64,000 nt of DNA from Prochlorococcus marinus (lineage in GTDB: Bacteria > Cyanobacteriota > Cyanobacteriia > PCC-6307 > Cyanobiaceae), in the NCBI RefSeq assembly GCF_001180305.1, contig NZ_CVSX01000040.1, positions 1 to 64,000 on the forward strand. The letters are read 5' to 3'. Numbering within the stretch: position 1 is the stretch's first letter; each line of letters opens with the position of its first letter. This document shows, piece by piece, positions 1 to 64,000 of this stretch. The notes under the pieces were generated by a model that was not told the origin of the DNA, searched no databases, and worked only from the letters and a program-made list of their open reading frames with translations. The translations under genes and the position numbers were made by a program.

Positions 1-1062
<1,062 letters not shown>

Positions 1063-1122
1063 TAAACTTAATTTATTGTTTTTACTTATATAATTTTCTA
1101 TGCAGTTCTCAAGGTTCATACT

Positions 1123-1241
1123 ATCCTGGTGTTCATGGCGATGTGGAACCACTCCGATCCATCTCGAACTCGGTTGTGAAACGCATAAGCGGCGAAAATA
1201 TTTAGGGGGTAGCCCCTTGAGAAAATAGCTCAATGCCAGGT
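1123..1241 (+). rRNA. rrf: 5S ribosomal RNA
   Basis: Starts about 60 bases after the 23S end. The ends TCCTGG and CCAGGTA pair as the terminal helix, and the internal block CGATCCATCTCGAACTCGG is typical of 5S. The length of about 119 nt is normal. It is the last gene of the rRNA operon. Confidence 0.95.
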
Positions 1242-1252
1242 AAAAATATTTT

Positions 1253-1287
1253 AAGGGTTTACTTTTTTAAAGTAAGCCCTTTTTTAT
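1253..1287. terminator. Terminator shared by the rRNA operon and mutM
   Basis: A 13-bp stem (AAGGGTTTACTTT with AAAGTAAGCCCTT, one G-T pair) closes on a 3-base loop. It is followed by a T run on the + strand and overlaps the mutM stop codon, so it probably serves both convergent transcripts. Confidence 0.8.
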
Positions 1288-2165
1288 TTTTGGCATTTAG
1301 GACACCAATGGGTACTTCTTCCAGTAATTTTTTCCCTTTCGATTAAATGCCCACATTTATGACATTCTTTACCAGTTCTTCTATAGACATTTGTCTGTAA
1401 ACCAAAATTCCCATTCTCTCCTTCCAAGTCTCTAAAATCACTAAATGTCGTCCCCCCAGAACCTATACTTTTTTTTAATACATTCACAATTGATTCTTTA
1501 AGCTTGATCAACTCATTTTTCTTGATTGTTCTAGCCTCCCTAAAAGGTGAGATCCCAGCCGAGTATAAACTTTCATCAGCATAAATATTACCTATACCTG
1601 CAACTATTGTTTGATCTAATAAAATAGCTTTTATGGATTTTGTTCTTTTTGAAATAACTTTCTTAAGGTATTTTATATCAAATTCTTTAGAAAACGGTTC
1701 TGGACCTAATTCACCTAATCCTTTAATTATTTTGTTAGGTAATAGACCTTGCTTTATCCACCACATTCGGCCAAAACTTCTTACATCAATGTATCTAAGC
1801 TCATTATTGTTTTTATCGAAAAATCTTATTCTTGTATGTTTACAAGGTGTATTAGGGTTATTAATAAATTTAAAATATCCAGTCATTCTTAAGTGAACCA
1901 CAAGAAATCCATTATTTTTGGCTGATTTTTCTAAAGGGGATTGAGTATCCTTATTTTCAATTTTTTTTAGTTGAGCTATTAAATATTTTCCTTTTCTATC
2001 CCATTTGTTTAAAAGTGAGTTCTTAAGTCCATCAATAAAATCTTCCTTGTAATTAGGAAAAGCAACAGTTGAGTCCCTACAGACCTCTACCTTATTGATA
2101 ATAAAATTATTAAGCTTTTGCTCTAAACCTCTGCGAACAGTCTCTACTTCTGGTAATTCGGGCAA
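1284..2165 (-). CDS. mutM: Formamidopyrimidine-DNA glycosylase (Fpg/MutM)
   Basis: Bifunctional base-excision repair enzyme that removes 8-oxoguanine and formamidopyrimidines and cleaves the abasic site. The N-terminus [14 protein letters not shown] carries the catalytic Pro2 and Glu3; basic KGKY lies near residues 58-61. The C-terminus holds the expected zinc finger with Cys268, Cys271, Cys288 and Cys291. The 293-residue length is slightly above the usual 270. It lies 4 bases downstream of psaE on the same strand, so the two are probably co-transcribed. Confidence 0.97.
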
Positions 2166-2169
2166 TTAT

Positions 2170-2379
2170 TTAAGCTTTTTCTAATTCACTTTCAGCAAAA
2201 TTATTTGTATTAGCGCCACCATCAGTTCCGCTAATCCCAGCGTAATTGACTTTATCGAACCTAACTACACAGTTATATTTAATACCTGATGTATCAACTG
2301 AAGCAACTTTGCCTATCTCATTGTACCAATATGATTCTGGTCTTTTTACTCTTACTAGATCTCCTCTTGAAATTGCCAT
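2170..2379 (-). CDS. psaE: Photosystem I reaction centre subunit IV
   Basis: A 69-residue stromal (cytoplasmic-side) PSI subunit that helps dock ferredoxin and supports cyclic electron flow. The start [20 protein letters not shown] and the basic SH3-like barrel sequence ([15 protein letters not shown]) are diagnostic. Length is normal. It is transcribed just ahead of mutM. It marks the organism as an oxygenic phototroph. Confidence 0.97.
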
Positions 2380-2459
2380 TACTATTAATTTAACTTTTTA
2401 AAGAATAACCCATCATTAATAGTCTTAGACAAATTATTCACACATATTAATTAAAAGTT

Positions 2460-3221
2460 CTAACAAAAATCATTTATTAAATTTTTTTCAAATTCTTCCT
2501 TAACAGGCTCTTTCCCCCTCCATTTTCTGCCCGGAATCCTTACATTTAATTCTTTTGTATCGCAATTTATTGAAAGAATCAGTTTTTTATTTTCTTGAGT
2601 TCTTACATTTAAAACCTTTTCCCCTTCAATTTTTTTAAAAGATTTATTTTGAATAATTATTGGACCATAAATTTTTTTATCTAACTCTGATAATTTATTA
2701 TTTTTTTTATTATTGATTATTTGATAAGTTTCTGAACTAATTGGTTCATTTCTGCTAATTATGAGCTTTTGCCCAACTTTAATAGAATCTGGATTCTTCA
2801 AATTATTAATTTCTATCAAATATCCTAAATTTAAGTTATATATGTTTGATATCTCAGTTAGATTTTCACCTATTTGAACAATATGATGATAATTTTTAAA
2901 ATCTGATGGTTTTGAACTATTTTTGTTGGATTCGAAAATAGTTAGATTTTGGCCAACATATATATAATTTTCATTTTTTAATTTATTTAGTTTAATAATT
3001 AGGTCTTTATTAATTGAATAGAGTTTTGAAATACTTGAAAGTGTATCTCCACTCTTTACGATGTGAATTTTTCTTTTTTCAGGTTCATTTTTATTACTTT
3101 CTTCTTTTTTAGCAATTTTTTCAATTTTATTGTTTTTCTTATCAATCTTTTCTTCAGACTTTATTAATGGGTGATTAATACAATTAATCAGGATTACAAC
3201 TACTAAAAATACTAATTTCAT
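2460..3221 (-). CDS. Secreted protein with two LysM domains
   Basis: A short hydrophobic N-terminus (about residues 1-22) suggests a signal peptide or anchor. A Lys/Glu-rich linker is followed by two LysM repeats (about residues 52-96 and 112-155), each with the GDTL/GENL start and the VGQ(N/K)L end typical of LysM. LysM binds peptidoglycan N-acetylglucosamine, so a cell-wall location is likely. The C-terminal 95 residues have no recognised catalytic domain. Function beyond wall binding is unknown. Confidence 0.85.
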   Translation of the reverse strand: MKLVFLVVVILINCINHPLIKSEEKIDKKNNKIEKIAKKEESNKNEPEKRKIHIVKSGDTLSSISKLYSINKDLIIKLNKLKNENYIYVGQNLTIFESNKNSSKPSDFKNYHHIVQIGENLTEISNIYNLNLGYLIEINNLKNPDSIKVGQKLIISRNEPISSETYQIINNKKNNKLSELDKKIYGPIIIQNKSFKKIEGEKVLNVRTQENKKLILSINCDTKELNVRIPGRKWRGKEPVKEEFEKNLINDFC

Positions 3222-3293
3222 TATATTAACTATTTATTTAAAGATAATCTTTTAATTCGAGATAGCATGTTTTTTGAATAAATTTTAAGTAAT

Positions 3294-4685
3294 TTAAATC
3301 TTAAAAATAAACTTTAAAACTTTCTTTACTCTTTCGTAGGGAGGATAACGCAGATTTAAATCAAAGAAAAAACCTTTGAAAGTAATAGATTTTTGATTTG
3401 AAAAATTTCGAAAACCTTCCTCTCCATGAAATTTGCCTATACCACTTTGTCCAACTCCCCCAAAAGGTAAATTTGGAATGAGGACTGGCAACATTACATC
3501 ATTGATACAAACAGTACCTGAGCTGGTTACTCTTGAAATTTGATTATGGATTTTTTTATTGCCTCCAAATAAATAGATTGCTAATGGTTTTGATGTTTGG
3601 TTAATTTGCTTTATAGCAGATTCTTTATTATTTATTCCAATTACTGGAAGTATTGAGCTGAATAGTTCTTTTTGTAAAATATTTGTTTCATCTAATTTAG
3701 TTTTCAAAATTGTAGGAGAAATTTTTAACTTTTTCTTACTAAATGAACCCCCATATAAAATTCTTTTTTCTTTTTTATATCGTTTGAGAATTTCTAAAGT
3801 CGATAAGAAATGATTTTTTTCTAATTTAGATAAGTTTTCGGAAATAATTGGATCTTCTCCATAAAAACTTACTATGCATTGCTTTAATTTTTCTATAAAA
3901 TTCTTTTCAATTTCTTTTTCTACAAAGATATGATTTGGAGCCATGCAGGATTGACCTGAATTAAAAAATTTGCCCCAAACAATTCTTTTCGCAGCAATTT
4001 CTAAATTTGCATTTTTAAAAATTATTACAGGATTTGTTCCGCTTAATTCAAGAGTTAATGGAGTTAAATTTTTTGAAGCCAATTTCATAATGGATTTTCC
4101 AGTTTCAGTATTTCCCGTAAAAAATATGTGGTCAAAATTTTGTTCAATTAATTTTATAGATTGTTTATAACCTCCCTCTACCGTTAGTAGGACATCTTTA
4201 TGGAAATATTTGGAAGTAAGTTTTTTAATTAGTTTTGAGGTCGCAGGACATTTCTCTGATGGTTTAATAACAGCAGTATTGCCTGCCGAGAAAATATTTA
4301 CCAATGGTTTTAAAATGTACAGTAATGGATAATTATATGGACCAAGAATTAAAACGCACCCAAGAGGTTCATAAATAACTTTGGAGGATGATGGAAATAG
4401 ATAGAAAGGTGTATCAATCTTTTTTGGACGCATCCAAGAATTGAGTTTCTTTTTTATAAGTGAAATTTCTTCTTTAACTAAAAGTATTTCTGAAAGCCCT
4501 TCAATTTCAGATTTTCCTAGATCAACAAAAAGTGATTTTATTATCTCTTTTTTATTTTCATCCAAAAGTTTTGAAATTATATTGATATGTTTGATCCGCC
4601 ATTTTATATCTTCCGTTTTACCAGTAAGAACTGTATTTTTTAATTTATAGATGTCTTCTAAATGAAATTTATCAGAAATTTTCAT
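3294..4685 (-). CDS. Aldehyde dehydrogenase, class 3-like
   Basis: NAD(P)-dependent oxidation of aldehydes, probably long-chain or reactive aldehydes. Visible motifs: the NAD-site FTGNTETGK (189-197), catalytic Glu213 in LELSG, and catalytic Cys247 in GQSC. The C-terminal RYPPYE followed by a hydrophobic tail resembles ALDH3/fatty-aldehyde dehydrogenases. The 463-residue length fits that class. It is a stand-alone gene. Confidence 0.92.
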   Translation of the reverse strand: MKISDKFHLEDIYKLKNTVLTGKTEDIKWRIKHINIISKLLDENKKEIIKSLFVDLGKSEIEGLSEILLVKEEISLIKKKLNSWMRPKKIDTPFYLFPSSSKVIYEPLGCVLILGPYNYPLLYILKPLVNIFSAGNTAVIKPSEKCPATSKLIKKLTSKYFHKDVLLTVEGGYKQSIKLIEQNFDHIFFTGNTETGKSIMKLASKNLTPLTLELSGTNPVIIFKNANLEIAAKRIVWGKFFNSGQSCMAPNHIFVEKEIEKNFIEKLKQCIVSFYGEDPIISENLSKLEKNHFLSTLEILKRYKKEKRILYGGSFSKKKLKISPTILKTKLDETNILQKELFSSILPVIGINNKESAIKQINQTSKPLAIYLFGGNKKIHNQISRVTSSGTVCINDVMLPVLIPNLPFGGVGQSGIGKFHGEEGFRNFSNQKSITFKGFFFDLNLRYPPYERVKKVLKFIFKI

Positions 4686-4841
4686 TTTAGTTATCTGAAT
4701 AGTATTAAATATATCAGAGAATAAATTGTAAAAAACTAAATTTTTTATCCACTTACACCAAAGAGAATGATTTATTAGAAATAATCAAATTAACTAATAT
4801 TTTCTTTAAAAATTAGAAATTTACTTGGTTAATATATTTCT

Positions 4842-5732
4842 ATGAGCGAAAAATTTTCAATTAGATTGATATCCATAAATGAAATTCCAGAAGTTACAAA
4901 CTGGGCAAGGTCGGAAGGGTTTTCTCCTGGAATAGATGACTTATCAATTTATAGAAATACAGATAAACAAGGAGTATGGGTAGCCTGCCTAGACAATAAT
5001 CCTATAGGTTCTATTGCGTGCATTAAATATAATTCCTCTTATGGTTTTATAGGTTTATTTATCGTTAAAAAAGAATTCCGAAATAATGGATATGGAGTGA
5101 GCTTATGGAAACATGCACTCGATTATTTAGAAAATGTTGATTGTATTGGTCTTGAGGCCGCCCCAGATAGATTGAATGATTATCAAAAGTGGGGTTTTAG
5201 AAAATCTTCCACTACAAATCGATGGAAATTAAATGGTTATAAAGATTTGCCATTTAGAAATTTCTATAAAGATCAATTTCATTCTTTTAAAGTTGTCCCT
5301 GGCAATGAAATTTCCTCTGAAGCTGTATTAATTTACGATGATCAAAGAGAACCTAGTCCAAGGCCACATTTTTTAAATGACTGGTTGAAAAACTCTCATG
5401 GTAATGTCAGTGCAATTATAGATAATAATGGGATGTGCCATGGATTTGGAAGGATAAGACCTTGTGTTTTGGAGGATGACGAGGAAGGTTGGAGAATTGG
5501 ACCTCTTTTAGCCGATACTCCACCACTTGCTGAACAATTAATAAGGGAGTTAGTTGGTAACTTAGATTCCCAAATCTTATTGGATTGCTCTGATCTTAAT
5601 CCTTATGCAAATTATCTTTTATCAAGTTTGGGTTTTGGAAAAATATCAAAAACTTACAGAATGTATAAAGGTATTCAGCCCCCCTGTCAAATGAATCAAG
5701 TATACGGACTTGCCTGCTTGGAACTGGGATAA
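4842..5732 (+). CDS. GNAT-type acetyltransferase, double-domain
   Basis: Residues about 1-130 form a GNAT fold with the acetyl-CoA loop region LFIVKKEFRNNGYGVSLW (the R/Q-x-x-G-x-G/A equivalent is RNNGYG). The C-terminal half (about 150-296) looks like a second, degenerate acetyltransferase domain. The substrate cannot be told. The gene stands alone, with convergent neighbours downstream. Confidence 0.85.
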   Translation: MSEKFSIRLISINEIPEVTNWARSEGFSPGIDDLSIYRNTDKQGVWVACLDNNPIGSIACIKYNSSYGFIGLFIVKKEFRNNGYGVSLWKHALDYLENVDCIGLEAAPDRLNDYQKWGFRKSSTTNRWKLNGYKDLPFRNFYKDQFHSFKVVPGNEISSEAVLIYDDQREPSPRPHFLNDWLKNSHGNVSAIIDNNGMCHGFGRIRPCVLEDDEEGWRIGPLLADTPPLAEQLIRELVGNLDSQILLDCSDLNPYANYLLSSLGFGKISKTYRMYKGIQPPCQMNQVYGLACLELG

Positions 5733-5795
5733 CTTCCTCTAATATGAGGCATTTTATCCTTATTGTTTTGCTAATAATGAAAGAATTTTGTTTTA

Positions 5796-6059
5796 TTATC
5801 GATAAGCTGAACTTTCAGAAGGTTTCAAAATTTTTTCTACAATATCGGCATTGATTATAGTAATTTCTCCATTATCAATATTGGCTACTTGAAACAAGGT
5901 CCATGAATTTGGATTTCTAGCCCCTCCAATACAGTCGATAACTTGACCTACCCAATAATTTGTATTCTTTTTCTTAATACCTTCGCAATTTTCTTCATTT
6001 TTAATTGCCACATAATCACCAGGCCTAACGAAAAGAAACTCAGGATTTGCCGAGCTCAC
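5796..6059 (-). CDS. DUF3104-like small protein
   Basis: An 87-residue soluble protein starting with GTG. The stretch RPGDYVAIKNEENC and YWVGQVIDC resembles the small beta-barrel family DUF3104 common in marine picocyanobacteria; this is from memory. No signal peptide or membrane segment is visible. Function is unknown. Confidence 0.7.
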   Translation of the reverse strand: MSSANPEFLFVRPGDYVAIKNEENCEGIKKKNTNYWVGQVIDCIGGARNPNSWTLFQVANIDNGEITIINADIVEKILKPSESSAYR

Positions 6060-6157
6060 AATAAATATTTAATAGTATATATGTACTATAGCAAATTATT
6101 AACCTTATTGCTGGGCTTTAAATTATTTTGCAAACTAGAGGTAACTCAAAAAATACA

Positions 6158-6250
6158 ATGGAAACAACTGAAATTGCTATATTTGCAACATTATTAGGAT
6201 TGTTTTTAGCGTTAATTGACGCTTATGCAGAAAGAAAAATTCCTGGTTAA
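6158..6250 (+). CDS. One-helix membrane peptide, 30 aa
   Basis: ATG at 6158 opens a 30-residue peptide, METTEIAIFATLLG and onward, with one transmembrane helix (about residues 5-20) and a charged tail ending in KIPG. It resembles the size of small photosystem subunits, but I could not match it to PsaM, PsbM, PsbT, PetN or PetM. Unknown function. Confidence 0.5.
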   Translation: METTEIAIFATLLGLFLALIDAYAERKIPG

Positions 6251-6266
6251 GAGCTATTATCATTTT

Positions 6267-6401
6267 TTAGATTAAATATGATTTAAGTTGGTCTAAGATA
6301 TCGGTACGGTTAGAAACTAATTTTGTAAAAACTAAATACATCAAACCTCCCATTGCGAGCCTTCCGTTAATTTTCTCTAACTGTTTTAGTTTTTTAAACA
6401 A
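6267..6401 (-). CDS. Short Hli-like peptide
   Basis: A TTG-started 44-residue frame containing EKINGRLAMGGLMYLV, which matches the chlorophyll-binding helix signature of high-light-inducible proteins (E-x-x-N-G-R-x-A-M-x-G). Hli proteins bind chlorophyll and carotenoid and protect photosystems. Here the usual tail (TGQIIPG) is replaced by an unrelated charged sequence, and the N-terminus is very short. It may be a divergent Hli or a decayed one. Confidence 0.5.
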   Translation of the reverse strand: MFKKLKQLEKINGRLAMGGLMYLVFTKLVSNRTDILDQLKSYLI

Positions 6402-6519
6402 ATTTCATTAGCAACTAGATTAAATTTAAAGCCAATAAAAAATAAAAAAGTATTGATTACTTCAAAATTAAAAAAATTTTTTTACAGATTTATAGAAATA
6501 TTTCAAGCATGAAATAAAT

Positions 6520-6657
6520 TTAAAGCCAAGCCTCTTTCATCTCAAGATAAAGTCTCTCACTCTCAGCAGAATTAATTTTGCTGTCAGAATAGGATTGTTG
6601 CTGTTGCTGTTGTTGCTGCTGAGTTGAGTTTGTATTGGAATTTTGGTCTTCGCTCAT
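6520..6657 (-). CDS. Small poly-glutamine protein, 45 aa
   Basis: ATG at 6657 gives MSEDQNSNTNSTQ, then nine consecutive glutamines encoded by mixed CAG/CAA, then a charged amphipathic tail ending MKEAWL. The tract is unstable-looking DNA but the frame is kept open. No known family recognised. Confidence 0.5.
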   Translation of the reverse strand: MSEDQNSNTNSTQQQQQQQQQSYSDSKINSAESERLYLEMKEAWL

Positions 6658-6774
6658 TAGAAAGCTAAATATTTTGTGTTTATTCTCTCATATATGTAGC
6701 TTTTTTTGTCAACTTAAATTCTTAAATTTTATTTAAATTTTTTACCTTATAAATTTTCCTGTTATGACTGAAAT

Positions 6775-6876
6775 TTATTTTGCTACTGTGGTTTTGGCGT
6801 AAAGAAATTTAACTTCCCAATATACAATTCCTAAGAAGATAGCACTTGCAATAATAATTTCAGAAATGGCTAACAT
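6775..6876 (-). CDS. One-helix membrane peptide, 33 aa
   Basis: ATG at 6876 gives MLAISEIIIASAIFLGIVYW, then a short basic tail. A single transmembrane segment covers about residues 3-22. It is one of many tiny membrane peptides in this window. Function unknown; the frame is supported only by composition and a clean start and stop. Confidence 0.45.
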   Translation of the reverse strand: MLAISEIIIASAIFLGIVYWEVKFLYAKTTVAK

Positions 6877-7022
6877 TTTATTTGTCAATACTAATTAAAT
6901 TTTGGTATCAATTTACACAGAATGCAATAGGTACTAATTACATTTATGATTTTAAATATCTTACTAAATTAAATAAAGCGTCAAAATAATATAAAATTTA
7001 GAATTATATACAAATTATTTTC

Positions 7023-7457
7023 GTGGGGATTTTTATAAATTCAACAATTCTTATACCTTTAATACCTCTAGTTACGGCTTTATTTATTTTTGTTTTATTG
7101 GTAAGTTTTAACAGAACACTCAACAGGTTAACAAAGCCAGTTACTGCACTTGTTGCGTTATCGTTATTAAGTTCTACTTTTATAAGTTTATTTGACTATT
7201 TTAAAAAAGTTGAAGAAGAATTAGTTTTATCTAAATTCCTTAAATTTTTTGAGGAAACAAATTTAGTCATACATTTGAATTTAGTAAATGAAAAAATTAT
7301 AATTTTTTTCTCATTATTAATGATATTAATAATTGGATTATCTTTTTTCAAATTGCCCAGAAAAAAAGGTTATGTCTCATTGATAATTAGCCTAGGTATA
7401 ATATCCTCTTCGGTAATGATCTCAATATTACTAATAGATTTTTCGGCACTAATCTAA
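7023..7457 (+). CDS. Polytopic membrane protein resembling the NdhF N-terminus
   Basis: A 144-residue GTG-started protein with four likely transmembrane segments (about residues 8-28, 40-60, 88-108, 118-140). The composition and the loop with LVNEKI recall the N-terminal part of NADH dehydrogenase chain 5/antiporter proteins, but no motif proves it. It converges with the PTOX gene, overlapping it by 4 bases. Confidence 0.6.
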   Translation: MGIFINSTILIPLIPLVTALFIFVLLVSFNRTLNRLTKPVTALVALSLLSSTFISLFDYFKKVEEELVLSKFLKFFEETNLVIHLNLVNEKIIIFFSLLMILIIGLSFFKLPRKKGYVSLIISLGIISSSVMISILLIDFSALI

Positions 7458-7963
7458 ACTGAACTAAGCATAGACAATGCTTCATTAAGTTCTTGGACAT
7501 GATTTAATTCATCTTGAGCGATTTCTTTTATTTTTTGATCATTTGGATTATTTTTTAAATATTTGGAATAAGTTTCAAATGCATGTTCTTCAATTTTTAT
7601 GTTGACATCATAAGCATTAGCTGGAGATAAGAAATAATAAAATACCATTATCCAGTAATAAACCAACACAAGATGTCTTGCAAAAAATCTATCAATCCAG
7701 AACCTATCTCCTCCTCTTCTTTCCATTTCCTTAAGATGCTCGGTTTCGTTAATAGCTTGATAAAAATGTTCTTTCATTAAAATCATTGTTTTTTCATTTT
7801 TAATTCCTAGGGATTCTTTAAAATGAAGAACTGAAAGAAATGCAAAATAAGGTGATCTAGCTATAACTTCTAAAACCCAAAATCTTTGTAAATTTCTACC
7901 GGAGTATATGAAGTCTAAGAAGCTGACAGTAATATTCAAAATCAAAGAGTTGAATTTCCTCAT
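7454..7963 (-). CDS. Plastoquinol terminal oxidase (PTOX/AOX family)
   Basis: A di-iron oxidase that passes electrons from plastoquinol to oxygen, relieving over-reduction of the photosynthetic chain in strong light. The six-ligand pattern of alternative oxidases can be traced: Glu32, Glu73-x-x-His76 (in NETEHLKEM), Glu125/126 (EEHAFETY) and Glu152-x-x-His155 (DELNH). A hydrophobic stretch around residues 95-115 fits interfacial membrane binding. 169 residues is short for the family because it has no transit peptide. It is a known feature of high-light Prochlorococcus. Confidence 0.9.
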   Translation of the reverse strand: MRKFNSLILNITVSFLDFIYSGRNLQRFWVLEVIARSPYFAFLSVLHFKESLGIKNEKTMILMKEHFYQAINETEHLKEMERRGGDRFWIDRFFARHLVLVYYWIMVFYYFLSPANAYDVNIKIEEHAFETYSKYLKNNPNDQKIKEIAQDELNHVQELNEALSMLSSV

Positions 7964-8116
7964 GAATTTCGTTTTTCTTTAAGTATAATTACCTAGTTGC
8001 TTGAAGTCTACGTTACATTTAAGTGATTAACTAAATTTAATATTTATAGCCAAAGATTCTGTCTTCCATTGAAATATTTTTTTTTCATGTATTAATTGGA
8101 TAGATAAAAATTTTGT

Positions 8117-8257
8117 ATGACAAATACTGAAAAAATTACAAATGCCAAAAAGAGGATTGATGAATTAGAAAGACTTATAAAATATTGGAATGATTCAGAA
8201 CATGAAGAGGCAAAAATGATAAATTTTACAGTAAAAGATGAAAATAAAGTTGCTTAG
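8117..8257 (+). CDS. Small soluble helical protein, 46 aa
   Basis: ATG at 8117 gives a charged, probably helical peptide starting MTNTEKITNAKKRIDELERL. No membrane segment. Unknown function; the evidence is an open frame with typical codon usage for this genome. Confidence 0.45.
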   Translation: MTNTEKITNAKKRIDELERLIKYWNDSEHEEAKMINFTVKDENKVA

Positions 8258-8404
8258 AAATTGATGATTAAGGCTGATTAAATTTTTTTACTTTGAGTTT
8301 TTTAATATTTTTAAGTATTCAAATATCTTCATATATATGATTTAGAGCAATTAAACCTATTCTCAAAAACGGTAAGGAACAAATAATATAAAAGAAAAAT
8401 TTAT

Positions 8405-8518
8405 ATGAAAACTTTTTCAAAACAATATTTATTACCAATTAAATTTATACCATGGTTTTTTTGGGCATTTATATCTTTTGTGAGTATATATTTGTGTACG
8501 ACAGCCTGGATAAGTTGA
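8405..8518 (+). CDS. One-helix membrane peptide, 37 aa
   Basis: MKTFSKQYLLPIKFIPWFF and onward has one transmembrane helix. The pattern (L)LPIKFIPWFF-FSVSIYL is similar to the peptide at 11627-11737 (YIPLKAIPYIFF), suggesting a small family. Unknown function. Confidence 0.45.
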   Translation: MKTFSKQYLLPIKFIPWFFWAFISFVSIYLCTTAWIS

Positions 8519-8531
8519 ATGATTAATGAAT

Positions 8532-8840
8532 CTAGCTCCTTCTTAGCCAACCAGGAGCACCGCCAAACCAATCCGATATATCATCTTCATTTGGGTTGAA
8601 ATGATTTTCTTTATTTAGTCCATCTATACCGAATGATTGTAGAAGATTATCAATTCCACCATCATTTTTTATACCATTCCTCCTAAAGCTGTTAGCTTTT
8701 TTCAACCAAAGAGAAATTGTTGAATTGTGGTGCGCAAACTTCTCAACGAATATCCTTTCTTCTAATGTAATTGATTTATCTTGCGCAATTCTTTTAATTA
8801 TTCCTTGGATTTTTAATCTTTTTTGATTACTAATTAGCAT
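8532..8840 (-). CDS. Conserved small protein, 102 aa
   Basis: A soluble protein with a basic helical N-terminal half (MLISNQKRLKIQGIIKRIAQ) and a distinctive C-terminus ISDWFGGAPGWLRRS. No signal peptide or catalytic motif. I do not recognise a characterised family; it looks like a picocyanobacterial conserved hypothetical. Confidence 0.75.
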   Translation of the reverse strand: MLISNQKRLKIQGIIKRIAQDKSITLEERIFVEKFAHHNSTISLWLKKANSFRRNGIKNDGGIDNLLQSFGIDGLNKENHFNPNEDDISDWFGGAPGWLRRS

Positions 8841-9137
8841 TTTTAATCGATTGATTAATTTTTTTATAGGAGAGATTATTAAAAATATCTTGTCAATGTT
8901 AATTTCAACAAATTAACTATTTTAAAGGGTTTTTATCATGAAAAGTTTTAATTTACTAAAAAAGGGGATTAATAAGTAGTACTTGATACATCGATACATT
9001 TATGAAACTTATAAATTCTGAAAATTAGATAAAAAATCAATTCACTCTTAAAGACGCTTAATAATTAGTGTAAGCTGGAGGAGTGGTTGCATAATAGTAA
9101 ATTTGTACTAATATTAGTACAGATGTATTATTAAGAT
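8841..9137. other. Gene-free stretch before the 68-aa gene
   Basis: About 300 AT-rich bases with no convincing frame; the only longer start, at 8938, gives 13 codons. It holds the palindrome listed at 9104-9121 and a weak -10-like TATTAT next to it. Otherwise nothing is seen. Confidence 0.5.
9104..9121. promoter_or_regulatory. 18-bp perfect palindrome, candidate operator
   Basis: TGTACTAATATTAGTACA is a perfect inverted repeat 16 bases before the start at 9138. It shares GTAC half-sites with cyanobacterial regulators, but the spacing does not fit NtcA (GTA-N8-TAC) or the usual LexA box. It could be an operator for a dimeric regulator. Confidence 0.35.
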
Positions 9138-9344
9138 ATGAAAGTGATCCCATCATCACCTTATGCCCCATTTAATTCAAAGGAGTGGAATTCTCTAGTA
9201 AGCATAAATGCAAAGTTTGCAAATTCTCCAATAAAGATCCAAAAAAAAATTTATAGAACTTTTACTCAAAAAAAGATTGAAAAAGATGAACTTTTGCAAG
9301 AGAATAATAAATTGCATCAACAAATGCAACTTGTATTCGCATAG
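9138..9344 (+). CDS. Hypothetical protein, 68 aa
   Basis: A small soluble protein starting MKVIPSSPYAPFNSKEW, with a lysine-rich centre and a C-terminal helical, possibly coiled-coil end (DELLQENNKLHQQMQL). No known family recognised. It follows a perfect palindrome that may control it. Confidence 0.6.
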   Translation: MKVIPSSPYAPFNSKEWNSLVSINAKFANSPIKIQKKIYRTFTQKKIEKDELLQENNKLHQQMQLVFA

Positions 9345-9434
9345 AAAAATTTCAACTAACAATCTTTTTATTGAATATTATTTTACGAAATCAAATTTTT
9401 TGTTAGATTAGTAGAAATATAAGAAGGTTTTAAT

Positions 9435-9725
9435 TTGGCTGTAGATCGAGAACTTTTAAAGGAAGTTACCCAAGAACTTTGGAATACTGTAAAAAAGTTA
9501 AGACCAGAAATTGATAGGCAAACCAGACTTCAATTAGTTTTAAAAGCTTTATTAACTATAGGAGATCTTCCAGATCACATGCAAGCTGCTATGGTAGTAG
9601 GCGTATGTGCAGAAATGGATAAGAGCGATGTTGATAACGTTGAAACTACTTCACAAACCAAAGATTCAAGCGGAGTTGATACTTCTACAGGCAGAAAAGT
9701 AGTTAGAAGAAGTTCAGCTAAATGA
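9435..9725 (+). CDS. Conserved hypothetical protein, 96 aa
   Basis: A TTG start gives MAVDRELLKEVTQELWNTVK. Residues 1-65 are a helical domain with RLQLVLKALLTIGDLPDHMQ; the last 30 residues are a low-complexity Ser/Thr tail ending in basic residues. No catalytic motif. A picocyanobacterial family of unknown role. Confidence 0.75.
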   Translation: MAVDRELLKEVTQELWNTVKKLRPEIDRQTRLQLVLKALLTIGDLPDHMQAAMVVGVCAEMDKSDVDNVETTSQTKDSSGVDTSTGRKVVRRSSAK

Positions 9726-9737
9726 ACTTTAAAACGA

Positions 9738-9941
9738 TCATCCTTTAATTTTCTTTGATTCTTTTTTATTAAGCCGATTGAATAGGTAATATGAAATTAC
9801 AAGTAAGAGAGGAACAAATATTGAATGTAAAGTCATCATTAATTCTGTTTGGCCCATTCCTATAAGATTTGACTCGCTTGGAAGTTGTTCTGTCCAAGTG
9901 CCAACTAAATGCCAAGCTTGAGGAATTGATAAGAAAAACAT
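9738..9941 (-). CDS. Small membrane protein, 67 aa
   Basis: One strong transmembrane helix (about residues 38-57, HSIFVPLLLVISYYLF) follows a polar N-terminal half with several Trp/Gln residues, and a lysine-rich tail follows the helix (positive-inside end). Function unknown. Confidence 0.6.
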   Translation of the reverse strand: MFFLSIPQAWHLVGTWTEQLPSESNLIGMGQTELMMTLHSIFVPLLLVISYYLFNRLNKKESKKIKG

Positions 9942-10057
9942 ATAAGAGCTATAAGTTAAGTTTATGTTCAGATAAAGAATATCACTATTGAACGTTTTTG
10001 CTTTCTTTATTCTTATTTCTTAACTAAGTATTAGTAGAGTTATAAATAGAATTTGAT

Positions 10058-11590
10058 TTATAAATTTATTTTTTTAAGAAGAGTTTTAAATTCTTTTTTA
10101 CCAATAATTTTTTCAGCTGCGTAAGCACCACTTGCTGAAACTGCAGGAATTCCAATACCAGGAAATGTGCTTGCACCGCAAGTAAATAAATTTTTCACTG
10201 GAGTTTTGCAACCTGGGAAAAGACCTTTTGCTACAGACAATGCAGGGCCGTAACTACCGCAATGGGTATTAGTGAATTTTTTATGAGTGATTGGGGTTCC
10301 TAACATCTTTAAATCAATTCTTTCATCTATGTCAGGTATGAATTTCCGCACTGCATTAAGGAAAATTGAACATCTTTCTTCTTTCAAATTTCTATATGCT
10401 AATCCCTTTGGATTTAGTTTGCCCCAAATTTCCCAAGGTTCATTTGCGGGAGTATATCCATGAAGAACATGTTTTCCTTTAGGAGCCATACTTTTATCTA
10501 AAACGGATGGGATTGAAAATACAGCTATATTTCTTTCTGCGGTTATACCTTTTTCCCACTCATCAACATGTATCGCGTGTATTGGCAAATCTTCAAGGCC
10601 ATCAGCATTAAAACCTAAATGTATATGAAGGAATGAATCACATTTATTGGGGTTCAATGCTTTAGGCTTCCATTTTCTTGCAATTTCATTTGGAATTAAC
10701 TGTTTTAAATTCCAAACATCAGTATTCGTGACAATATATTCACAACTATAACTCGAACCATTATTAAGGGTTACACCTGTCGCCAAATTTTTATTGAAGT
10801 TAATTGTCTTTACTCTCGAAGAGAGAATTAATTCTCCTCCATTTTTTTTAAATCCATTAATTAAGGCTTTTATAATAGAATCGCTGCCACCTTTAGGATA
10901 TTCAAGGTATGAATTAGGTTCAAACCATTCGTTGAATAAAGTAGCCATCGCCGCTGTATTTGTATCATGCATTGACATACCACTTATTAAAAAGCTCAAC
11001 AAATCAACCCAATTTCTGAGAAAAGGATCCTTTAGATGATTATTCACTAAATTCCCAAAACCCTTATTAATTTTTGGTAATTGCTTGATGTTAGGTAAAA
11101 ATTTTGAGGTTAAATTTATTAGATCTAAGAAATTTATTGATTCGGGAGAAAATGAGAGTAAAGGTATTTCATTTATTATTTGGCTAATAGGTTTTATTCC
11201 GGAAATAAATGATTCCCATTCTTTAACTGATTTTTCACCTCTTAAAGTTTTTATTGTTTGTTTAAAGGGTTCTTCTCCTACATCCAGATTAAAATTGCCT
11301 TCTGGGACAATCACTTGCCAACCTTTGTATTGAAACAGCTGAACCTCTTCATCTAGTAATTTAAGAATTTGGCCTAAGGGATTAGTTGTCGGCCACTTAC
11401 CTATTCCGCTCCATAATGAAGGACCTGATTCAAAAGTGTAGCCTTGTCTTTTGAAACTGTGAGCAACGCCTCCAGGCTGGGAATGAGCTTCGCATATAAG
11501 AACTTTTTTACCAGATAAAGCTAAAATTGAACCGCAACATAAACCACCTATTCCACTACCAACTATTACAACATCGTAATTATTCATCAA
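10058..11590 (-). CDS. FAD-dependent carotenoid isomerase/desaturase-like protein
   Basis: A member of the CrtISO/phytoene-desaturase flavoprotein family. The dinucleotide-binding motif VVIVGSGIGGLCCGS (7-21) is followed by a second glycine-rich patch PGGVAHSF. Near the C-terminus, CGASTFPGIGIPAVSASG is the usual FAD/substrate lid of CrtISO homologues, and HKKFTNTHCGSYGP matches the family's penultimate block. It may be CrtH (poly-cis-lycopene isomerase) or a paralogue acting on another carotenoid or pigment; the sequence alone does not decide. Confidence 0.85.
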   Translation of the reverse strand: MMNNYDVVIVGSGIGGLCCGSILALSGKKVLICEAHSQPGGVAHSFKRQGYTFESGPSLWSGIGKWPTTNPLGQILKLLDEEVQLFQYKGWQVIVPEGNFNLDVGEEPFKQTIKTLRGEKSVKEWESFISGIKPISQIINEIPLLSFSPESINFLDLINLTSKFLPNIKQLPKINKGFGNLVNNHLKDPFLRNWVDLLSFLISGMSMHDTNTAAMATLFNEWFEPNSYLEYPKGGSDSIIKALINGFKKNGGELILSSRVKTINFNKNLATGVTLNNGSSYSCEYIVTNTDVWNLKQLIPNEIARKWKPKALNPNKCDSFLHIHLGFNADGLEDLPIHAIHVDEWEKGITAERNIAVFSIPSVLDKSMAPKGKHVLHGYTPANEPWEIWGKLNPKGLAYRNLKEERCSIFLNAVRKFIPDIDERIDLKMLGTPITHKKFTNTHCGSYGPALSVAKGLFPGCKTPVKNLFTCGASTFPGIGIPAVSASGAYAAEKIIGKKEFKTLLKKINL

Positions 11591-11626
11591 ATATTGATTT
11601 TATTCTTCTTGTAAAACTAATTTGTT

Positions 11627-11737
11627 TTAAACAAATGTATTAGTTGATGTTGTGATACTAAGTACGACAGCTAGGAAAAATATGTAAGGAATTGCTTTTA
11701 AAGGTATGTATCCTTGACTTTTAGAAATGAAATCCAT
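11627..11737 (-). CDS. One-helix membrane peptide, 36 aa
   Basis: MDFISKSQGYIPLKAIPYIF and onward has one hydrophobic helix (about residues 16-30). It lies upstream of the CrtISO-like gene on the same strand, 37 bases away. The MDFI start also occurs in the peptide at 19960-20055. Function unknown. Confidence 0.45.
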   Translation of the reverse strand: MDFISKSQGYIPLKAIPYIFFLAVVLSITTSTNTFV

Positions 11738-11912
11738 TAATTTAGTAACTTTATGTAAATATATTAACGAGATCTTGTTCCTTATGTGTGCCAAAAAATT
11801 ATTTTTTTAGAAATATATTGAAACAAAGAAATCTTTTTGGAGGGATTTTATTTAATTAGAAACTTTTTTTATGAAGCTATCTTAGTATTTAATTCTTAGA
11901 TTAAGATCTATT

Positions 11913-12398
11913 ATGAAAGATTTGCCTGATATCAATGAGATAAAACTATTAGAAAAAAATGCTCAAAAAAAAGGTAGCGGTATATTATATGAGCAACTGT
12001 TAGGAATATGGAAGTTTAAGTATGTATGGGGAAAGGAGTCATATGAAATCAAGAATATACCCAGTTCGATCCTCCAAGTATTATCTGCAAGACTCGAATT
12101 AACAAATAAAAATAAAGAGGATCAATTAAATTATGAAATAAAAAATTCAATTAATTTCGGATTATTAAACATTACTTTTAAAGGCAGCGCAGAATTAAAA
12201 GGGCTTAGACCATTATTGGCTTTTTATTTTGAAGAATTAAAAATTAGTATTAGTAGTTTTCCAATATTTAATAAGGAATTAAGAAAACCTGAAGATAAAA
12301 AAATGCCTTTTTTCTCGCTTGTAGGAATTAGCACTAAAGATAATTGGTTATGTGCTCGAGGCAGGGGCGGCGGACTTGCAATATGGATTAAGTCTTAA
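11913..12398 (+). CDS. PAP/fibrillin-like protein (tentative)
   Basis: 161 residues, soluble. LLGIWKFKYVWG near residues 29-40, a beta-rich middle and the end RGRGGGLAIWIKS recall plastid-lipid-associated (fibrillin) proteins, which bind lipids at thylakoids. This is pattern resemblance only. It converges with the Nif11-type gene. Confidence 0.6.
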   Translation: MKDLPDINEIKLLEKNAQKKGSGILYEQLLGIWKFKYVWGKESYEIKNIPSSILQVLSARLELTNKNKEDQLNYEIKNSINFGLLNITFKGSAELKGLRPLLAFYFEELKISISSFPIFNKELRKPEDKKMPFFSLVGISTKDNWLCARGRGGGLAIWIKS

Positions 12399-12399
12399 T

Positions 12400-12615
12400 T
12401 TAGTGGTATTCTCCTGGATGATTTACCTTTCTTACAGTAACTTTATCAACTTTTTGTCCATTAAACCTTAAGAGATCATCTCCTGAAAAGTCATAACCTA
12501 AGCGTTGACCTATTAGGGCTATATCATCCGCAGTAGAGGATGTAGTAACCTGCTTTTTTAAGTCTTCATCAGATTGCATCTTAATTAAAAATTTTCTTAT
12601 TTCAGAAAAACTCAT
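12400..12615 (-). CDS. Nif11-like protein, 71 aa
   Basis: The N-terminal helical block MSFSEIRKFLIKMQSDEDLK and the following SSTADDIALIGQRLGYDFSGDDL match the Nif11 leader-like family, whose members include leaders of ribosomal peptides such as prochlorosins. There is no double-glycine cleavage site or Cys/Ser/Thr core after the domain, so it is more likely a stand-alone Nif11 protein than a peptide precursor. Confidence 0.75.
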   Translation of the reverse strand: MSFSEIRKFLIKMQSDEDLKKQVTTSSTADDIALIGQRLGYDFSGDDLLRFNGQKVDKVTVRKVNHPGEYH

Positions 12616-12707
12616 TACTAGAATTTGATTGCTTTATGTTAAAAAATTTATAAAAATCTTCTTCTTTAGTAAGAACAAGATAAATAGATAATCATTATAC
12701 TATTCTT

Positions 12708-13025
12708 ATGACTTACATATTTCTCTATATAGTTGGCATAATTTTAATATGGTGGACATATCGTGTTGGTTGGCTTGAGGCCCTCAAAACAGTAGTTAAA
12801 GTTATAGTTCCCTCAGCGCTTATTATTTTATTTGACATTAAAGCTGGAAGATTACTTTTTAGAAGTCCTGTAGTCGGTTTACTAAGCGCTTTGCCCACTT
12901 CTATTTTTATTTTTAGAGGTTCATTGCCTTTAGTTAGTTATATAAATAACTGGATTGAAAAAAGAATAAATAAGTATGATGATTCGGAAGTTATAGAAAC
13001 CGATTCTGTGCCTTTAGATGATTAA
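12708..13025 (+). CDS. Small membrane protein, 105 aa
   Basis: About three transmembrane segments (residues 3-20, 33-48 and 58-78), then an acidic soluble tail. MTYIFLYIVGIILIWWTYRVGW is the first helix. No transporter signature seen. Unknown function. Confidence 0.65.
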   Translation: MTYIFLYIVGIILIWWTYRVGWLEALKTVVKVIVPSALIILFDIKAGRLLFRSPVVGLLSALPTSIFIFRGSLPLVSYINNWIEKRINKYDDSEVIETDSVPLDD

Positions 13026-13031
13026 TTTAAT

Positions 13032-13424
13032 TCAGTCAAAACCAAGAAATAATTCTTTGTGTACAACAAGAACATCAAATAAAGTTGTTCCATTAATAGG
13101 ACTTAATGGAATTTTGTCTATATTTAATGCTTCTGCACAAATTAAATGAGCATCCCATTTAGTATCATGATCACTAATTTCAATTGACCACTCAATTACT
13201 TTTTTGAAATGATCTGGCATCTCTGAACCAATTTTTCTGCAAATTTGACATAGAACAGATAAAAGAGGAGGCTTTGATGGCCTTTTTAAATCTTTAATAA
13301 GACTTGGCTGTGTAAAAACGCTTGTATAGCGTATGTAGTCTATTAATTCATATTCTTCTTTAGTAAGAGCTGCTTTAACTAATGCTCTTTCAAACTCTTC
13401 TATGGGGGTTATGGGCCTATCCAA
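13032..13424 (-). CDS. Conserved hypothetical protein, 130 aa
   Basis: A soluble alpha-helical protein, starting MDRPITPIEEFERALVKAAL, with two Cys in LSVLCQICRKIG. No catalytic motif recognised. It lies 4 bases downstream of tatA on the same strand, so it is probably co-transcribed with it. Confidence 0.7.
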   Translation of the reverse strand: MDRPITPIEEFERALVKAALTKEEYELIDYIRYTSVFTQPSLIKDLKRPSKPPLLSVLCQICRKIGSEMPDHFKKVIEWSIEISDHDTKWDAHLICAEALNIDKIPLSPINGTTLFDVLVVHKELFLGFD

Positions 13425-13428
13425 GATA

Positions 13429-13719
13429 TTAGTTCTTACTGTTTCCTTTATTTGGGAAATTCTTGTTTTCTGAGTCTATTTTTTCTTGATTAATTTCATT
13501 TGTTTGATTAGTTTCTATAGATTTAGGAGATTCTTCTTTATCTTCTTCGTTCATAACTTGATCGATTTCATTTTGAAATTCATTCGAAGCTTTTTTAAGA
13601 CTTTTCAAGGTTTTGCCAAGCTGCTTTCCTAATTCTGGAAGCTTTTTTGGACCAAAAATTAAAAGAGCTAAGATAAGTATGACAGTAACTTCAGGCAAAC
13701 CTACACCAAAAATATTCAT
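13429..13719 (-). CDS. tatA: Twin-arginine translocase subunit TatA/TatE
   Basis: Pore-forming component of the Tat system that exports folded proteins. It shows the family layout: a short N-terminus, one transmembrane helix (about 7-20), the FGPKKLPELGK hinge and amphipathic helix, and a charged disordered tail. At 96 residues it is typical. In cyanobacteria it serves both thylakoid and plasma membranes. Confidence 0.93.
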   Translation of the reverse strand: MNIFGVGLPEVTVILILALLIFGPKKLPELGKQLGKTLKSLKKASNEFQNEIDQVMNEEDKEESPKSIETNQTNEINQEKIDSENKNFPNKGNSKN

Positions 13720-13809
13720 AGCTGATAACTATTTAAATAACTAGGAAATATATTATTAAATATAGTCAAAGCCTGTAAAAATTTCATTCTTGGAGTAGCT
13801 TTATTAATA

Positions 13810-13953
13810 TTAAAAAATTTTGAAAAATATTATTGTTATTAATACCCCTTTAAAGAAGACTAACCAAAGTAATTGATAATCACTCAATTTTAATTTTTTT
13901 TGATACCAATTTATAAGAGTTTGATGTTTACTTATTAATTTTCTTATTTTCAC
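13810..13953 (-). CDS. Small membrane peptide, 47 aa
   Basis: A GTG start at 13953 gives a basic N-terminus (VKIRKLISKHQTLINWYQKK) followed by one transmembrane helix (LLWLVFFKGVLITIIFF). A basic-then-hydrophobic plan of this kind is common among tiny picocyanobacterial proteins. Unknown function. The rest of 13720-14127 shows nothing firm. Confidence 0.45.
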   Translation of the reverse strand: MKIRKLISKHQTLINWYQKKLKLSDYQLLWLVFFKGVLITIIFFKIF

Positions 13954-14127
13954 GGAGATTATTTATTAACAACACATATTTTATCTTAATTTCTTTTATT
14001 ATTTATATGGAACATCTAAATTTAACTCAAATTAGATTAACTCATTTAATCCTAATTTTTATCTAAAATAATTTTTTTTCCTAAATTACTGAAACTATTC
14101 GCTAGATATCTTACCTATTTAAAAAAA

Positions 14128-14367
14128 ATGAAGTATTTTTTTGTTGTTTTTTACCTTTTTTTTCTAATGTATCCAGCTGAAGCCGTTACCACAAAAATGT
14201 TTAAAGTATTGGATACTTGTGCAAGATATCGTCTTGGTGAGATTAACGCTAGTGAGGCAATAGAAAAACTAAAATTAAAATTAACCAACCCTATTACCAT
14301 TCAGCAAAAAGACTTAGTAAAAAAATATTGTTCAGTATTTACTCCAAATGAAAAAATTGAATTTTAA
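14128..14367 (+). CDS. Small secreted protein, 79 aa
   Basis: A signal peptide of about 20 residues (MKYFFVVFYLFFLMYPAEAV, cleavage after AEA likely) precedes a 60-residue domain with two cysteines (DTCARY and KKYCSV) that could form a disulfide. Unknown function. Confidence 0.65.
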   Translation: MKYFFVVFYLFFLMYPAEAVTTKMFKVLDTCARYRLGEINASEAIEKLKLKLTNPITIQQKDLVKKYCSVFTPNEKIEF

Positions 14368-14539
14368 TCTTATTAATACATATTTTTTTGTTTATTTTAA
14401 ATAATTTCAGCTTACTTTATTTAAATGATTTTTTAGTATCTTTTAAAACAAAAAAACTAACTTTAATATCAGTTATTTACTTCGAAGGCCACAATAAAAA
14501 CACAATAACCTTTAATATGGAGCTTTACAATAGTTACCT

Positions 14540-14989
14540 GTGCAGATCGGAGATAAAATCCCAGAATTTTCTTTACTGGATCAAAATGGAGTTAAAAGAT
14601 CAAATAAGGGTTTAAAAAATCCCCTTGTTTTGTTTTTTTATCCAAAAGATGATACGCCAGGTTGCACTATAGAAGTTTGTGGATTTAGAGATAAATATGA
14701 CTTATTTAAAGTATTAGGTGCACAAGTTTGGGGAGTAAGTAATGGAAGTAGCTCAAGTCATTTGGCATTTGCCAATAAAAATAAATTACAATATCCATTA
14801 CTTTGTGATACGAATGACTCTCTTAGGAAAACTTTTAAAGTTCCTAAAGTATTAGGTTTTATGGATGGTAGGGTTACTTACGTTATTGATCGCAAAGGGA
14901 CAGTTAGGCATATTTTTAGAGATTTATTGAATGGTCCTGAACACATTAAAGAGGCTATTAGAGTACTTAAGGAAATTCAAAATCAATAA
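14540..14989 (+). CDS. bcp: Peroxiredoxin Q / bacterioferritin comigratory protein
   Basis: Thiol peroxidase that reduces hydrogen peroxide and lipid peroxides using thioredoxin. The GTG start gives MQIGDKIPEFSLLDQNG, the usual N-terminus. The peroxidatic Cys42 and resolving Cys47 are both present in TPGCTIEVCGFRD, the PrxQ spacing. 149 residues is normal. Confidence 0.95.
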   Translation: MQIGDKIPEFSLLDQNGVKRSNKGLKNPLVLFFYPKDDTPGCTIEVCGFRDKYDLFKVLGAQVWGVSNGSSSSHLAFANKNKLQYPLLCDTNDSLRKTFKVPKVLGFMDGRVTYVIDRKGTVRHIFRDLLNGPEHIKEAIRVLKEIQNQ

Positions 14990-15056
14990 ATTATTATTCA
15001 AACAACTTTAGATTAATAAGTTCTGTTCTATTATATTTTCAGCTTTTTTTTAATAT

Positions 15057-15329
15057 ATGAAGAAAATGGGAATGCATGCTGTTGATCTTGCTATTCAAAA
15101 TGGAGTGGATCTTGACGGAACTCCAATCCCTCAAAAAATGCTAGATCTATACAAAAGAATTATGGATGAGGAGAATAAAAGACAAAGGAGTGGTGTTAAA
15201 AAATCAATGAGAAATAGATGCGTTAAAACGGGTTCTAAGCATTTTGATAAAGAAACATTGAATCAATTATTAATAGACTCGGGATGGGAGGGTCTCAAAG
15301 AAAAGGAAATTTTATTTTTTTATAACTAA
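15057..15329 (+). CDS. Conserved hypothetical protein, 90 aa
   Basis: Soluble and basic, starting MKKMGMHAVDLAIQNGVDLDG. A Lys/Arg-rich centre (KRQRSGVKKSMRNRC) precedes a helical C-terminus. It may bind nucleic acid, but no fold is recognised. Confidence 0.7.
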   Translation: MKKMGMHAVDLAIQNGVDLDGTPIPQKMLDLYKRIMDEENKRQRSGVKKSMRNRCVKTGSKHFDKETLNQLLIDSGWEGLKEKEILFFYN

Positions 15330-15435
15330 ATAAAAATTTTTTTTAATTTTTCTTAAAGAGTATTTATGATAATTTTTTTACTTAGATAAAAAAAATTGAG
15401 AAATTATTAATTTTTTCTATATAAAATTTTGAGAA

Positions 15436-15780
15436 TTAATTAAACCATCCTTTTTTCTCAGAGGTTATTTTTTTTTCTTTTTCAGCTTTTGTTTTATTAC
15501 TTGCTTTTTTGAAAGCCAAGTTGGCTTCTATAACTGTAACTATTGATATAAAAAAAAGACCAGAAATTCCAATTATTTGTTCATTTTGAGAAGGTTCTGA
15601 ATCACCTTGTAAAAAGATACCTAAAGCAAACCATGCAGTACTAGCAGTGATGGTAAAAAAATAGGGTTTCCATCTTCTTTGATATAAGTAACCCGATCCT
15701 AAACCAGGAAGAAAATTTAAAAAAGATGCTACCCACCCTTTTGAAGATGCAAGTATTTCGTCTCTTGAGGGATAAGACAT
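15436..15780 (-). CDS. Small membrane protein, 114 aa
   Basis: A soluble N-terminus precedes LNFLPGLGSGYLYQRRWKPYF, which recalls the PGxG..Y..R motif of TM2-domain proteins. Two to three membrane segments follow, with a highly charged Lys/Glu tail. Function unknown. Confidence 0.65.
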   Translation of the reverse strand: MSYPSRDEILASSKGWVASFLNFLPGLGSGYLYQRRWKPYFFTITASTAWFALGIFLQGDSEPSQNEQIIGISGLFFISIVTVIEANLAFKKASNKTKAEKEKKITSEKKGWFN

Positions 15781-15785
15781 TTATG

Positions 15786-15890
15786 TTAGGTATTTATTAA
15801 ATGTGAATTTATATAAGCAAAAGATATTGCTGCACAAATTACCCAACTAAAGGGTAAGAACATTCTTATTCTTTCGTTCTTATTATTCAT
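15786..15890 (-). CDS. One-helix membrane peptide, 34 aa
   Basis: MNNKNERIRMFLPFSWVICA and onward has a charged N-terminus and one helix (about residues 10-27). It lies 5 bases upstream of the membrane protein at 15436-15780 on the same strand, so the two may form an operon. Confidence 0.45.
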   Translation of the reverse strand: MNNKNERIRMFLPFSWVICAAISFAYINSHLINT

Positions 15891-15954
15891 TTATTAATTA
15901 TGGAAAATATTTTTAAAATCTGTGGATTTAATAGATACCTTAAAACTATAAGAA

Positions 15955-15983
15955 TTAAAAAAGACGGTTTTTAACCGTCTTTG
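15955..15983 (-). terminator. Rho-independent terminator after the 16010-16360 gene
   Basis: A perfect 9-bp stem (AAGACGGTT / AACCGTCTT) with a 3-base loop, followed on the minus strand by TTTTTAATTC. It lies about 28 bases past the stop of the minus-strand gene at 16010. Confidence 0.75.
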
Positions 15984-16009
15984 AAAAAAGCAATTTCTCT
16001 AAAAATAAA

Positions 16010-16360
16010 CTATTTATCTTTTGAGGCTGAGAGTACTTTAAGTTCTTTTTTTACTTCTTTTTCTCTCTCTTCAAGATGTTTTAGTTGAGCTTTAAAAGCA
16101 TCTTCAAGTCTTACTTTTTGTGTTGTAATTTCATCAAGCTCTTCTTGATGTTGGTTTTTCTTTAACTCCTTCATTTCACTATCAGAAATAACATATACTG
16201 GGCGATATGAAGGTGTTTCAAAAAGAAGATCAAACATTGAATACATAAGTGACCTTTGAATTAGTACAAGTTCAATATCTAATAATTTTTTTAAATATGA
16301 AAGGATAAATACCGAAGATATTGATACGGCAAATACACCGAATTTCGGTTTACCTAACAT
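16010..16360 (-). CDS. Membrane-anchored coiled-coil protein, 116 aa
   Basis: One N-terminal transmembrane helix (about 7-25), a middle part with FETPSYRPVYVISDSEMKEL, and a long charged C-terminal coiled coil rich in Glu/Lys. It could tether or organise something at a membrane. No family recognised. Confidence 0.7.
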   Translation of the reverse strand: MLGKPKFGVFAVSISSVFILSYLKKLLDIELVLIQRSLMYSMFDLLFETPSYRPVYVISDSEMKELKKNQHQEELDEITTQKVRLEDAFKAQLKHLEEREKEVKKELKVLSASKDK

Positions 16361-16482
16361 AACCGCCCAGTATTTACCGATCGATTTCTAAGGTATGTTT
16401 TAAAGTATTAGCAAAATAAATAAATAGTTCCCACTGAAATTGCAATGAAAGGATATGATTAAGTAAATTTAATTTTGGTTTA

Positions 16483-16731
16483 TTGAATTCAGATAATGAT
16501 TTTTGGTTAATTGACTCCAATTTTGTTGGGGTGATGCGTTTTTATAAAGATAAAGAGTATTCTGATAAATCTATTCCTTATATTTTAATTGAAGAAGGAA
16601 TCATTATGGGAATTCATGGGGAAAATCCTCCATTAATGAAAACTAGAAAAAAAATTGTTATTGAGGAAGCAAGATTATTATGGCAAAGATTGTTAAATGA
16701 AGGTTGGCAAAAAACTAGTAAAAAATGGTGA
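16483..16731 (+). CDS. DUF1651-like protein, copy 1
   Basis: 82 residues from a TTG start. It shares with the protein at 27401-27649 the layout WLI-(D/N)SN, RF.K.K, EG.I.G..G..PP.M, and the end ..A..(L/I)..RL...GW.KT. This matches my memory of DUF1651, a small soluble family expanded in marine picocyanobacteria. Function unknown. Confidence 0.7.
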   Translation: MNSDNDFWLIDSNFVGVMRFYKDKEYSDKSIPYILIEEGIIMGIHGENPPLMKTRKKIVIEEARLLWQRLLNEGWQKTSKKW

Positions 16732-16759
16732 AGAAATTCAAAAATAAATTTTTTTAATT

Positions 16760-16966
16760 TCAGAAAATAAATGAACCTTTAGGATATAACCTGGAAATTT
16801 TTTTATGCTGTAATAATTTCTTTTTTTTGATGTCTTTTTCATATCTTCTTAACATCATTAGATAGTTTGAAGCTCCAAAAATTACTAAAAAGATAATAAA
16901 TCTTATTCCTGCCTCAAAGTTCATATCAGTATTAAGCTTTGTTTTAATCTGACAATTATTAATCAA
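16760..16966 (-). CDS. Small membrane protein
   Basis: The likely start is the internal Met15 (MNFEAGIRFIIFLVIFGASN), giving about 54 residues with one transmembrane helix and a strongly basic tail ending KGSFIF. The longer 68-residue frame adds a polar stretch with no homology clue. Unknown function. Confidence 0.5.
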   Translation of the reverse strand: MINNCQIKTKLNTDMNFEAGIRFIIFLVIFGASNYLMMLRRYEKDIKKKKLLQHKKISRLYPKGSFIF

Positions 16967-17012
16967 AAATCAATCGGTATTTATATCTAATTTTAAGGAA
17001 CTTACATCTTAT

Positions 17013-17879
17013 TTAATTAAATTTTTCATTTTTTTTCAGAATAAAAAAATATAAAACACATAAAAAAAATAATAGTGAGATACCCCAAAAACCACCTAAT
17101 GGATTTGAATTAATATTTCCGGGTCCTTTTAACCAAATTGGGACATCTTTTGATAACTTAAATAAACCATTATTTACTAAAAACCAACCTCCCACAAGTC
17201 CTCCATGTAATCCTATACAACCCCATAATGAGTTATCATTTCTTAATCTCACAAATGCTAAAAATATTCCGAGCAAAAATAATCCACATAGTATGCTTAC
17301 CATTTGCCAAAGAGGCAAATCAAAACCAATATGTACTATGCTAAATATTGATGATTGAATAATTAAGGCTTTTTTTAGACCAAATTGATTTTTTAATTCT
17401 TCTAAAAGCCAACCTCTAAAGATAAGTTCTTCTGCAAATCCTATTCCAAAGATCAAGAGTAAGCTATTAATCAAAATAGCTATTGATATTTCGCCTAACC
17501 AAATACCATCTTTAAAAAGAATTATGGGGATTAAAATTGCTGATAATAAACTGATTGCTCCAAACAAACCTTTTAAAAAATAAAAACTTGGTTTACTATT
17601 TCTGTTTGTTTTTTTTATTCCAACTAATTTCCATACATTATTTAATTTCCATCGAAGTTCAAACCATTTAGGTAACGAAATAACAAAAATTAAAAAAGTT
17701 ATAATAGTGCCGATTAAAGAGATATTTTCTTTTTCGATACCTACAAAAATAAGAGGACTTGCTATGATCCAACCCAGAAAATATAGAAGAGGAATGAATA
17801 TAATTGTTGACATTATGTTAGGTCTTAAAATAAAAGTTTTGTGATATATGCATCTAATTCTCTGAAAAACAATATTCAT
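17013..17879 (-). CDS. CPBP-family intramembrane metalloprotease
   Basis: CAAX-protease/bacteriocin-processing (Abi) family membrane enzyme with about seven to eight helices. The signature Glu150-Glu151-x3-Arg155 lies in FAEELIFRGWLLEEL; the second motif His183 is in FSIVHIGF and another His is in GLHGG. Substrate unknown; relatives process peptides or give phage or bacteriocin immunity. It lies beside surface-glycan genes. Confidence 0.88.
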   Translation of the reverse strand: MNIVFQRIRCIYHKTFILRPNIMSTIIFIPLLYFLGWIIASPLIFVGIEKENISLIGTIITFLIFVISLPKWFELRWKLNNVWKLVGIKKTNRNSKPSFYFLKGLFGAISLLSAILIPIILFKDGIWLGEISIAILINSLLLIFGIGFAEELIFRGWLLEELKNQFGLKKALIIQSSIFSIVHIGFDLPLWQMVSILCGLFLLGIFLAFVRLRNDNSLWGCIGLHGGLVGGWFLVNNGLFKLSKDVPIWLKGPGNINSNPLGGFWGISLLFFLCVLYFFILKKNEKFN

Positions 17880-17974
17880 TGTGAAAATCGAATTCTCGTT
17901 AATTTCTTAATAAGATAATATAGCTAGGCTTTATGCAAAATTTGATTATTTGAATATGTAATTACATATATTTA

Positions 17975-18808
17975 TTAAACTATTATAGTTTCATTTGGAA
18001 GAATAATTCTTTTTTCTTTTAAAGAGAAATTAGAAGGAACTAAGAATTCTTTTTTACAATTTGACAAGAAAGATGCCCACCAAGAAAAAGTACTATTGCT
18101 CAGTATAGCTAAATTTGAAGACCTTATAATATTAAAATCATTTATTATGGAATTTGATTTTAGAATTGAAATTTTTAAATCTATAAAATATTTTTTCATT
18201 TCTTTTATAATTTCTTTACCATATTCTCTATCTTCAGAAATAACCTTGAAAGTATTGAATCCCTTTCTAAGTGCATATTCAATTGCTTTTTTATAGTAGA
18301 AATTATCGCAAATATTTAAGTGTTTTATTTTTAGGAAGTCGCCTCCCCTAATATGAATAATTACATTTTCATTACAAATTTTAATATGCTCTCTATTTAA
18401 GGAAATAGGTCTTAATTTTAATTGACTAAATAAATAATTGATTTCTTTATACTTCCAGTTATAGATGAAATAACCATCGAAAAATAATATTTTTTTATTA
18501 AAAAAATAAGAATTTTTTAAATAAAAGTTCCTATCATTCACACCTATATATGGCAAATAACTACCAAATCTTAGTGCTGAAGAACTTTTTGCTATGAATC
18601 TCGTAAATAAATTTAGTTTTCGGGAGTTATCATAATAAAGCCAATCAGGCTTTTCAAAAATATAATTGAGGCAATTTTCTCTTTTTGGGATGTGAATATC
18701 TCCTAGAAAGGAAATTATTACTTTTTCTTTCTTACTACGATATTTTAAAAATGCTGCGGTTTGAAATAATTGATTACCTAATCCACCAAGCATCCTAGAA
18801 AAAAGCAT
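17975..18808 (-). CDS. GT11 glycosyltransferase (alpha-1,2-fucosyltransferase-like)
   Basis: 277 residues. The N-terminus MLGGLGNQLFQTAAFL is the GT11 signature; HIRGGDF (152-158) stands for the donor-binding HxRRxD motif with the second Arg replaced by Gly; and NSTFSWWASFLS (238-249) is the C-terminal block. It probably transfers fucose or a similar 6-deoxysugar to a surface glycan. It is divergent from the GT2 gene, and no other polysaccharide genes are adjacent, suggesting a small acquired cassette. Confidence 0.88.
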   Translation of the reverse strand: MLFSRMLGGLGNQLFQTAAFLKYRSKKEKVIISFLGDIHIPKRENCLNYIFEKPDWLYYDNSRKLNLFTRFIAKSSSALRFGSYLPYIGVNDRNFYLKNSYFFNKKILFFDGYFIYNWKYKEINYLFSQLKLRPISLNREHIKICNENVIIHIRGGDFLKIKHLNICDNFYYKKAIEYALRKGFNTFKVISEDREYGKEIIKEMKKYFIDLKISILKSNSIINDFNIIRSSNLAILSNSTFSWWASFLSNCKKEFLVPSNFSLKEKRIILPNETIIV

Positions 18809-18909
18809 TTTTTTAAGTAAAAAAAAATAAAGTTAAGAAAAAGATTCTTTTGATAGTTCTAATTTTATCTTAAGTATATAATTTTAAGTTAATGATATTT
18901 AAATTCTAA

Positions 18910-19677
18910 TTGAAAAAATATCCTATTTCAAAAAAAAATTCATCTTACTTTTTTAATATAGTAGTCCCTTTATTTAATGCTGAGAAATATATAGAAAAGT
19001 GCCTTAATTCTATTATTAAACAATCTTATAAAAAATTTCATGTCAAAATAGTTGATGATTGTTCTACTGATTCTTCTTATGAAGTCGCTTATGCAATATG
19101 TAATAAGCATAAGAATTTTGAGATAATTAAAAATTCTAGGAGATTAGGAGCATTAAATAATATTTTTAATTTGCTTAATAAAAAAATAGAAAAACCATCT
19201 CGAACCATTGATATTTTAATTGATGGAGATGATTACTTATATAGTGGTGATGTTTTAAACATTCTTAACGAAAAGTATTCAGAAACAGATTGTTTAATTA
19301 CATACGGTTCACATTTATGCTCAAAAGGTGTGCGCGGTAAAAAATATCCTGGCTTTATAAGAAAATTTAACTTATATAGAGAATATTTTTGGTACGCCTC
19401 CCATTTGAGAACTTTTAGACATGATTTATGGTTATCTGTTGATAAGCATGATTTATTAGATACAAATAGAAAATACTTTTCTGTTGCTTGGGATCTGGCA
19501 ATAATGTTCCCGATGTTAGAAATGGCCGGAGAACGTCAAGAGTTTGTTAAGGATGTTCTATATGTATATAACGATGAAAACCCCATCAGTGATCATAAAA
19601 TAAGAAGAAAACAACAAATATTGGCCGCAAAAGAAATCAGAAAAAAAGGAAAATATCGTAAGAAAGAGTTTATTTGA
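18910..19677 (+). CDS. GT2 family glycosyltransferase
   Basis: A TTG-started, 255-residue GT-A fold enzyme. VVPLFNAEKYIEKCLNSI near residue 18 and VDDCSTD (48-54) form the nucleotide-sugar site; DGDD (105-108) is the metal-binding DxD. No membrane segment. It likely acts in surface polysaccharide assembly with the divergent GT11 gene. Confidence 0.88.
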   Translation: MKKYPISKKNSSYFFNIVVPLFNAEKYIEKCLNSIIKQSYKKFHVKIVDDCSTDSSYEVAYAICNKHKNFEIIKNSRRLGALNNIFNLLNKKIEKPSRTIDILIDGDDYLYSGDVLNILNEKYSETDCLITYGSHLCSKGVRGKKYPGFIRKFNLYREYFWYASHLRTFRHDLWLSVDKHDLLDTNRKYFSVAWDLAIMFPMLEMAGERQEFVKDVLYVYNDENPISDHKIRRKQQILAAKEIRKKGKYRKKEFI

Positions 19678-19840
19678 AATTCCTTTTGATATTTTATCTT
19701 TTTTTGAAATAAGCCACATTAATCTGATCCCTCTTTATATCTTTTTTTATTAAAAATGTTTTTTTCGTAATACTTAAAATTCTAACTATTGAAAATGCTT
19801 AAAAATGAAGTTTATTGAATTTGTATATTTATAAAAATTT

Positions 19841-19930
19841 ATGGTTATTAATCTTTCAACTTTAATTTTTACATTATTATCTCCATTGCTTATTTTTGCA
19901 GTAATATTATTTGTCTGGTTATTTGATTAG
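19841..19930 (+). CDS. One-helix membrane peptide, 29 aa
   Basis: MVINLSTLIFTLLSPLLIFA and onward is almost entirely hydrophobic, one transmembrane helix ending in FD. The size resembles small photosystem subunits such as Psb30 or PetN, but the sequence does not match them. Uncertain. Confidence 0.4.
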   Translation: MVINLSTLIFTLLSPLLIFAVILFVWLFD

Positions 19931-19959
19931 GAATTATTTATCAAATAAACTTAATTAAT

Positions 19960-20055
19960 TTAAGGGTGTATTATGCCTACTTTTTCTAATACAAATGATA
20001 AAACTGCAATTACCGCCATTAGTGTTAAGATCTTGTTCTTTTTAATGAAATCCAT
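19960..20055 (-). CDS. One-helix membrane peptide, 31 aa
   Basis: MDFIKKNKILTLMAVIAVLS and onward has a basic N-terminus and one helix. It shares its MDFI start with the peptide at 11627-11737. Unknown function. Confidence 0.4.
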   Translation of the reverse strand: MDFIKKNKILTLMAVIAVLSFVLEKVGIIHP

Positions 20056-20129
20056 AATGTATATTAATAATCTATTTATTAAATTCTTATACAGAATAAT
20101 AAATAATTAAAATTATTATATCAATTACG

Positions 20130-20270
20130 ATGGAGCCAATATATTTAGGAGATTTAATTTCCTCAATAGCTTCTTCTAAAAATATTATTGAAAAATATGA
20201 TAAAGGTATAAAAGAAGGGGAATTTTATGAGGAACCTATTGGCCGAGATTTTAAATACCCTGATTGGTAA
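20130..20270 (+). CDS. Small acidic protein, 46 aa
   Basis: MEPIYLGDLISSIASSKNII, then a charged stretch ending FKYPDW. Soluble. It lies directly upstream of the frameshifted gene at 20273 (stop and next start 2 bases apart), so the two were probably an operon. Unknown function. Confidence 0.5.
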   Translation: MEPIYLGDLISSIASSKNIIEKYDKGIKEGEFYEEPIGRDFKYPDW

Positions 20271-20272
20271 AT

Positions 20273-20457
20273 ATGCTTTCTACAAAAATAACTTTTGCCT
20301 TGGCAGATTGGATTAGAGAGAAGCGTATTACCTTGATAAGAATCCTTCTATTGATGAGTGTGTAAAATTTGTTGAGTGGAAATTGGATTATTATAAAGTT
20401 TCTGATAGTGATAAAAGAATAATTGAATCTATTTGCTCTATGAATCTGAATAACTAA
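20273..20457 (+). pseudogene. Small gene broken by a 2-bp insertion
   Basis: The first frame (MLSTKITFALADWIRE) runs into an early stop. Removing two bases from the AGAGAG tract at 20315-20320 joins it to a second frame (EAYYLDKNPSIDECVKFVEW and onward) that ends at 20457, giving a smooth 60-residue helical protein. This points to a dinucleotide-slippage frameshift or a sequencing error in the tract. Confidence 0.55.
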
Positions 20458-20856
20458 GGATTATAGATTTTAATTTTTATACTTATCAAAAAAACAAAGG
20501 ATCATTAAAATCCTCCTACAAATTAAGACAAAAGTAAATCAGCATATTTACGGATTTACTGAAAATATAAAAAGGAGTAATTTATAAATGTTGAGTTCGG
20601 AGGCAATCTAAATGATTGATAGTCCGCCTGAAATTTAGCAAATTCCAGAATATAGGAAGCGTATTCCTGAGAATGGGATTATTCGAAAATTAAAGTTCAA
20701 TCAATTAGTCTGATAAGACTTCGCTTTATAATTACTAGCGACAATAGGGACTGAAATTATCGATAGAAATCCCCGAATTCACGTATTCTAGGTTTATGAG
20801 TAAATAGACTTTAAATATGTAATTTTATATCCTGTTAGAAGGAAATCAAATATCAA
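20458..20856. other. 400-bp non-coding stretch, possible ncRNA or leader
   Basis: No convincing frame on either strand. It contains several short inverted repeats (AGGAAGCGTATTCCT near 20656, and GGAGGC/GCCTGAA around 20598-20635) and ends at a strong terminator, so a structured transcript is plausible. I could not match it to 6S RNA, tmRNA, RNase P RNA or SRP RNA. Confidence 0.35.
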
Positions 20857-20886
20857 AAAGGACTGTACCACCAGTCCTTTTTTTTT
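20857..20886 (+). terminator. Strong Rho-independent terminator
   Basis: Perfect 9-bp stem AAAGGACTG / CAGTCCTTT with a 6-base loop, then a run of Ts. It ends whatever is transcribed from the preceding 400-bp gene-free stretch, since no coding gene lies directly upstream. Confidence 0.85.
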
Positions 20887-20957
20887 AACAAATTACTTCT
20901 AAACTAGACTTCTTTTTGGATAATATGGATTTATTAAGTGTTTAAAAATATTTCACA

Positions 20958-21908
20958 ATGAAAGATCAAGTCTTGTTTCCTAAAATTGAAGTTCGTGAAA
21001 AGGGTTTTTTACAAGTAAGTGATATTCATACAATTTATTGGGAAAGATCTGGAAATCCAAATGGTAAAAAAATACTAGTTATTCATGGAGGCCCAGGAGG
21101 AGGAAGTCAACCAAGATATAGAAGATTCTTTGATCCAGATAAATTCGATATTATTCAATTTGACCAAAGAGGCTGCGGTTCTTCAACTCCTTTCTCAGAA
21201 TTAAGAGAAAATACGACTAATCATTTAGTTGATGATATTGAGAAATTAAGGATTCTATTAAAAATAGATAGTTGGCATTTATTTGGTGGATCTTGGGGGT
21301 CAACACTATCACTTATATATGCAATTAAAAATCCCTCAAGAGTTACTAGCTTAACTTTGCGAGGAATATTTTTATGTAGAAAGTTTGAATTATTGTGGTT
21401 CTATCAATATGGTGCGAGCGAGATATTCCCTGATCAATTTGAAGAATATATTTCTGTAATACCAAAAGAAGAAAGAAATGATTTGATAAGTTCTTTTTAT
21501 AAATATCTAACATCATCAGATGCAAATATTAGATCAAAAGCAGCAGCAGCTTGGACAAAATGGGAACTCTCAACTAGTCATTTAATAAATAAAAAATTCG
21601 ATTTTGATCAGTCCCAAGTTAATTCTTTTTCAGATGCATTTGCAAGGATCGAATGCCATTATTTTGTTAATAATATTTTCTTAGAAGATAATTTTATTTT
21701 GAAAAATATAAAAATAATAGAATCAATTCCAACAAAAATAATTCAAGGGAGATACGACGTAGTATGTCCTGTTAGGAGTGCCTGGGATCTAAATAAGAAA
21801 TTAAAGAATTCTGAATTAATTATTGTTAATGATGCTGGTCATTCAATGAGTGAAAAAGGTATTAGTATCGAATTAATAAAAGCTGTAAAAGGAATTCAAA
21901 ATCTCTAA
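20958..21908 (+). CDS. pip: Proline iminopeptidase
   Basis: Alpha/beta-hydrolase (peptidase S33) that releases N-terminal proline from peptides. HGGPGGG (43-49) forms the oxyanion hole, the nucleophile Ser112 is in GGSWGS, the catalytic Asp is near 267 (GRYDVVCP) and the His near 295 (DAGHSMSE). RGCGSS is also typical. 316 residues is the normal length. Cytoplasmic. Confidence 0.95.
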   Translation: MKDQVLFPKIEVREKGFLQVSDIHTIYWERSGNPNGKKILVIHGGPGGGSQPRYRRFFDPDKFDIIQFDQRGCGSSTPFSELRENTTNHLVDDIEKLRILLKIDSWHLFGGSWGSTLSLIYAIKNPSRVTSLTLRGIFLCRKFELLWFYQYGASEIFPDQFEEYISVIPKEERNDLISSFYKYLTSSDANIRSKAAAAWTKWELSTSHLINKKFDFDQSQVNSFSDAFARIECHYFVNNIFLEDNFILKNIKIIESIPTKIIQGRYDVVCPVRSAWDLNKKLKNSELIIVNDAGHSMSEKGISIELIKAVKGIQNL

Positions 21909-21931
21909 AAGAAAGACTATTCCTCTAGAAA

Positions 21932-22105
21932 TTAAAGGCCATTATCTTCAATATTTTGTGCAATACTCCTAAGAAGTTCGACGATATCAGAATCTTCGCA
22001 TTGAGTATCTTCTTTGAGCAAATTGCACTCGTCTCTAATACTTACATTAGTACTCCACCATATACCTGAACTATTGGTATCGTCCCATTCAAATCTTGCA
22101 GACAT
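21932..22105 (-). CDS. Small acidic soluble protein, 57 aa
   Basis: ATG at 22105 gives MSARFEWDDTNSSGIWWSTN, then a Cys/Asp/Glu-rich helical end (LLRSIAQNIEDN). No known domain. It converges with pip and lies downstream of the photolyase gene on the same strand. Confidence 0.55.
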   Translation of the reverse strand: MSARFEWDDTNSSGIWWSTNVSIRDECNLLKEDTQCEDSDIVELLRSIAQNIEDNGL

Positions 22106-22231
22106 AATTAATAAAATCTTATAAATACATTAAAGCTTGCAATACTTCATCGTGGATTTATATATTAAATTTCAAAATTAAAAAAACTTTCCTATTGCTA
22201 AAAGGAATCTGGAAATTTCTGAAAATAAAAT

Positions 22232-23728
22232 TTAGAAATCTAATTTCAGTTCGTATTGCTTTTCCTTTTCCTTAGAAACAATTTTTTTATTATTTATATT
22301 TTTTCTAAGCCTTTTTCTAGAGCCATGCTTTAAATAAATTTCTTCTGAGATATCCCAATATCCATCCTTTTTAGTGATTTCCTGAATTTTTTTCTTTGCA
22401 GTTTTAGTGCTACTTGGGATGTCAATTATTGGTCTTATGTAATTAATTTGTTCATATTCTTCTTGATTAAATCTAGATAATAGCCATGGTTCATGAATGA
22501 AATTAAGTGATATATCCTTTAATTCTGGTATCCATTTTTTTATAAATTTTCCTTGAGGATCATGATCTTTTCCCTGCTTAATAGGATTATAAATTCTATT
22601 AGTATTTATAGACGTAGTTCCAGATTGCATTTGGCATTGATTCCAATGTATTCCAGGCTCATAATCTACAAATTTATTTGCTAATTCAGAACCTGAATCT
22701 TGCCATGGTAGCCATAAATTATAGCTAGCAAAAGACATTAACATCGCTCGCATCCTGAAGTTAATCCATCCATTGAAATTTAATGAACGCATACATGCAT
22801 CTATAAAAGGAAAGCCCGTATTTCCTGAACTCCATGCATAAAGTAATTCATTATTTTTTTCTCTTATATTTTTAAAAAAAGGATGGTATTCCCTAAACTC
22901 TAGTTCTGGTTCACTTTCAAGTTTCTGAATAAAATGACAATGCCAAGTTAATCTGCTTTTTAACATCCTGGAATTATTGTTTTTTGATATATTTGCCTTA
23001 TTAAAAATTTCTTTTAATGAAATGCATCCCCAACAAATATATGGGGATAGTCTTGTACAACTATCAAATGATTTTTCTGGGCTAGATATATCTTTTGAAT
23101 AAGAATCTAATTTATTACTAAAGAAGTATCGCATTCTCTCTAAACCTTTCTTTCTTCCACCTTGCATTCTTCCTGGACAAGTTTCTTTTTTAAAGTTAAA
23201 AATATCGTCTGAGGGTATTTCTCCAATATTAAAGTTAATAGAATTAATTCTTAATGGAGCTTTAAGTAAGTTTTTTTCGAAATTTTTTTGCCACTTTTTA
23301 GACCAATCATTCCTATCTAAATTTCCTCTAAAAACTGAAAATTGTAGAAATTCCTTCCAAATAATATTTTTGCTTAAAGTCCATTCTCTTACTTTTTGAT
23401 CTCTTTTATAGGTAAGCCAATCTCCGGTTTCTTGATGGCTATATATACCTTTGATTTTAAATTTTGAACTAATTTCATCAAAAATATTAATAACATTTCC
23501 AGTTCTAATAATTAATGGTTGTCCGATCTCAGCGAGTGCATTCCTTAAATCTATTAAACTTTCTTTGCAAAATTGCCATTGTCTATATGAATGGGTATTT
23601 TGGCTCCAAATATCTACCTCAATAATGTAAACAGGTAAAATATCACAATCTTTTACAGCCTCACAAAGAGCTTCGTTATCATAAATTCTTAAATCTTTCT
23701 TAAACCATAAGATATTTATTTCTTTCAT
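22232..23728 (-). CDS. Deoxyribodipyrimidine photolyase/cryptochrome family protein
   Basis: 498 residues. The N-terminal alpha/beta domain starts ILWFKKDLRIYDNEAL, the antenna-binding photolyase domain. The FAD-binding domain holds LSPYICWGCIS, RLTWHCHFIQ, GNTGFPFIDACMRSLN and WINFRMRAMLMSF, the family's FAD-pocket blocks. The basic C-terminal 60 residues are an extension. It likely repairs UV pyrimidine dimers with light energy; a signalling role cannot be excluded. The subclass is uncertain. Confidence 0.9.
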   Translation of the reverse strand: MKEINILWFKKDLRIYDNEALCEAVKDCDILPVYIIEVDIWSQNTHSYRQWQFCKESLIDLRNALAEIGQPLIIRTGNVINIFDEISSKFKIKGIYSHQETGDWLTYKRDQKVREWTLSKNIIWKEFLQFSVFRGNLDRNDWSKKWQKNFEKNLLKAPLRINSINFNIGEIPSDDIFNFKKETCPGRMQGGRKKGLERMRYFFSNKLDSYSKDISSPEKSFDSCTRLSPYICWGCISLKEIFNKANISKNNNSRMLKSRLTWHCHFIQKLESEPELEFREYHPFFKNIREKNNELLYAWSSGNTGFPFIDACMRSLNFNGWINFRMRAMLMSFASYNLWLPWQDSGSELANKFVDYEPGIHWNQCQMQSGTTSINTNRIYNPIKQGKDHDPQGKFIKKWIPELKDISLNFIHEPWLLSRFNQEEYEQINYIRPIIDIPSSTKTAKKKIQEITKKDGYWDISEEIYLKHGSRKRLRKNINNKKIVSKEKEKQYELKLDF

Positions 23729-23813
23729 AATTTTTATAATAATCCTAGAAAAATAAGATTAATATTGTAGGTAAAAAATATAAAAAATTTTAGAATAAAT
23801 AAAAATCAAAAAA

Positions 23814-24437
23814 ATGAAAATAACAAAAAAACTTTGGGAGGATAATTATGAGATTGCTTTACTAAGTTTAAATACAAAATTTGTACAAGGTTTAAAGTAT
23901 GGAAGTCTCCCTAAAAATATATTTCAAGAATATTTAGCCCAAGATTATTTCTTTTTAGAAACTTTTGCTAAGGCATATGGTCTTGCAGTTTCTAAATCAA
24001 AAGATAAATATTCAATAAGGAAGTTGAGTGAACTTTTAATGGGAGTTTCAGAGGAGTTAATACTTCATGAAACTTATGCAAAAGAATGGGATATTGATTT
24101 ATCTAATAACTATATAAAAAAAGCTACAAAAAATTATACAGATTTCCTTGATGATGCTTCCAAAAGACTAAGCTCTATTGAAATAATGTTTGCAATGACT
24201 CCATGTATGCGACTTTATTCTTGGATAGGTAAAAGTTTGTACAAAGAGGATTTTGACATTAAATATAGAGAATGGATAATTACTTACTCTGATAAGAGCT
24301 TTGAAAAGCTAGCAGATTCACTTGAAAATCTTATTGAGACCAATAAGGAAACATTTGATATTGATCAGGCTAAATATTTATACAGGAGAGCTATGGAATT
24401 GGAGTTAGATTTTTTTAATGCATATTCAGATTTCTAA
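23814..24437 (+). CDS. tenA: TenA/Thi-4 family thiaminase-like protein
   Basis: A 207-residue helical-bundle enzyme of thiamine salvage that hydrolyses amino-pyrimidine breakdown products to HMP. LAQDYFFLETFAKAYGLAVSK (about 42-62) and the C-terminal YRRAMELELDFFNAY match the family. It lies just upstream of thiD, whose enzyme phosphorylates the product, which supports the role. Confidence 0.9.
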   Translation: MKITKKLWEDNYEIALLSLNTKFVQGLKYGSLPKNIFQEYLAQDYFFLETFAKAYGLAVSKSKDKYSIRKLSELLMGVSEELILHETYAKEWDIDLSNNYIKKATKNYTDFLDDASKRLSSIEIMFAMTPCMRLYSWIGKSLYKEDFDIKYREWIITYSDKSFEKLADSLENLIETNKETFDIDQAKYLYRRAMELELDFFNAYSDF

Positions 24438-24489
24438 TTTAAATTTAGAATATTTTTTATGATATTTATAAATCCTAGTTTATTAAACT

Positions 24490-25269
24490 ATGTATTCTAA
24501 AATTGCACTTTCAATAGGCGGTAGTGATTCTGGTGGTGGAGCAGGTATACAGGCTGACTTGAGAACTTTTATGGCCCTTAAAGTACATGGATGTTCGGTT
24601 ATTACATGTATTACCGCACAAAATAGTATAGAGGTTACATGCGTTGAACCAGTAGAGAAGAAAACTTTATTAAGTCAGTTAGATACTTTGTTTGGTGACT
24701 TTGGTATTGATGCCTTAAAAACTGGAATGTTATTAAATGAAAGGATAATTAATGATACTGCTTCAAAATTAAATACATATAAAATAACCAAAATTATTGA
24801 TCCAGTAATGGTTACAAGAACTGGTTCTAAATTACTTGAAGATTCTGCGATTAATGCTTATAAAAAACTCTTATTACCAATTGCAGATTTGGTGACTCCA
24901 AATGTTTATGAAGCAAATCTACTTTCTGGTTTAGAAATAAGGAGTAAAGAAGATATTGAAAATTCCGCAAGAATAATTATTGGTCTTGGAGCTAAAGCTG
25001 TACTTATAAAAGGAGGCGGTTTAAAAGATATGAAAGGTAAGGATTTTTTTCTTGACTTAGATGGTAGAAAACAGTGGCTCTTTAATAATTTTATTAATAC
25101 AAAAAATACCCACGGTAGCGGTTGTACTTTGAGTGCTGCTATTTGTGGTTATAAAGCTTTAGGTTTTGAGCTGCTTGATTCCATACAAAAAGCAAAATTT
25201 TTTGTTGAGAAATCTTTAATTAATTCTTACAAAATAGGATCTGGTCCTGGTCCCTTAGGCCATAATTAA
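24490..25269 (+). CDS. thiD: Hydroxymethylpyrimidine (phosphate) kinase
   Basis: Ribokinase-fold kinase making HMP-PP for thiamine synthesis. The N-terminal GGSDSGGGAGIQADLRTF (10-27), DPVMV in the middle and the anion-hole motif GSGC (209-212) before the catalytic region are all present. 259 residues is normal. It follows tenA by 52 bases, a salvage pair. Confidence 0.95.
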   Translation: MYSKIALSIGGSDSGGGAGIQADLRTFMALKVHGCSVITCITAQNSIEVTCVEPVEKKTLLSQLDTLFGDFGIDALKTGMLLNERIINDTASKLNTYKITKIIDPVMVTRTGSKLLEDSAINAYKKLLLPIADLVTPNVYEANLLSGLEIRSKEDIENSARIIIGLGAKAVLIKGGGLKDMKGKDFFLDLDGRKQWLFNNFINTKNTHGSGCTLSAAICGYKALGFELLDSIQKAKFFVEKSLINSYKIGSGPGPLGHN

Positions 25270-25287
25270 TTATTTATAGAAGTGGAT

Positions 25288-25473
25288 TTAAAACCACCAT
25301 TTTCTATAGGGCTTTTTTAAAAATAAGATTTCTTCCGTCTCCCATCCTCCCTCCAACCACTCAAGATGCTCAAGCAATAAAGATTCACTTTCCCTTTTGC
25401 TTAATTGCAAAATTCTATTTGCAATACCATCTAACCTAACTTTCATTAATTCCTCAATCTTGACGTTATTCAT
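25288..25473 (-). CDS. Small soluble protein, 61 aa
   Basis: MNNVKIEELMKVRLDGIANR and onward is a helical charged peptide ending in an aromatic-basic KKPYRKWWF. Converges with thiD. No known family recognised. Confidence 0.6.
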   Translation of the reverse strand: MNNVKIEELMKVRLDGIANRILQLSKRESESLLLEHLEWLEGGWETEEILFLKKPYRKWWF

Positions 25474-25656
25474 AGGGCAGACAGTAAATTTTTTCTAATC
25501 AAACTTGTATAGATTTTCTTGTCAAGGATTTAATGTTATTTGTTTATTAGTGGTTTTAAAAAATGTATAAAATACAACTTTTTAAATTAGATAGTAATTA
25601 TGACTTATTCACATAGATTTAATTAAAGATTAATTTGTAAAAAATACCTTATAGCT

Positions 25657-25800
25657 ATGAATAAAGAAGAAACAGCAATGCAAAAAACTATTTTAAACGT
25701 AGGCTATTGTGAAACAACCTCTGAATGGCTCAATAGAGTTATTACTGAACTTGCAGATGAAAGTAAGAATTTTGTTGATTTATCAGTTATTTGCGCTTAA
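25657..25800 (+). CDS. Small protein, 47 aa
   Basis: ATG at 25657 gives MNKEETAMQKTILNVGYCET, continuing to DLSVICA. Soluble, with two cysteines. Unknown function; a short open frame in an otherwise empty stretch. Confidence 0.4.
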   Translation: MNKEETAMQKTILNVGYCETTSEWLNRVITELADESKNFVDLSVICA

Positions 25801-25936
25801 GTTTTTGAAAGCTTAATTTTATTGTGAGTTATTTTAATTTCTCTCTATTTTTAATCGGGATCCAAAAGATATTCTTTCGTTGATAGTTAATTAAATTTTG
25901 TCTTAGATTTATATTTACTTAATCGATTTATCAGGA

Positions 25937-26314
25937 ATGAATCAAAATTCTGTCAAAGTTATTGGAATTAAAGACGAATCAAGAAAAGATGCACATTTAT
26001 CATATGTAGATAAGGCAGACGGATTAAAAGATATCCTAAGTAGTAATTTTGATGGGTGGTCGAATTTTGATAATTGGGAAAGTATTTCAGTTCAACAATG
26101 GATTTTTTCTAGGGCTTTGGAGGTTTGTAAAGGTATGAAAATTGATATTAAATGCGACTGTTGTGAAAAAATTGATTTTATTCCAAATAATTATGAGAAC
26201 ATTCAACAAGAAAAATGCTTTGGGAAAAAAAGTGCGTACATGATTGAAAAAGTTGTAGAAGAAATTGTATTAGCTAAGGCAAGAAGAGAAGGCGATGGAA
26301 CATATTCTGTATAA
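25937..26314 (+). CDS. Hypothetical protein with a Cys cluster, 125 aa
   Basis: A soluble protein. In the middle, IKCDCCEKIDF (about residues 74-84) places three cysteines close together, which could bind a metal with Cys95 in EKCFGKK. The C-terminus is helical (VVEEIVLAKARREG). No family recognised. Confidence 0.65.
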   Translation: MNQNSVKVIGIKDESRKDAHLSYVDKADGLKDILSSNFDGWSNFDNWESISVQQWIFSRALEVCKGMKIDIKCDCCEKIDFIPNNYENIQQEKCFGKKSAYMIEKVVEEIVLAKARREGDGTYSV

Positions 26315-26348
26315 CATTGATTAATATCTGTGAAATGAAAAATCTTTC

Positions 26349-26537
26349 TCACCAATGAAAATTTTCAGAAGACCCAATTGTTATATTTCTAGTTGAAATT
26401 TTATGAAACTTATCATGTACTGAATTACTGAACTCCTTTTCATCTAAATAGTCCACTAGGTCTAAGGGGTCGATATTTTTATCAAACCATGAATCATATT
26501 CAATATGGTTAGGTTCAGCAAAATAACTCATAACCAA
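26349..26537 (-). CDS. Small acidic protein, 62 aa
   Basis: MVMSYFAEPNHIEYDSWFDK and onward is soluble and Asp/Glu-rich in its first half. It converges with the 125-aa gene. No known domain. Confidence 0.55.
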   Translation of the reverse strand: MVMSYFAEPNHIEYDSWFDKNIDPLDLVDYLDEKEFSNSVHDKFHKISTRNITIGSSENFHW

Positions 26538-26691
26538 TTAATAGCTGCCAAAAAATTTATAAAAGGTACATCCGATACAGAATTTAAATTTTTTTCTTTA
26601 ATGAATTCACATTGATAAAAGTTGAAAAATCTAAATTTAAAGATAATTTAAATGCTTTTTAAAATAAGGTTTTTAAATTGAAACTATATTC

Positions 26692-27024
26692 ATGATTTTT
26701 TTTATGGCTTACTATCACGTTCATGGACTTATTCCAGACGGAATTTCTCAGTCCGAAGGTTACAAGATGTTTGAGCAGTATATTGCTTCTGGTGCACCTA
26801 TGGATAATTTTGATGGATTTGAATTGATCAGTAGATTCCATGCGCCTGAAACTGGAGAGGTTTTTGTTACTTTCAAGGCTGATAATCATTTAGCTATATC
26901 TCAACATTTTGGAGTTTGGAGAGCAAAATTTGGTCTTGATTGGAATATCACCGCTGTTTTAAATGATGATGAGGTTATCCAAAGAAACAAACAAGTTGCT
27001 GATGCTGTTGCCGCAATGGGATAA
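26692..27024 (+). CDS. DUF3303 family protein
   Basis: About 105-110 residues. The true start may be Met5 (MAYYHVHGLIPDG). It is a ferredoxin-like small domain typical of DUF3303: GYKMFEQYIASGAP, then GEVFVTFKADN and HFGVWRAKFGLDWNITAVLND. Family function unknown. A related but broken gene follows directly at 27091. Confidence 0.8.
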   Translation: MIFFMAYYHVHGLIPDGISQSEGYKMFEQYIASGAPMDNFDGFELISRFHAPETGEVFVTFKADNHLAISQHFGVWRAKFGLDWNITAVLNDDEVIQRNKQVADAVAAMG

Positions 27025-27090
27025 TTCGACTCTTATGACAATTTACTTTTAAATTTAGCCTTCTAAAATAGATTTTAATTATTTTTTTTA

Positions 27091-27369
27091 ATGCTTTTTT
27101 TAATTTCTTATAAATTTAATGATGCAAACGCCCAAGAAAAGGGATCCAAAATGTTAAAAGAATGGTACGACAAAGGGGGACCACAAAATAGATCAGAGTG
27201 TTATGACGTTAAATCTTCAATTTTCTTACCTCAACATGGCAATGGTTACTCCGTTGTAGATGTTGATTCTTTATAAACTATTTGGAAACAATGGAGTCCT
27301 TAAAGAATTATTGGATTTACTATTGAACCTTGTGCAGATTTAGATCAAACAGTGACACTTTATTGTTAA
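27091..27369 (+). pseudogene. DUF3303 family gene with two in-frame stops
   Basis: The frame opens as MLFLISYKFNDANAQEKGSK, a normal DUF3303 start, and runs to TAA at 27274. In the same frame the sequence goes on with TIWKQWSP, a second TAA at 27301, then IIGFTIEPCADLDQTVTLYC to a final TAA at 27367. The full 93-codon layout matches the family, so two point mutations have broken a once complete gene. No base was lost or gained. Confidence 0.75.
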
Positions 27370-27400
27370 TGAAACGCTTATTACTTCTACCTTTTAATTA

Positions 27401-27649
27401 ATGGCTAAATCTTACTGGTTGATTAATTCAAATAGAACAGAAGTTAAAAGATTTATAAAAAACGATAAAAGTATTGATGGAGTTTTCGAGTACATGTTTG
27501 TAGATACTGGCAAGATAGTTGGAGTATTGGGGAAAGAACCTCCTATTATGACAACTACAGTTTCTGTAGATATAGAATTAGCTAGAGAGATTTATGAAAG
27601 GTTAATCTCTCAGGGATGGAGGAAAACTGAGGAGGTTTGGCAAAAATAA
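27401..27649 (+). CDS. DUF1651-like protein, copy 2
   Basis: 82 residues, MAKSYWLINSNRTEVKRFIK and onward, a paralogue of the protein at 16483-16731 with the same start (WLI-SN), central GK.VGVLG.EPP.M and end (ARE.YERLISQGWRKTEE). It follows the broken DUF3303 gene. Function unknown. Confidence 0.72.
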   Translation: MAKSYWLINSNRTEVKRFIKNDKSIDGVFEYMFVDTGKIVGVLGKEPPIMTTTVSVDIELAREIYERLISQGWRKTEEVWQK

Positions 27650-27751
27650 GAGAACTAGTTCTATACTCTAGAAATCTTTTTCAGTTAATTAGTAATTAAG
27701 GGGTGATGTAATTTATCTTCGGTTCACTTTTTTAGTTTTGCTTTTTTACTT

Positions 27752-27853
27752 ATGGGAACTAAATATTATTTATATCGTTTGACTAAATTATTAATAAGAA
27801 TCTTAGTGCAAGCGGTAACCACAGACATAGAAGAAACATTAATAGAAGAGTAA
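27752..27853 (+). CDS. Small peptide, 33 aa
   Basis: MGTKYYLYRLTKLLIRILVQ, then an acidic end TDIEETLIEE. Amphipathic basic helix plus acidic tail. Weakly supported; a short clean frame. Confidence 0.35.
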   Translation: MGTKYYLYRLTKLLIRILVQAVTTDIEETLIEE

Positions 27854-27870
27854 TAGCATGGACATTAGGA

Positions 27871-28062
27871 ATGTATTGCTCTTTAAAAATTTGTGTCTTC
27901 ATAATCTATCTGGCCTTCTTAAGTTTGATTTCTCTTCTGATAAGCAAAGCTATAACTACAACACACATATTCATTAAAAATACGTCTAATATCATTAATA
28001 AAAAAGTCTCTACCCAATTAATAGCAAGATTATTGATTTATGAATCAAGAAAAGATTACTAA
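27871..28062 (+). CDS. Possible membrane peptide, 63 aa
   Basis: MYCSLKICVFIIYLAFLSLI and onward contains one or two hydrophobic helices (about 3-27) and a basic tail. No ribosome-binding site stands out. It may be a chance frame. Confidence 0.3.
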   Translation: MYCSLKICVFIIYLAFLSLISLLISKAITTTHIFIKNTSNIINKKVSTQLIARLLIYESRKDY

Positions 28063-28136
28063 TGTTTATCGGCTTAACAAAAGGACTCTAAAAACTAAAT
28101 TTATGATTGAATATTTCAGTTCTCATTAACTTATAA

Positions 28137-28340
28137 ATGTACTATTCAGAAACTAAAGTGATAATGGGTGGTCTAGCCCATGTTCCAATATTAATCTTCT
28201 TGGTAAATTTTATTAAAGGTAAGTTTGAATCTATGACATCAAAAGTAGTTGCAGTTAAAACGGAAAAGCCAAAGGAAAAAGTAGTTGAATATAAAGAGGA
28301 GGAAGTAAAGTCGGAAGAAATAAATGTAAGTAAAGGTTAA
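28137..28340 (+). CDS. Membrane-anchored charged protein, 67 aa
   Basis: An N-terminal hydrophobic helix (GLAHVPILIFLVNFI, about 12-26) is followed by a 35-residue Lys/Glu/Val-rich tail that should be extended or disordered. Unknown function. Confidence 0.55.
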   Translation: MYYSETKVIMGGLAHVPILIFLVNFIKGKFESMTSKVVAVKTEKPKEKVVEYKEEEVKSEEINVSKG

Positions 28341-28577
28341 AAATAACTAGATTGATATCCTATTAAGCATAAATACATCTAGAGCTTTAATCTTAACTAT
28401 TTTATTATTTAACTAACCAATTAGAGAGATGATAAGAGTAAAAACTTTTTCTAACAAGAAGTAGATCTTCATTTATTAATTTTGCTGACTAATGATTTTT
28501 TTAAGCTAGAAATTTTGTTTTTACTTTTTTGTGAGGATAATCTATATATAAGAAAGATTCTTTGTGTATTCAAAATC

Positions 28578-29429
28578 ATGATAGATCTGAAAAGAAATAG
28601 TAAAAAAGAACCTGTAAAAGCAACCGGATTAAGGACAAGAGCATCTTCGTCTTATTCTCCTAATCAGAAAGAAGATTTCAAAATAAGTAGAGGAAGGTTT
28701 TCCAATTTTTTAACCTGTAAAAGATGTTTTTATTTGGATAGAGTAAAAGGTTTAGACCCCCCGGGAACACCTGGATGGACTTTAAATGAAACTACTGATT
28801 TGCTGTTAAAAAAAGAATTTGATTATTGCCGAGAAAGACAAATTCCACATAGATTATTTATCGACAATGATTTAAGTCATCTAGTTCCTTTTGATCATCC
28901 TGAGATAGATGATTGGCGTAATTCACTCCACAAAGGATTGATGCTTCGCCATAAGGATACGAACATAATTCTGACTGGAGGAGTTGATGATATTTGGCAG
29001 CATAAGATTACTAAGCAATTAATAGTTGTTGATTACAAATCTCAGGCAAAACTTGGGAGAGTAGATAAACAAGATTATCTTGATGATCCATATCATGAAG
29101 GATATAAAATCCAGATGGATTTCTATGCATATCTTCTAAAAGGGATGGGATTTGATGTTCATAAAACATCTTATTTTTTAGTCTGTAATGCAAAAAGAGA
29201 TGATGAAGAATTTAATAAAAGAATGAATTTTGACGAATATTTAGTTCCCTATTATTGGAATATTGATTGGATTGAAGAAGAAATAGATTCAATGGTTTGT
29301 TTGATGAATAATGACCAGATCCCGGAACCAAATCTATCCTGTAAAAATTGTGCTTATTCAGAACAATATGCAAAGTTGGTTGGTAATTCTGTAAAAGATA
29401 ATAAAGAGATTCAGGGGAATCTTTTTTAG
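28578..29429 (+). CDS. PD-(D/E)XK nuclease-like protein with four cysteines
   Basis: I choose ATG 28578 (283 aa); a longer frame upstream adds a hydrophobic stretch unlike the family. The nuclease core shows SRGRFSNFLTCKRCFYLDR (38-56), the acidic GGVDD (134-138) and VDYKSQ (151-156, with Asp152 and Lys154), as in RecB/Cas4-type folds. Cys47, Cys50, Cys255 and Cys258 flank the core and may hold an Fe-S cluster, as in Cas4 and AddB. No cas genes or CRISPR array are nearby. Likely a DNA-processing nuclease; the role is unknown. Confidence 0.75.
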   Translation: MIDLKRNSKKEPVKATGLRTRASSSYSPNQKEDFKISRGRFSNFLTCKRCFYLDRVKGLDPPGTPGWTLNETTDLLLKKEFDYCRERQIPHRLFIDNDLSHLVPFDHPEIDDWRNSLHKGLMLRHKDTNIILTGGVDDIWQHKITKQLIVVDYKSQAKLGRVDKQDYLDDPYHEGYKIQMDFYAYLLKGMGFDVHKTSYFLVCNAKRDDEEFNKRMNFDEYLVPYYWNIDWIEEEIDSMVCLMNNDQIPEPNLSCKNCAYSEQYAKLVGNSVKDNKEIQGNLF

Positions 29430-29494
29430 TATATTTTTTGCAGATGATATTACTGCTATGGGATAATTTCATTGATTGACAGTCGATCTAACAT

Positions 29495-29519
29495 AGAGGG
29501 ATAAAACCCTCTTTTTTTT
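29495..29519 (+). terminator. Rho-independent terminator
   Basis: AGAGGG / CCCTCT stem with a 6-base loop and a T run. It follows the PD-(D/E)XK gene by about 65 bases and separates it from the gene at 29531. Confidence 0.75.
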
Positions 29520-29530
29520 ATTTTATTTTG

Positions 29531-29998
29531 ATGGGAGAAGAAGCTTATCAAATAACAGATTACGTTCACGATGAGGTTGTAGCTTTTTGTGGCGCGATGA
29601 ATCCCAAAGGTAAGCTGGAGCACATTGAAGATGAGATGTATTCAACTGACCGATATAAGTTAGAGAGTAACAACCCTGAAGATACTATTACAGTTGCAAC
29701 TTTCTTTTATCAAAAGTACTCTCCTAAAAAAGCATATTTTTATGTCGCAGCATTTACAGAACCACATTGGGAAGCAAATCATCAAGAAGTATATTCGCTC
29801 TTCGCTATTTGGTGGGATAAAGAGTGGAGTCATTGGCAAAAAGCACCTGAGTACTGCTGTTCTGTAATATCTGAACAACCTCAACCACCTTTACATAAAG
29901 AAACAGCAAATTGGATGTTAAAAAGAATGACTACCAAAGGCTCTGCTTTCGCAGATGTAGATTATTTTATGAATGGGAAACTAGAACTATTGATTTGA
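29531..29998 (+). CDS. Hypothetical protein, 155 aa
   Basis: The ATG at 29531 is preferred over the TTG one codon upstream. Soluble and rich in Trp and His in the centre (EPHWEANHQEVYSLFAIWWD), with a Cys-Cys pair (EYCCSV). No known domain. The C-terminal half suggests a compact alpha/beta fold. Confidence 0.65.
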   Translation: MGEEAYQITDYVHDEVVAFCGAMNPKGKLEHIEDEMYSTDRYKLESNNPEDTITVATFFYQKYSPKKAYFYVAAFTEPHWEANHQEVYSLFAIWWDKEWSHWQKAPEYCCSVISEQPQPPLHKETANWMLKRMTTKGSAFADVDYFMNGKLELLI

Positions 29999-30018
29999 TA
30001 AATAAATTGTTTAAAAAA

Positions 30019-30126
30019 ATGAAACGCTTATTACTCTTATTGCTGGTTGCTTTTGCATTGCCTAATGCTGTTAATGCCAATGAAAAAGTTTTATCTGAAA
30101 TGAATGATATTGAAGCTAATAATTAA
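30019..30126 (+). CDS. Tiny secreted peptide, 35 aa
   Basis: MKRLLLLLLVAFALPNAVNA is a complete Sec signal peptide with cleavage after VNA. Only 15 residues (NEKVLSEMNDIEANN) remain. The same MKRLLL start occurs at 27370 (aborted) and 37751. It may be a decayed secreted protein that kept its export signal. The end of the gene lies in a repeat shared with 54098-54137. Confidence 0.5.
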   Translation: MKRLLLLLLVAFALPNAVNANEKVLSEMNDIEANN

Positions 30127-30149
30127 AAGATCATTGAGATATGAAAAAG
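30110..30149 (+). repeat. 40-bp repeat, copy 1
   Basis: The first 25 bases, from TTGAAGCTAATAATTAAAAG to GATCAT, are identical to 54098-54122; after one mismatch a further 12 bases (GAGATATGAAAA) also match. Both copies lead into a small GC-richer inverted repeat that may act as a terminator. Copy 2 lies at the truncated end of the island integrase. Confidence 0.7.
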
Positions 30150-30187
30150 CATCCTCGGATTAGTTTTTGATTGATCAAAATTAGATA

Positions 30188-30334
30188 ATGGCAGATCCTA
30201 TCCTCTACTTATCAATGATCCTTGGGCTGGGAGGCGTTTATGTCTTAATAGCCTCTTTCAATGATGATGACGATGACAGTGATGATGATGGTGAAAAGTA
30301 TATATTAAATCTCGAATATGCAAAGGCGGGTTGA
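30188..30334 (+). CDS. Membrane peptide with an Asp-rich loop, 48 aa
   Basis: MADPILYLSMILGLGGVYVL gives one transmembrane helix, then a run of ten acidic residues (DDDDDSDDD pattern) and a short tail. The acidic tract could bind divalent cations. Unknown function. Confidence 0.5.
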   Translation: MADPILYLSMILGLGGVYVLIASFNDDDDDSDDDGEKYILNLEYAKAG

Positions 30335-30535
30335 TAGCCTTAATAATACAAAAATACTTCTTGCAGACGTTTATTCCATTTGGCAATATTAGTAACCGAC
30401 TACAAAATTGGCACATCCACATAAGATGTTTCCATTAATGGCCAGATAGAACTGAAGGAATAAAAGTCAGGGATTTTTTTATATTTTTCTTTCGGTTCAG
30501 CTGTTAAAAAGATCCTACACACATACTGATAGACA

Positions 30536-31318
30536 ATGAAAATTATTAAGAGACTCAGGTCGCTGCCAAGCGATTCTCTGAATGTTATACGCCGCACCCC
30601 GCCACTTGTTTTCGCAATGGCAGTCTTATCTCTCGGAGGTTTTATAGGTGCATCCACGGTCCTTGTGAGAGGGTTCAGAACGGTTGAGAATACTATCACT
30701 GTTACGGGTGCAAGTACAGAGAGTTTTGAGAGTGATATTGCAAAATGGTCAGTCCAAGTAAAGACCTCAGGTAAAACTCAGATTGACTCATTCACCAAGC
30801 ATAAGCAGTCCATTAATAAGACAATGGAATTCCTTAAAGCCAATGGAATTGAGGATAGTGTAAAGCAGGATGTTTATCTTGGACCTGCGAGTATAAGTGA
30901 ATATAAAACCAAGCATCCTAAGACTAATGAAATCATTAGAACTGAATGGATTACTTATCAGAATATTGAGATTGAAAGTAGGGATGTTTATAACATCCAG
31001 AAGACTCATAGTCAGATAACAGAATTGCTTGGTAAAGGGGTAAGGGTGAAATCAAGCCGTCCTGAATTCACCTATTCAAAGCTGGCTGATAAACGAGTTG
31101 ACATGCTTGCTAAGGCAGCAAAGGATGCACGAATCAGAGCTGAGGCTATTGCCCTTCAAGCAGGATCTGAAGTGGGTGGTCTGAAGAAAGTGAACACCGG
31201 CGTTTTCCAGATTACAGTTCCAAATTCTACTAGGGTCAGTAGCTGGGGTTCTTATGATACGACTACAATTAAGAAAGATATCACCGCTGTTATGGGGGTG
31301 ACTTTTGCAGTTAAGTGA
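30536..31318 (+). CDS. SIMPL-domain (DUF541) protein
   Basis: 260 residues. One N-terminal membrane anchor (about 24-43), then a SIMPL/DUF541 domain: ITVTGASTESFESDIAKWSV near 54, the central ITYQNIEIES, and the C-terminal AAKDARIRAEAIALQAGSEV plus ITAVMGVTFAVK. Such proteins are periplasmic or outer-envelope and have stress-linked roles. GC is clearly higher than in the neighbours, suggesting transfer from a less AT-rich relative such as marine Synechococcus. Confidence 0.85.
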   Translation: MKIIKRLRSLPSDSLNVIRRTPPLVFAMAVLSLGGFIGASTVLVRGFRTVENTITVTGASTESFESDIAKWSVQVKTSGKTQIDSFTKHKQSINKTMEFLKANGIEDSVKQDVYLGPASISEYKTKHPKTNEIIRTEWITYQNIEIESRDVYNIQKTHSQITELLGKGVRVKSSRPEFTYSKLADKRVDMLAKAAKDARIRAEAIALQAGSEVGGLKKVNTGVFQITVPNSTRVSSWGSYDTTTIKKDITAVMGVTFAVK

Positions 31319-31414
31319 TGACTCAGGGAGTCTTCTTTTTGCCTTTAAAAATCATAAGTAAGGGCAGACCAATAAGCATCAGACTCCCATCAATTAATAA
31401 AAAAGTATTCAGAT

Positions 31415-31606
31415 TCATTTATCCATTCCTTCGGGGGCATCCCAATAAAGGGGTATCCCTTTTTTTACTGGTTCTTTTTTCAAATCATCCATCTCTTTTC
31501 TGATTTTGTTGTAGTATGCCAACTCTTCAGGATCATCAGAACCGAGACCATAATTCATTGTTGCTGCAAGATAAATTCTGTGCATCCGGTATGAAGATAG
31601 TGGCAT
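31415..31606 (-). CDS. Small soluble protein, 63 aa
   Basis: MPLSSYRMHRIYLAATMNYG and onward, possibly starting at Met8 (MHRIYLAATM). The end GIPLYWDAPEGMDK is distinctive. It lies on the left outer edge of the island and shares the less AT-rich composition of the SIMPL gene. Unknown function. Confidence 0.5.
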   Translation of the reverse strand: MPLSSYRMHRIYLAATMNYGLGSDDPEELAYYNKIRKEMDDLKKEPVKKGIPLYWDAPEGMDK

Positions 31607-31728
31607 TTCTTAGGACAATGTTTGTTAAAAGTCTAAAATATGTAAATCATATTTAGGACTAAATAGTTTTACTTGAAATTCAATATATCCATCTATATAG
31701 GGCCCAATTAGTTAACTTTAGAGTCCTT

Positions 31729-31791
31729 TCCCTTACCAAGGGAGTGCTCTACCGCTGAGCTACAAGGGCAATTTTAAAGTGGGCCGGGTTG
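31729..31791. repeat. Left att-like repeat: tRNA-Thr/tRNA-Tyr fragment
   Basis: 63 bases identical to 54757-54819, and similar for a few bases further left. On the minus strand it reads as the last 12 nt of tRNA-Tyr, the 10-nt spacer, and tRNA-Thr from its first base to just past the anticodon GGT. The rest of tRNA-Thr is missing, so no functional tRNA can form here. Confidence 0.92.
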
Positions 31792-31994
31792 TACCAATCA
31801 TGATTGCCTGCAGCACAGTGATTCTGAAGTGTGCAAGATAAATTTAGACGGGCCATCTGTTGCTGTCAAATTATTGCTAGGGAGTGCTGTAACTTACCCT
31901 AAGTCCACCTAAATCTTGTACTTATACATCTGTATCTTTTGATGTTGATATCAGCTGAAGTTCAAACTATATTGTAGAAATTCTAAGTTTAGAA
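31792..31994. other. Gene-free stretch inside the left island end
   Basis: About 200 bases of mixed composition (less AT-rich than most of the window), no convincing frame. It contains GGGCC- and GCAGCAC-type words not seen elsewhere; it may include binding sites or an unrecognised RNA, but nothing specific can be supported. Confidence 0.4.
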
Positions 31995-32207
31995 ATGACT
32001 GACAGTTGCGAAGCGAGATGGAAACCGACTCAGAGTCAGATTGATGATTTAATCCTTCCCGCATTTACAGAGATGGCGAAGAAGAGTGTCGAATATATAG
32101 CTAAGTTTCAATGTCCTCCAGGGTATGTTGCTGATATGCTGAGAGATATTGCAGATGCTCTTGAATCTTCCCATCCTGAATCTGAATGTGATTGTTCATG
32201 CTGTTAA
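31995..32207 (+). CDS. Small Cys-tailed protein, 70 aa
   Basis: MTDSCEARWKPTQSQIDDLI starts a helical protein whose second half CPPGYVADMLRDIADALESS precedes an acidic tail ending CDCSCC. A truncated copy lies at the other end of the island (52716-52796), and the 41-aa peptide at 36462-36587 shares PP-x(2)-(V/M)A-(D/E)-(M/V)LRD-x-AD-x-L. The end with four clustered Cys may bind metal. Unknown function. Confidence 0.65.
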   Translation: MTDSCEARWKPTQSQIDDLILPAFTEMAKKSVEYIAKFQCPPGYVADMLRDIADALESSHPESECDCSCC

Positions 32208-32270
32208 ATTCTGAAATGCTAGGTGACCTGAAAAATAAAACTTGACCTTTTTCAATCCAAAAGACGATCA

Positions 32271-32699
32271 GTGAAATTTAATCTTTTTTCATTATTTTTA
32301 ATTGTCTTAACAGTAAATATCAATTTAATAAATATTCCTCCTTCATTTGGAGAAATATATCCTGAAAAAAAAATAGTCAATAATCAATTGGCTCAAAAGT
32401 ATTGTGATTCTTTAGAAAAAAAACTTTTTAAAGGTCTCGATAAAGAATCAACCTTGAAATACGAATATTTCTTCTCATCTATTCCTGATAATTACATAAA
32501 AGACGAGAATAAATTTTTAGATATTTTCATATCTGATGTTAAATCAATTTGTTCATATGATTTTTCGAAGTCTAATAAAAAAGAATTTAGATCTTTTTTA
32601 AACAATTATTTTAAAACCAGAAGCAATACTCCAAAAACTAAAGTTGAAGCGATAAATCCTACCCCAATTAATCCTGCAATGATTCCTGTATTAAGATAA
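32271..32699 (+). CDS. Secreted protein, 142 aa
   Basis: A GTG start gives a signal peptide (MKFNLFSLFLIVLTVNINLI, about 27 residues) and a lysine-rich mature domain with two Cys (QKYCDSL, KSICSYD). The C-terminus is Pro/Asn-rich. Its last 94 bases overlap a minus-strand frame (32606-32740). Unknown function. Confidence 0.6.
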   Translation: MKFNLFSLFLIVLTVNINLINIPPSFGEIYPEKKIVNNQLAQKYCDSLEKKLFKGLDKESTLKYEYFFSSIPDNYIKDENKFLDIFISDVKSICSYDFSKSNKKEFRSFLNNYFKTRSNTPKTKVEAINPTPINPAMIPVLR

Positions 32700-32740
32700 A
32701 CCTTTACAGTAGCTAATTCTTTTCCTTCTTTTTTAGTCAT
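32606..32740 (-). CDS. One-helix membrane peptide, 44 aa (overlapping)
   Basis: MTKKEGKELATVKVYLNTGI is followed by a Gly-rich transmembrane helix (GLIGVGFIASTLVFGVLLLV). It lies 7 bases downstream of a similar peptide gene (32748-32864) on the same strand, which suggests a small operon, but it overlaps the end of the + strand gene, so one of the two may extend less far. Confidence 0.4.
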   Translation of the reverse strand: MTKKEGKELATVKVYLNTGIIAGLIGVGFIASTLVFGVLLLVLK

Positions 32741-32747
32741 AATTTTT

Positions 32748-32864
32748 TTACCTGAATAAGCACATCCAAGCTACCAATGAGAACATCAATAGAGCAAGGC
32801 TAAGAATACTTTTACTATTAGCTTTACCTTGTTTTTCTGTTGATTTAAAAGGAATTAGCGCCAT
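32748..32864 (-). CDS. One-helix membrane peptide, 38 aa
   Basis: MALIPFKSTEKQGKANSKSI, then one helix (LSLALLMFSLVAWMCLF). Basic N-terminus and hydrophobic C-terminus, as in small tail-anchored peptides. Unknown function. Confidence 0.45.
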   Translation of the reverse strand: MALIPFKSTEKQGKANSKSILSLALLMFSLVAWMCLFR

Positions 32865-33007
32865 TAAACTTCATAAAAATAAAATTGTTTCATGTTTTTT
32901 CATTTTGTGGGTAAGTCCGTAACATCAGAAACTCTAAAGCTATTTCTTTACTACATCCCCTGAACTCCTGATATACAATCGGCTTGATTGATAGTCTTTT
33001 TAGGTTA

Positions 33008-33033
33008 AGAGGAAAGTAACAATCCTCTTTTTT
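33008..33033 (+). terminator. Terminator-like hairpin just before an HTH gene
   Basis: AGAGGA / TCCTCT stem with a 9-base loop and six Ts, ending at the base before the ATG at 33034. It could terminate a short upstream RNA or act as an attenuator in the leader of the HTH gene. A similar leader (TTGATTGAYAGTC then hairpin and T run) precedes 29531. Confidence 0.6.
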
Positions 33034-33285
33034 ATGGATAGATATTTAAAAAGTTCAGAAGCATCAAAGTTACTAGGAATATCATCATCATCACTTTGGG
33101 AATTAAAGAGCACAAAAGTACTAGAAGCTGGTAAGCATTGGATATACGTTACTGGTAAACCCAGAAGCAATGTTTTATTTAATATCGATAAAATAAGGCA
33201 ATGGCAGATAGATATGACTAAATATATAGAAAGTCCTGAAAAAGATATAGAGGCAGAAAAACAGATATCAAATTTTGAAGATTGA
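33034..33285 (+). CDS. Excisionase-like helix-turn-helix protein, 83 aa
   Basis: MDRYLKSSEASKLLGISSSS is the start of a MerR/AlpA/Xis-type winged helix: the helix-turn-helix covers about residues 6-27, and the wing with VLFNIDKIRQWQID follows. Such proteins direct excision or regulate mobile elements. Its position inside a tRNA-bounded island fits that role. The C-terminal 25 residues are acidic. Confidence 0.7.
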   Translation: MDRYLKSSEASKLLGISSSSLWELKSTKVLEAGKHWIYVTGKPRSNVLFNIDKIRQWQIDMTKYIESPEKDIEAEKQISNFED

Positions 33286-33325
33286 CATAAGATCTAAAAT
33301 AGAAGGCAATCAAATTATCTCTTTT

Positions 33326-33484
33326 ATGAAACTTGAATCGATTTCAGTTGCGGGCAAAGATGCTAATCAATCAGGCGTGGGAAAAAAGTTTTTAATTATC
33401 TCCATTTCTATTACAGTGCTCTTAAATATTTCAATTGCAATTTGGTTTTTTATGAATGATATGGGTAGATTTCTAGTCAAATGA
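33326..33484 (+). CDS. One-helix membrane protein, 52 aa
   Basis: The internal ATG 33326 (MKLESISVAGKDANQSGVGK) is preferred to a TTG 51 bases upstream because it leaves a normal gap after the HTH gene. One helix spans about residues 22-44. Its TGA overlaps the next ATG by 4 bases, so translation is probably coupled. Confidence 0.5.
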   Translation: MKLESISVAGKDANQSGVGKKFLIISISITVLLNISIAIWFFMNDMGRFLVK

Positions 33485-33564
33485 AATCCTTATTTATTCC
33501 ATTAATAGTTTCAATAGGAATTATTTATGGCTGCGGTTTATTTTGGTTGGTTTGGCATCACTAA
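33481..33564 (+). CDS. One-helix membrane peptide, 27 aa
   Basis: MKSLFIPLIVSIGIIYGCGL then FWLVWHH, one transmembrane helix. Start overlaps the stop of the previous small membrane protein (ATGA), an arrangement that supports both as real genes of one unit. Unknown function. Confidence 0.45.
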   Translation: MKSLFIPLIVSIGIIYGCGLFWLVWHH

Positions 33565-33666
33565 ATGAATCAATGTCGACTTACTCCCAGTCAAACCTTT
33601 TAAAAACAGGACTCTATTGTTTTTGAAAATTGTTTTAAAATAGAATTTTATAATTTCATCATAATT

Positions 33667-34089
33667 TTGTATCCCTTTTTAGCTGAGATAAACCATCCTA
33701 TACAATGTTTTTTAATTTCAGAAGAAGTGCCAAGTATTTCGATTGTTTTAAAAGAACGGAGATCAAATTCATTAAAAGGATCCATTATTTCGAAGAACAA
33801 TTTTAAGGGTAATTTTTATACTCATAGACCAATTAAAGATAAGCCTTCAAGCTGGAGCTTTGAAAACGGCGAAACCAAATTAAATGGTGAAGCGATACTT
33901 CTTAAAGATGGAAAAATATGGCACCCATATCAAACAAAAATTAAATCACATGAAGTGAACGAGGTTTTATTTTCAGGTTTATCCTCAAAATTATCAAGAA
34001 TTACTAATGACCCAGATATGTTGAAGGCTTCCTCTGGTTTTTTCAGGATTGGGAGTGGGTGTTATGGAGGAAGGATAAATAAAGTTTAA
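33667..34089 (+). CDS. Hypothetical protein, 140 aa
   Basis: A TTG start gives MYPFLAEINHPIQCFLISEE. Predicted beta-rich; contains GKIWHPYQTKIKSHE and a Gly/Cys-rich end (RIGSGCYGGRINKV). No signal peptide or membrane segment. No known family recognised. Confidence 0.6.
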   Translation: MYPFLAEINHPIQCFLISEEVPSISIVLKERRSNSLKGSIISKNNFKGNFYTHRPIKDKPSSWSFENGETKLNGEAILLKDGKIWHPYQTKIKSHEVNEVLFSGLSSKLSRITNDPDMLKASSGFFRIGSGCYGGRINKV

Positions 34090-34299
34090 CTTTTCTAGAC
34101 CGTTGGAAGTTTCTATTTAAAGAAATTAATTGATTACTTTGAAGGATATAAAATTTATCTTTAAGAAGTTCATATTTTATTTCTAACTTAAAAATAAATC
34201 TTATTAGTTATTTTAAATTTTTAGATAAATAAAAATGTTTGAAGCTCTTGTTTACCTATTGATTGGGAAAAAACAATATTTTCAAAGAGAAAATTAAAA

Positions 34300-34401
34300 A
34301 TGGAATCCTCTGATGAAATTATTTTTATTGCTTTAGGAATGCTTATTGTAATCTTCGCAGGAACATTAGCACTAAGACTAGGGATAAGCTTAAGGGAATA
34401 A
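34300..34401 (+). CDS. One-helix membrane peptide, 33 aa
   Basis: MESSDEIIFIALGMLIVIFA and onward has an acidic N-terminus, one helix and a short basic tail (RLGISLRE). It lies 3 bases upstream of the next membrane protein gene. Unknown function. Confidence 0.45.
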   Translation: MESSDEIIFIALGMLIVIFAGTLALRLGISLRE

Positions 34402-34404
34402 ATT

Positions 34405-34776
34405 TTGATAAATTTCAAATCATTATTTCCGCTAGTTATAGGTTTTTCATTTTGGATATATGGAAACATCCTATTAGTTAAGAAACTACAAAATAAAACA
34501 CCTGAAATAAACAAATCAAAAAAAACAATTGAGACATTTATGGATCAAGATTTAAAAGATAAAAATAAAAATGAGAAAAAAGATTTGATCAATGTAGTCA
34601 AAAATAAGGAGAGTTTTCACTTGAATTCTCTTATCACAAAAAACATCTCACTTTTCACAAAAAATCCGAACTATAAAATGTTAGCTTGGCTTATTGTCCA
34701 GCTAACCATTTTTTCCTTATTTGTCCTTTCAGTAAATATATTTAAAAATAATCTTATACCTTATTTTAATTCTTGA
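34405..34776 (+). CDS. Two-helix membrane protein, 123 aa
   Basis: A TTG start directly follows the previous peptide. Helices at about residues 6-24 and 92-114 enclose a charged Lys/Asn-rich loop of about 65 residues. Both ends may face the same side. Unknown function. Confidence 0.6.
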   Translation: MINFKSLFPLVIGFSFWIYGNILLVKKLQNKTPEINKSKKTIETFMDQDLKDKNKNEKKDLINVVKNKESFHLNSLITKNISLFTKNPNYKMLAWLIVQLTIFSLFVLSVNIFKNNLIPYFNS

Positions 34777-34910
34777 AGTTTTAAATAGAGAAATGAATTT
34801 ATTTGATTATTTTTAAAGGATTAAATTTTTATCTTAATAAGGATATTTTGTTACATCAATAAAGTTTGAATTTATTTAAAATTTTACATATTTTTCATTT
34901 GTGAGTGAAT

Positions 34911-35099
34911 ATGAATAAGCACAATAATAATGCATTATCAATCTGTGAATATGTATTAGATTCTATGATTTATAGACAAAAGTTACTTGGGGAAGAAGAA
35001 AATTTAAAAAACAAATTAGCATTAATTGAGGAGTATAGAGAATGGATAAGTGAGGGGATTTTTGAAAGTAATGCCCTTTATCTAATTAATAAAAGATAA
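34911..35099 (+). CDS. Small soluble protein, about 62 aa
   Basis: The ATG at 34911 (MNKHNNNALSICEYVLDSMI) or a GTG two codons earlier may be the start. Helical, ending in ALYLINKR. The middle EENLKNKLALIEEYREW may be coiled coil. Unknown function. Confidence 0.55.
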   Translation: MNKHNNNALSICEYVLDSMIYRQKLLGEEENLKNKLALIEEYREWISEGIFESNALYLINKR

Positions 35100-35223
35100 A
35101 AAATATTTAAAAAAAATCATGAATAATTCTAAATCTCAATTAATTAAAACCTTAGAATTATCAATGAATTATTCTCTATAAAGAAAAAATTATTTAGAAA
35201 AAAATAACTTTTATTGAAACTAA

Positions 35224-35988
35224 TTAGTTTAGAACCAGACCACCATCAACTACTAAATTTTGACCAGTGACTGCCCTCGACCAAGGGGAAGCAAAAAATA
35301 ATACAGCATCCGAAAAGTCTTCTGTAGTGGTAACTTTTCTTAAGGGTGTAATGCTGGAAATATATTCAAAAACACTATCTGGAGTGCCTTTGCTAGCATC
35401 AGTGACCTTTAATAATCCTCCTGAAACCATATTTACTGTGATACTAAATTGCCCTAGATCTATTGCTGCAGTTCTTGTAAGTGATAATAACCCGCCTTTG
35501 GCTGCAGTGTAATCATGGTATGGAATTACTGGATTTTGAAATAAATTAGTTCCAATAGATATAACTCTTCCAAAAGAATTATTTTTCATATTTGGTGTAA
35601 AAATATTCAGTAGATTTAGAAATCCTTTTTGAGTAGTTTCAATCTGATTTTGGAAATCTTGCCACTCTATAGTGTCTATTTTTTTTCTTTGATCACCATT
35701 AAAAATAAAGTCATTTATTGCGTTGTGGACTATCGTATCCACTCTGATATTTTGACTTGCCAATTCTTCGTGCATTTTAGAGACTTGATCTTTTTCTCTG
35801 ATATCCCCTTTTACTAAAATTGCATTCTCCCCTAACGAATTAGATAAATTTTTTGCACTTTCATATGAATTTCTATAGTTGATAATTACTTTTGCACCCT
35901 CTCTATGAAATGATTTTGCTATTTCGGAACCTAAGCCTCTCCCTGCACCTGTTACTAAAACGGTCTGTTTCTCTAATGGTAAATTCAT
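35224..35988 (-). CDS. Short-chain dehydrogenase/reductase (FabG-like)
   Basis: Rossmann-fold oxidoreductase. VLVTGAGRGLG (10-20) binds NAD(P); the active site Tyr160-x3-Lys164 is in YTAAKGG; the C-terminus has VTGQNLVVDGG as in FabG. The usual NNAG is changed to HNAI (88-91), so the protein is divergent. Substrate unknown; it is not near fatty-acid genes and appears as island cargo. Confidence 0.9.
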   Translation of the reverse strand: MNLPLEKQTVLVTGAGRGLGSEIAKSFHREGAKVIINYRNSYESAKNLSNSLGENAILVKGDIREKDQVSKMHEELASQNIRVDTIVHNAINDFIFNGDQRKKIDTIEWQDFQNQIETTQKGFLNLLNIFTPNMKNNSFGRVISIGTNLFQNPVIPYHDYTAAKGGLLSLTRTAAIDLGQFSITVNMVSGGLLKVTDASKGTPDSVFEYISSITPLRKVTTTEDFSDAVLFFASPWSRAVTGQNLVVDGGLVLN

Positions 35989-36124
35989 GATTTTTCTCTA
36001 TGAGAATTAATGCCCTAAATTAAATTTTTATTCTAGATGAAAAAATAAAATTGTTAAATGTTAAATTTTTTACTTAAGTAGCTAATCCTTCAACTCTTCC
36101 TAAATATTTGAAAATTTAACCTAT

Positions 36125-36307
36125 TTACCACCACATACCGAGATTTAATTTTTTTGCATCTCTATTACATGCAAGCTCACACTCGCTTAACTCTTTGACT
36201 GAGAGAGCCTCAAGTATTCTTGCCATATCAATAGAAGATAGTTCTCCATTAACGTTCCACTTAAGTGTAGTTTTACGTTGAGGTATGTTTTTTGGTTTCT
36301 TCATCAT
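36125..36307 (-). CDS. Small soluble protein, 60 aa
   Basis: Starts MMKKPKNIPQRKTTLKWNVN; a basic N-terminus is followed by a helical stretch with two Cys (SECELACNRDAKK). Ends GMWW. Unknown function. Confidence 0.5.
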   Translation of the reverse strand: MMKKPKNIPQRKTTLKWNVNGELSSIDMARILEALSVKELSECELACNRDAKKLNLGMWW

Positions 36308-36461
36308 GACTTTTTAAGGTCGGGAATAATTAAATAGCATGATTATTTAAAATTCTCAAATATTTATTGAATAAAAGAGTATAAATTACCAAAAATATAT
36401 GAAGTTTTTATAAGTTAACCAATTAAATTTATTTTTAAAATCTAGAAACTATAGGTATTAA

Positions 36462-36587
36462 TTATCCATCTAATCTATCTGCGTAATCTCTTAAAACTTC
36501 AGCCATCTTTTGAGGTGGAATTTCTTCTTGATATTCTCTACATAAATCAAAAAATTTATCTAAGAAATCTTTCATTGAAGAGGACAT
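36462..36587 (-). CDS. Small acidic protein of the VADMLRD-like family, 41 aa
   Basis: MSSSMKDFLDKFFDLCREYQ, then PPQKMAEVLRDYADRLDG. The second part lines up with PPGYVADMLRDIADALES of the protein at 31995-32207, so they share a short helical module. Function unknown. Confidence 0.5.
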   Translation of the reverse strand: MSSSMKDFLDKFFDLCREYQEEIPPQKMAEVLRDYADRLDG

Positions 36588-36825
36588 TAAAAAAGGAGCT
36601 AATTGCACCCTAGTTTAGATCGACTTTCAATCAATAAATTTTAAATTCTATGATCTAGTGCTCATAGGGCACTAGGTTGCTTGTGAGCGAGATTTTGCTT
36701 ATTTATGCACCACCTTGCTATATTTTGCTACTTTTTAAGACTCATCAATTTTCTTTTAATACCAACTCATAAGCTATAGCCTCACTTGTTTCTCATGGGG
36801 TCTGTCGAATTTTGCGTAGCGGGTA

Positions 36826-36870
36826 TTTTGGGAGCACTAGGTCGCAGGTTCGAATCCTGTCGCCCCGACC
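36826..36870 (+). repeat. tRNA-Pro 3' half, relic attachment site
   Basis: From TTTTGGGAG to CGCCCCGACC the sequence equals the anticodon loop (TGG), variable loop, T arm (GCAGGTTCGAATCCTGT) and 3' acceptor strand of a cyanobacterial tRNA-Pro. The 5' side does not form a D arm or anticodon stem, so this is no working tRNA. 3' tRNA halves starting at the anticodon loop are typical footprints of tyrosine-integrase insertion. The rest of 36588-36928 shows nothing else. Confidence 0.75.
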
Positions 36871-36928
36871 CAAAGATGTCAAATAGCGGACAAATGTAAG
36901 ATTCTGCTAAGTAATTCTTAGTTTTTCT

Positions 36929-37141
36929 TTACCAAGAAATAGCACCTTCGTTTATACCATCAGTCCAAGGATCGTCATATTTGCCAATAGCACCTTCATT
37001 TATGCCATCAGTCCAAGGATCGTCATATTTGCCAATAGCACCCTCGTTTATACCATCAGTCCAAGGATCATCATATCCAGCAAAAACTGGAGTAAAAAAA
37101 GAAGCAGCAACTAAAAGAGTAGTGATAAAAGTTTTTTTCAT
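36929..37141 (-). CDS. Secreted tandem-repeat peptide, 70 aa
   Basis: A Sec signal peptide (MKKTFITTLLVAASFFTPVFA) is followed by Gly and three tandem copies of a 16-residue unit, YDDPWTDGINEGAIGK; the last copy ends in SW. In DNA the units are 48 bp and differ at five or so positions, all synonymous, so the peptide is under selection. It could be a multi-core secreted peptide, a metal-binding repeat or a surface-displayed ligand. It has an island-type promoter (37172-37198). Confidence 0.75.
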   Translation of the reverse strand: MKKTFITTLLVAASFFTPVFAGYDDPWTDGINEGAIGKYDDPWTDGINEGAIGKYDDPWTDGINEGAISW

Positions 37142-37171
37142 TTTTAAATTTTTATAAAGTACATATATGAT

Positions 37172-37198
37172 TAGTTCTGAATTATCTAGATTGATTCC
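37172..37198 (-). promoter_or_regulatory. Island promoter motif, site A
   Basis: On the minus strand: GGAATCA, 14 bases, GAACTA, preceded by TTT; about 30 bases before the ATG of the repeat-peptide gene. Same motif and spacing as sites B, D, E, F and G. Best read as -35 and -10 elements of an alternative sigma factor. Confidence 0.7.
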
Positions 37199-37201
37199 AA
37201 A

Positions 37202-37303
37202 TTAAAAATCTACAGATCTCCAATCACCACTTAGCTGGAAAGCTGCCCATTCATATGGATGCCTCCATTCTGGAATCCTATAATTTCTAAACTGTTTTTG
37301 TTT
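37202..37303 (-). pseudogene. Fragment of a CHAT protein C-terminus
   Basis: 33 codons ending in WAAFQLSGDWRSVDF, the last block of the CHAT proteins at 39807 and 48371 (WAAFQLSGDWR in both). Upstream in frame is an immediate TGA, so only the C-terminal tail survives. It is the remnant of a third CHAT gene, left where a rearrangement joined it to other sequence. Confidence 0.8.
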
Positions 37304-37346
37304 TCAAGGGTCTTTTGCAACAAGAGAAATCTAGTGAATGGGGGAG

Positions 37347-37751
37347 CTACCTTACCCAACCATCTTTAGTACAAGTTCCATATCCAAAATCTAAAGAACT
37401 ATGTCGAAGATATGTTGGTTTAGGGTTGGCTTTATTTACAGCTTGTATATGCTTTTCTGAACAGAAGTATCTATTTCCCCCATATCTATTTTTTATTAAA
37501 ATAATATCTTTATTTATTATTACTGCTTTTTCATTGGTCTTAATAAAACAAGCATTACCAGTTTCGCCCGCTAATATATCACATTTATGTTTTAGGGCAG
37601 GGGGATAAGCATTAGTAAACCAATAATAATAACCTTCAGAATCAATTGTTCCTGACCAGGAACTTGGAGGTCTTTCGGTTGTATAAATCGTATATTTTTC
37701 AGCCAATACAGGACTTGAAAATAATAAAAGTGCAAATAGTAAACGTTTCAT
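37347..37751 (-). CDS. Secreted Cys-containing protein, 134 aa
   Basis: Signal peptide MKRLLFALLLFSSPVLA, then a mature domain with four Cys (HKCDIL, NACFIK, YFCSEK, YGTCTK), which may form two disulfides in the periplasm. SYGTC-type end. Last gene of the operon 39748-37347; its start overlaps the previous stop by 4 bases. Unknown function. Confidence 0.7.
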   Translation of the reverse strand: MKRLLFALLLFSSPVLAEKYTIYTTERPPSSWSGTIDSEGYYYWFTNAYPPALKHKCDILAGETGNACFIKTNEKAVIINKDIILIKNRYGGNRYFCSEKHIQAVNKANPKPTYLRHSSLDFGYGTCTKDGWVR

Positions 37752-38242
37752 TTTTTACCTTGCATATAGATGGTTTCGATAGTTGATATCCACCAATATC
37801 CAAAGCTGTTAGTTAGTCTTTTCTGAATTTCTAAAGAGGGCTCTTCCATACCTCGAGCCTTATATAATTTGGGTACTGCTTTTTCAGTTGCTTCTTTGCA
37901 AAAAGCAGTTCTTTCTGCAACTTCATTTACAATAATTGGCTTTATATTGCCTTTTTTATTGAACATAATTTCAGGTTTAATTTTATTACCTCTCATAATA
38001 CCAACAAATAATTTATCTGATATATCCATTGCTTCATCTGGGTGTTTGCCTTGATTAACAGCAAATACATAAGTACAAGCAGCCATAGAAATAAATCTTG
38101 CAGCACAACTTTCTGCTCCATATTTCTGACATTCCAAACTAAATTCATTTTCTAATTTTTCAAATTGCTCTGGTTTTGTTGGCACTGCAAAAGCTGAAAA
38201 ATGGGATAGCAAGAATATAGTTGCAAGAAGTATTTTTTTCAT
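37748..38242 (-). CDS. Secreted protein, 164 aa
   Basis: Signal peptide MKKILLATIFLLSHFSAFA, then a helical domain with four Cys (LECQKY, ESCAAR, AACTYV, AFCKEA). It is the third gene of a four-gene operon with a PH-like protein and a TPR protein, overlapping the next gene by 4 bases. Probably periplasmic. No known family recognised. Confidence 0.7.
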   Translation of the reverse strand: MKKILLATIFLLSHFSAFAVPTKPEQFEKLENEFSLECQKYGAESCAARFISMAACTYVFAVNQGKHPDEAMDISDKLFVGIMRGNKIKPEIMFNKKGNIKPIIVNEVAERTAFCKEATEKAVPKLYKARGMEEPSLEIQKRLTNSFGYWWISTIETIYMQGKK

Positions 38243-38255
38243 AATTGATTTTGTT

Positions 38256-39179
38256 CTATTTATTTCCTAAAAGGTTTTTAATACTTGCTTTAAAATTATC
38301 TGAATTTTTACAGTTATCTGCTTCTTTGAACGCGTATTCATATCCTAGTTCTGAAGCTTTTATCCAATCAGCGCATGCTTCTTTAAATTTATCAGAGTTG
38401 TAATTCATTAGGCCTCTGTTGAAATGTGCAAAATCTAAATCTGGATTTATAGAAATGGCTTTGGAATAATCAGAAATAGCACCTTCGTAGTCATTTATTT
38501 TTCCCTTTGAATATCCTCTGGCTGCATATAAAAGATCATCATCTTGGTCAATTTTTATTGCCTTAGTAAAATCTGAAATAGCTGCATAATGATCTTCTAA
38601 TTTAGATTGCATATAACCTCTACCATAAAAAGCATTGGCGTTTTTTGAATTAATATTTATTAAAGTTGTAAAGTCACTAATTGCTCCTAATAAATCCCCT
38701 ATATCCGATTTTGCATATGCTCTATTTATGTAAGCATTTTCGTAGTCTTTTTTCAAAAAAATAGCTTTGTTGTAATCAGAAATTGCTCCATAGTAATCTT
38801 TCAACTTATCTTTTACATAACCTCGATTATAAAAAGCTTGATGATATGTTTTATCTATCTCTATCGCTTTTGAATAATCAGAAATAGCACCTTCGTAATC
38901 TTTTATTTTGCTCTTTGATAAAGCTCTCCTAAAAAAAGCATGTTTATTTTCTGGATTATTTTTTAAAATTTCGGAATAATCAATTATTGCACCTCTATAA
39001 TCTTCATTTTTGTATTTGATATCGCCATCTTTAATTTTGTTATTTGAGTTAGCTTTACCTGCATTATTATTAATTTTATCTTCAATAGTATTTGAGGATA
39101 AATTAATTGAATCCGAAAAGATTGCACTTGGATAGCTTATTAAAAATCCAGCAGCAAGAATAATTAATTGTTTTTTCAT
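38256..39179 (-). CDS. Secreted TPR-repeat protein, 307 aa
   Basis: A signal peptide (about 22 residues) and an Asn-rich linker precede seven or so 34-residue tetratricopeptide repeats (about 45-275), each with the (A/Y)xxRGYxK..L.DY.GAISD(Y/F)xKAI pattern. TPRs bind other proteins. It closely resembles the N-terminal TPRs of the CHAT protein at 48371, so it may act as a partner or decoy for the same ligand. Confidence 0.85.
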   Translation of the reverse strand: MKKQLIILAAGFLISYPSAIFSDSINLSSNTIEDKINNNAGKANSNNKIKDGDIKYKNEDYRGAIIDYSEILKNNPENKHAFFRRALSKSKIKDYEGAISDYSKAIEIDKTYHQAFYNRGYVKDKLKDYYGAISDYNKAIFLKKDYENAYINRAYAKSDIGDLLGAISDFTTLININSKNANAFYGRGYMQSKLEDHYAAISDFTKAIKIDQDDDLLYAARGYSKGKINDYEGAISDYSKAISINPDLDFAHFNRGLMNYNSDKFKEACADWIKASELGYEYAFKEADNCKNSDNFKASIKNLLGNK

Positions 39180-39208
39180 TGTTTAAACTCATAAAAATTA
39201 TTTAAGTT

Positions 39209-39748
39209 TTAATCAGTTTCAACTTCTTCAATTTCTAAATCATGATGCGCTATTGCTTCTCTAAAGAATTTAAAGTCATCTTGATTCTTCATTAATTGAA
39301 TATTTTCTTTTCTTAATTGACTTGAGAAAAAATAATCTGGAATACTTCCTGTAATAAAGTTGCCTTGAATAGACAAAGAATATGTCCATGCCGAAGTCCA
39401 GTGTTTGGTCTTTTTTAGACTATGTAAAGAATCAATATCTAATGAGCTTATTATTGGAAGTAATGAGGAACGATAATTAACTTGCCAGTAAGTATTCCAA
39501 AAAATAATTCGCTTATCAGTTACTAATAGATTGCTTCGTGTGGCACATAAGCCATATCTTCTTATGCACAAAGATGTATATAAAAATTTTTCATTTTCTA
39601 TAGGTATAAATTCATCCATCTTATGAATTTCGTTAACCATTTCTTGATCAACAGCCACATCTTTAGACCAGTTGTAAGTGGGATATGTTAACCCAACTTT
39701 TTCAAAACCTTTATTTACAGTGTTTAGAATTTTAGTTGCTTTAGACAT
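39209..39748 (-). CDS. PH/GRAM-like domain protein, 179 aa
   Basis: No signal peptide. Residues about 55-125 (YTSLCIRRYG, LLVTDKRIIFWNTYW, a beta-rich stretch) resemble bacterial PH-like (bPH) domains, whose core is often L-x-V/L-T-D/N-x-R-I/L. Such domains bind lipids or peptides at membranes. First gene of the four-gene operon, behind promoter site B. Assignment is tentative. Confidence 0.6.
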   Translation of the reverse strand: MSKATKILNTVNKGFEKVGLTYPTYNWSKDVAVDQEMVNEIHKMDEFIPIENEKFLYTSLCIRRYGLCATRSNLLVTDKRIIFWNTYWQVNYRSSLLPIISSLDIDSLHSLKKTKHWTSAWTYSLSIQGNFITGSIPDYFFSSQLRKENIQLMKNQDDFKFFREAIAHHDLEIEEVETD

Positions 39749-39776
39749 TAAATAAAATAAAAACTCTAAATAGTTT

Positions 39777-39803
39777 TAGTTCTAACTTTTAAAAAGTGAT
39801 TCC
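39777..39803 (-). promoter_or_regulatory. Island promoter motif, site B
   Basis: TTTGGAATCA, then TTAGAACTA with GGAATCA-N14-GAACTA spacing on the minus strand, about 28 bases before the ATG at 39748. It shares the longer form TTTGGAATCACTT with sites E and F. It should drive the operon 39748 to 37347. Confidence 0.72.
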
Positions 39804-39806
39804 AAA

Positions 39807-42800
39807 TTAAAAATCTATTGGTCTCCAGTCTCCACTTAATTGAAATGCTGCCCAGTAGTAAGGATGACGAAATCTAGTAATAGAATGATTTTTAAATTCT
39901 TTTTGTGTTTCAGCCAAAGCTTCTGATCTGCCCATGCCAACCTTAAGTTTTTGATAAAATTTCTCCATAAAATCTGCTGTTGCTTTATCATCAACCTTCC
40001 ATAAAGAAAGTAGACTTGATCGTGAACCAGCAACTGCAATTGCTCTTTTAAGACCATATATTCCTTCTCCAGAACGAATATCTCCTTTACCTGATTCACA
40101 TCCAGATATAACTACTAGTTCAGTTCCCTGCCAATTAAGTTTGGTTACTTCTAAAGCAGTTAAGTATCCATCATCTATTGGATTATATTCTGGTTGATTT
40201 GCTCCTGCTAAAACAATTCCACTTCTTAGAAGAGGATTTTCATTATTTATTTGATCAGGGAGGAAATAAGCATGGCTAGCGATGTGTATAATTTTTGGCT
40301 TTTCTCGCTTTTGAATAGCCAAAGCGGTTGCTTCATTTTGTGTTAAAAGTTGTGATTTTAAAATTTCCGATATAGCTTTCCCTTCTTTAGCGGTACCTGG
40401 TAGCAGAACCCAATTTGAAGATAATAAATCTCCAGATCTCTTTTGAGCAATTTTATTAGAGTTAAATTTATCATTTTTCTTCTGAAAATTTTGAATTATA
40501 TTGAAAGATGGATTAGCAATAACTAAAGGATCTTTATTAATTACTTTAGATTTTTTAGCTAGTCTTAAAAGTTCTCTACCTGTTGTAAGCAAACGAATAT
40601 TGACTATTTCACCTAACAACATATTTTTTTTGTATGAACTTAATGCTGCAAATGGCACGCGGTTAAGTTGTGCATCAGGAGATATGAATAGAGTATCTTC
40701 TTGATTTAATACTTTTTTTAATGGCTTTATAACTAATTCTCCCACATCATTCCATAACTTTTGGGCGTCCTCTAATCCCTGTTCAGAAGATAATAATGCT
40801 AAATTAATTTTCTTATCTATTTTCTCCGCTGTTCCTAAATCAATAGTATGAATAATTCCATTTGGTTTAAGGATGATTGAAAGGTAACGTGATTTATTGT
40901 CTTCATAATTCTGGATCTGTTTTCTTCCAAAAAAATGTGAATCTCCAAATCTTTTTTCACCATCTTGTATTCCTTTATAAGGGGAATAGCGCTGAAATTC
41001 TACTAAAGCTTCACCAGGTTTTAAGATGCTCGAGATCTGACTTATCTCAATTAATGGTAGTTTAATTTCTGGTAAAATTTTATATAATTCTTTTTCTAAT
41101 TTTTCTTTTTTTGAATTTAGTCTTTGCCTATCTTTTTTAGTTATTTTAGTGAATGATAAGTTTTTTATTATTTCTTTTAAATTTATTGTTATTTCCTTTT
41201 GAGGTCCTTCTAATAAAGAAAGTTTAGATTGTATTTTTTCAATTTCTTCAGATAAGCCTTGGCGATTAATTCTGAGTAATAATGCTAATTCTTTAATTGG
41301 ATAAGAATCCAAATCATATGTATAGATTGTTTTAGGCAAACTATCATCAATAATTCTTGAGAAATGCCTCCTGGTTGAAACAGGTAAGAAGGGTAATTCT
41401 CTTTTTATTAATTCAAGTAATATTTCAACTGATTTTCTATTACTATTTGCAGCAAGTTTATATTTAGATTGTAATGTATAAATTTCTCCCAAATATTTAT
41501 AATTCAAAGCTATTTGTGAATGGTTTTTTCCTAAGTATTCTTTGTTTATTCTTAAGGCATCCTGAAGTAAATTCTCAGCTTTTTTAAAATCCTTTATCCT
41601 TGCATATATAAACATTGCAAGATCAAAATAAGTAATAGCGATATGAGGATGATCTTCACCTAAAGCTTTTTTAAATTTGTCTAAAGAACTTAGTAAATAA
41701 TCCTCTCCTTTCTTATATTGACCTTGATTACTGTATAAAAAGCCAAGCCAAGCTAATGTATTAGCAACTGCTGCATGATCTTCACCTAAAGCTTTTTCTT
41801 CTATTGATAAGGCTCTCTTAAAATTTTCTTCAGCTTTTTTGTATAGACCTTTTTGCTCATAAAGAATAGCAAGCGTTCCAAGAGTAGATGCCACTTCAGG
41901 ATGATCTGCTCCGAATACTGAATATTCTATTTCTAAAGCACTTAAATAATTTTTTTCTGCTTTATTTAAAAGTCCCTGGAGTTCAAAAAGATCGCCAATA
42001 TAAATAAGTTTTTCTGCTACATAAGGATGATTATTACCAAAAGCTTTTTTTTCTATTGTTAAGGCTCTTATAAAATTTTCCTCTGCTTTTTGATAAAGTC
42101 CTTGCTCTTTATAAAGGTTTCCAAGAGAAGCAAGTGTTACGGCTAAATTAGGATGGTCGCTCCCTAAAACTGACTCTTCTATTTCTAAAGCACGTAAGAA
42201 ATTTTCTTCAGCCTTTTTATAAAATCCTTTTTTTTGATAAAGATCTCCAAGAGTTCCTATTAAAAGAGCTTTATCAGGATGATTTTCTCTATATACCTTT
42301 TCTCCTATTTCTAAAGCTCGTAAGAAATTTTCCTCTGCTTTTTGAAAAAGTCCGTTTTGCTGATAAAAGCTTCCTAAGTAAATAAGTGTTTTTGCGATTT
42401 CAGGATGGTTCCTCCCTAAGACTGACTCTTCTATTTCTAAAGCACGTAGGAAATTTTCTTCTGCTTTTCTATACAGTCCTTGTTGTTGATAAAGATCACC
42501 AAGAGAGACAAGTATTCCAGGTAAGTCATCATTATTATCTTGATTAATTTCTTCTATTTCTAAAGCACGTAGGAAATTTTCTTCTGCTTTTCTATACAGT
42601 CCTTGTTGTTGATAAAGATCACCAATTAGATAATATGTTATAGCTAAGTCAGAGTGGCTCTTTCCCAAAGATTTCTCTTCTATTTCTAAAGCACGTAGAT
42701 AACAATCTTCTGCATTTTTTAAAAGTCCTTTTTTGATATAAATTTCCCCAATCCAAAATAATGTTGCAGCAACCTGAGGATTATTTTCTCCTAGAAACTT

Positions 42801-43055
42801 TTTTTCTAATATAAGTATTTGTTTTAATAAATTATATGTATCATTTAGAAGATTTTCTTCTTCAAACTTGTAAGCTTGATTAATTAACTTTTTAATTTCT
42901 TCCTCTGCTTCTTCTTTAGTATTGATAATTCGATTATTAGTAATATAATTTTCTGCAAATAAATTTGATGCAATAAAATTTTCTGATGAAAAAATAGGAA
43001 ATATAAATGAAAAAAGTAAAGTGATTTTAAGAATAAAATTTTTATTTAATTTCAA
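39807..43055 (-). CDS. TPR-CHAT protease-like protein, copy 1 (1082 aa)
   Basis: A signal peptide or anchor (about residues 10-35) is followed by about ten 42-residue kinesin-light-chain-type TPRs (about 80-500: G.LY...G.Y.KAEENFLRALEIEE), a helical linker, and a CHAT domain (about 750-1082). CHAT is a caspase-like protease fold. The dyad is intact: His928 in HIASHA and Cys986 in ISGCESG. Relatives cleave partner proteins after TPR sensing, e.g. gasdermins or the Csx30 target in Craspase. It lies 180 bases after the TerB gene and is probably in its operon. Target unknown. Confidence 0.9.
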   Translation of the reverse strand: MKLNKNFILKITLLFSFIFPIFSSENFIASNLFAENYITNNRIINTKEEAEEEIKKLINQAYKFEEENLLNDTYNLLKQILILEKKFLGENNPQVAATLFWIGEIYIKKGLLKNAEDCYLRALEIEEKSLGKSHSDLAITYYLIGDLYQQQGLYRKAEENFLRALEIEEINQDNNDDLPGILVSLGDLYQQQGLYRKAEENFLRALEIEESVLGRNHPEIAKTLIYLGSFYQQNGLFQKAEENFLRALEIGEKVYRENHPDKALLIGTLGDLYQKKGFYKKAEENFLRALEIEESVLGSDHPNLAVTLASLGNLYKEQGLYQKAEENFIRALTIEKKAFGNNHPYVAEKLIYIGDLFELQGLLNKAEKNYLSALEIEYSVFGADHPEVASTLGTLAILYEQKGLYKKAEENFKRALSIEEKALGEDHAAVANTLAWLGFLYSNQGQYKKGEDYLLSSLDKFKKALGEDHPHIAITYFDLAMFIYARIKDFKKAENLLQDALRINKEYLGKNHSQIALNYKYLGEIYTLQSKYKLAANSNRKSVEILLELIKRELPFLPVSTRRHFSRIIDDSLPKTIYTYDLDSYPIKELALLLRINRQGLSEEIEKIQSKLSLLEGPQKEITINLKEIIKNLSFTKITKKDRQRLNSKKEKLEKELYKILPEIKLPLIEISQISSILKPGEALVEFQRYSPYKGIQDGEKRFGDSHFFGRKQIQNYEDNKSRYLSIILKPNGIIHTIDLGTAEKIDKKINLALLSSEQGLEDAQKLWNDVGELVIKPLKKVLNQEDTLFISPDAQLNRVPFAALSSYKKNMLLGEIVNIRLLTTGRELLRLAKKSKVINKDPLVIANPSFNIIQNFQKKNDKFNSNKIAQKRSGDLLSSNWVLLPGTAKEGKAISEILKSQLLTQNEATALAIQKREKPKIIHIASHAYFLPDQINNENPLLRSGIVLAGANQPEYNPIDDGYLTALEVTKLNWQGTELVVISGCESGKGDIRSGEGIYGLKRAIAVAGSRSSLLSLWKVDDKATADFMEKFYQKLKVGMGRSEALAETQKEFKNHSITRFRHPYYWAAFQLSGDWRPIDF

Positions 43056-43234
43056 TTTAAATTCCTTATTCTCTAATATTTTAAATTCTATTCAAATTTT
43101 TTTTTATCACAATACGCCAAACCATATTAAGGCAAAACTTCTAATCATTTTTTATTAAGTTCATGAATTATTTAAATACCTTTACTCAATTTTTAAATAA
43201 ATTAAATTTTTCTCTAAAAGAACTTTTGCCTAAA

Positions 43235-43861
43235 TCATATCAATATAATTTCTTCTTCAATAAATATTCCTCGAACATATGCTCTTGGTATTTGTAATGA
43301 CTCGGATAAATCAAAAAGCATTTCAAGTTCATTTTTCTTAACAGTTTTATCTTCTGAAATTATTTTAATACTTGCTCTTAAGATTGCTTCTTTACCAAAT
43401 TCGTTTGCAATAGTACTAAGTTCATTTGCAATTTGGTTGTATGTTTTTTCTGAATTTTTAACTCTTTGAAAAGCATTTACAAGTAAATCTTTATCAAGAG
43501 AAATTTGAGTAGCCTGCAAATATGCATTCTCGATTTTACTAATATCAAGATTTTCTATTGAGTTTTTTGTAATAGCTAATTTTATTAAAAGATCTAATAT
43601 AAGTAATAAATAAATAGCTTTGTATTCTTCAGCTTCTTTTTCAGGATCATAATCTAATATTTTTTTATCATAGGTTGTTTTACATGATGTACATTCGACA
43701 TATTCTCCATGATCTTGAATAGGAAAAGTCCTTACGAAATATAATGTAAAGTATTGCTTACTATGCTTAAGTTCATATTGTCTGTGACCTTGGCAATGTG
43801 GACAATAAAATCTACCACTCTCTTTTGTAGAAGCTTTACTTCTAGAGCCCCAAATAATCAT
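43235..43861 (-). CDS. Zinc-ribbon plus TerB-like protein, 208 aa
   Basis: The N-terminus has two CxxC pairs (Cys20/23 in YCPHC; Cys57/60 in ECTSC) forming a zinc ribbon. Residues about 100-205 are all-helical and, in ILRASIKIISEDKTVKKNEL and the following helix, resemble a TerB/tellurite-resistance fold with acidic residues. TerB-like domains occur in stress and phage-response systems. It has promoter site C and precedes the CHAT copy 1 gene. Confidence 0.75.
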   Translation of the reverse strand: MIIWGSRSKASTKESGRFYCPHCQGHRQYELKHSKQYFTLYFVRTFPIQDHGEYVECTSCKTTYDKKILDYDPEKEAEEYKAIYLLLILDLLIKLAITKNSIENLDISKIENAYLQATQISLDKDLLVNAFQRVKNSEKTYNQIANELSTIANEFGKEAILRASIKIISEDKTVKKNELEMLFDLSESLQIPRAYVRGIFIEEEIILI

Positions 43862-43891
43862 TTTAAAATTTTTATAAATTGCAGATATTAT

Positions 43892-43917
43892 TAGTTCCGC
43901 TTTTTTTTATTGATTCC
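43892..43917 (-). promoter_or_regulatory. Island promoter motif, site C
   Basis: TTTTGGAATCA, 13 bases, GAACTA on the minus strand, about 31 bases before the ATG at 43861. The spacer is one base shorter than at the other sites. Confidence 0.6.
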
Positions 43918-43940
43918 AAAATACTTAATTTTTAATTAAG

Positions 43941-45131
43941 TTATTTGCAATCATCAGTTTTTGTTATTTCCTTTATTGATTTTTCAATAGTCTTAGAAGA
44001 TGGTGTACTTTCTGAAAGCAATATTGTAAGAGCAGTATTATTGTCTTTCTCTATATTTCTTTTAATAAAACTTATCCAATCACTTTTTGACTTGCCCAAA
44101 TTTTTTTCAATATTATCTTTTCTCAAAAGTGGAATTTTTTTATCAAATACAAAATCTATTTCTAGTTTAGAGCCCATTCCAGATCCTTCTGGTCTAAGAG
44201 ATAGTCTATAAGAATCTTTTTTATTTATAGAATTTAATGGCCAATTAATTGGTCCATTAATTTTTTCTTTTGATGAAGCTATTTTTTCCCAAACAATATC
44301 ACCATTTTTTGAAATATTTATTTCATTAAGTGGTTTTAGGGAATATATCACTGGCTTATCTATTTTTATTTTTGCTTCAAAATTATTATTTATATTTTTT
44401 GTAAGTGTAGGAGTTAAAAGACATATCGAATTACTATCAGAACTTCTTGTAAAACTTTGAATTTCATATGTGCTTGGGCTTAGCTTAGCAATACCACCTA
44501 TCAATCTAGGTCTAATTATTTGAGGACCTATTAGAGCTGCCATTAATCCACTAGCTATTAATGGAGTAGATAGCTTAAATTTTATTTTTAAACTTGGAAT
44601 CTTAAAATTAGATATTGCAGTTTTAAAATATGTTCTTTCTATAGATTCAGGATTTAACAATCTTACATATCTTATTAATCGATCAATCCCTCCTTTGAAA
44701 TTCTCAATCTCAATCTCAGCAAAATCTTTCTTTAGTTCTTTTTTACTCACAATTTTCTCAAATTCACTACTTTTTAAAACACCCTTAAAGTAAATAACGT
44801 CTAAATCTTCTTCTAATTGAGCTGCTAAAAATAATTGTGGCCCTTTATTCTTTATTTTTGAATTTTTTAAAGGTATTTGAATAACATCGGAAATTAAACT
44901 TGTATATACAATTTGTATATCAAACTTATTTAAAATAATTGACCTTAGAGGATTATTTAAATCTAATTTTGGTCCCAATGGTAAATCAAGATTTTTATCT
45001 TTTAAATATTTTTTTAAAGCACTAATTATTTTATCTCTTGGGTTTAGATTTTTTTTGGAATTAATGTAAATTGCATCATTAGGTATTGGGAATAAATCTA
45101 AAGGATCTTTTTTCGGGTTTTTCTTTGTCAT
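43941..45131 (-). CDS. DUF1822-like protein, 396 aa
   Basis: Soluble N-terminal half with PQLFLAAQLEEDLDVIYFKG followed by LKSSEF, which matches my memory of DUF1822 (the AVQVNPE..V.G..T...L block). A hydrophobic segment (about 187-215) may cross or touch the membrane, and a beta-rich C-terminus follows. DUF1822 genes sit beside sigma-70-like and CHAT genes in other cyanobacteria. Its ATG overlaps the sigma-like stop by 4 bases, so the two are made together; it could be a sigma partner or anti-sigma (inference). Confidence 0.6.
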   Translation of the reverse strand: MTKKNPKKDPLDLFPIPNDAIYINSKKNLNPRDKIISALKKYLKDKNLDLPLGPKLDLNNPLRSIILNKFDIQIVYTSLISDVIQIPLKNSKIKNKGPQLFLAAQLEEDLDVIYFKGVLKSSEFEKIVSKKELKKDFAEIEIENFKGGIDRLIRYVRLLNPESIERTYFKTAISNFKIPSLKIKFKLSTPLIASGLMAALIGPQIIRPRLIGGIAKLSPSTYEIQSFTRSSDSNSICLLTPTLTKNINNNFEAKIKIDKPVIYSLKPLNEINISKNGDIVWEKIASSKEKINGPINWPLNSINKKDSYRLSLRPEGSGMGSKLEIDFVFDKKIPLLRKDNIEKNLGKSKSDWISFIKRNIEKDNNTALTILLSESTPSSKTIEKSIKEITKTDDCK

Positions 45132-46471
45132 TTACTTATTACCTCATAAATAGTATTTCTTAGAATAGAAATATTATTTTTATCTTCGCTAAAAACTAAA
45201 TAACTTTTTAAACCATCTAATAATTTATCAAGGCTTTCTGGATCTTCTTTGAATTTATTAAATTCGTTCTTTTTTAAAAGTTCAAAAGCACTTTCTTGGG
45301 CTATTTCTTCTGAAATCTTATTTTCAGGAATTAATTTACTTACCCAACCCTGCTTATGATCACATTTGGATGCAATCTCCCTTTGACTAAGACCTTCTCC
45401 ATATAACATCCACGCATTTTTCCTTGATGGATCCTTTATCCATTTTGCGCTGTCTTTTTTAATTATTTGATTAACGATGTTTGTTGAATTTCTCTTTAAA
45501 ACATTTTTTATAATTTCTGATAAATCTTTTGAAGAATATTCTTCTTCATCTTCAAGTCTATTTTCAATTTGATTTTCTTCATATTCATAAAAGCTTCTTG
45601 TGTCATAAGGACTAGATATATATTTCCTCAAAGCTTTATCAATTAACAATAATATTTCTGTATTTTTTTGAGGAGGATTTAGAGATTTTAAAAAATCTTC
45701 ATCGGGAGACCATCCTGATATTTTCCCTGTCCTATTTTTATAATCTTGCTTTGCCTTTTTATATTCAACTAAATATGATTCATATAATTTTTCTAAATCT
45801 TTTTCACTTAAATTCCCTTCACCGTATTCTCGCCAAGAAATAATTATTCGTTTTTTAGAACTATCTGCTATTAATGACCATGGAGAAATAAGTAGTATGC
45901 CACATTCTTTTAAATATTTCTTTAGTTCATAGTTACCTTTTACTTTGTTCTGGCTCCAAGTATTTAAATTGGATAGTTTAGGATTAAAATCTGCAATTAC
46001 TTCTGCACTAAAAGGTTTTAAAATATTATTTTCTTTCATAAACATTATTGTTTCCCAGGAGAATAATTTCCTTAAAAAATTATTCTTCTTTGCATCAATT
46101 TTTAAAGGTATTCTTAAATATTTTTCACCGCTATCATCTAAAACAATTATCAACATATCATTTAAATTAATTTTTTCATTCTCAAATTGATAAGTATATT
46201 TTCTAAATATTTCATTTACCTTTTGAAAAATTGGAAAACTTATTCTTCCTCTTAGAGCAAGAAGAGCGTCTTTTGAAGAAGAGTCTTTTTTTGCCAAGTC
46301 AAATATTTTATTATCAAATTTATTATCAAACTCTTGATCATATAAATTATGTTTAGAGCAAAAATCACTATCAATATCTAATAATTTTTGTTTTACCTTC
46401 CCACTAAAAGAATCGAGACAATAAATATTGCAATATCCTTTTGACAAAAGATTTAAATACTCTAAAAACAT
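45128..46471 (-). CDS. Sigma-70-like HTH protein, 447 aa
   Basis: Overall plan (helical N-terminus, LKKYLKECGILLISPWSLIAD, then a charged helical middle and a C-terminal helix-turn-helix AWMLYGEGLSQREIASKCDH at about 353-372) matches the sigma-70-like factors found with DUF1822 and CHAT genes in filamentous cyanobacteria. The HTH resembles sigma region 4; a clear region 2 is not obvious to me. It is in the operon 47549-43941 and, by inference, reads the island promoter motif, including its own (site D). Confidence 0.65.
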   Translation of the reverse strand: MFLEYLNLLSKGYCNIYCLDSFSGKVKQKLLDIDSDFCSKHNLYDQEFDNKFDNKIFDLAKKDSSSKDALLALRGRISFPIFQKVNEIFRKYTYQFENEKINLNDMLIIVLDDSGEKYLRIPLKIDAKKNNFLRKLFSWETIMFMKENNILKPFSAEVIADFNPKLSNLNTWSQNKVKGNYELKKYLKECGILLISPWSLIADSSKKRIIISWREYGEGNLSEKDLEKLYESYLVEYKKAKQDYKNRTGKISGWSPDEDFLKSLNPPQKNTEILLLIDKALRKYISSPYDTRSFYEYEENQIENRLEDEEEYSSKDLSEIIKNVLKRNSTNIVNQIIKKDSAKWIKDPSRKNAWMLYGEGLSQREIASKCDHKQGWVSKLIPENKISEEIAQESAFELLKKNEFNKFKEDPESLDKLLDGLKSYLVFSEDKNNISILRNTIYEVISK

Positions 46472-46477
46472 ATTAAA

Positions 46478-47383
46478 TCAATCTAGAAGATTCCTAAACC
46501 TTGTATATTGAGGTTCAAATAATAATTTAATAGTCCCAACAGGACCATTTCTCTGCTTAGCTACAATTATCTCGGTTATACCTCTATCTAAAGTTTCAGG
46601 ATTGTAGTATTCATCTCTATAAATAAAAGCTATTAAATCAGCTCTATTTTCTATTACTTCCGAGTCTCTAATATCACTAAGCATAGGTCTTTTATTAGTT
46701 CTGGTTTCTAATTCTCTTTTTAATTGTGATGTAATAATTACAGGTACTTCAAGATTTATAGATAAATTTTTCAAATCATTCATGATTTTTGAAAGCTCAT
46801 CTTCTCTTAAAATATTTCGGCCTAAACTCTTATCTTCCAGAAGTTGTAGGAAATCAATAAATATTGCTCCAATATTTTGATTATGTATATTTTTTACTTT
46901 CTTACAAATTTGATAAATTTCTGAAACTTGTATTAATGCTTTATCTATAAGATATATTGGGTTTTTATTTAGAAAAGAAATTGCCTCTCCAAGTATTGGC
47001 CATTCTTCCTGAGTTAGTCTTCCTGTTCTAAGCCGCCCAGACTCTATACCAATTTCCATTGAAAGCAATCTATGACAAAGCATTTTCTGACTGGTCTCAA
47101 GTGAAAAGAAACATATTGGTAAATTATTTATTTGACTTATATTTTTTGCAATGTTTAGAACAAAAGATGTCTTTCCCATTGCTGGCCGGCCGCCAATAAC
47201 ATATAAATTGCCGGGAGATAGTCCTTGTGTAATAGCATCGAAATCATAAAAATTCACTGTTATTCCAGTACTTTTCTTATTACCAATTGAAGTTGCTTCA
47301 ATATCATTGAAAACAGAATTTAATAAATCCTTTATTTTAAATTCAGATAAATCATCCTTATTATCATTTCTTTTGTTATTCAT
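46478..47383 (-). CDS. Short DnaB-like RecA-fold ATPase, 301 aa
   Basis: The start at 47383 is chosen because GGAG lies 8 bases before it; a longer frame exists. Only the C-terminal ATPase of replicative helicase is present: Walker A GRPAMGKTS (65-73), SLE (94-96), Walker B IFIDFLQL with Asp177, and the DNA-binding loop AKQRNGPVG. The N-terminal primase-interaction domain is missing. It is 6 bases before the sigma-like gene. It may sense or act on DNA rather than drive replication. Confidence 0.85.
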   Translation of the reverse strand: MNNKRNDNKDDLSEFKIKDLLNSVFNDIEATSIGNKKSTGITVNFYDFDAITQGLSPGNLYVIGGRPAMGKTSFVLNIAKNISQINNLPICFFSLETSQKMLCHRLLSMEIGIESGRLRTGRLTQEEWPILGEAISFLNKNPIYLIDKALIQVSEIYQICKKVKNIHNQNIGAIFIDFLQLLEDKSLGRNILREDELSKIMNDLKNLSINLEVPVIITSQLKRELETRTNKRPMLSDIRDSEVIENRADLIAFIYRDEYYNPETLDRGITEIIVAKQRNGPVGTIKLLFEPQYTRFRNLLD

Positions 47384-47399
47384 AATTTTCTCCAATTGA

Positions 47400-47549
47400 T
47401 TAAAATTTGTTTTTATATAAGTTTGAATAAATATTTGTATCTTCATTTTGATTTGTAGCTAACGAAGGCTCAATGGTTAATGTGTAGCCAAATCCAAGAC
47501 CTGTGATAAAAATTCCTACTATTGAAGAAATGATTGTTGTGAATTTCAT
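47400..47549 (-). CDS. Small membrane or secreted peptide, 49 aa
   Basis: MKFTTIISSIVGIFITGLGF gives one helix or a signal peptide, followed by a 28-residue polar tail. It is the first gene behind promoter site D and lies 16 bases before the DnaB-like gene. Unknown function. Confidence 0.55.
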   Translation of the reverse strand: MKFTTIISSIVGIFITGLGFGYTLTIEPSLATNQNEDTNIYSNLYKNKF

Positions 47550-47573
47550 TTTTGTATATCAACTAATAGTTCA

Positions 47574-47600
47574 TAGTTCTGAAATGATTAGTATGATTCC
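47574..47600 (-). promoter_or_regulatory. Island promoter motif, site D
   Basis: TTTGGAATCA, 12 bases, then CAGAACTA on the minus strand, about 25 bases before the ATG at 47549. It drives the operon that contains the sigma-like gene itself, which would make the system autoregulated. It directly abuts the terminator at 47601. Confidence 0.72.
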
Positions 47601-47626
47601 AAAAAAAAACCCGAACTTTTTCGGGT
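47601..47626 (-). terminator. Terminator of the 47654-47866 gene
   Basis: ACCCGAA / TTCGGGT stem with a 4-base loop, followed on the minus strand by nine Ts. It insulates the short secreted-protein gene from the helicase/sigma operon that starts just beyond. Confidence 0.85.
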
Positions 47627-47653
47627 CAATAATATTCATAATTTATGAAAAAT

Positions 47654-47866
47654 TTAACAGTAGCTCACACCCCAATACTTGGGACATATATTTCCGTAGC
47701 TATCTCTATAGTAAATACCTCCAGCGGAGCTTTCAAAAGGTGTGAAATAATCAGCTGCTGCTGGTAATGGATTAGTAATAATCGCTCCAATACTAAAAGC
47801 AACTATTGAAAAAACTAGTTTTAATTTTTTGCTTTTAGAGATGCTTTTGTGATTAGTTTGGTTCAT
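47654..47866 (-). CDS. Small secreted protein, 70 aa
   Basis: A basic N-terminus and hydrophobic helix (LVFSIVAFSIGAIITNPLPA) end in an AAA-type signal cleavage site. The mature part of about 32 residues is aromatic and Gly-rich with two Cys (NICPKY and SYC end). It has its own island promoter (site E) and terminator. Unknown function. Confidence 0.65.
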   Translation of the reverse strand: MNQTNHKSISKSKKLKLVFSIVAFSIGAIITNPLPAAADYFTPFESSAGGIYYRDSYGNICPKYWGVSYC

Positions 47867-47898
47867 GGTTATAAAAAATAAGTTTATACAAATTGCCT

Positions 47899-47925
47899 TA
47901 GTTCTAAACTTTTTAAAGTGATTCC
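47899..47925 (-). promoter_or_regulatory. Island promoter motif, site E
   Basis: TTTGGAATCACTT and TTTAGAACTA in the GGAATCA-N14-GAACTA arrangement on the minus strand, ahead of the 70-aa secreted-protein gene. It lies back to back with site G, 11 bases away. Confidence 0.72.
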
Positions 47926-47936
47926 AAATTTAAATA

Positions 47937-47963
47937 AGAATCAGTTTCATAAATCCAGAACAA
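47937..47963 (+). promoter_or_regulatory. Island promoter motif, site G (variant)
   Basis: AGAATCA, 14 bases, GAACAA on the plus strand, about 25 bases before the ATG at 47988. One mismatch in each box but exact spacing, and positioned as a divergent partner of site E. Less certain than the others. Confidence 0.5.
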
Positions 47964-47987
47964 TACATTAATAAATCAAATTTATTA

Positions 47988-48338
47988 ATGAAATTTTTAA
48001 TTTATTGGCTATATTCAGCTATCGTTTCTGGAATATGGTTTTTCTGGAGATATAGGATTTATGAAAATGAATTTTTAATTATTGATGATGCTTTAAAGGA
48101 TTGTGTTAATTGGGGAAAAAGAAATGGCTATTTACTACCTGAGAAACCTAGTTATTTTCAATTTTTCTTAGTAGAAAGACCATGGAATATTTTAATTTTG
48201 AATTTTACTTTTTTACCGCTTTTTCTCATTAATTTAGTGGTGATTTTGCTACTAATATCACCCTGGGAAAGGAAAGTAATGAGATACAAAAGAGCAATGA
48301 AAAACCTTAAAGATAAATGGGAAAAGGAATACTTTTAA
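47988..48338 (+). CDS. Two-helix membrane protein, 116 aa
   Basis: Helix 1 at about residues 3-20 (LIYWLYSAIVSGIWFFW), a soluble middle with a Cys, helix 2 at about 70-92, then a basic tail. Unknown function. It is one of the few + strand genes in the CHAT block and has a variant of the island promoter. Confidence 0.6.
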   Translation: MKFLIYWLYSAIVSGIWFFWRYRIYENEFLIIDDALKDCVNWGKRNGYLLPEKPSYFQFFLVERPWNILILNFTFLPLFLINLVVILLLISPWERKVMRYKRAMKNLKDKWEKEYF

Positions 48339-48370
48339 AGTTCAGGTCATGATATTTAAAGACTAATTTA

Positions 48371-51300
48371 CTAATTAATGACTCTCCAATCTCCACTTAA
48401 TTGAAATGCTGCCCATACATTTGGATGTCTCCAAGCCTCCACGATATGGTTTCTAAACTCCTTTTGAGTTTCAAATAATGCCTTATTCCTATTAACCCCA
48501 GATTTTAATTTTTTATAAAAACTTTTCATAAATGCTGCAGTAGGCTCATCTTTTACTTCCCAAAGAGATAACATACTTGATCTTGCCCCTGACACAGCAA
48601 TTGATCTTTTCAGGCCATAAACACCATCGCCTGCTTTATTAACTCCTATCCCTGATTCACAACCTGAAATAACAACTAATTCTGTACCCTGCCAATTTAG
48701 TTTACTTACCTCTAAAGCAGTCAAATAGCCATCATCTAATTTATTCAGATTAGGAAAATTTGCACCTGATAATACTATTCCACTCCTTAAAAGTGGATTC
48801 TCAAATTTAGTATTTTTTGTATTCAAGTTATTTGAAAAAAGTATTGAAGATAAAATATTATTCTCTTCTTTATTACTTAAGAAAAAAGAATGAGAAGCAA
48901 TATGAATGATTTTTGGAGACTCTTTTTTTTGTATATTTAATGCGGATGCTTCATTTTTTAAAAGCAAATTAGCATTTATTTCCTTAGCAATAAATAGACC
49001 TTCTTTTTTAGTCGCTGGTAATTGACCCCATATTCTTGCGTTTTGGTCAAAGGAACGCTCTTGATTATAAATTTTTCTAGGCTTATTAAATTCCTTCTCG
49101 TCTTTAGTATTGGTCTTTAAATCGAAATTTGGATCCGCTGCCACCAATGATTGATTTTTTTCAAGTTTATTTTTTTTATTTAAAATTACTAATTCTCTCC
49201 CAGTAGTTATCAGTCTTAATTCGAACTGATCCGCAAGAAATATAGCTTTTTTATTCGCCATAGCTGAAAAAGGTATTCGATTTAATTCTGCATCTGGCGA
49301 TATATACAATATTTCTTTATCATTTATAAATTTTTCAAGAGGTTCTATTATTAGAGTTGCTACTTTATTCCACATTATTTGAGCATCAGGGAGATATTCT
49401 TCTGATGAAATTAGGGCGTTATTTATATATTTTTCAATTTTAGAACTATTCCCTAAATCAATTGTTTCTACTTCTCCATTTGGAAATAACAGAAGAGCTT
49501 GATATCTAGGCTCTTCCCAATTTTTTTCATTTAAAGCATCTTCAGGGTTTTCAAAGATAAAGGGTCTATATTTTTGATACTCAATTAATACTCCATTTTT
49601 TGGAATTTCATTTGCTATTTCCTCAATTGAGTAAATCTTTGATTCAAGTTTTGGTAATGATTTATATAACTTTGATTCTAAGTTTTCTTTTTTAGTAGTA
49701 AGACTATTGAATAAGTCCTTATCATTTGAAGTAATCGATGCAATTTTATTCGTTATTTTTAGAATCTCATCCTTTAATATTTTTTGTTCACCTTGAAGTG
49801 ATGTTATTTCAGATTGTTTTCTCTCAATTTCCTCAAGTAATCCATGACGATTTAGCCTCGCATATAAGGCAAGATATTTTCCTTTTGGATGGATATTAGA
49901 TGCAGAAAAAATTGCGGGATATGATATTCCCAGTGTTTTGATAAACTCATCTCTTTTTGATAATGGTAAAAATGGTATTTGTTTTTGAATGAATTTAAAT
50001 TGTAAATCAAGACTTTTTCTTAAATAGAAATCTGTTTTTTCATATTTGCCATCATTAAAATGTACCATCGCTAAATTTATCAAAGGTTGAATCAATATTG
50101 GATTTTCATCCCCATATATTTTTTTAAAGTTTTTGAGTGATTCTTCGTGATAAATTTTTGATTCTTTATTTTTTCCTTGAAACCATAAAGCGCTTCCTAT
50201 CATTCCTGATAAATACGGTTCAGGTTCTTTAAATTTTGAATCTTTAAATTGTAATTTATAAATTCTTTTTAAAATCTTTTCTGCCTTTGGTAATTTATTT
50301 TCCATAAAAGCAATATATGCAAGATTAAATTGACCCTCGGCACTCCAATAATCTATTAATTTTTTTGCTTTTTTAAATTCTTTTTTATCTATATAAATAC
50401 CAATAAGAAGATTCTTGCATGCACTGTAATAAAAAGAATTGCTTCTTACTTCTTTGCTTATATTTGCTAAACATTTTTCCAGTAATGCCTCTGATTTATC
50501 AATGTTCCCAACATAAGAGTTATAAAGGGATTCGGCATAAAGTAGAGAAACATAACTTTCATTGGTATTTATTTTATTAAGTAATTTCTTACCCTTAACT
50601 AATAATTCTGGGATCTCTTGATACTCTCCAAACCTTGAATAAACATCAATTAAATATGTAATTGATAAAAATATTTCATTTTCATTACCAAAATTAAAAA
50701 CAGATTTAAAGTCTGAAACAGCACCATTTAAATCTCCAATCTTTGATCTAATTAAACCTCTATGTTGATAATAAATTGCTTCTAAGGAATTATTTTTGAT
50801 TGCAGCTGTATGATCTATTATTGCGCCTTCAAGATCATTTAGTAACTCTTTATAGTATCCCCGCAAATTATATAAATAAGAATCGCCTGAATTTCTCTCA
50901 ACTGCAAGATCTAAGTCATCAATAGCTTCAATATATTTTCCTAAATCGCCTTTACTGTAAGCTCTTGCACCATAAGGATAAGATCTTCCCGGATCAAGCT
51001 CTATAGATTTAGTAAAGTCAGATATTGCACCATTATGATCACCAAGCATTTGTTTGCTAAATCCACGACCATTAAAGCTTGGTGCCCAGAGATTAGGATT
51101 TAATTCTATCGATTTAGAGAAATCTGATTTTGCTCCTTCGTAATCACTTAAGTTATTTTTGCTAACCCCTCTATGATAATAAGCTTCCCAATTCGTTGGA
51201 TATTGTTTAAGAAAGTCATTAATATCATCTAATGCACCTGAGTAATCAGTACTTTCTATTTTTTCTATTCCTTCTAAAAGGAGCGAGTTGTGCGAATCTG

Positions 51301-51376
51301 CTTTTAATGATTTAAAAAATGAAAAATCTAAAAAATTACTACTGAATATAAAAGTAATTAAAAAAAATTTAAACAT
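48371..51376 (-). CDS. TPR-CHAT protease-like protein, copy 2 (1001 aa)
   Basis: Signal peptide (about 1-26), then 34-residue TPRs (about 28-230) of the type seen in the 307-aa TPR protein, further helical repeats (about 230-480), a linker and a CHAT domain (about 650-1001). His829 (HIASHS) and Cys906 (ISGCESG) form an intact catalytic dyad. The C-terminal 120 residues are very close to copy 1, while the TPR part differs, so the two may sense different partners. Its ATG directly follows the stop of the zinc-protease gene. Confidence 0.9.
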   Translation of the reverse strand: MFKFFLITFIFSSNFLDFSFFKSLKADSHNSLLLEGIEKIESTDYSGALDDINDFLKQYPTNWEAYYHRGVSKNNLSDYEGAKSDFSKSIELNPNLWAPSFNGRGFSKQMLGDHNGAISDFTKSIELDPGRSYPYGARAYSKGDLGKYIEAIDDLDLAVERNSGDSYLYNLRGYYKELLNDLEGAIIDHTAAIKNNSLEAIYYQHRGLIRSKIGDLNGAVSDFKSVFNFGNENEIFLSITYLIDVYSRFGEYQEIPELLVKGKKLLNKINTNESYVSLLYAESLYNSYVGNIDKSEALLEKCLANISKEVRSNSFYYSACKNLLIGIYIDKKEFKKAKKLIDYWSAEGQFNLAYIAFMENKLPKAEKILKRIYKLQFKDSKFKEPEPYLSGMIGSALWFQGKNKESKIYHEESLKNFKKIYGDENPILIQPLINLAMVHFNDGKYEKTDFYLRKSLDLQFKFIQKQIPFLPLSKRDEFIKTLGISYPAIFSASNIHPKGKYLALYARLNRHGLLEEIERKQSEITSLQGEQKILKDEILKITNKIASITSNDKDLFNSLTTKKENLESKLYKSLPKLESKIYSIEEIANEIPKNGVLIEYQKYRPFIFENPEDALNEKNWEEPRYQALLLFPNGEVETIDLGNSSKIEKYINNALISSEEYLPDAQIMWNKVATLIIEPLEKFINDKEILYISPDAELNRIPFSAMANKKAIFLADQFELRLITTGRELVILNKKNKLEKNQSLVAADPNFDLKTNTKDEKEFNKPRKIYNQERSFDQNARIWGQLPATKKEGLFIAKEINANLLLKNEASALNIQKKESPKIIHIASHSFFLSNKEENNILSSILFSNNLNTKNTKFENPLLRSGIVLSGANFPNLNKLDDGYLTALEVSKLNWQGTELVVISGCESGIGVNKAGDGVYGLKRSIAVSGARSSMLSLWEVKDEPTAAFMKSFYKKLKSGVNRNKALFETQKEFRNHIVEAWRHPNVWAAFQLSGDWRVIN

Positions 51377-52135
51377 TCAAAATTTGAATTTTGTTTTGTT
51401 AGATAAGCCTTTTAAATTTACGCCTAATAAGCCTGCGGCATCTTTTTTATATGGTGTTGGCTCTAAATCAACAGATTTCCCTGAACCCCTTGTTTTAGAG
51501 AATGTTTTATAAAGTGGATCGTCTATCTCATTCTCAACAAGTTTATCTATTGAGGCCATAGAGCAAGTTGAATCAACTCTGCCCATTCCAGATAAAAGAG
51601 CATAAGCTCTTTGTGCTCCTGTCCCATGACTATCGCTCCCAATAGCATAGGCTGAAGAGGCCATTTCTAAAATACTCTCTCTTGTTACTCCTAATTCCTC
51701 ATTGCCTTTTTGAATAAAATAACCTGCTAAACAATCCGCTTGAAGTTCACTATGAGGTTTTTCATATTCAATTTCTAATCCTTGTTGTAGTGCATGTGCA
51801 AATTCATGAGCAATTACGAAAGTAATGCTTGAATTACCAAAATACTTCACAAAACTTTTGAGTTGTTTTGGATCAAGAACGATTGTATGGGTAGCAGGAC
51901 AATAATAAGATCCGCCTACATCGATTCCTGTTTTGTAGTCACCGCACCCTCCGTATACCTTTGTTCCTGTATTAGTGGTTATAACTTGAGGTGGGTATAT
52001 TCCTTTTAAGCTTTTATCTGAATCCCAATTACTCATTAGGTAAACAGTTGTTTTATCTATGATTTTATTTATATCACTGGCATTTGCAGTATTTGGAGAA
52101 AGAAGAAATATCAAAATTAGAATTAGTTTCTTCAT
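51377..52135 (-). CDS. Secreted neutral zinc metallopeptidase (YpfJ-like)
   Basis: 252 residues with a signal peptide (MKKLILILIFLLSPNTANA). The zinc site His110-Glu111-x2-His114 is in AHEFAHALQ, and the third ligand Glu130 is in ELQADC. SDSHGTGAQR completes the signature of the putative neutral zinc metallopeptidase family (PF04228-type). There is no gap to the CHAT gene that follows, so two proteases are made together, both exported. One might activate the other (inference). Confidence 0.85.
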   Translation of the reverse strand: MKKLILILIFLLSPNTANASDINKIIDKTTVYLMSNWDSDKSLKGIYPPQVITTNTGTKVYGGCGDYKTGIDVGGSYYCPATHTIVLDPKQLKSFVKYFGNSSITFVIAHEFAHALQQGLEIEYEKPHSELQADCLAGYFIQKGNEELGVTRESILEMASSAYAIGSDSHGTGAQRAYALLSGMGRVDSTCSMASIDKLVENEIDDPLYKTFSKTRGSGKSVDLEPTPYKKDAAGLLGVNLKGLSNKTKFKF

Positions 52136-52186
52136 GATCCTTAAATTAACTTTCGATTTTTCTATTTTACATATTATTTAATTTTT

Positions 52187-52213
52187 GGAATCACTTAAAT
52201 TTATTCAGAACTA
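52187..52213 (+). promoter_or_regulatory. Island promoter motif, site F
   Basis: TTTTTGGAATCACTT and TTCAGAACTA in the same GGAATCA-N14-GAACTA spacing, but on the plus strand, ahead of the 75-aa secreted-protein gene. It shows the motif is tied to transcription direction, not to a repeat in one orientation. Confidence 0.72.
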
Positions 52214-52281
52214 TCAATAATCAGTTGGAGCTAAACTCCTTATTCTTACAAAAACTAATGATTCAAACATCCTCTATTTCT

Positions 52282-52509
52282 ATGAAAGGAAATCTTAAAA
52301 AAATTATTTCATTTATCCTTTTAAGTCCCTGTTTATTAATTTCTCAAAATGCATTTGCAGATGTTTATGTAAATGGTTACACAAGGTCAGATGGCTCATA
52401 TGTCGGTGGTCATTATAGAAGTTCTCCAAACTCTAGTGTTTACGATAATTGGTCTACTTACGGCAACGTAAATCCCTACACTGGTCAAAAGGGATATAAG
52501 TATTATTAA
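52282..52509 (+). CDS. Secreted Tyr/Gly-rich protein, 75 aa
   Basis: I choose ATG 52282 because it begins a normal signal peptide (MKGNLKKIISFILLSPCLLI, cleavage near AFA); frames extend further upstream. The mature part YVNGYTRSDGSYVGGHYRS and GNVNPYTGQKG matches a widespread small periplasmic repeat-like motif seen in many marine bacteria. Function unknown; promoter site F. Confidence 0.75.
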   Translation: MKGNLKKIISFILLSPCLLISQNAFADVYVNGYTRSDGSYVGGHYRSSPNSSVYDNWSTYGNVNPYTGQKGYKYY

Positions 52510-52533
52510 ACTTTTGCTTTTTTATTACATCCC

Positions 52534-52710
52534 TTAAGTAGGAAAAGTCTTAGGCCCATACTTCCAGGGTGGCCTTCCCCCTTTAGAAACATCTTTATCC
52601 CTAGAAATTTCATTTTCTAGAAAAAGTTTTACACAAATTCTTCTAGTATGTTCCTCATTAAAAGAAGTCTCACTAGCAATTTCTTTAATCGTTTTAAATT
52701 GATTTTTTGT
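52534..52710 (-). pseudogene. Fragment of an HTH regulator
   Basis: Open frame without a start: TIKEIASETSFNEEHTRRIC, then KLFLENEISRDKDVSKGGRP, ending YGPKTFPT. The first part resembles a winged HTH (DNA-binding). It breaks off at about 52710, exactly where the fragment at 52716 begins on the other strand, so a deletion or recombination joined two incomplete genes. Confidence 0.55.
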
Positions 52711-52715
52711 ATGTA

Positions 52716-52796
52716 GTGGCTGACATGCTCAGAGATATCGCAGATGCTCTTGAATCTTCTCATCCTAGATCTGAAAGTGATTGTTCATGCTGTTAA
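52716..52796 (+). pseudogene. Truncated copy of the 31995-32207 gene
   Basis: 26 codons, VADMLRDIADALESSHPRSE, ending in SDCSCC, about 85% identical in DNA to the last third of the gene at 31995-32207. The first two thirds are missing. So the two ends of the island carry related sequence. Confidence 0.75.
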
Positions 52797-52906
52797 ATTT
52801 TTGCAAAATGAAAAGCGACCCACCTCTCCGAAGTTGCCAAATATTAGCAAAGTCTCCTTTTATGTCGATCGCTAAAGACCTATTAAATTAGGAGCAAAAA
52901 TTTCGC

Positions 52907-53065
52907 TCAGATAATGCAATAAGGATTGCTGAAAGACTTACTGCAAAATAATCTATTTCGTTTAAATTCCTTTACTGATTTAGAGTAGATATTAGCTGTA
53001 AGAATTGCTCCAAAATTTACTAAAACTACAGTCAAGACTAGTAGTTCGATAGCAAGGTTGGTCAT
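52907..53065 (-). CDS. One-helix membrane peptide, 52 aa
   Basis: MTNLAIELLVLTVVLVNFGA and onward, one helix then a basic tail with two Cys. A textbook Shine-Dalgarno AGGAGGG lies 8 bases upstream of the ATG, which is rare in this AT-rich genome and supports real translation. Unknown function; near the hli genes. Confidence 0.6.
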   Translation of the reverse strand: MTNLAIELLVLTVVLVNFGAILTANIYSKSVKEFKRNRLFCSKSFSNPYCII

Positions 53066-53151
53066 AAGATTACCCTCCTTTAAACTTATATGAAAACTCT
53101 ATAACGACTATATAAGTATTGAATAGAGTTTAAATTCTTATTTTTGGGGGC

Positions 53152-53253
53152 CTAAACCTTTTTTATGTTTGTTGCTTTTCTGCCCTTAGCGATCATCACT
53201 ACTGGTACTAAGAGATAAGTAAAGAAAGAGATTAGGAAAATGTCTATGTTCAT
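53152..53253 (-). CDS. One-helix membrane peptide, 33 aa
   Basis: MNIDIFLISFFTYLLVPVVM, then a basic tail (AKGRKATNIKKV). It follows the 75-aa gene by 8 bases on the same strand and belongs to the hli operon by position. Unknown function. Confidence 0.5.
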   Translation of the reverse strand: MNIDIFLISFFTYLLVPVVMIAKGRKATNIKKV

Positions 53254-53261
53254 GGATTTAA

Positions 53262-53489
53262 CTATAAATTTTTTAGATCTTGCTCTATTTTTTCAAGTTT
53301 TTTGTTTAGTTCTGTTTTCTCCTTCAATAGAGCTTTTCTCTTTAATTGAAGTTCTTTATTAAATGGAGAATTAAAGTACTTTTTGTAAGCTAGAAAAAAT
53401 ACAGCTAGTGCCACAACAATCCCTATCGCGCCAATTATTAGTATGGGCGAAGATGGAAAATCGTAGAATGGTACAGAGAGTAAAAGCAT
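53262..53489 (-). CDS. Membrane-anchored coiled-coil protein, 75 aa
   Basis: One transmembrane helix (about 15-35), then a Lys/Glu coiled coil (KRKALLKEKTELNKKLEKIE). It directly abuts the hli gene that ends at 53490, so it is co-transcribed and may act with Hli proteins at the thylakoid. Confidence 0.65.
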   Translation of the reverse strand: MLLLSVPFYDFPSSPILIIGAIGIVVALAVFFLAYKKYFNSPFNKELQLKRKALLKEKTELNKKLEKIEQDLKNL

Positions 53490-53750
53490 TTAAACGAAAC
53501 CTGGAATTATTTGACCTGTTGTTAAGTAAGCTCCAGCTGCGGCAATTAATCCAAGCATTGCGAATCTGCCATTAAGAGTTTCTGCAACAACTTTTTCTTT
53601 TTCAATTGTTTTAACTTTAGGGTTTGAATTTGTCATTGGATTTGAAGTTAGATAGTTTAAATTTTCGTTTTGGAATTGCTTGGTTAGATAAGCAACGAGG
53701 ATAGCTGTTAAGGATACTATTACAGCTAAAAAGCCTGAAAGAGGAGACAT
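53490..53750 (-). CDS. High-light-inducible protein (Hli), copy 2 of pair
   Basis: The start at 53750 (MSPLSGFLAVIVSLTAILVA) is chosen over a longer frame because its ATG overlaps the stop of the upstream hli gene (TAATG). 86 residues: an extra N-terminal helix, then the Hli signature LNGRFAMLGLIAAAGAYLTT and GQIIPG. It binds chlorophyll/carotenoid and protects photosystem II in strong light. Confidence 0.9.
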   Translation of the reverse strand: MSPLSGFLAVIVSLTAILVAYLTKQFQNENLNYLTSNPMTNSNPKVKTIEKEKVVAETLNGRFAMLGLIAAAGAYLTTGQIIPGFV

Positions 53751-53959
53751 TAAAAAATACCTGGAATTATTTGACCTGTAGTTACATAAGCTCCAAAAAG
53801 TGCGACTAAACCGATCATTGCCCAACGACCATTTACTTTTTCAGCGTTTTGAGGATATCCTTGATAAGAAACAGATTGATCAACATAAGGACGAGGCTCA
53901 GTTGGGAAAATATTTTGCCTTCCGCCTGATTCTGTAGTTATGTATGAAGAATTAGCCAT
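53750..53959 (-). CDS. High-light-inducible protein (Hli), copy 1 of pair
   Basis: 69 residues with a polar N-terminus and one chlorophyll-binding helix: AEKVNGRWAMIGLVALFGAY, then VTTGQIIPGIF. Typical single-helix Hli. First gene of the operon hli-hli-coiled coil-peptide. Multi-copy hli genes in islands are common in Prochlorococcus and are shared with cyanophages. Confidence 0.93.
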   Translation of the reverse strand: MANSSYITTESGGRQNIFPTEPRPYVDQSVSYQGYPQNAEKVNGRWAMIGLVALFGAYVTTGQIIPGIF

Positions 53960-54097
53960 TAGTTGAATAATTTAATTGTTAACAAACGTAACATTCTTAT
54001 TAACTAATGTAAAGAAAAAGACTAAAAATATGTGTGAATCGGTACTTTTAAAGCAATTATGACACAGATACGTAACAGTTAGAAATTAATTTTAAAG

Positions 54098-54137
54098 TTG
54101 AAGCTAATAATTAAAAGATCATAGAGATATGAAAAGC
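54098..54137 (+). repeat. 40-bp repeat, copy 2
   Basis: Matches 30110-30149 (25 bases identical, one mismatch, 12 identical). It ends where the integrase fragment begins and runs into CCCCGGATTTGTTGCGGGG, a hairpin followed by TTGTCTTTT, so it may mark the join that truncated the integrase. Confidence 0.7.
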
Positions 54138-54585
54138 TTCCCCGGATTTGTTGCGGGGTTGTCTTTTATTGCCGCTCCTCTTTCATCTCTCGCCCAGTCG
54201 ATCAGTACTCTCAATATCCTCAGTTCCCGCATAACTGTATTTGGTTTTACCTTCAGTAATCGTTCATCTCTCCAGACTGCAAAGTGCTTTATCTGCAGGT
54301 CTTTGAGGGAAATATCTCCAAGCCAGCTTTCCGCTGTAACCCGGAGAGGATATTTTTCATTCTCAGCACTGCGTGCAGCCGCAGCGGACCATTTATATAG
54401 GCATTGATTGCTTCTCCTAGGGTGATGGGGATATCATTGAAAACCTTTTTTGTTCTCTTTTCGACTGCATCTGCCCATGATTGGGCCAGATCCTTGGAAA
54501 GAAAAGTTCTGGACCTTGGACCGACATAATTCTTCCTTCTGATAAGGACCTGCCAGCCGCTGCCGCTTCTTCTGATTGTTGCCAT
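54138..54585 (-). pseudogene. Tyrosine-type site-specific integrase, broken
   Basis: The N-terminal arm-binding domain starts MATIRRSGSGWQVLIRRKNY and goes to AINAYINGPLRLH. One C is missing near 54372 (CACGC where CACCGC is expected). In the next frame the protein continues SAENEKYPLRVTAESWLGDI and DLQIKHFAVWRDERLLKVKP to ARDERGAAIKDNPA, the core-binding domain. There it stops at the repeat at 54098. The catalytic domain (R-HxxR-Y) is gone. GC is about 50%, far above the genome. Confidence 0.85.
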
Positions 54586-54639
54586 TTCGGTGTCATCTTT
54601 TGTGTGATGCACCTCCAGATATCTGCCCTTAAAACAGAA

Positions 54640-54667
54640 AAGTGGACCCGAAAACGGACATCCACTT
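54640..54667. repeat. Inverted repeat upstream of the integrase
   Basis: AAGTGGA and TCCACTT form the outer arms, with a nested CCG-AAAA-CGG. It lies between the integrase start and tRNA-Thr, where arm-type or Xis binding sites or an operator would be expected. Confidence 0.5.
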
Positions 54668-54725
54668 CTGAATAATTTCTTTGTGCGATAGTGGTAATCT
54701 CACTGATACCAAGCTGCCCCGCGAG

Positions 54726-54807
<82 letters not shown>

Positions 54808-54819
<12 letters not shown>

Positions 54820-54889
54820 GATTTGAACCAACGTAGGCAGAGCCAGCGGATTTACAGTCCGCCCCCTTTAACCACTCGGGCACCGACCC
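54808..54889 (-). tRNA. tRNA-Tyr(GTA)
   Basis: 82 nt with a long variable arm, as expected for bacterial tRNA-Tyr. Acceptor GGGTCGG/CCGGCCC, anticodon loop CTGTAAA (GTA), T arm GTTGGTTCAAATCCAAC. It lies just upstream of tRNA-Thr, a conserved pair. Confidence 0.96.
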
Positions 54890-54984
54890 CCACTATTTGA
54901 ACTTATCAGTTAATGGTCACTTTGTGTGAAAAAGTTTTGGTTTTTTTGTTTCTTTCTAGATAGCATTTAGTAGAAAAGACTTTA

Positions 54985-55431
54985 TTGATGATGAATATAC
55001 TATTGATAAATGGCCCAAATTTAAATTTATTGGGGACTAGAGAACCTGAAATATACGGTAATAAAACATTGATTGAAATTGAAAAAGATTTAACTAAAGT
55101 TGCTAAAGACAAAAGTATTAATCTTGAATGTTTTCAGAGTAATCATGAAGGAGAAATAGTAGATAAAATACAAAGTTCAGCTAAAAGTATCCAAGGAATT
55201 CTTATCAATGCGGGGGCTTTTACTCATACCTCGATTTCTATTCGGGATGCTTTGATGGGATCAAAAATTCCATTTGTAGAGTTACATATTTCAAATATTT
55301 TCAGTAGAGAAGATTTTCGTAAAGAATCTTTTCTTACAGATAAAGCTGTAGGAATTATTAGTGGATTTGGTATATCAAGTTATTCCTTAGCTCTTGAAGG
55401 AATCATTGGATATTTAAATAGTAAAGATTAA
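54985..55431 (+). CDS. aroQ: 3-dehydroquinate dehydratase, type II
   Basis: Shikimate-pathway enzyme. [20 protein letters not shown] at the N-terminus, [10 protein letters not shown] and NAGAFTHTS(I) are the type II signature. 148 residues is normal. The start may be the second Met at 54988. It begins the + strand core block right of the tRNAs. Confidence 0.96.
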
Positions 55432-56040
55432 ATGCTAATCGATTTTAAAAGGCCCACTTCTCATATTAAATATTTATCGTCATTTACCTCAGATGAGTGG
55501 ATTAAACTCGCATTATCAAATCCAATAGATATTCTTATTGACCATGCTCATTGTGAAAGAAAAGCAGCAGGAGTAGCTATTCAATTGATGTTTAGATATC
55601 CATCAGAACGAAATCTTGCAGAAGTTCTAAGCCCAATAGCGAGAGAGGAATTAGAGCATTTTGAAAAAATACTTTATTTTTTAAAGGATCTTGGACATTC
55701 TCTTGAGTCCTTAAAACCGCCTCCATATGGAGCTGAATTGTCCAAGAATATAAGAAAGGAAGAGCCTAATAGAATGCTTGATAGTTTTTTAATTGCAGGA
55801 CTTATTGAAGCAAGAAGTCATGAAAGATTAAGCTTGCTTGCGCTTAATTCCGAAGACAAATCGTTTAGATCCCTCTATGAGTCTCTGCTTGAAAGTGAGG
55901 CAAGACATTTTGGAATTTATTGGAAATTAGCGCAAACTAAATTCTCTAAAAATCAAACTTTCAAAAGGCTAGAGGAATTGTCTGAAATTGAATCAGCAAT
56001 ACTAGCTAAAACTTCTATGATGCCAAGGGTACATAGCTAA
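55432..56040 (+). CDS. miaE: tRNA-(ms2io6A37) hydroxylase
   Basis: Di-iron monooxygenase that hydroxylates the modified base at position 37 of tRNAs reading U-starting codons. HAHCERKAAGVAI, REELEHFEKIL, IEARSHERLSLLA and ESEARHFGIYWKLA supply the helix-bundle Glu/His ligands. ATG directly follows the aroQ stop, so they are co-transcribed. Confidence 0.93.
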   Translation: MLIDFKRPTSHIKYLSSFTSDEWIKLALSNPIDILIDHAHCERKAAGVAIQLMFRYPSERNLAEVLSPIAREELEHFEKILYFLKDLGHSLESLKPPPYGAELSKNIRKEEPNRMLDSFLIAGLIEARSHERLSLLALNSEDKSFRSLYESLLESEARHFGIYWKLAQTKFSKNQTFKRLEELSEIESAILAKTSMMPRVHS

Positions 56041-56056
56041 AGTTAATAAAATAAAA

Positions 56057-56815
56057 ATGATAAAAAATAAGTTTATAAGTTTACTTAATCGATATAAAAC
56101 TGATTTACCAACATTCACCATCATTGGTGTTGGGCCTGGAGATCCATCGCTTTTAACAATTGCTGCTATAGATGCAATCAAAAAGGCGAAAGTTATAGTT
56201 TTCCCAATTTCAGATGATAATAAAAAGAGTTTCGCTGCGGAAATAGTCAAGAAATATACCAAATTTAAAAAAACTATACCTATTATCTTTCCAATGGCTA
56301 GGAAGGATTTTGATCCAGATCAAATATGGTCTAATGCTGTAGAAAAAATCGTGAAATTTATTCAAAATGGAGAATCAGTTGTTTTACTTTGTCTTGGAGA
56401 TACTTCACTATTTGCGAGTTCTTCTAATATTTTGAGGTTAATAAAAAATAATCATGCTGAAATTCTTACTAAAACCATACCTGGGATTTCTTCTATTTCA
56501 GCCGCAGCAGCTTTAAATAATTTTGATCTAGTTAAAAAAGGTGAGACCTTGATAATAAAAGAATGCCCTTCTTCAGATTTAGAATTAACATCATTAATTA
56601 GTGAAATTAGAGGAAATAAAACAGTTTTGGTAATAATGAAAGTTGGGAAAAGATGGAATATAGTCAGGAAAACTTTAGAAAAAGAGGAAATTATCAACGA
56701 ATCAATAATTGCTTTAAATGTAGGAATGCCTGATCAAATTATTCAATATGCATCGCAATATAAAAAGGATACTATGCCTTATTTCTCTCTGCTTTTGATA
56801 AGGTTGAATTTATGA
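56057..56815 (+). CDS. cobI: Precorrin-2 C20-methyltransferase
   Basis: SAM-dependent methyltransferase of vitamin B12 synthesis. IIGVGPGDPSLLTIAAIDAI (24-43) is the tetrapyrrole methylase start; LCLGDTSLF is the second motif. 252 residues fit CobI/CbiL. The next gene overlaps its end by 4 bases (ATGA). Confidence 0.93.
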   Translation: MIKNKFISLLNRYKTDLPTFTIIGVGPGDPSLLTIAAIDAIKKAKVIVFPISDDNKKSFAAEIVKKYTKFKKTIPIIFPMARKDFDPDQIWSNAVEKIVKFIQNGESVVLLCLGDTSLFASSSNILRLIKNNHAEILTKTIPGISSISAAAALNNFDLVKKGETLIIKECPSSDLELTSLISEIRGNKTVLVIMKVGKRWNIVRKTLEKEEIINESIIALNVGMPDQIIQYASQYKKDTMPYFSLLLIRLNL

Positions 56816-57297
56816 ACGAAAAGAAAAATTCTTTAGAAAATAAATTTACATGGCCAATATGTGAGGAACTATTATTTCTAATTCTTGAAGATAAGATTAG
56901 TGATGTTTTTGTCTGTGAATTAATTTGGGAAAGACTTTTTTATATTAAAGAACAACCTATAGATGCTTGGCTTCCAAGTGCATTAACTCCAAGTTATTGG
57001 TCAGAAAAATTTGTTGAGGCTCCTCAAATCATTTCAGAGCGAATAGCATCAATTCATTTGACGAGGTCAATTCCAAAACATCATAAACAAGGCTTGAAAA
57101 ATTATCTTAATTTTGAAGGTTACAAAATTAATGAACTCTATCCAAGGAGAACTAGAAGAGCAACTGCAGTAAATTGGTTAATTTATTGGGCTATTGAAAA
57201 TAAATCTTTTTCAAATGATAATAATCTAATTCCAAGTCCATGTTCCCCTCCGCTTAATCCTGTAAAAGGACATTTTGGAGATCCAGAAATTAAATAA
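56812..57297 (+). CDS. Conserved cyanobacterial protein, 161 aa
   Basis: Overlaps cobI by 4 bases. LFLILEDKISDVFVCELIWE near the N-terminus, YPRRTRRATAVNWLIYWAIE near residue 116, and a Pro-rich end PSPCSPPLNPVKGHFGDPE. A soluble helical protein conserved in cyanobacteria as far as I recall; function unknown. Confidence 0.8.
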   Translation: MNEKKNSLENKFTWPICEELLFLILEDKISDVFVCELIWERLFYIKEQPIDAWLPSALTPSYWSEKFVEAPQIISERIASIHLTRSIPKHHKQGLKNYLNFEGYKINELYPRRTRRATAVNWLIYWAIENKSFSNDNNLIPSPCSPPLNPVKGHFGDPEIK

Positions 57298-57371
57298 AAT
57301 TTTTTAAGTAAGGTAAATGATTTTATTAAAGGTATAGTTGTAGTAGATATTTCATTCTTTGGAGAGAAGAA

Positions 57372-58745
57372 TTGATTCTTCCAAAAATAGCAATAATCGG
57401 AAGACCTAACGTTGGTAAATCTACCTTGGTGAATCGTCTTTGCCAAAGTAATGATGCAATAGTATTTGATAAGCCTGGCGTTACAAGAGATAGAACTTAT
57501 CAAAATGCTTCATGGGGAGGTAAGGAATTTCAAATAGTTGATACTGGAGGTTTGGTATTTGATGACGATAGTGAATTCCTTCCAGAGATACGAACTCAAG
57601 TATTCTTGGCTCTTGAAGAGGCTTCACTAGCTTTACTTGTGGTAGATGGAAATCAGGGCGTTACTGATGGTGATTTATCAATAGCAAAATGGTTAAGGAG
57701 CTCAAGTTGTAAAACAATTGTGGCTGTTAATAAATGTGAATCGACTACTTTTGGAATATCTTTAGCTTCTGAATTCTGGAAATTAGGATTGGGCGAACCT
57801 TATCCAGTTTCTGCTATTCATGGTTCAGGCACTGGTGATCTTTTAGATCTTGTTATTGCAGAAATTCCTGAAAGTAATATTCAGAATGAAGAAGAAAAAA
57901 TAATGATGTCAATTATTGGAAGGCCAAATGTTGGTAAATCTAGTTTGTTAAATTCAATCTTAGGAGAGAAAAGAGCAATAGTTAGTGATATTAGTGGAAC
58001 GACCACTGATTCTATAGATATGCTTATTAAAAAAGGTGATAATTATTGGAAAATTGTTGATACTGCAGGGATTAGAAGAAAAAAAAATGTAAAATATGGT
58101 ACTGAATTTTTTGGAATTAATAGGGCTTTTAAATCTATAGATAGAAGTGATGTTTGTGTATTGGTTATAGATGCTTTAGACGGAGTAACCGATCAAGACC
58201 AAAAGTTGGCGGGACGAATAGAAGAACAAGGAAGAGCTTGTATTATTGTTGTTAATAAATGGGACCTTGTTGAAAAAAATAGTGCAACAATTTATCAAGT
58301 AGAAAAAGAACTTAGATCTAAACTTTATTTTTTACATTGGTCAAAAATGATTTTCATATCGGCCCTAACTGGACAAAGAGTTGAGAACATTTTTGAGCAT
58401 GCGCTTAAGGCTGTAAATCAACATAGAAGAAGAGTTACAACATCTGTTGTCAACGAAGTCCTTAAAGAGTCGATTAGTTGGAAAAGTCCTCCAACTAAAA
58501 GAAGTGGCAAACAAGGAAGGCTTTATTACGGTACTCAAGTAAAGAATCAACCTCCCACTTTTACTCTTTTTGTAAACGACCCTAAATTGTTTGGAATAAC
58601 TTACAGAAGATATATTGAAAAACAAATTAGATTAAATTTAGGGTTTGAGGGAACTCCTCTTATCTTACTTTGGAGAGGGAAACAACAAAGAGCATTAAAT
58701 AAAGAAGTTGAAAGGGAAAATATTGAGTTAATTCAAAAAGATTAA
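57372..58745 (+). CDS. der: Ribosome-assembly GTPase Der (EngA)
   Basis: Double-GTPase protein needed for 50S assembly. TTG start. First G domain: GRPNVGKST (G1), DTGG (G3), NKCE (G4). Second: [24 protein letters not shown]-like domain follows at the C-terminus. 457 residues is normal. Its stop overlaps the next ATG. Confidence 0.97.
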
Positions 58746-59659
58746 TGAATATTCTTACTAAATTTTCTGTTGGTCAATATGTTTATGGCAATAGAAGTTG
58801 GCTAAGAATAATAGATAGTAGATTAAAAATAATTGCAGTAATGATATTTTTAATCACTCCCATTTGGGCAGGTCCTATATGGAGATTAAGTTTAGTAGGT
58901 TGTTTACTATTAATTACATTTTTAAGTTTATTGCCATCTAGAGTATGGTGGCGATCATTGTTTTGGCTCTTCTGTTTATCATTATTAATTGGATGTATAT
59001 CAATACTTGCTTCTTCTGATATTCAATCTCTTGATAGCTATTTAAGAAACCCCAAAGAGTTACAAGTAGTTGTGGAAACCCAAGAAAAATGGAATATTTT
59101 GCAAATTCCTTATAAGCAGATATGGTTTTTAAATTTTGGTCCTTACAACTTATCAAGAAAAGCCTTTGAATTAGGAATAAAAACTTCCACTTTGATATTT
59201 ACTGTTATTCAAAGTGTTAATTTGATGCTTTTAACTACATCACAAGAAGAAATTGTATGGGCATTAGGATGGTTTCTGTATCCATTAAAAAAAATTAGAT
59301 TACCAATTAATAAATGGCTTTTTCAGTTATTGATTGCATTACGTTTTATTCCATTAGTTCAGGAAGAATTTCAAAATATAATTAAATCAATGTCAATAAG
59401 GTCAATAAATTTCCGAAATCTAGGATTAAAGAAATCATTCAATGTTTTTTTAATTTTAGTTGAAAGGTTATTTCAAAATATATTCCTAAGAATTGATCAG
59501 GGAGCAGAATCATTGCTTTCTAAGAAAGAAATTATTATAAAAACTAATAGATTTAGAAGCTCTCACCCTTCAAAATCCCTTAGTGTATTTTTCAATACAT
59601 TATCGATATGTTTTATTTTCATAGCAATTTTCCTTAGAAAACTGTATGGTTCAATATAA
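58745..59659 (+). CDS. ECF transporter T component (CbiQ/EcfT-like)
   Basis: Membrane protein with five to six helices that couples ATP hydrolysis to vitamin or metal uptake. LLIALRFIPLVQEEFQNIIK and SMSIRSINFRN match the EcfT coupling helices (A-R-G-like motif). Its start overlaps the der stop by 1 base. Substrate cannot be told; the ATPase and S subunits are not in the window. Confidence 0.88.
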   Translation: MNILTKFSVGQYVYGNRSWLRIIDSRLKIIAVMIFLITPIWAGPIWRLSLVGCLLLITFLSLLPSRVWWRSLFWLFCLSLLIGCISILASSDIQSLDSYLRNPKELQVVVETQEKWNILQIPYKQIWFLNFGPYNLSRKAFELGIKTSTLIFTVIQSVNLMLLTTSQEEIVWALGWFLYPLKKIRLPINKWLFQLLIALRFIPLVQEEFQNIIKSMSIRSINFRNLGLKKSFNVFLILVERLFQNIFLRIDQGAESLLSKKEIIIKTNRFRSSHPSKSLSVFFNTLSICFIFIAIFLRKLYGSI

Positions 59660-59677
59660 ATAACAAAATATTTAAGA

Positions 59678-59944
59678 TTGAGTTACGAGCGTTATTTAAA
59701 CCATCCAACATTTGGAATGTTATACCAAGTTTCCCCTGGGAATGATGGGAGAGATATTTATGCAACCTTATATGCTCAAAAAATGTTTTTTTTGGTAGAG
59801 TTTAGACAGAGAGAAGTTTTATTTGAAGTAATACCATATCTAGATGCCCGTAATCAGGCTGAATTAAACTTGCAAAGAGCTAGAAGAAAAGTATCTGAAG
59901 ATCTACCTAGATGGGAGAATTTATTTACACAAACTTTCTTATAA
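59678..59944 (+). CDS. pipX: PipX, coactivator of NtcA
   Basis: 88 residues from a TTG start. The Tudor-like N-terminal domain (YLNHPTFGMLYQVSPGNDGR) and RARRKVSEDLPRWENLF match PipX, which links PII and NtcA in nitrogen control. pipX-pipY order is conserved in cyanobacteria. Confidence 0.93.
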   Translation: MSYERYLNHPTFGMLYQVSPGNDGRDIYATLYAQKMFFLVEFRQREVLFEVIPYLDARNQAELNLQRARRKVSEDLPRWENLFTQTFL

Positions 59945-59947
59945 AAG

Positions 59948-60583
59948 GTGAACCCTGCAAATTATTTAAAAATAAAAAATAAAATCCCATCAAATGTAAA
60001 TATTCTTGCAGTAAGTAAAGGATTTCAAAGTCAAGATATCAAGACTATTCATAATATTGGTCAGAATGATTTTGGTGAGAGTAAGTTTCAAGAAGCTTTT
60101 GAGAAACAACTAATTCTAAAAGACCTTCAATCGATATCATGGCACTTTATTGGCCGAATACAAAGTAATAAAATAAGAAAGATAATTCAAAATTTTAAAT
60201 ATATTCATTCAGTAGATTCCATTGAGAAGTTGCATAGGATTTCTAACATTTCATGCGAAGAAAAGAAAAATCCATTAATAATGTTGCAGGTCAAGTTCAG
60301 TGATGATCCTACTAAAGGAGGTTTTGATCCTGAACTTTTAAAGTTGAAATGGAGAGAAATTCAAGAATTAAAAAATATTACAATAACCGGATTAATGACT
60401 ATTAATCCAAAGGGACTTAACTCCAATGCAAATTTGGTATTGTTTAAAAAATGCCGCTCTTTAGCTGATTCGCTTCACCTTCCAGATTGTTCCATGGGGA
60501 TGTCAATGGATTGGGAGGAAGCAATTGACGCTGGATCAACTTGGTTAAGATTAGGATCTTTAGTTTTTGGTAGTAGATCATAA
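59948..60583 (+). CDS. pipY: YggS-family PLP-binding protein (PipY)
   Basis: Pyridoxal-phosphate homeostasis protein. NILAVSKGF near residue 17 holds the PLP lysine (Lys22 region); HFIGRIQSNK, GLMTINP and SMGMSMDWEEAI are family blocks. Starts GTG, 3 bases after pipX, so the two are an operon. Confidence 0.93.
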   Translation: MNPANYLKIKNKIPSNVNILAVSKGFQSQDIKTIHNIGQNDFGESKFQEAFEKQLILKDLQSISWHFIGRIQSNKIRKIIQNFKYIHSVDSIEKLHRISNISCEEKKNPLIMLQVKFSDDPTKGGFDPELLKLKWREIQELKNITITGLMTINPKGLNSNANLVLFKKCRSLADSLHLPDCSMGMSMDWEEAIDAGSTWLRLGSLVFGSRS

Positions 60584-60733
60584 TACATTATTTTTTATCA
60601 AAATAATCTTTATAAACTTGCAGTAAAGTACAACTAACGTTATCTAGGTATAGGTAGTTTATTCATTTAAAAAATGGATACCTTACTTCAGGTTCTTAAA
60701 CCTTACGTAATTAATTTCAAGAGGATTTAAAAG

Positions 60734-61312
60734 GTGTCACTTATTTCTAGATTAAAGGCAGTTGTAGCAGGCGACGAGTATCTCGATGATGATTTTGACG
60801 ATATGGAGTACGTATCAGAAGATGAATTGAATGGCACTAATGATTTCAACCAAAATCATAAAAATTCTAATTCCCTTGCAAATTCAAATCCATTCGATTT
60901 TATGAATAGCAACAGATCATCGAAAGTGGTTGGCATGCCTGGGATTTCTAATTCATCTTCAGAAGTAAGCTTAATGGAACCTAGAAGTTTTGATGAGATG
61001 CCTCAAGCCATTCAAGCTTTAAGAGAGAGAAAAACTGTTATTCTTAACCTAACTATGATGGATCCTGATCAGGCCCAAAGAGCTGTTGATTTTATTGCTG
61101 GTGGGACATACGCAATTGATGGGCATCAAGAGAGAGTTGGAGAAAGCATTTTTCTTTTTGCTCCAAGTTGTGTCAATGTAACTAGTTCTTTTCCTGAAGA
61201 AGCTTCTCCTTCTAATGTGCCTACAGAAAATGCTCCCCCACAATATAGTTTGGGAAAAAATACAGCTCCTGAACCTGCATGGGGTAATTCTAAATTAAGT
61301 GCTTATTCATGA
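60734..61312 (+). CDS. sepF: Cell division protein SepF
   Basis: FtsZ-binding septum protein. Disordered acidic N-terminal part, then the SepF domain from [20 protein letters not shown] (about 80) to [21 protein letters not shown] Shine-Dalgarno-like AAGAGG lies upstream. GTG start. The last 14 bases overlap the start of proC. Confidence 0.93.
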
Positions 61313-62132
61313 TTTATCTGTGATTGATAAAATTGCGGTTATTGGTTTTGGAAATATTGCGAATGCCATAATAACTCCTCTATTAGACAAAAAATTAGTT
61401 CAGCCAGAGAATGTATATTGTCTTGTAAAGTCGGAAGAAAGTTTAGAAAATTTAAAAAAAAATTATAAATATAATATTAATATCTATCAATCAAGTTCTA
61501 AAAACTCAGAAATTATTTGGGATTGTGAAGTAAAACTTCTTTCGGTAAAACCTCAGCATCTTAAAGATATTATTGTCCCCAATAGTATAAAAATCGAAGA
61601 TAGTTTATTAGTCTCAATTCTCGCAGGCGTTTCAATAAATAGACTTACTCAGAAGTTTCCTCACCATAAATGTGTGAGGGTTGTTACTAATATTCCAATA
61701 ACTGTTGGAAAAGGTTTAACAGGAATTACTTGGGGAGAACAAATTACAAGAGATCAGAAACTATTTATAAAAAATTTATTTGAAAATACAAGTAAGATTT
61801 ATGAATTTACTGAAGATTACCTTGATATATTTTTAGCCTTAACTTCATCAGGTCCTGCAATTATTGCTTTAATTATAGAATCATTAAGTGATGGAGGATT
61901 GAGTGGTGGATTACCAAAAATACTTTCGGAAGAACTAGTTATGGAAATGATAATAGGAACTATTAAATTATTAAAAGAAAACAAATTAACTACTTCTGAG
62001 CTTAAAAATTTAGTAACTTCTCCAGGTGGAACAACTATTTCTGCTTTAAGGGTTTTAGAAAAAAAGAGTATAAGGTCAGCATTAATTGAATCAATAGTTT
62101 CAGCTAGTAACAGAAGTAAAGAGTTAGGTTAG
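61299..62132 (+). CDS. proC: Pyrroline-5-carboxylate reductase
   Basis: Last step of proline synthesis. Rossmann motif [11 protein letters not shown] near residues 14-24, SILAGVS, and the C-terminal [16 protein letters not shown] that binds substrate. GTG start overlaps sepF; a shorter GTG start at 61320 is also possible. 277 residues is normal. Confidence 0.93.
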
Positions 62133-62141
62133 TTTTTGAAA

Positions 62142-63296
62142 TTATCTTTTTGAGTTCATATAAACCTTCTCAAGTGAATTTATATTTTTAGTAATTGTAT
62201 ATCTCTCAATTACTCTTTCTCGTGCCTTTTCTCCAAGATCTTTTGTAAATGAGGGATGATCAACAAGAATTGGGATTATAGTTTTTAATTGTGCAGCCAC
62301 ATTATCAGTTGAAATAACTATTCCTGCTCCATTATCTAACACTTCACCATCAGCCCCTGCATCTGTTGCTACGCATGCAGTACCAGTAGACATTGCCTCT
62401 AAAAGTGATATTGACAAACCCTCTACTAAGCTTGGTAAGAAAAATACTTCTGCTATTTGCATTATCGCCACCCTAGTTTCTAAATCTAATTCGGCACCCC
62501 ACCAAATTAATTTATCTTTATTAATGTTAGAAAAACTATTTTCAAGTGTAGGTTTCATTGGTCCATCACCAACAATAACTAATTTACAATTATTGCTTTT
62601 TGTTTGGCGCCAAGAACGTAAAAGTGCTTCGATATTTTTCTCATTTGAAATCCTTCCCATGTATAAAAAGATTCTTTCATTCCCTAGTCTGTTTTTTACC
62701 TGATCATATTTTTTATTTTTTTCAAAACAAGGTTTCCAAATATTCTCATCTACTCCATTTGGAATAATTATTTGTTTTTCTTTAGGTACTCCTAGTTTTT
62801 CAAGAACATTTTTTTGAGGTTCTGAAAATACGATTATTTTATCGAACTTAGCCAGAGAGGGAGCATAAAGTTGATACGTTAATTGTTGTGTACTTGCTGT
62901 TAAATTTCTATTTTTAGAATCAAATGCTGGATGAAATGTTCCTATAAGAGGAACATTAATTTCATCACAAAGCTCAGGAAGTCTAAAGTCTAAAGGAGAT
63001 AAAGTTAGACTAGCGTGAACGATATCGGGTTTTAATCTTCCCAAAGATACCCTTAACTCTTTTTCTGCTCTTGGGGAAGGTATTGTATAAACTTGTGACT
63101 TAATTAAATATGGGAGACTTACTTCGGGATCATTCGCTAAGAATAATGGTTTTGATGAATCTGAACTGGATGGATTATCGAAGTGAATAAAACTAATTTT
63201 ATGCCCTCTAGCCTTCAGTTCCTCAGTAGTTGAATTGCCGTAAGTTACATTTCCACAAAAAGGCGATTTTTTACCCAACCAGGCAATATGAACCAC
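62142..63296 (-). CDS. GT4 glycosyltransferase
   Basis: Two Rossmann-like domains of the GT-B fold. KDKIIVFSEPQ and IIPNGVDENIW in the linker, FLYMGRISNEKNIEALLRSW at the second domain start, and LPSLVEGLSISLLEAMSTGT (the E-x7-E donor motif). Probably a membrane-lipid or surface-sugar transferase; 384 residues. Converges with proC. Confidence 0.9.
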   Translation of the reverse strand: MVHIAWLGKKSPFCGNVTYGNSTTEELKARGHKISFIHFDNPSSSDSSKPLFLANDPEVSLPYLIKSQVYTIPSPRAEKELRVSLGRLKPDIVHASLTLSPLDFRLPELCDEINVPLIGTFHPAFDSKNRNLTASTQQLTYQLYAPSLAKFDKIIVFSEPQKNVLEKLGVPKEKQIIIPNGVDENIWKPCFEKNKKYDQVKNRLGNERIFLYMGRISNEKNIEALLRSWRQTKSNNCKLVIVGDGPMKPTLENSFSNINKDKLIWWGAELDLETRVAIMQIAEVFFLPSLVEGLSISLLEAMSTGTACVATDAGADGEVLDNGAGIVISTDNVAAQLKTIIPILVDHPSFTKDLGEKARERVIERYTITKNINSLEKVYMNSKR

Positions 63297-63382
63297 TTTA
63301 ATTTAATGAACTATAATATTAAGTTAACAGCCAAAGTACCCAAGATCATAATTTTTAAATTTTTTAATGATCCATGAAAATA

Positions 63383-64000
63383 CTAACTGTAAAATTCTCT
63401 CAACATTTTGAGTGAAGATAGATCTTTCTCTAATTGAGTAGAGATCCAAGTTTCAATAATAAATAATATTTTAAGCCAAACTTTTTTAGGACCTAATAAT
63501 TCCCCATTCGATTTAATTGGTAATTCGGGGAAAAGAAGTCTCTGTAATAGAGCAACTTCAGATGCATTTATTTTTAATTTACTTTGAGCATCTTCGATGG
63601 ATGAAAATCCTTCATTTGGTAAAAAATAACAATTCCAGTCCCAATTACCTAGAGGTGGAATAATAGACTCTCCCGTTTTACAGCAATGATGAATTGGCAA
63701 GTTAATCCCCCCTATTGCTAATAAATGGACTAAAGATTGAATACTCATTGCGAGCATTCTAATATCCTCTTCTTTAGATTCTTCATGTAAATAAATTCTA
63801 TCTAAATGTGCAAGGACACAAGATAAATAGTTTTGTTGCTGGTCATTATTACCTACTAATAAAAATGTTAATTCAGTTATTGCTTGCGCTGCTGCAAGGC
63901 ATTCAATATTTTTCCCTAAACCAGAATAGCTTTTTAATATTTTTATTTGACGTACAGATTTAAGATTTCTTTTCCCAAAAATCTGCAAACTTAAATAGGT
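63383..64000 (-). CDS. recO: DNA repair protein RecO, C-terminal part
   Basis: The frame is open to the window edge, so the N-terminal OB-fold part lies outside; 205 residues are seen here. ECLAAAQAITELTFLL and the helical block with HHCCKTGES correspond to the RecO C-terminal helical and zinc-binding-like regions. It loads RecA onto RecR/SSB-coated DNA in recombination repair. Confidence 0.8.
   Translation of the reverse strand, partial: TYLSLQIFGKRNLKSVRQIKILKSYSGLGKNIECLAAAQAITELTFLLVGNNDQQQNYLSCVLAHLDRIYLHEESKEEDIRMLAMSIQSLVHLLAIGGINLPIHHCCKTGESIIPPLGNWDWNCYFLPNEGFSSIEDAQSKLKINASEVALLQRLLFPELPIKSNGELLGPKKVWLKILFIIETWISTQLEKDLSSLKMLREFYS

Follow-up and report, generated by a model that had tools for sequence, protein, structure and literature searches.

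HrpL is an alternative sigma factor of the type whose regulon lies on the island or mobile element that encodes it, and promoters of ECF (group 4) sigma factors are of the GGAAC/GTC type. In larger cyanobacteria an ECF sigma factor and DUF1822 lie beside EACC2-caspase genes (PMC8195603), and the Syn_GI122 module of marine Synechococcus encodes secreted CHAT proteins (PMC7522525). The island considered here has its motif sites at positions 37172-52213 of a 64,000-nucleotide stretch of Prochlorococcus marinus DNA (contig NZ_CVSX01000040.1; the window). As with HrpL-type regulons an alternative sigma factor of an accessory island appears to drive the island's own genes, but the cargo differs, many of the sigma relatives hold a candidate promoter within their gene, and a 5' hairpin recurs. 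As at ECF promoters the −35 is of the GGAA type and the distance from GGAAT to the −10 is similar, but the island −10 is GAACNA and the protein, at about 430 aa, has an N-terminal part and a long insert between its sigma regions. Judged by description alone, Syn_GI122 is likewise a module of a genomic island, from marine picocyanobacteria, that encodes secreted CHAT proteins, although the part of that source used here describes no sigma factor or promoter (PMC7522525).

The DUF1822-linked cassettes, as the part of PMC8195603 used here presents them, have the same order, a single partner gene coming directly after the sigma gene, and likewise have proteases of the caspase superfamily (CHAT in the island) close by, and the sigma proteins are homologous by profile. 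However, the island sigma has diverged beyond the reach of family models, its partner is only weakly similar to DUF1822, and no promoter is named in that part of the source. DUF1822 is found in 0/10 genomes listed for the present family, and its model PF08852 has no match in the window's own genome; a CHAT pattern occurs in 2/20 DUF1822 neighbourhoods, which are short (about 5.5 kb). We rate the island as a variant of the sigma / DUF1822 / caspase-type cassettes, to which the embedded candidate promoter, the hairpin, the partner and the CHAT link are added here.

The features of the island are as follows, sites A to F resting on both the exact pattern and a position-weight model.

36790-36869, plus strand: block ending in a tRNA-like 3' fragment, left edge of the island (repeat search)
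36929-37141, minus strand: 70-aa peptide behind site A, hydrophobic N-terminus, 16-residue repeat (YDDPWTDGINEGAIGK)
37172-37198, minus strand: site A, promoter-like motif, N14
39209-39748, minus strand: 179-aa protein behind site B, family search without match
39777-39803, minus strand: site B, N14
39807-43055, minus strand: TPR-CHAT protein with N-terminal hydrophobic segment, no site before the gene (Pfam)
43235-43861, minus strand: 208-aa protein behind site C, N-terminal zinc ribbon (PF17032, E 8e-9)
43892-43917, minus strand: site C, N13
43941-45131, minus strand: 396-aa partner protein, 4 bp overlap with the sigma gene
45128-46471, minus strand: 447-aa diverged sigma-70-superfamily protein (profile comparison)
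46478-47446, minus strand: DnaB C-terminal-type ATPase (PF03796, E 8e-84; profile match)
47400-47549, minus strand: 49-aa hydrophobic ORF behind site D (ORF list)
47574-47600, minus strand: site D, N14, at the head of the sigma gene run
47654-47866, minus strand: 70-aa peptide behind site E, N-terminal hydrophobic segment
47899-47925, minus strand: site E, N14
47937-47963, plus strand: site G, degenerate, AGAATCA-N14-GAACAA (position-weight model)
47988-48338, plus strand: 116-aa membrane-like protein behind site G
48371-51376, minus strand: second TPR-CHAT protein, no site before the gene (Pfam)
51377-52135, minus strand: putative zinc metallopeptidase (PF04228, E 2e-10) preceding the second CHAT gene, no site before the gene
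52187-52213, plus strand: site F, N14
52225-52509, plus strand: small secreted-type protein behind site F, likely start 52282
52227-52239, plus strand: 5'-UTR hairpin GGAG-ctaaa-CTCC after site F (hairpin search)

Seven sites with the form GGAATCA-N13/14-GAACTA, one of them with a mismatch in each box, had been claimed in the initial annotation from 25 to 70 bases before genes, in the direction of transcription and nowhere else in the window, and all of this stands, with measured gaps of 24-68 nt. Six exact sites are observed in the window against 0.01 expected by chance, and the rest of the window's own 1.46-Mb genome (85 contigs, 91% complete) contains no other exact site and no match to a reversed control pattern. 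When 92 sites of other loci were used to train a position-weight model, the window and its near twin being excluded, the model recovered exactly the seven sites, with scores of 27.0-31.3 for the six exact ones and 20.2 for site G; elsewhere in the window no position exceeds 10.6, and five shuffled windows reach 12.7 at most. Each site is directed at the gene downstream of it, the gap from box end to start codon being 30 nt for A, 28 for B, 30 for C, 24 for D, 32 for E and 24 for G, and for F 44 nt if counted to the first ATG and 68 nt if counted to the one at 52282.

At the left edge, the block at 36790-36869 has full or partial matches at eight more places in the genome, and its end is a fragment that we take to be tRNA-Pro-like. 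Tycheposons are tRNA-borne elements of Prochlorococcus, with a tRNA boundary and a tyrosine recombinase among their features; a candidate integrase piece at 54289-54612 gave no match in a Pfam search, and Rfam at gathering thresholds found two tRNAs and nothing else across 36000-55000.

The form of the signal is that of a promoter. It is non-palindromic, has a fixed spacer of 13-14 and a T-rich tract upstream, and is followed by a conserved T at +9 and a purine at +10 after the box, for which reason the transcription start is predicted about 10 nt after the −10 box, slightly past the 5-9 bases first proposed. Among 102 non-redundant sites 89 lie 8-75 nt before an ATG ORF, against 16/102 in the opposite direction and 452/3000 random places. 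No description of this promoter code was found in the literature searched.

The protein that might read it is homologous to the sigma-70 proteins, as profile comparison indicates, but strongly diverged. The 447-aa protein has no significant Pfam match, and in NCBIfam finds TIGR02937 alone (E 0.015, 14.9 bits versus a cut-off of 42.9). When compared by hhalign with cyanobacterial sigma proteins (reference, a 12-sequence alignment; the two tested match TIGR02937 at 1e-27 and 7e-33), probabilities of 97.3 and 98.0 were obtained (P 1.9e-11 and 3e-13), and the alignments run colinearly through 272 and 231 columns and take in sigma regions 2 and 4. Structure prediction with AlphaFold was of low quality (pLDDT 66), the fold search with that model gave no PDB match at E ≤0.001, and no sequence match of the protein exists in PDB. 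A viral origin of the family was considered and set aside, as 55 pattern-matched stretches in IMG/VR yielded 0 confirmed.

Motif and sigma gene keep company across genomes. In a sample of 266 genomes of the genus, counted with GGAATCA-N13/14-GAACWA, at least two sites occur in 17 of the 18 genomes with a full-length sigma relative versus 3 of the 243 without one (Fisher p 1e-22), for totals of 83 sites in carriers and 36 in non-carriers; the reversed control matches 28 times across all 266. In the seven carrier genomes assembled in 1-7 contigs, 42/44 sites lie within about 20 kb of the sigma gene. The expectation that the sites would be restricted to islands with the sigma-like gene is thus largely borne out, and occurrence in genomes without it, named at the outset as an observation that would count against the idea, is seen as single sites in 25 genomes, a frequency close to that of the reversed control, and as several sites in three genomes, all incomplete. 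Of 19 non-carrier sites examined, 14 lack an ATG ORF within the promoter window, and 12 fall within open frames that span at least 134 codons. L030 (88% complete), in which no sigma relative was found, carries a relic of site F with its peptide gene, and the one site of G073, also without a relative, is identical to site E. Five distant relatives of 505-569 aa have 0, 0, 0, 0 and 1 sites; for a distant 550-aa clade a shifted-promoter candidate occurs once per genome in three genomes, near a conserved gene, and matches 21 other genomes of the 266. When loci were fetched by protein alone, 17/17 had motif hits with at most one mismatch. The hits numbered 69, the reversed pattern giving 1; near-identical pairs account for a few of the loci.

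Beyond the genus motif sites mark carriers too, GC-rich lineages often having GAACGA as the box. Of the 19 carriers in the family sample, 8 have one GAACWA site or none, and seven of these eight have at least one GAACNA site, often GAACGA (G550 was scanned for GAACWA only). Sites of one genome tend to agree on base 5 of the −10 box: 107/125 sites do so, where permutation gives a mean of 81 and a maximum of 93 in 5000. Sites recur where the sigma protein is only 25-45% identical to the 447-aa protein, and the recognition-helix region of GC-rich carriers is strongly different, though GGAATCA is unchanged there.

It is very probable, on these sequence comparisons, that the motif is a core promoter read by polymerase carrying the 45128-46471 protein, which would make the island a private self-activating regulon. 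Counting against this are the lack of a family-model match above cut-off, the poor structural model, the distant relatives with 0 or 1 sites, the sites in genomes where no sigma gene was detected, the family-sample carriers with fewer than two GAACWA sites, the loci with no site upstream of the sigma gene and the divergent recognition-helix region of GC-rich carriers. What is found is a directional −35/−10 signal before several units, clustered in genomes with the sigma gene, and the proposal that the boxes are those of an alternative sigma factor draws its support from direction, position, spacer, co-occurrence and sigma ancestry. The diverged sigma would bind core polymerase and the boxes GGAATCA (−35) and GAACNA (−10). 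Since the signal clusters almost only with a sigma relative, the genes of the island are probably switched on by the island itself.

An operator for an ordinary helix-turn-helix activator or repressor that works on housekeeping-sigma promoters, be it the 447-aa protein or a different product of the island, would account for the HTH-like stretch near the C-terminal end of the 447-aa protein and its weak family hits, yet we regard it as improbable: the site is directional and non-palindromic with a fixed spacer, the T-purine pair at +9/+10 resembles a start site, profile comparison aligns sigma region 2 as well as region 4, and a distance to the start codon that is often no more than 24-30 nt leaves little room for a separate promoter. 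Less probable again is that the motif is read by a sigma factor or regulator of the host and that the island gene is no more than linked to it. L030, with its site and peptide gene but no detected sigma relative, speaks in favour, whereas the 17/18 versus 3/243 co-occurrence, the variation by lineage of base 5 in the −10 box and the near-background counts in genomes without the relative all speak against it. Least credible of the three, to the point of being close to dismissed, is that repeated duplication inside islands has carried the sites along without selection for them as signals. Sites A and B do both follow opposite-strand CHAT-gene ends with similar flanking bases, and TPR/CHAT genes are repeated, but the boxes stay exact while spacers and flanks vary, sites are conserved between genera at 25-45% sigma identity, and the embedded site is kept by codon choice.

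Under the sigma promoter reading site D, which heads the run of small ORF, DnaB_C, sigma and partner, would drive all four together as positive feedback. The DnaB_C frame overlaps the 49-aa ORF, and so its true start may be further in; a separate N-terminal DnaB domain gave no match in that protein, and the cluster of the 49-aa ORF is also found behind sites in five other loci. Autoregulation, the simplest model of the initial annotation, therefore fits the anatomy of this window but is not universal, since, when sites with up to one mismatch are counted, 10/30 carrier loci have one in the orientation of the sigma gene in the 2.5 kb before it and 20/30 have none (L044 and L177 among the latter having less than 2.5 kb of sequence). 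In 19/30 carrier loci, this window not being one of them, a site lies inside the 3' end of the sigma gene. All eight relatives compared (GC 0.47-0.67) have the codons AAT and GAA at the motif, whereas outside it the same genes choose AAT at 21/56 and GAA at 65/220; this embedded site is a candidate promoter kept by codon choice, and it could make extra partner as negative feedback.

The 396-aa partner, from its position and predicted architecture, may restrain the sigma factor in an anti-sigma-like way. It is predicted to have an alpha/beta N-terminal half, a hydrophobic segment at about 187-206 and a beta-sandwich C-terminal half. A moderate hydrophobic segment starting from residue 182-190 is present in 16/16 full-length partners of one set and in 4/9 of a second, the five shorter partners of that set being without it at this position. 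Fold search gave no decisive match, the best being Fn3-like modules at E 4.5e-3, and DUF928 as the C-terminal half was likewise not established, at P 0.18 (20/30 DUF928 loci used after filtering). DUF1822 gave no hit in the window's protein (E up to 0.1) or in three relatives (E up to 1), and hhalign of partner and DUF1822 a probability of 8% (P 0.004).

Genes behind the sites encode small secreted-type or membrane peptides, TPR proteins, ATPases and many unnamed proteins. Homologues of the site-F small protein lie behind exact sites in three other loci, and the 70-aa peptide at 36929-37141 has no match in a Pfam search. Nif11-type leader peptides, suspected by eye behind some sites, were rejected, the one protein tested being an AAA ATPase. 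A positioned 5' hairpin follows about one site in five; since the multiple alignment of hairpins (16/20) aligned poorly, its case is based on position and shuffle tests, the search itself having required Watson-Crick stems. CHAT-protease genes, detected with a home-made pattern, are present in 28/36 carrier regions and 0/27 reversed sequences. In this window neither large CHAT gene nor the peptidase gene has a motif site before it, and the CHAT proteases may be sensors or executioners under another promoter.

More broadly, and as a tentative suggestion that we lean slightly against, the family may represent a transferable transcription language, in which a fast-diverging sigma, its own promoter, an embedded brake promoter and a hairpin on a subset of outputs form, with CHAT, a portable inducible conflict or cell-death response, the code having co-diversified with the sigma from Prochlorococcus to GC-rich Synechococcus-type genomes. 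The motif is a very-low-background sequence tag with which the regulon can be listed in any carrier genome, and it places dozens of unnamed small proteins in one candidate response. The proposed link in cyanobacteria between ECF-like sigma factors and caspase-type proteases becomes directly testable, and the codon-constrained candidate promoter inside the sigma gene offers a clear case of overlapping codes. Streamlined Prochlorococcus genomes have few regulators; the island appears to bring its own sigma and promoter code, and therefore could switch on as one unit without those of its host.

The promoter-like sequence GGAATCA-N13/14-GAACTA belongs, in the source genome, to the island at 37172-52213. 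The six exact copies (sites A-F) and the degenerate site G described by the initial annotation are all present, correctly placed and oriented, by pattern search, and its remark that the motif occurs nowhere else extends from the window to the whole 1.46-Mb genome (91% complete, the window lying within a 197-kb contig), where 0 further exact sites were found. A weight model trained with the window and its near twin left out finds exactly these seven sites, set apart from the remaining sequence. Two adjoining genes of the island are central here:

45128-46471, minus strand: sigma-70-like open reading frame of 447 aa (the sigma gene)
43941-45131, minus strand: open reading frame of 396 aa directly downstream (the partner)

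Across the genus, the expectation that sites are restricted to islands with the sigma gene largely holds. Searching 266 genomes with an alignment (A1) of the 447-aa protein and 22 relatives gave matches in 23, of which 18 are full-length-like and 5 distant (505-569 aa), and GGAATCA-N13/14-GAACWA was sought in the same 266. The 18 full-length-like carriers hold 83 sites, with at least two in 17, the lone exception (G124) being a genome 65% complete; the five genomes with distant relatives hold 0, 0, 0, 0 and 1. Among the 243 genomes lacking a match, 28 have sites, 36 in total, and three, 50-82% complete, have at least two. A reversed control pattern matches 28 times over all 266. Having at least two sites is associated with carriage at a Fisher p of 1e-22 with the distant relatives left out, and of 4e-19 with these counted as carriers. 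Within seven carriers of 1-7 contigs (G162, G147, G107, G404, G462, G362 and G423), 42 of 44 exact sites lie no more than about 20 kb from the sigma gene. Of 20 loci from non-carrier genomes (N15 matches included), 19 were inspected: five have an ATG reading frame within the promoter window, and 12 of the 19 fall within open frames of at least 134 codons. One locus in a genome with no sigma relative found (L030, genome G005) has a relic of site F with its peptide gene and is an orphaned regulon member.

The shape of the signal was profiled on 156 exact sites from partly overlapping loci, or 102 once near copies were removed. Outside the boxes there are a T-rich stretch upstream of GGAATCA and preferences within the spacer, and downstream of the −10-like box T occurs at +9 in 74% and a purine at +10 in 89%, which we read as a predicted transcription start some 10 nt past the box. 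An ATG reading frame of at least 45 codons begins 8-75 nt downstream of 89 of the 102 sites, against 16 of 102 for sites read backwards and 452 of 3000 random places. At 20 of 103 non-redundant GAACNA sites with a reading frame, a short GC-rich stem-loop starts 12-18 nt past the box (300 shuffles: mean 3.0, maximum 9; windows moved by 20-30 nt: 1-4). Its position is constant and its sequence varies by locus (GGAG/CTCC, GGGG/CCCC, GAAGC/GCTTC, GTGAAG/CTTCAC and others). Site F has one, many precede small reading frames, and our guess is that the hairpin provides a stabilising 5' end.

Recognition of the 447-aa protein itself depends on profile comparison. Pfam gives no meaningful match and NCBIfam only TIGR02937 (sigma-70 family), under cut-off at E 0.015; the predicted structure is too poor to inform on fold, and a search of viral contigs turned up no relative. 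A diverse alignment of 26 sequences (A2) was set against 12 sigma proteins of other cyanobacteria, encoded ahead of DUF1822, and matches them with probability 97-98% (P 1.9e-11 and 3e-13 over 272 and 231 colinear columns; a narrower alignment gives P 4e-5). Two of these 12 scanned in NCBIfam reach TIGR02937 at 1.2e-27 and 7.2e-33, and four scanned in Pfam have region 4 over and region 2 under cut-off. By descent, then, the 447-aa protein is a diverged member of the sigma-70 superfamily, with presumed sigma activity.

A homologous partner lies directly downstream of the sigma gene in the window and in 17 of 17 loci (two cut at a contig end); in a second set it follows in 13 of 16, with two more seen and none listed for L180. 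Whole copies have 336-408 aa, and the partner has only weak similarity to DUF1822 (P 0.004). A moderate hydrophobic segment begins near residue 182-190 in 16 of 16 full-length partners of one set and is found in four of nine in another, being absent from the five shorter ones. In the predicted model (pLDDT 77) one half is alpha/beta and the other a beta-sandwich that weakly matches Ig/Fn3-like folds, and the link between them is of low confidence. Such a partner may restrain the sigma factor in an anti-sigma-like manner.

The partner often seems to have a promoter embedded in the sigma gene: 19 of the 30 carrier loci have a site, exact in 11 and otherwise with one mismatch, within the last 130 nt of that gene. 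Where the distance was measured, the partner mostly starts about 50 nt further on. The window and its twin have no such embedded site. In eight relatives (L177-L184) the codons at the motif are AAT for Asn and GAA for Glu in 8 of 8 each, against 21 of 56 and 65 of 220 in the rest of these genes (start taken from the longest frame); codon choice here is dictated by the DNA motif. A site at the start of the sigma gene, pointing away from it, occurs in 11 of 30 loci.

The 92 first reading frames behind sites form 56 clusters, the largest being TPR proteins (11), small hydrophobic frames (6) and partners (6), followed by DVYV-type secreted proteins (4), MoxR-type ATPases (4), DnaB_C ATPases (3), further small groups and numerous singletons. 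By simple hydropathy, used in place of a signal-peptide predictor, an N-terminal hydrophobic segment is present in 33 of 51 frames of up to 130 aa (29 of the 33 with an AxA-like site) and in 7 of 41 longer ones. Ten proteins were scanned against Pfam and four pass its cut-offs, two as TPR proteins and one each as an AAA protein and an M48 peptidase. Of 36 carrier regions, 28 match a home-made CHAT pattern; the pattern is absent from all 27 reversed sequences and all 29 three-kb loci tried, and only 2 of 20 short DUF1822 neighbourhoods match it. The peptide at 36929-37141 is secreted-type with three near-identical 16-residue repeats, and nearly the same peptide lies downstream of a one-mismatch site in L038/L039. 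Just past site A, 37200-37320 looks by eye like a CHAT-gene end and resembles 39807-39900 past site B, perhaps as what remains of a third CHAT copy since lost. At the left edge of the island, a block at 36790-36869 ending in a tRNA-Pro-like 3' fragment has eight further matches in its own genome, five of them on contig C27 at spacings of 1.9-4.2 kb, and these blocks are island-type repeats; a minus-strand frame at 54289-54612, adjoining tRNA-Thr/tRNA-Tyr in a GC-richer stretch, resembles an integrase N-terminus by eye and has no Pfam match.

Sampling 201 genomes across the family (10 from the genus) gave a sigma relative in 19, and at least two GAACWA sites occur in 11 of these versus 4 of 182 non-carriers (p = 2e-10). 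Seven of the remaining eight carriers were examined (all but G550) and each has at least one GGAATCA-N12/15-GAAC-any-A site, frequently with a GAACGA box, inside the sigma gene or upstream of small proteins. The fifth base of the box is homogeneous per genome, 107 of 125 sites having the genome majority (permutations: mean 81, maximum 93), in part through base composition, since G is found mainly in GC-rich genomes. The recognition-helix region (A2 columns 555-585) reads HKQxWVSK in Prochlorococcus-type and CGxxxGTVSKK in GC-rich forms, and GGAATCA is kept despite the two. In the distant 550-aa clade (L186, L187, L188) a conserved GGAAACTA...GAACAA site, possibly with a shifted −35 box, precedes a 109-aa secreted-type protein. 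One relative (P0006) is assigned to a Flavobacteriales MAG, probably through a binning error.

PMC8195603 describes ECF sigma factors with DUF1822 adjoining EACC2-caspase genes and proposes a transcriptional output, and PMC7522525 mentions a Synechococcus island module with secreted CHAT proteins. Among the matches listed (titles and abstract starts, few subscription journals), the literature on DUF1822, tycheposons, Prochlorococcus islands and CHAT proteins, picocyanobacterial sigma factors and a cyanobacterial GGAATCA promoter holds no description of the motif or the sigma family. The doubts left are mainly biochemical, and as far as sequence evidence reaches it supports the reading of the initial annotation, in which the island would encode its own sigma factor acting at its own −35/−10 promoter motif in a self-contained, autoregulated regulon.
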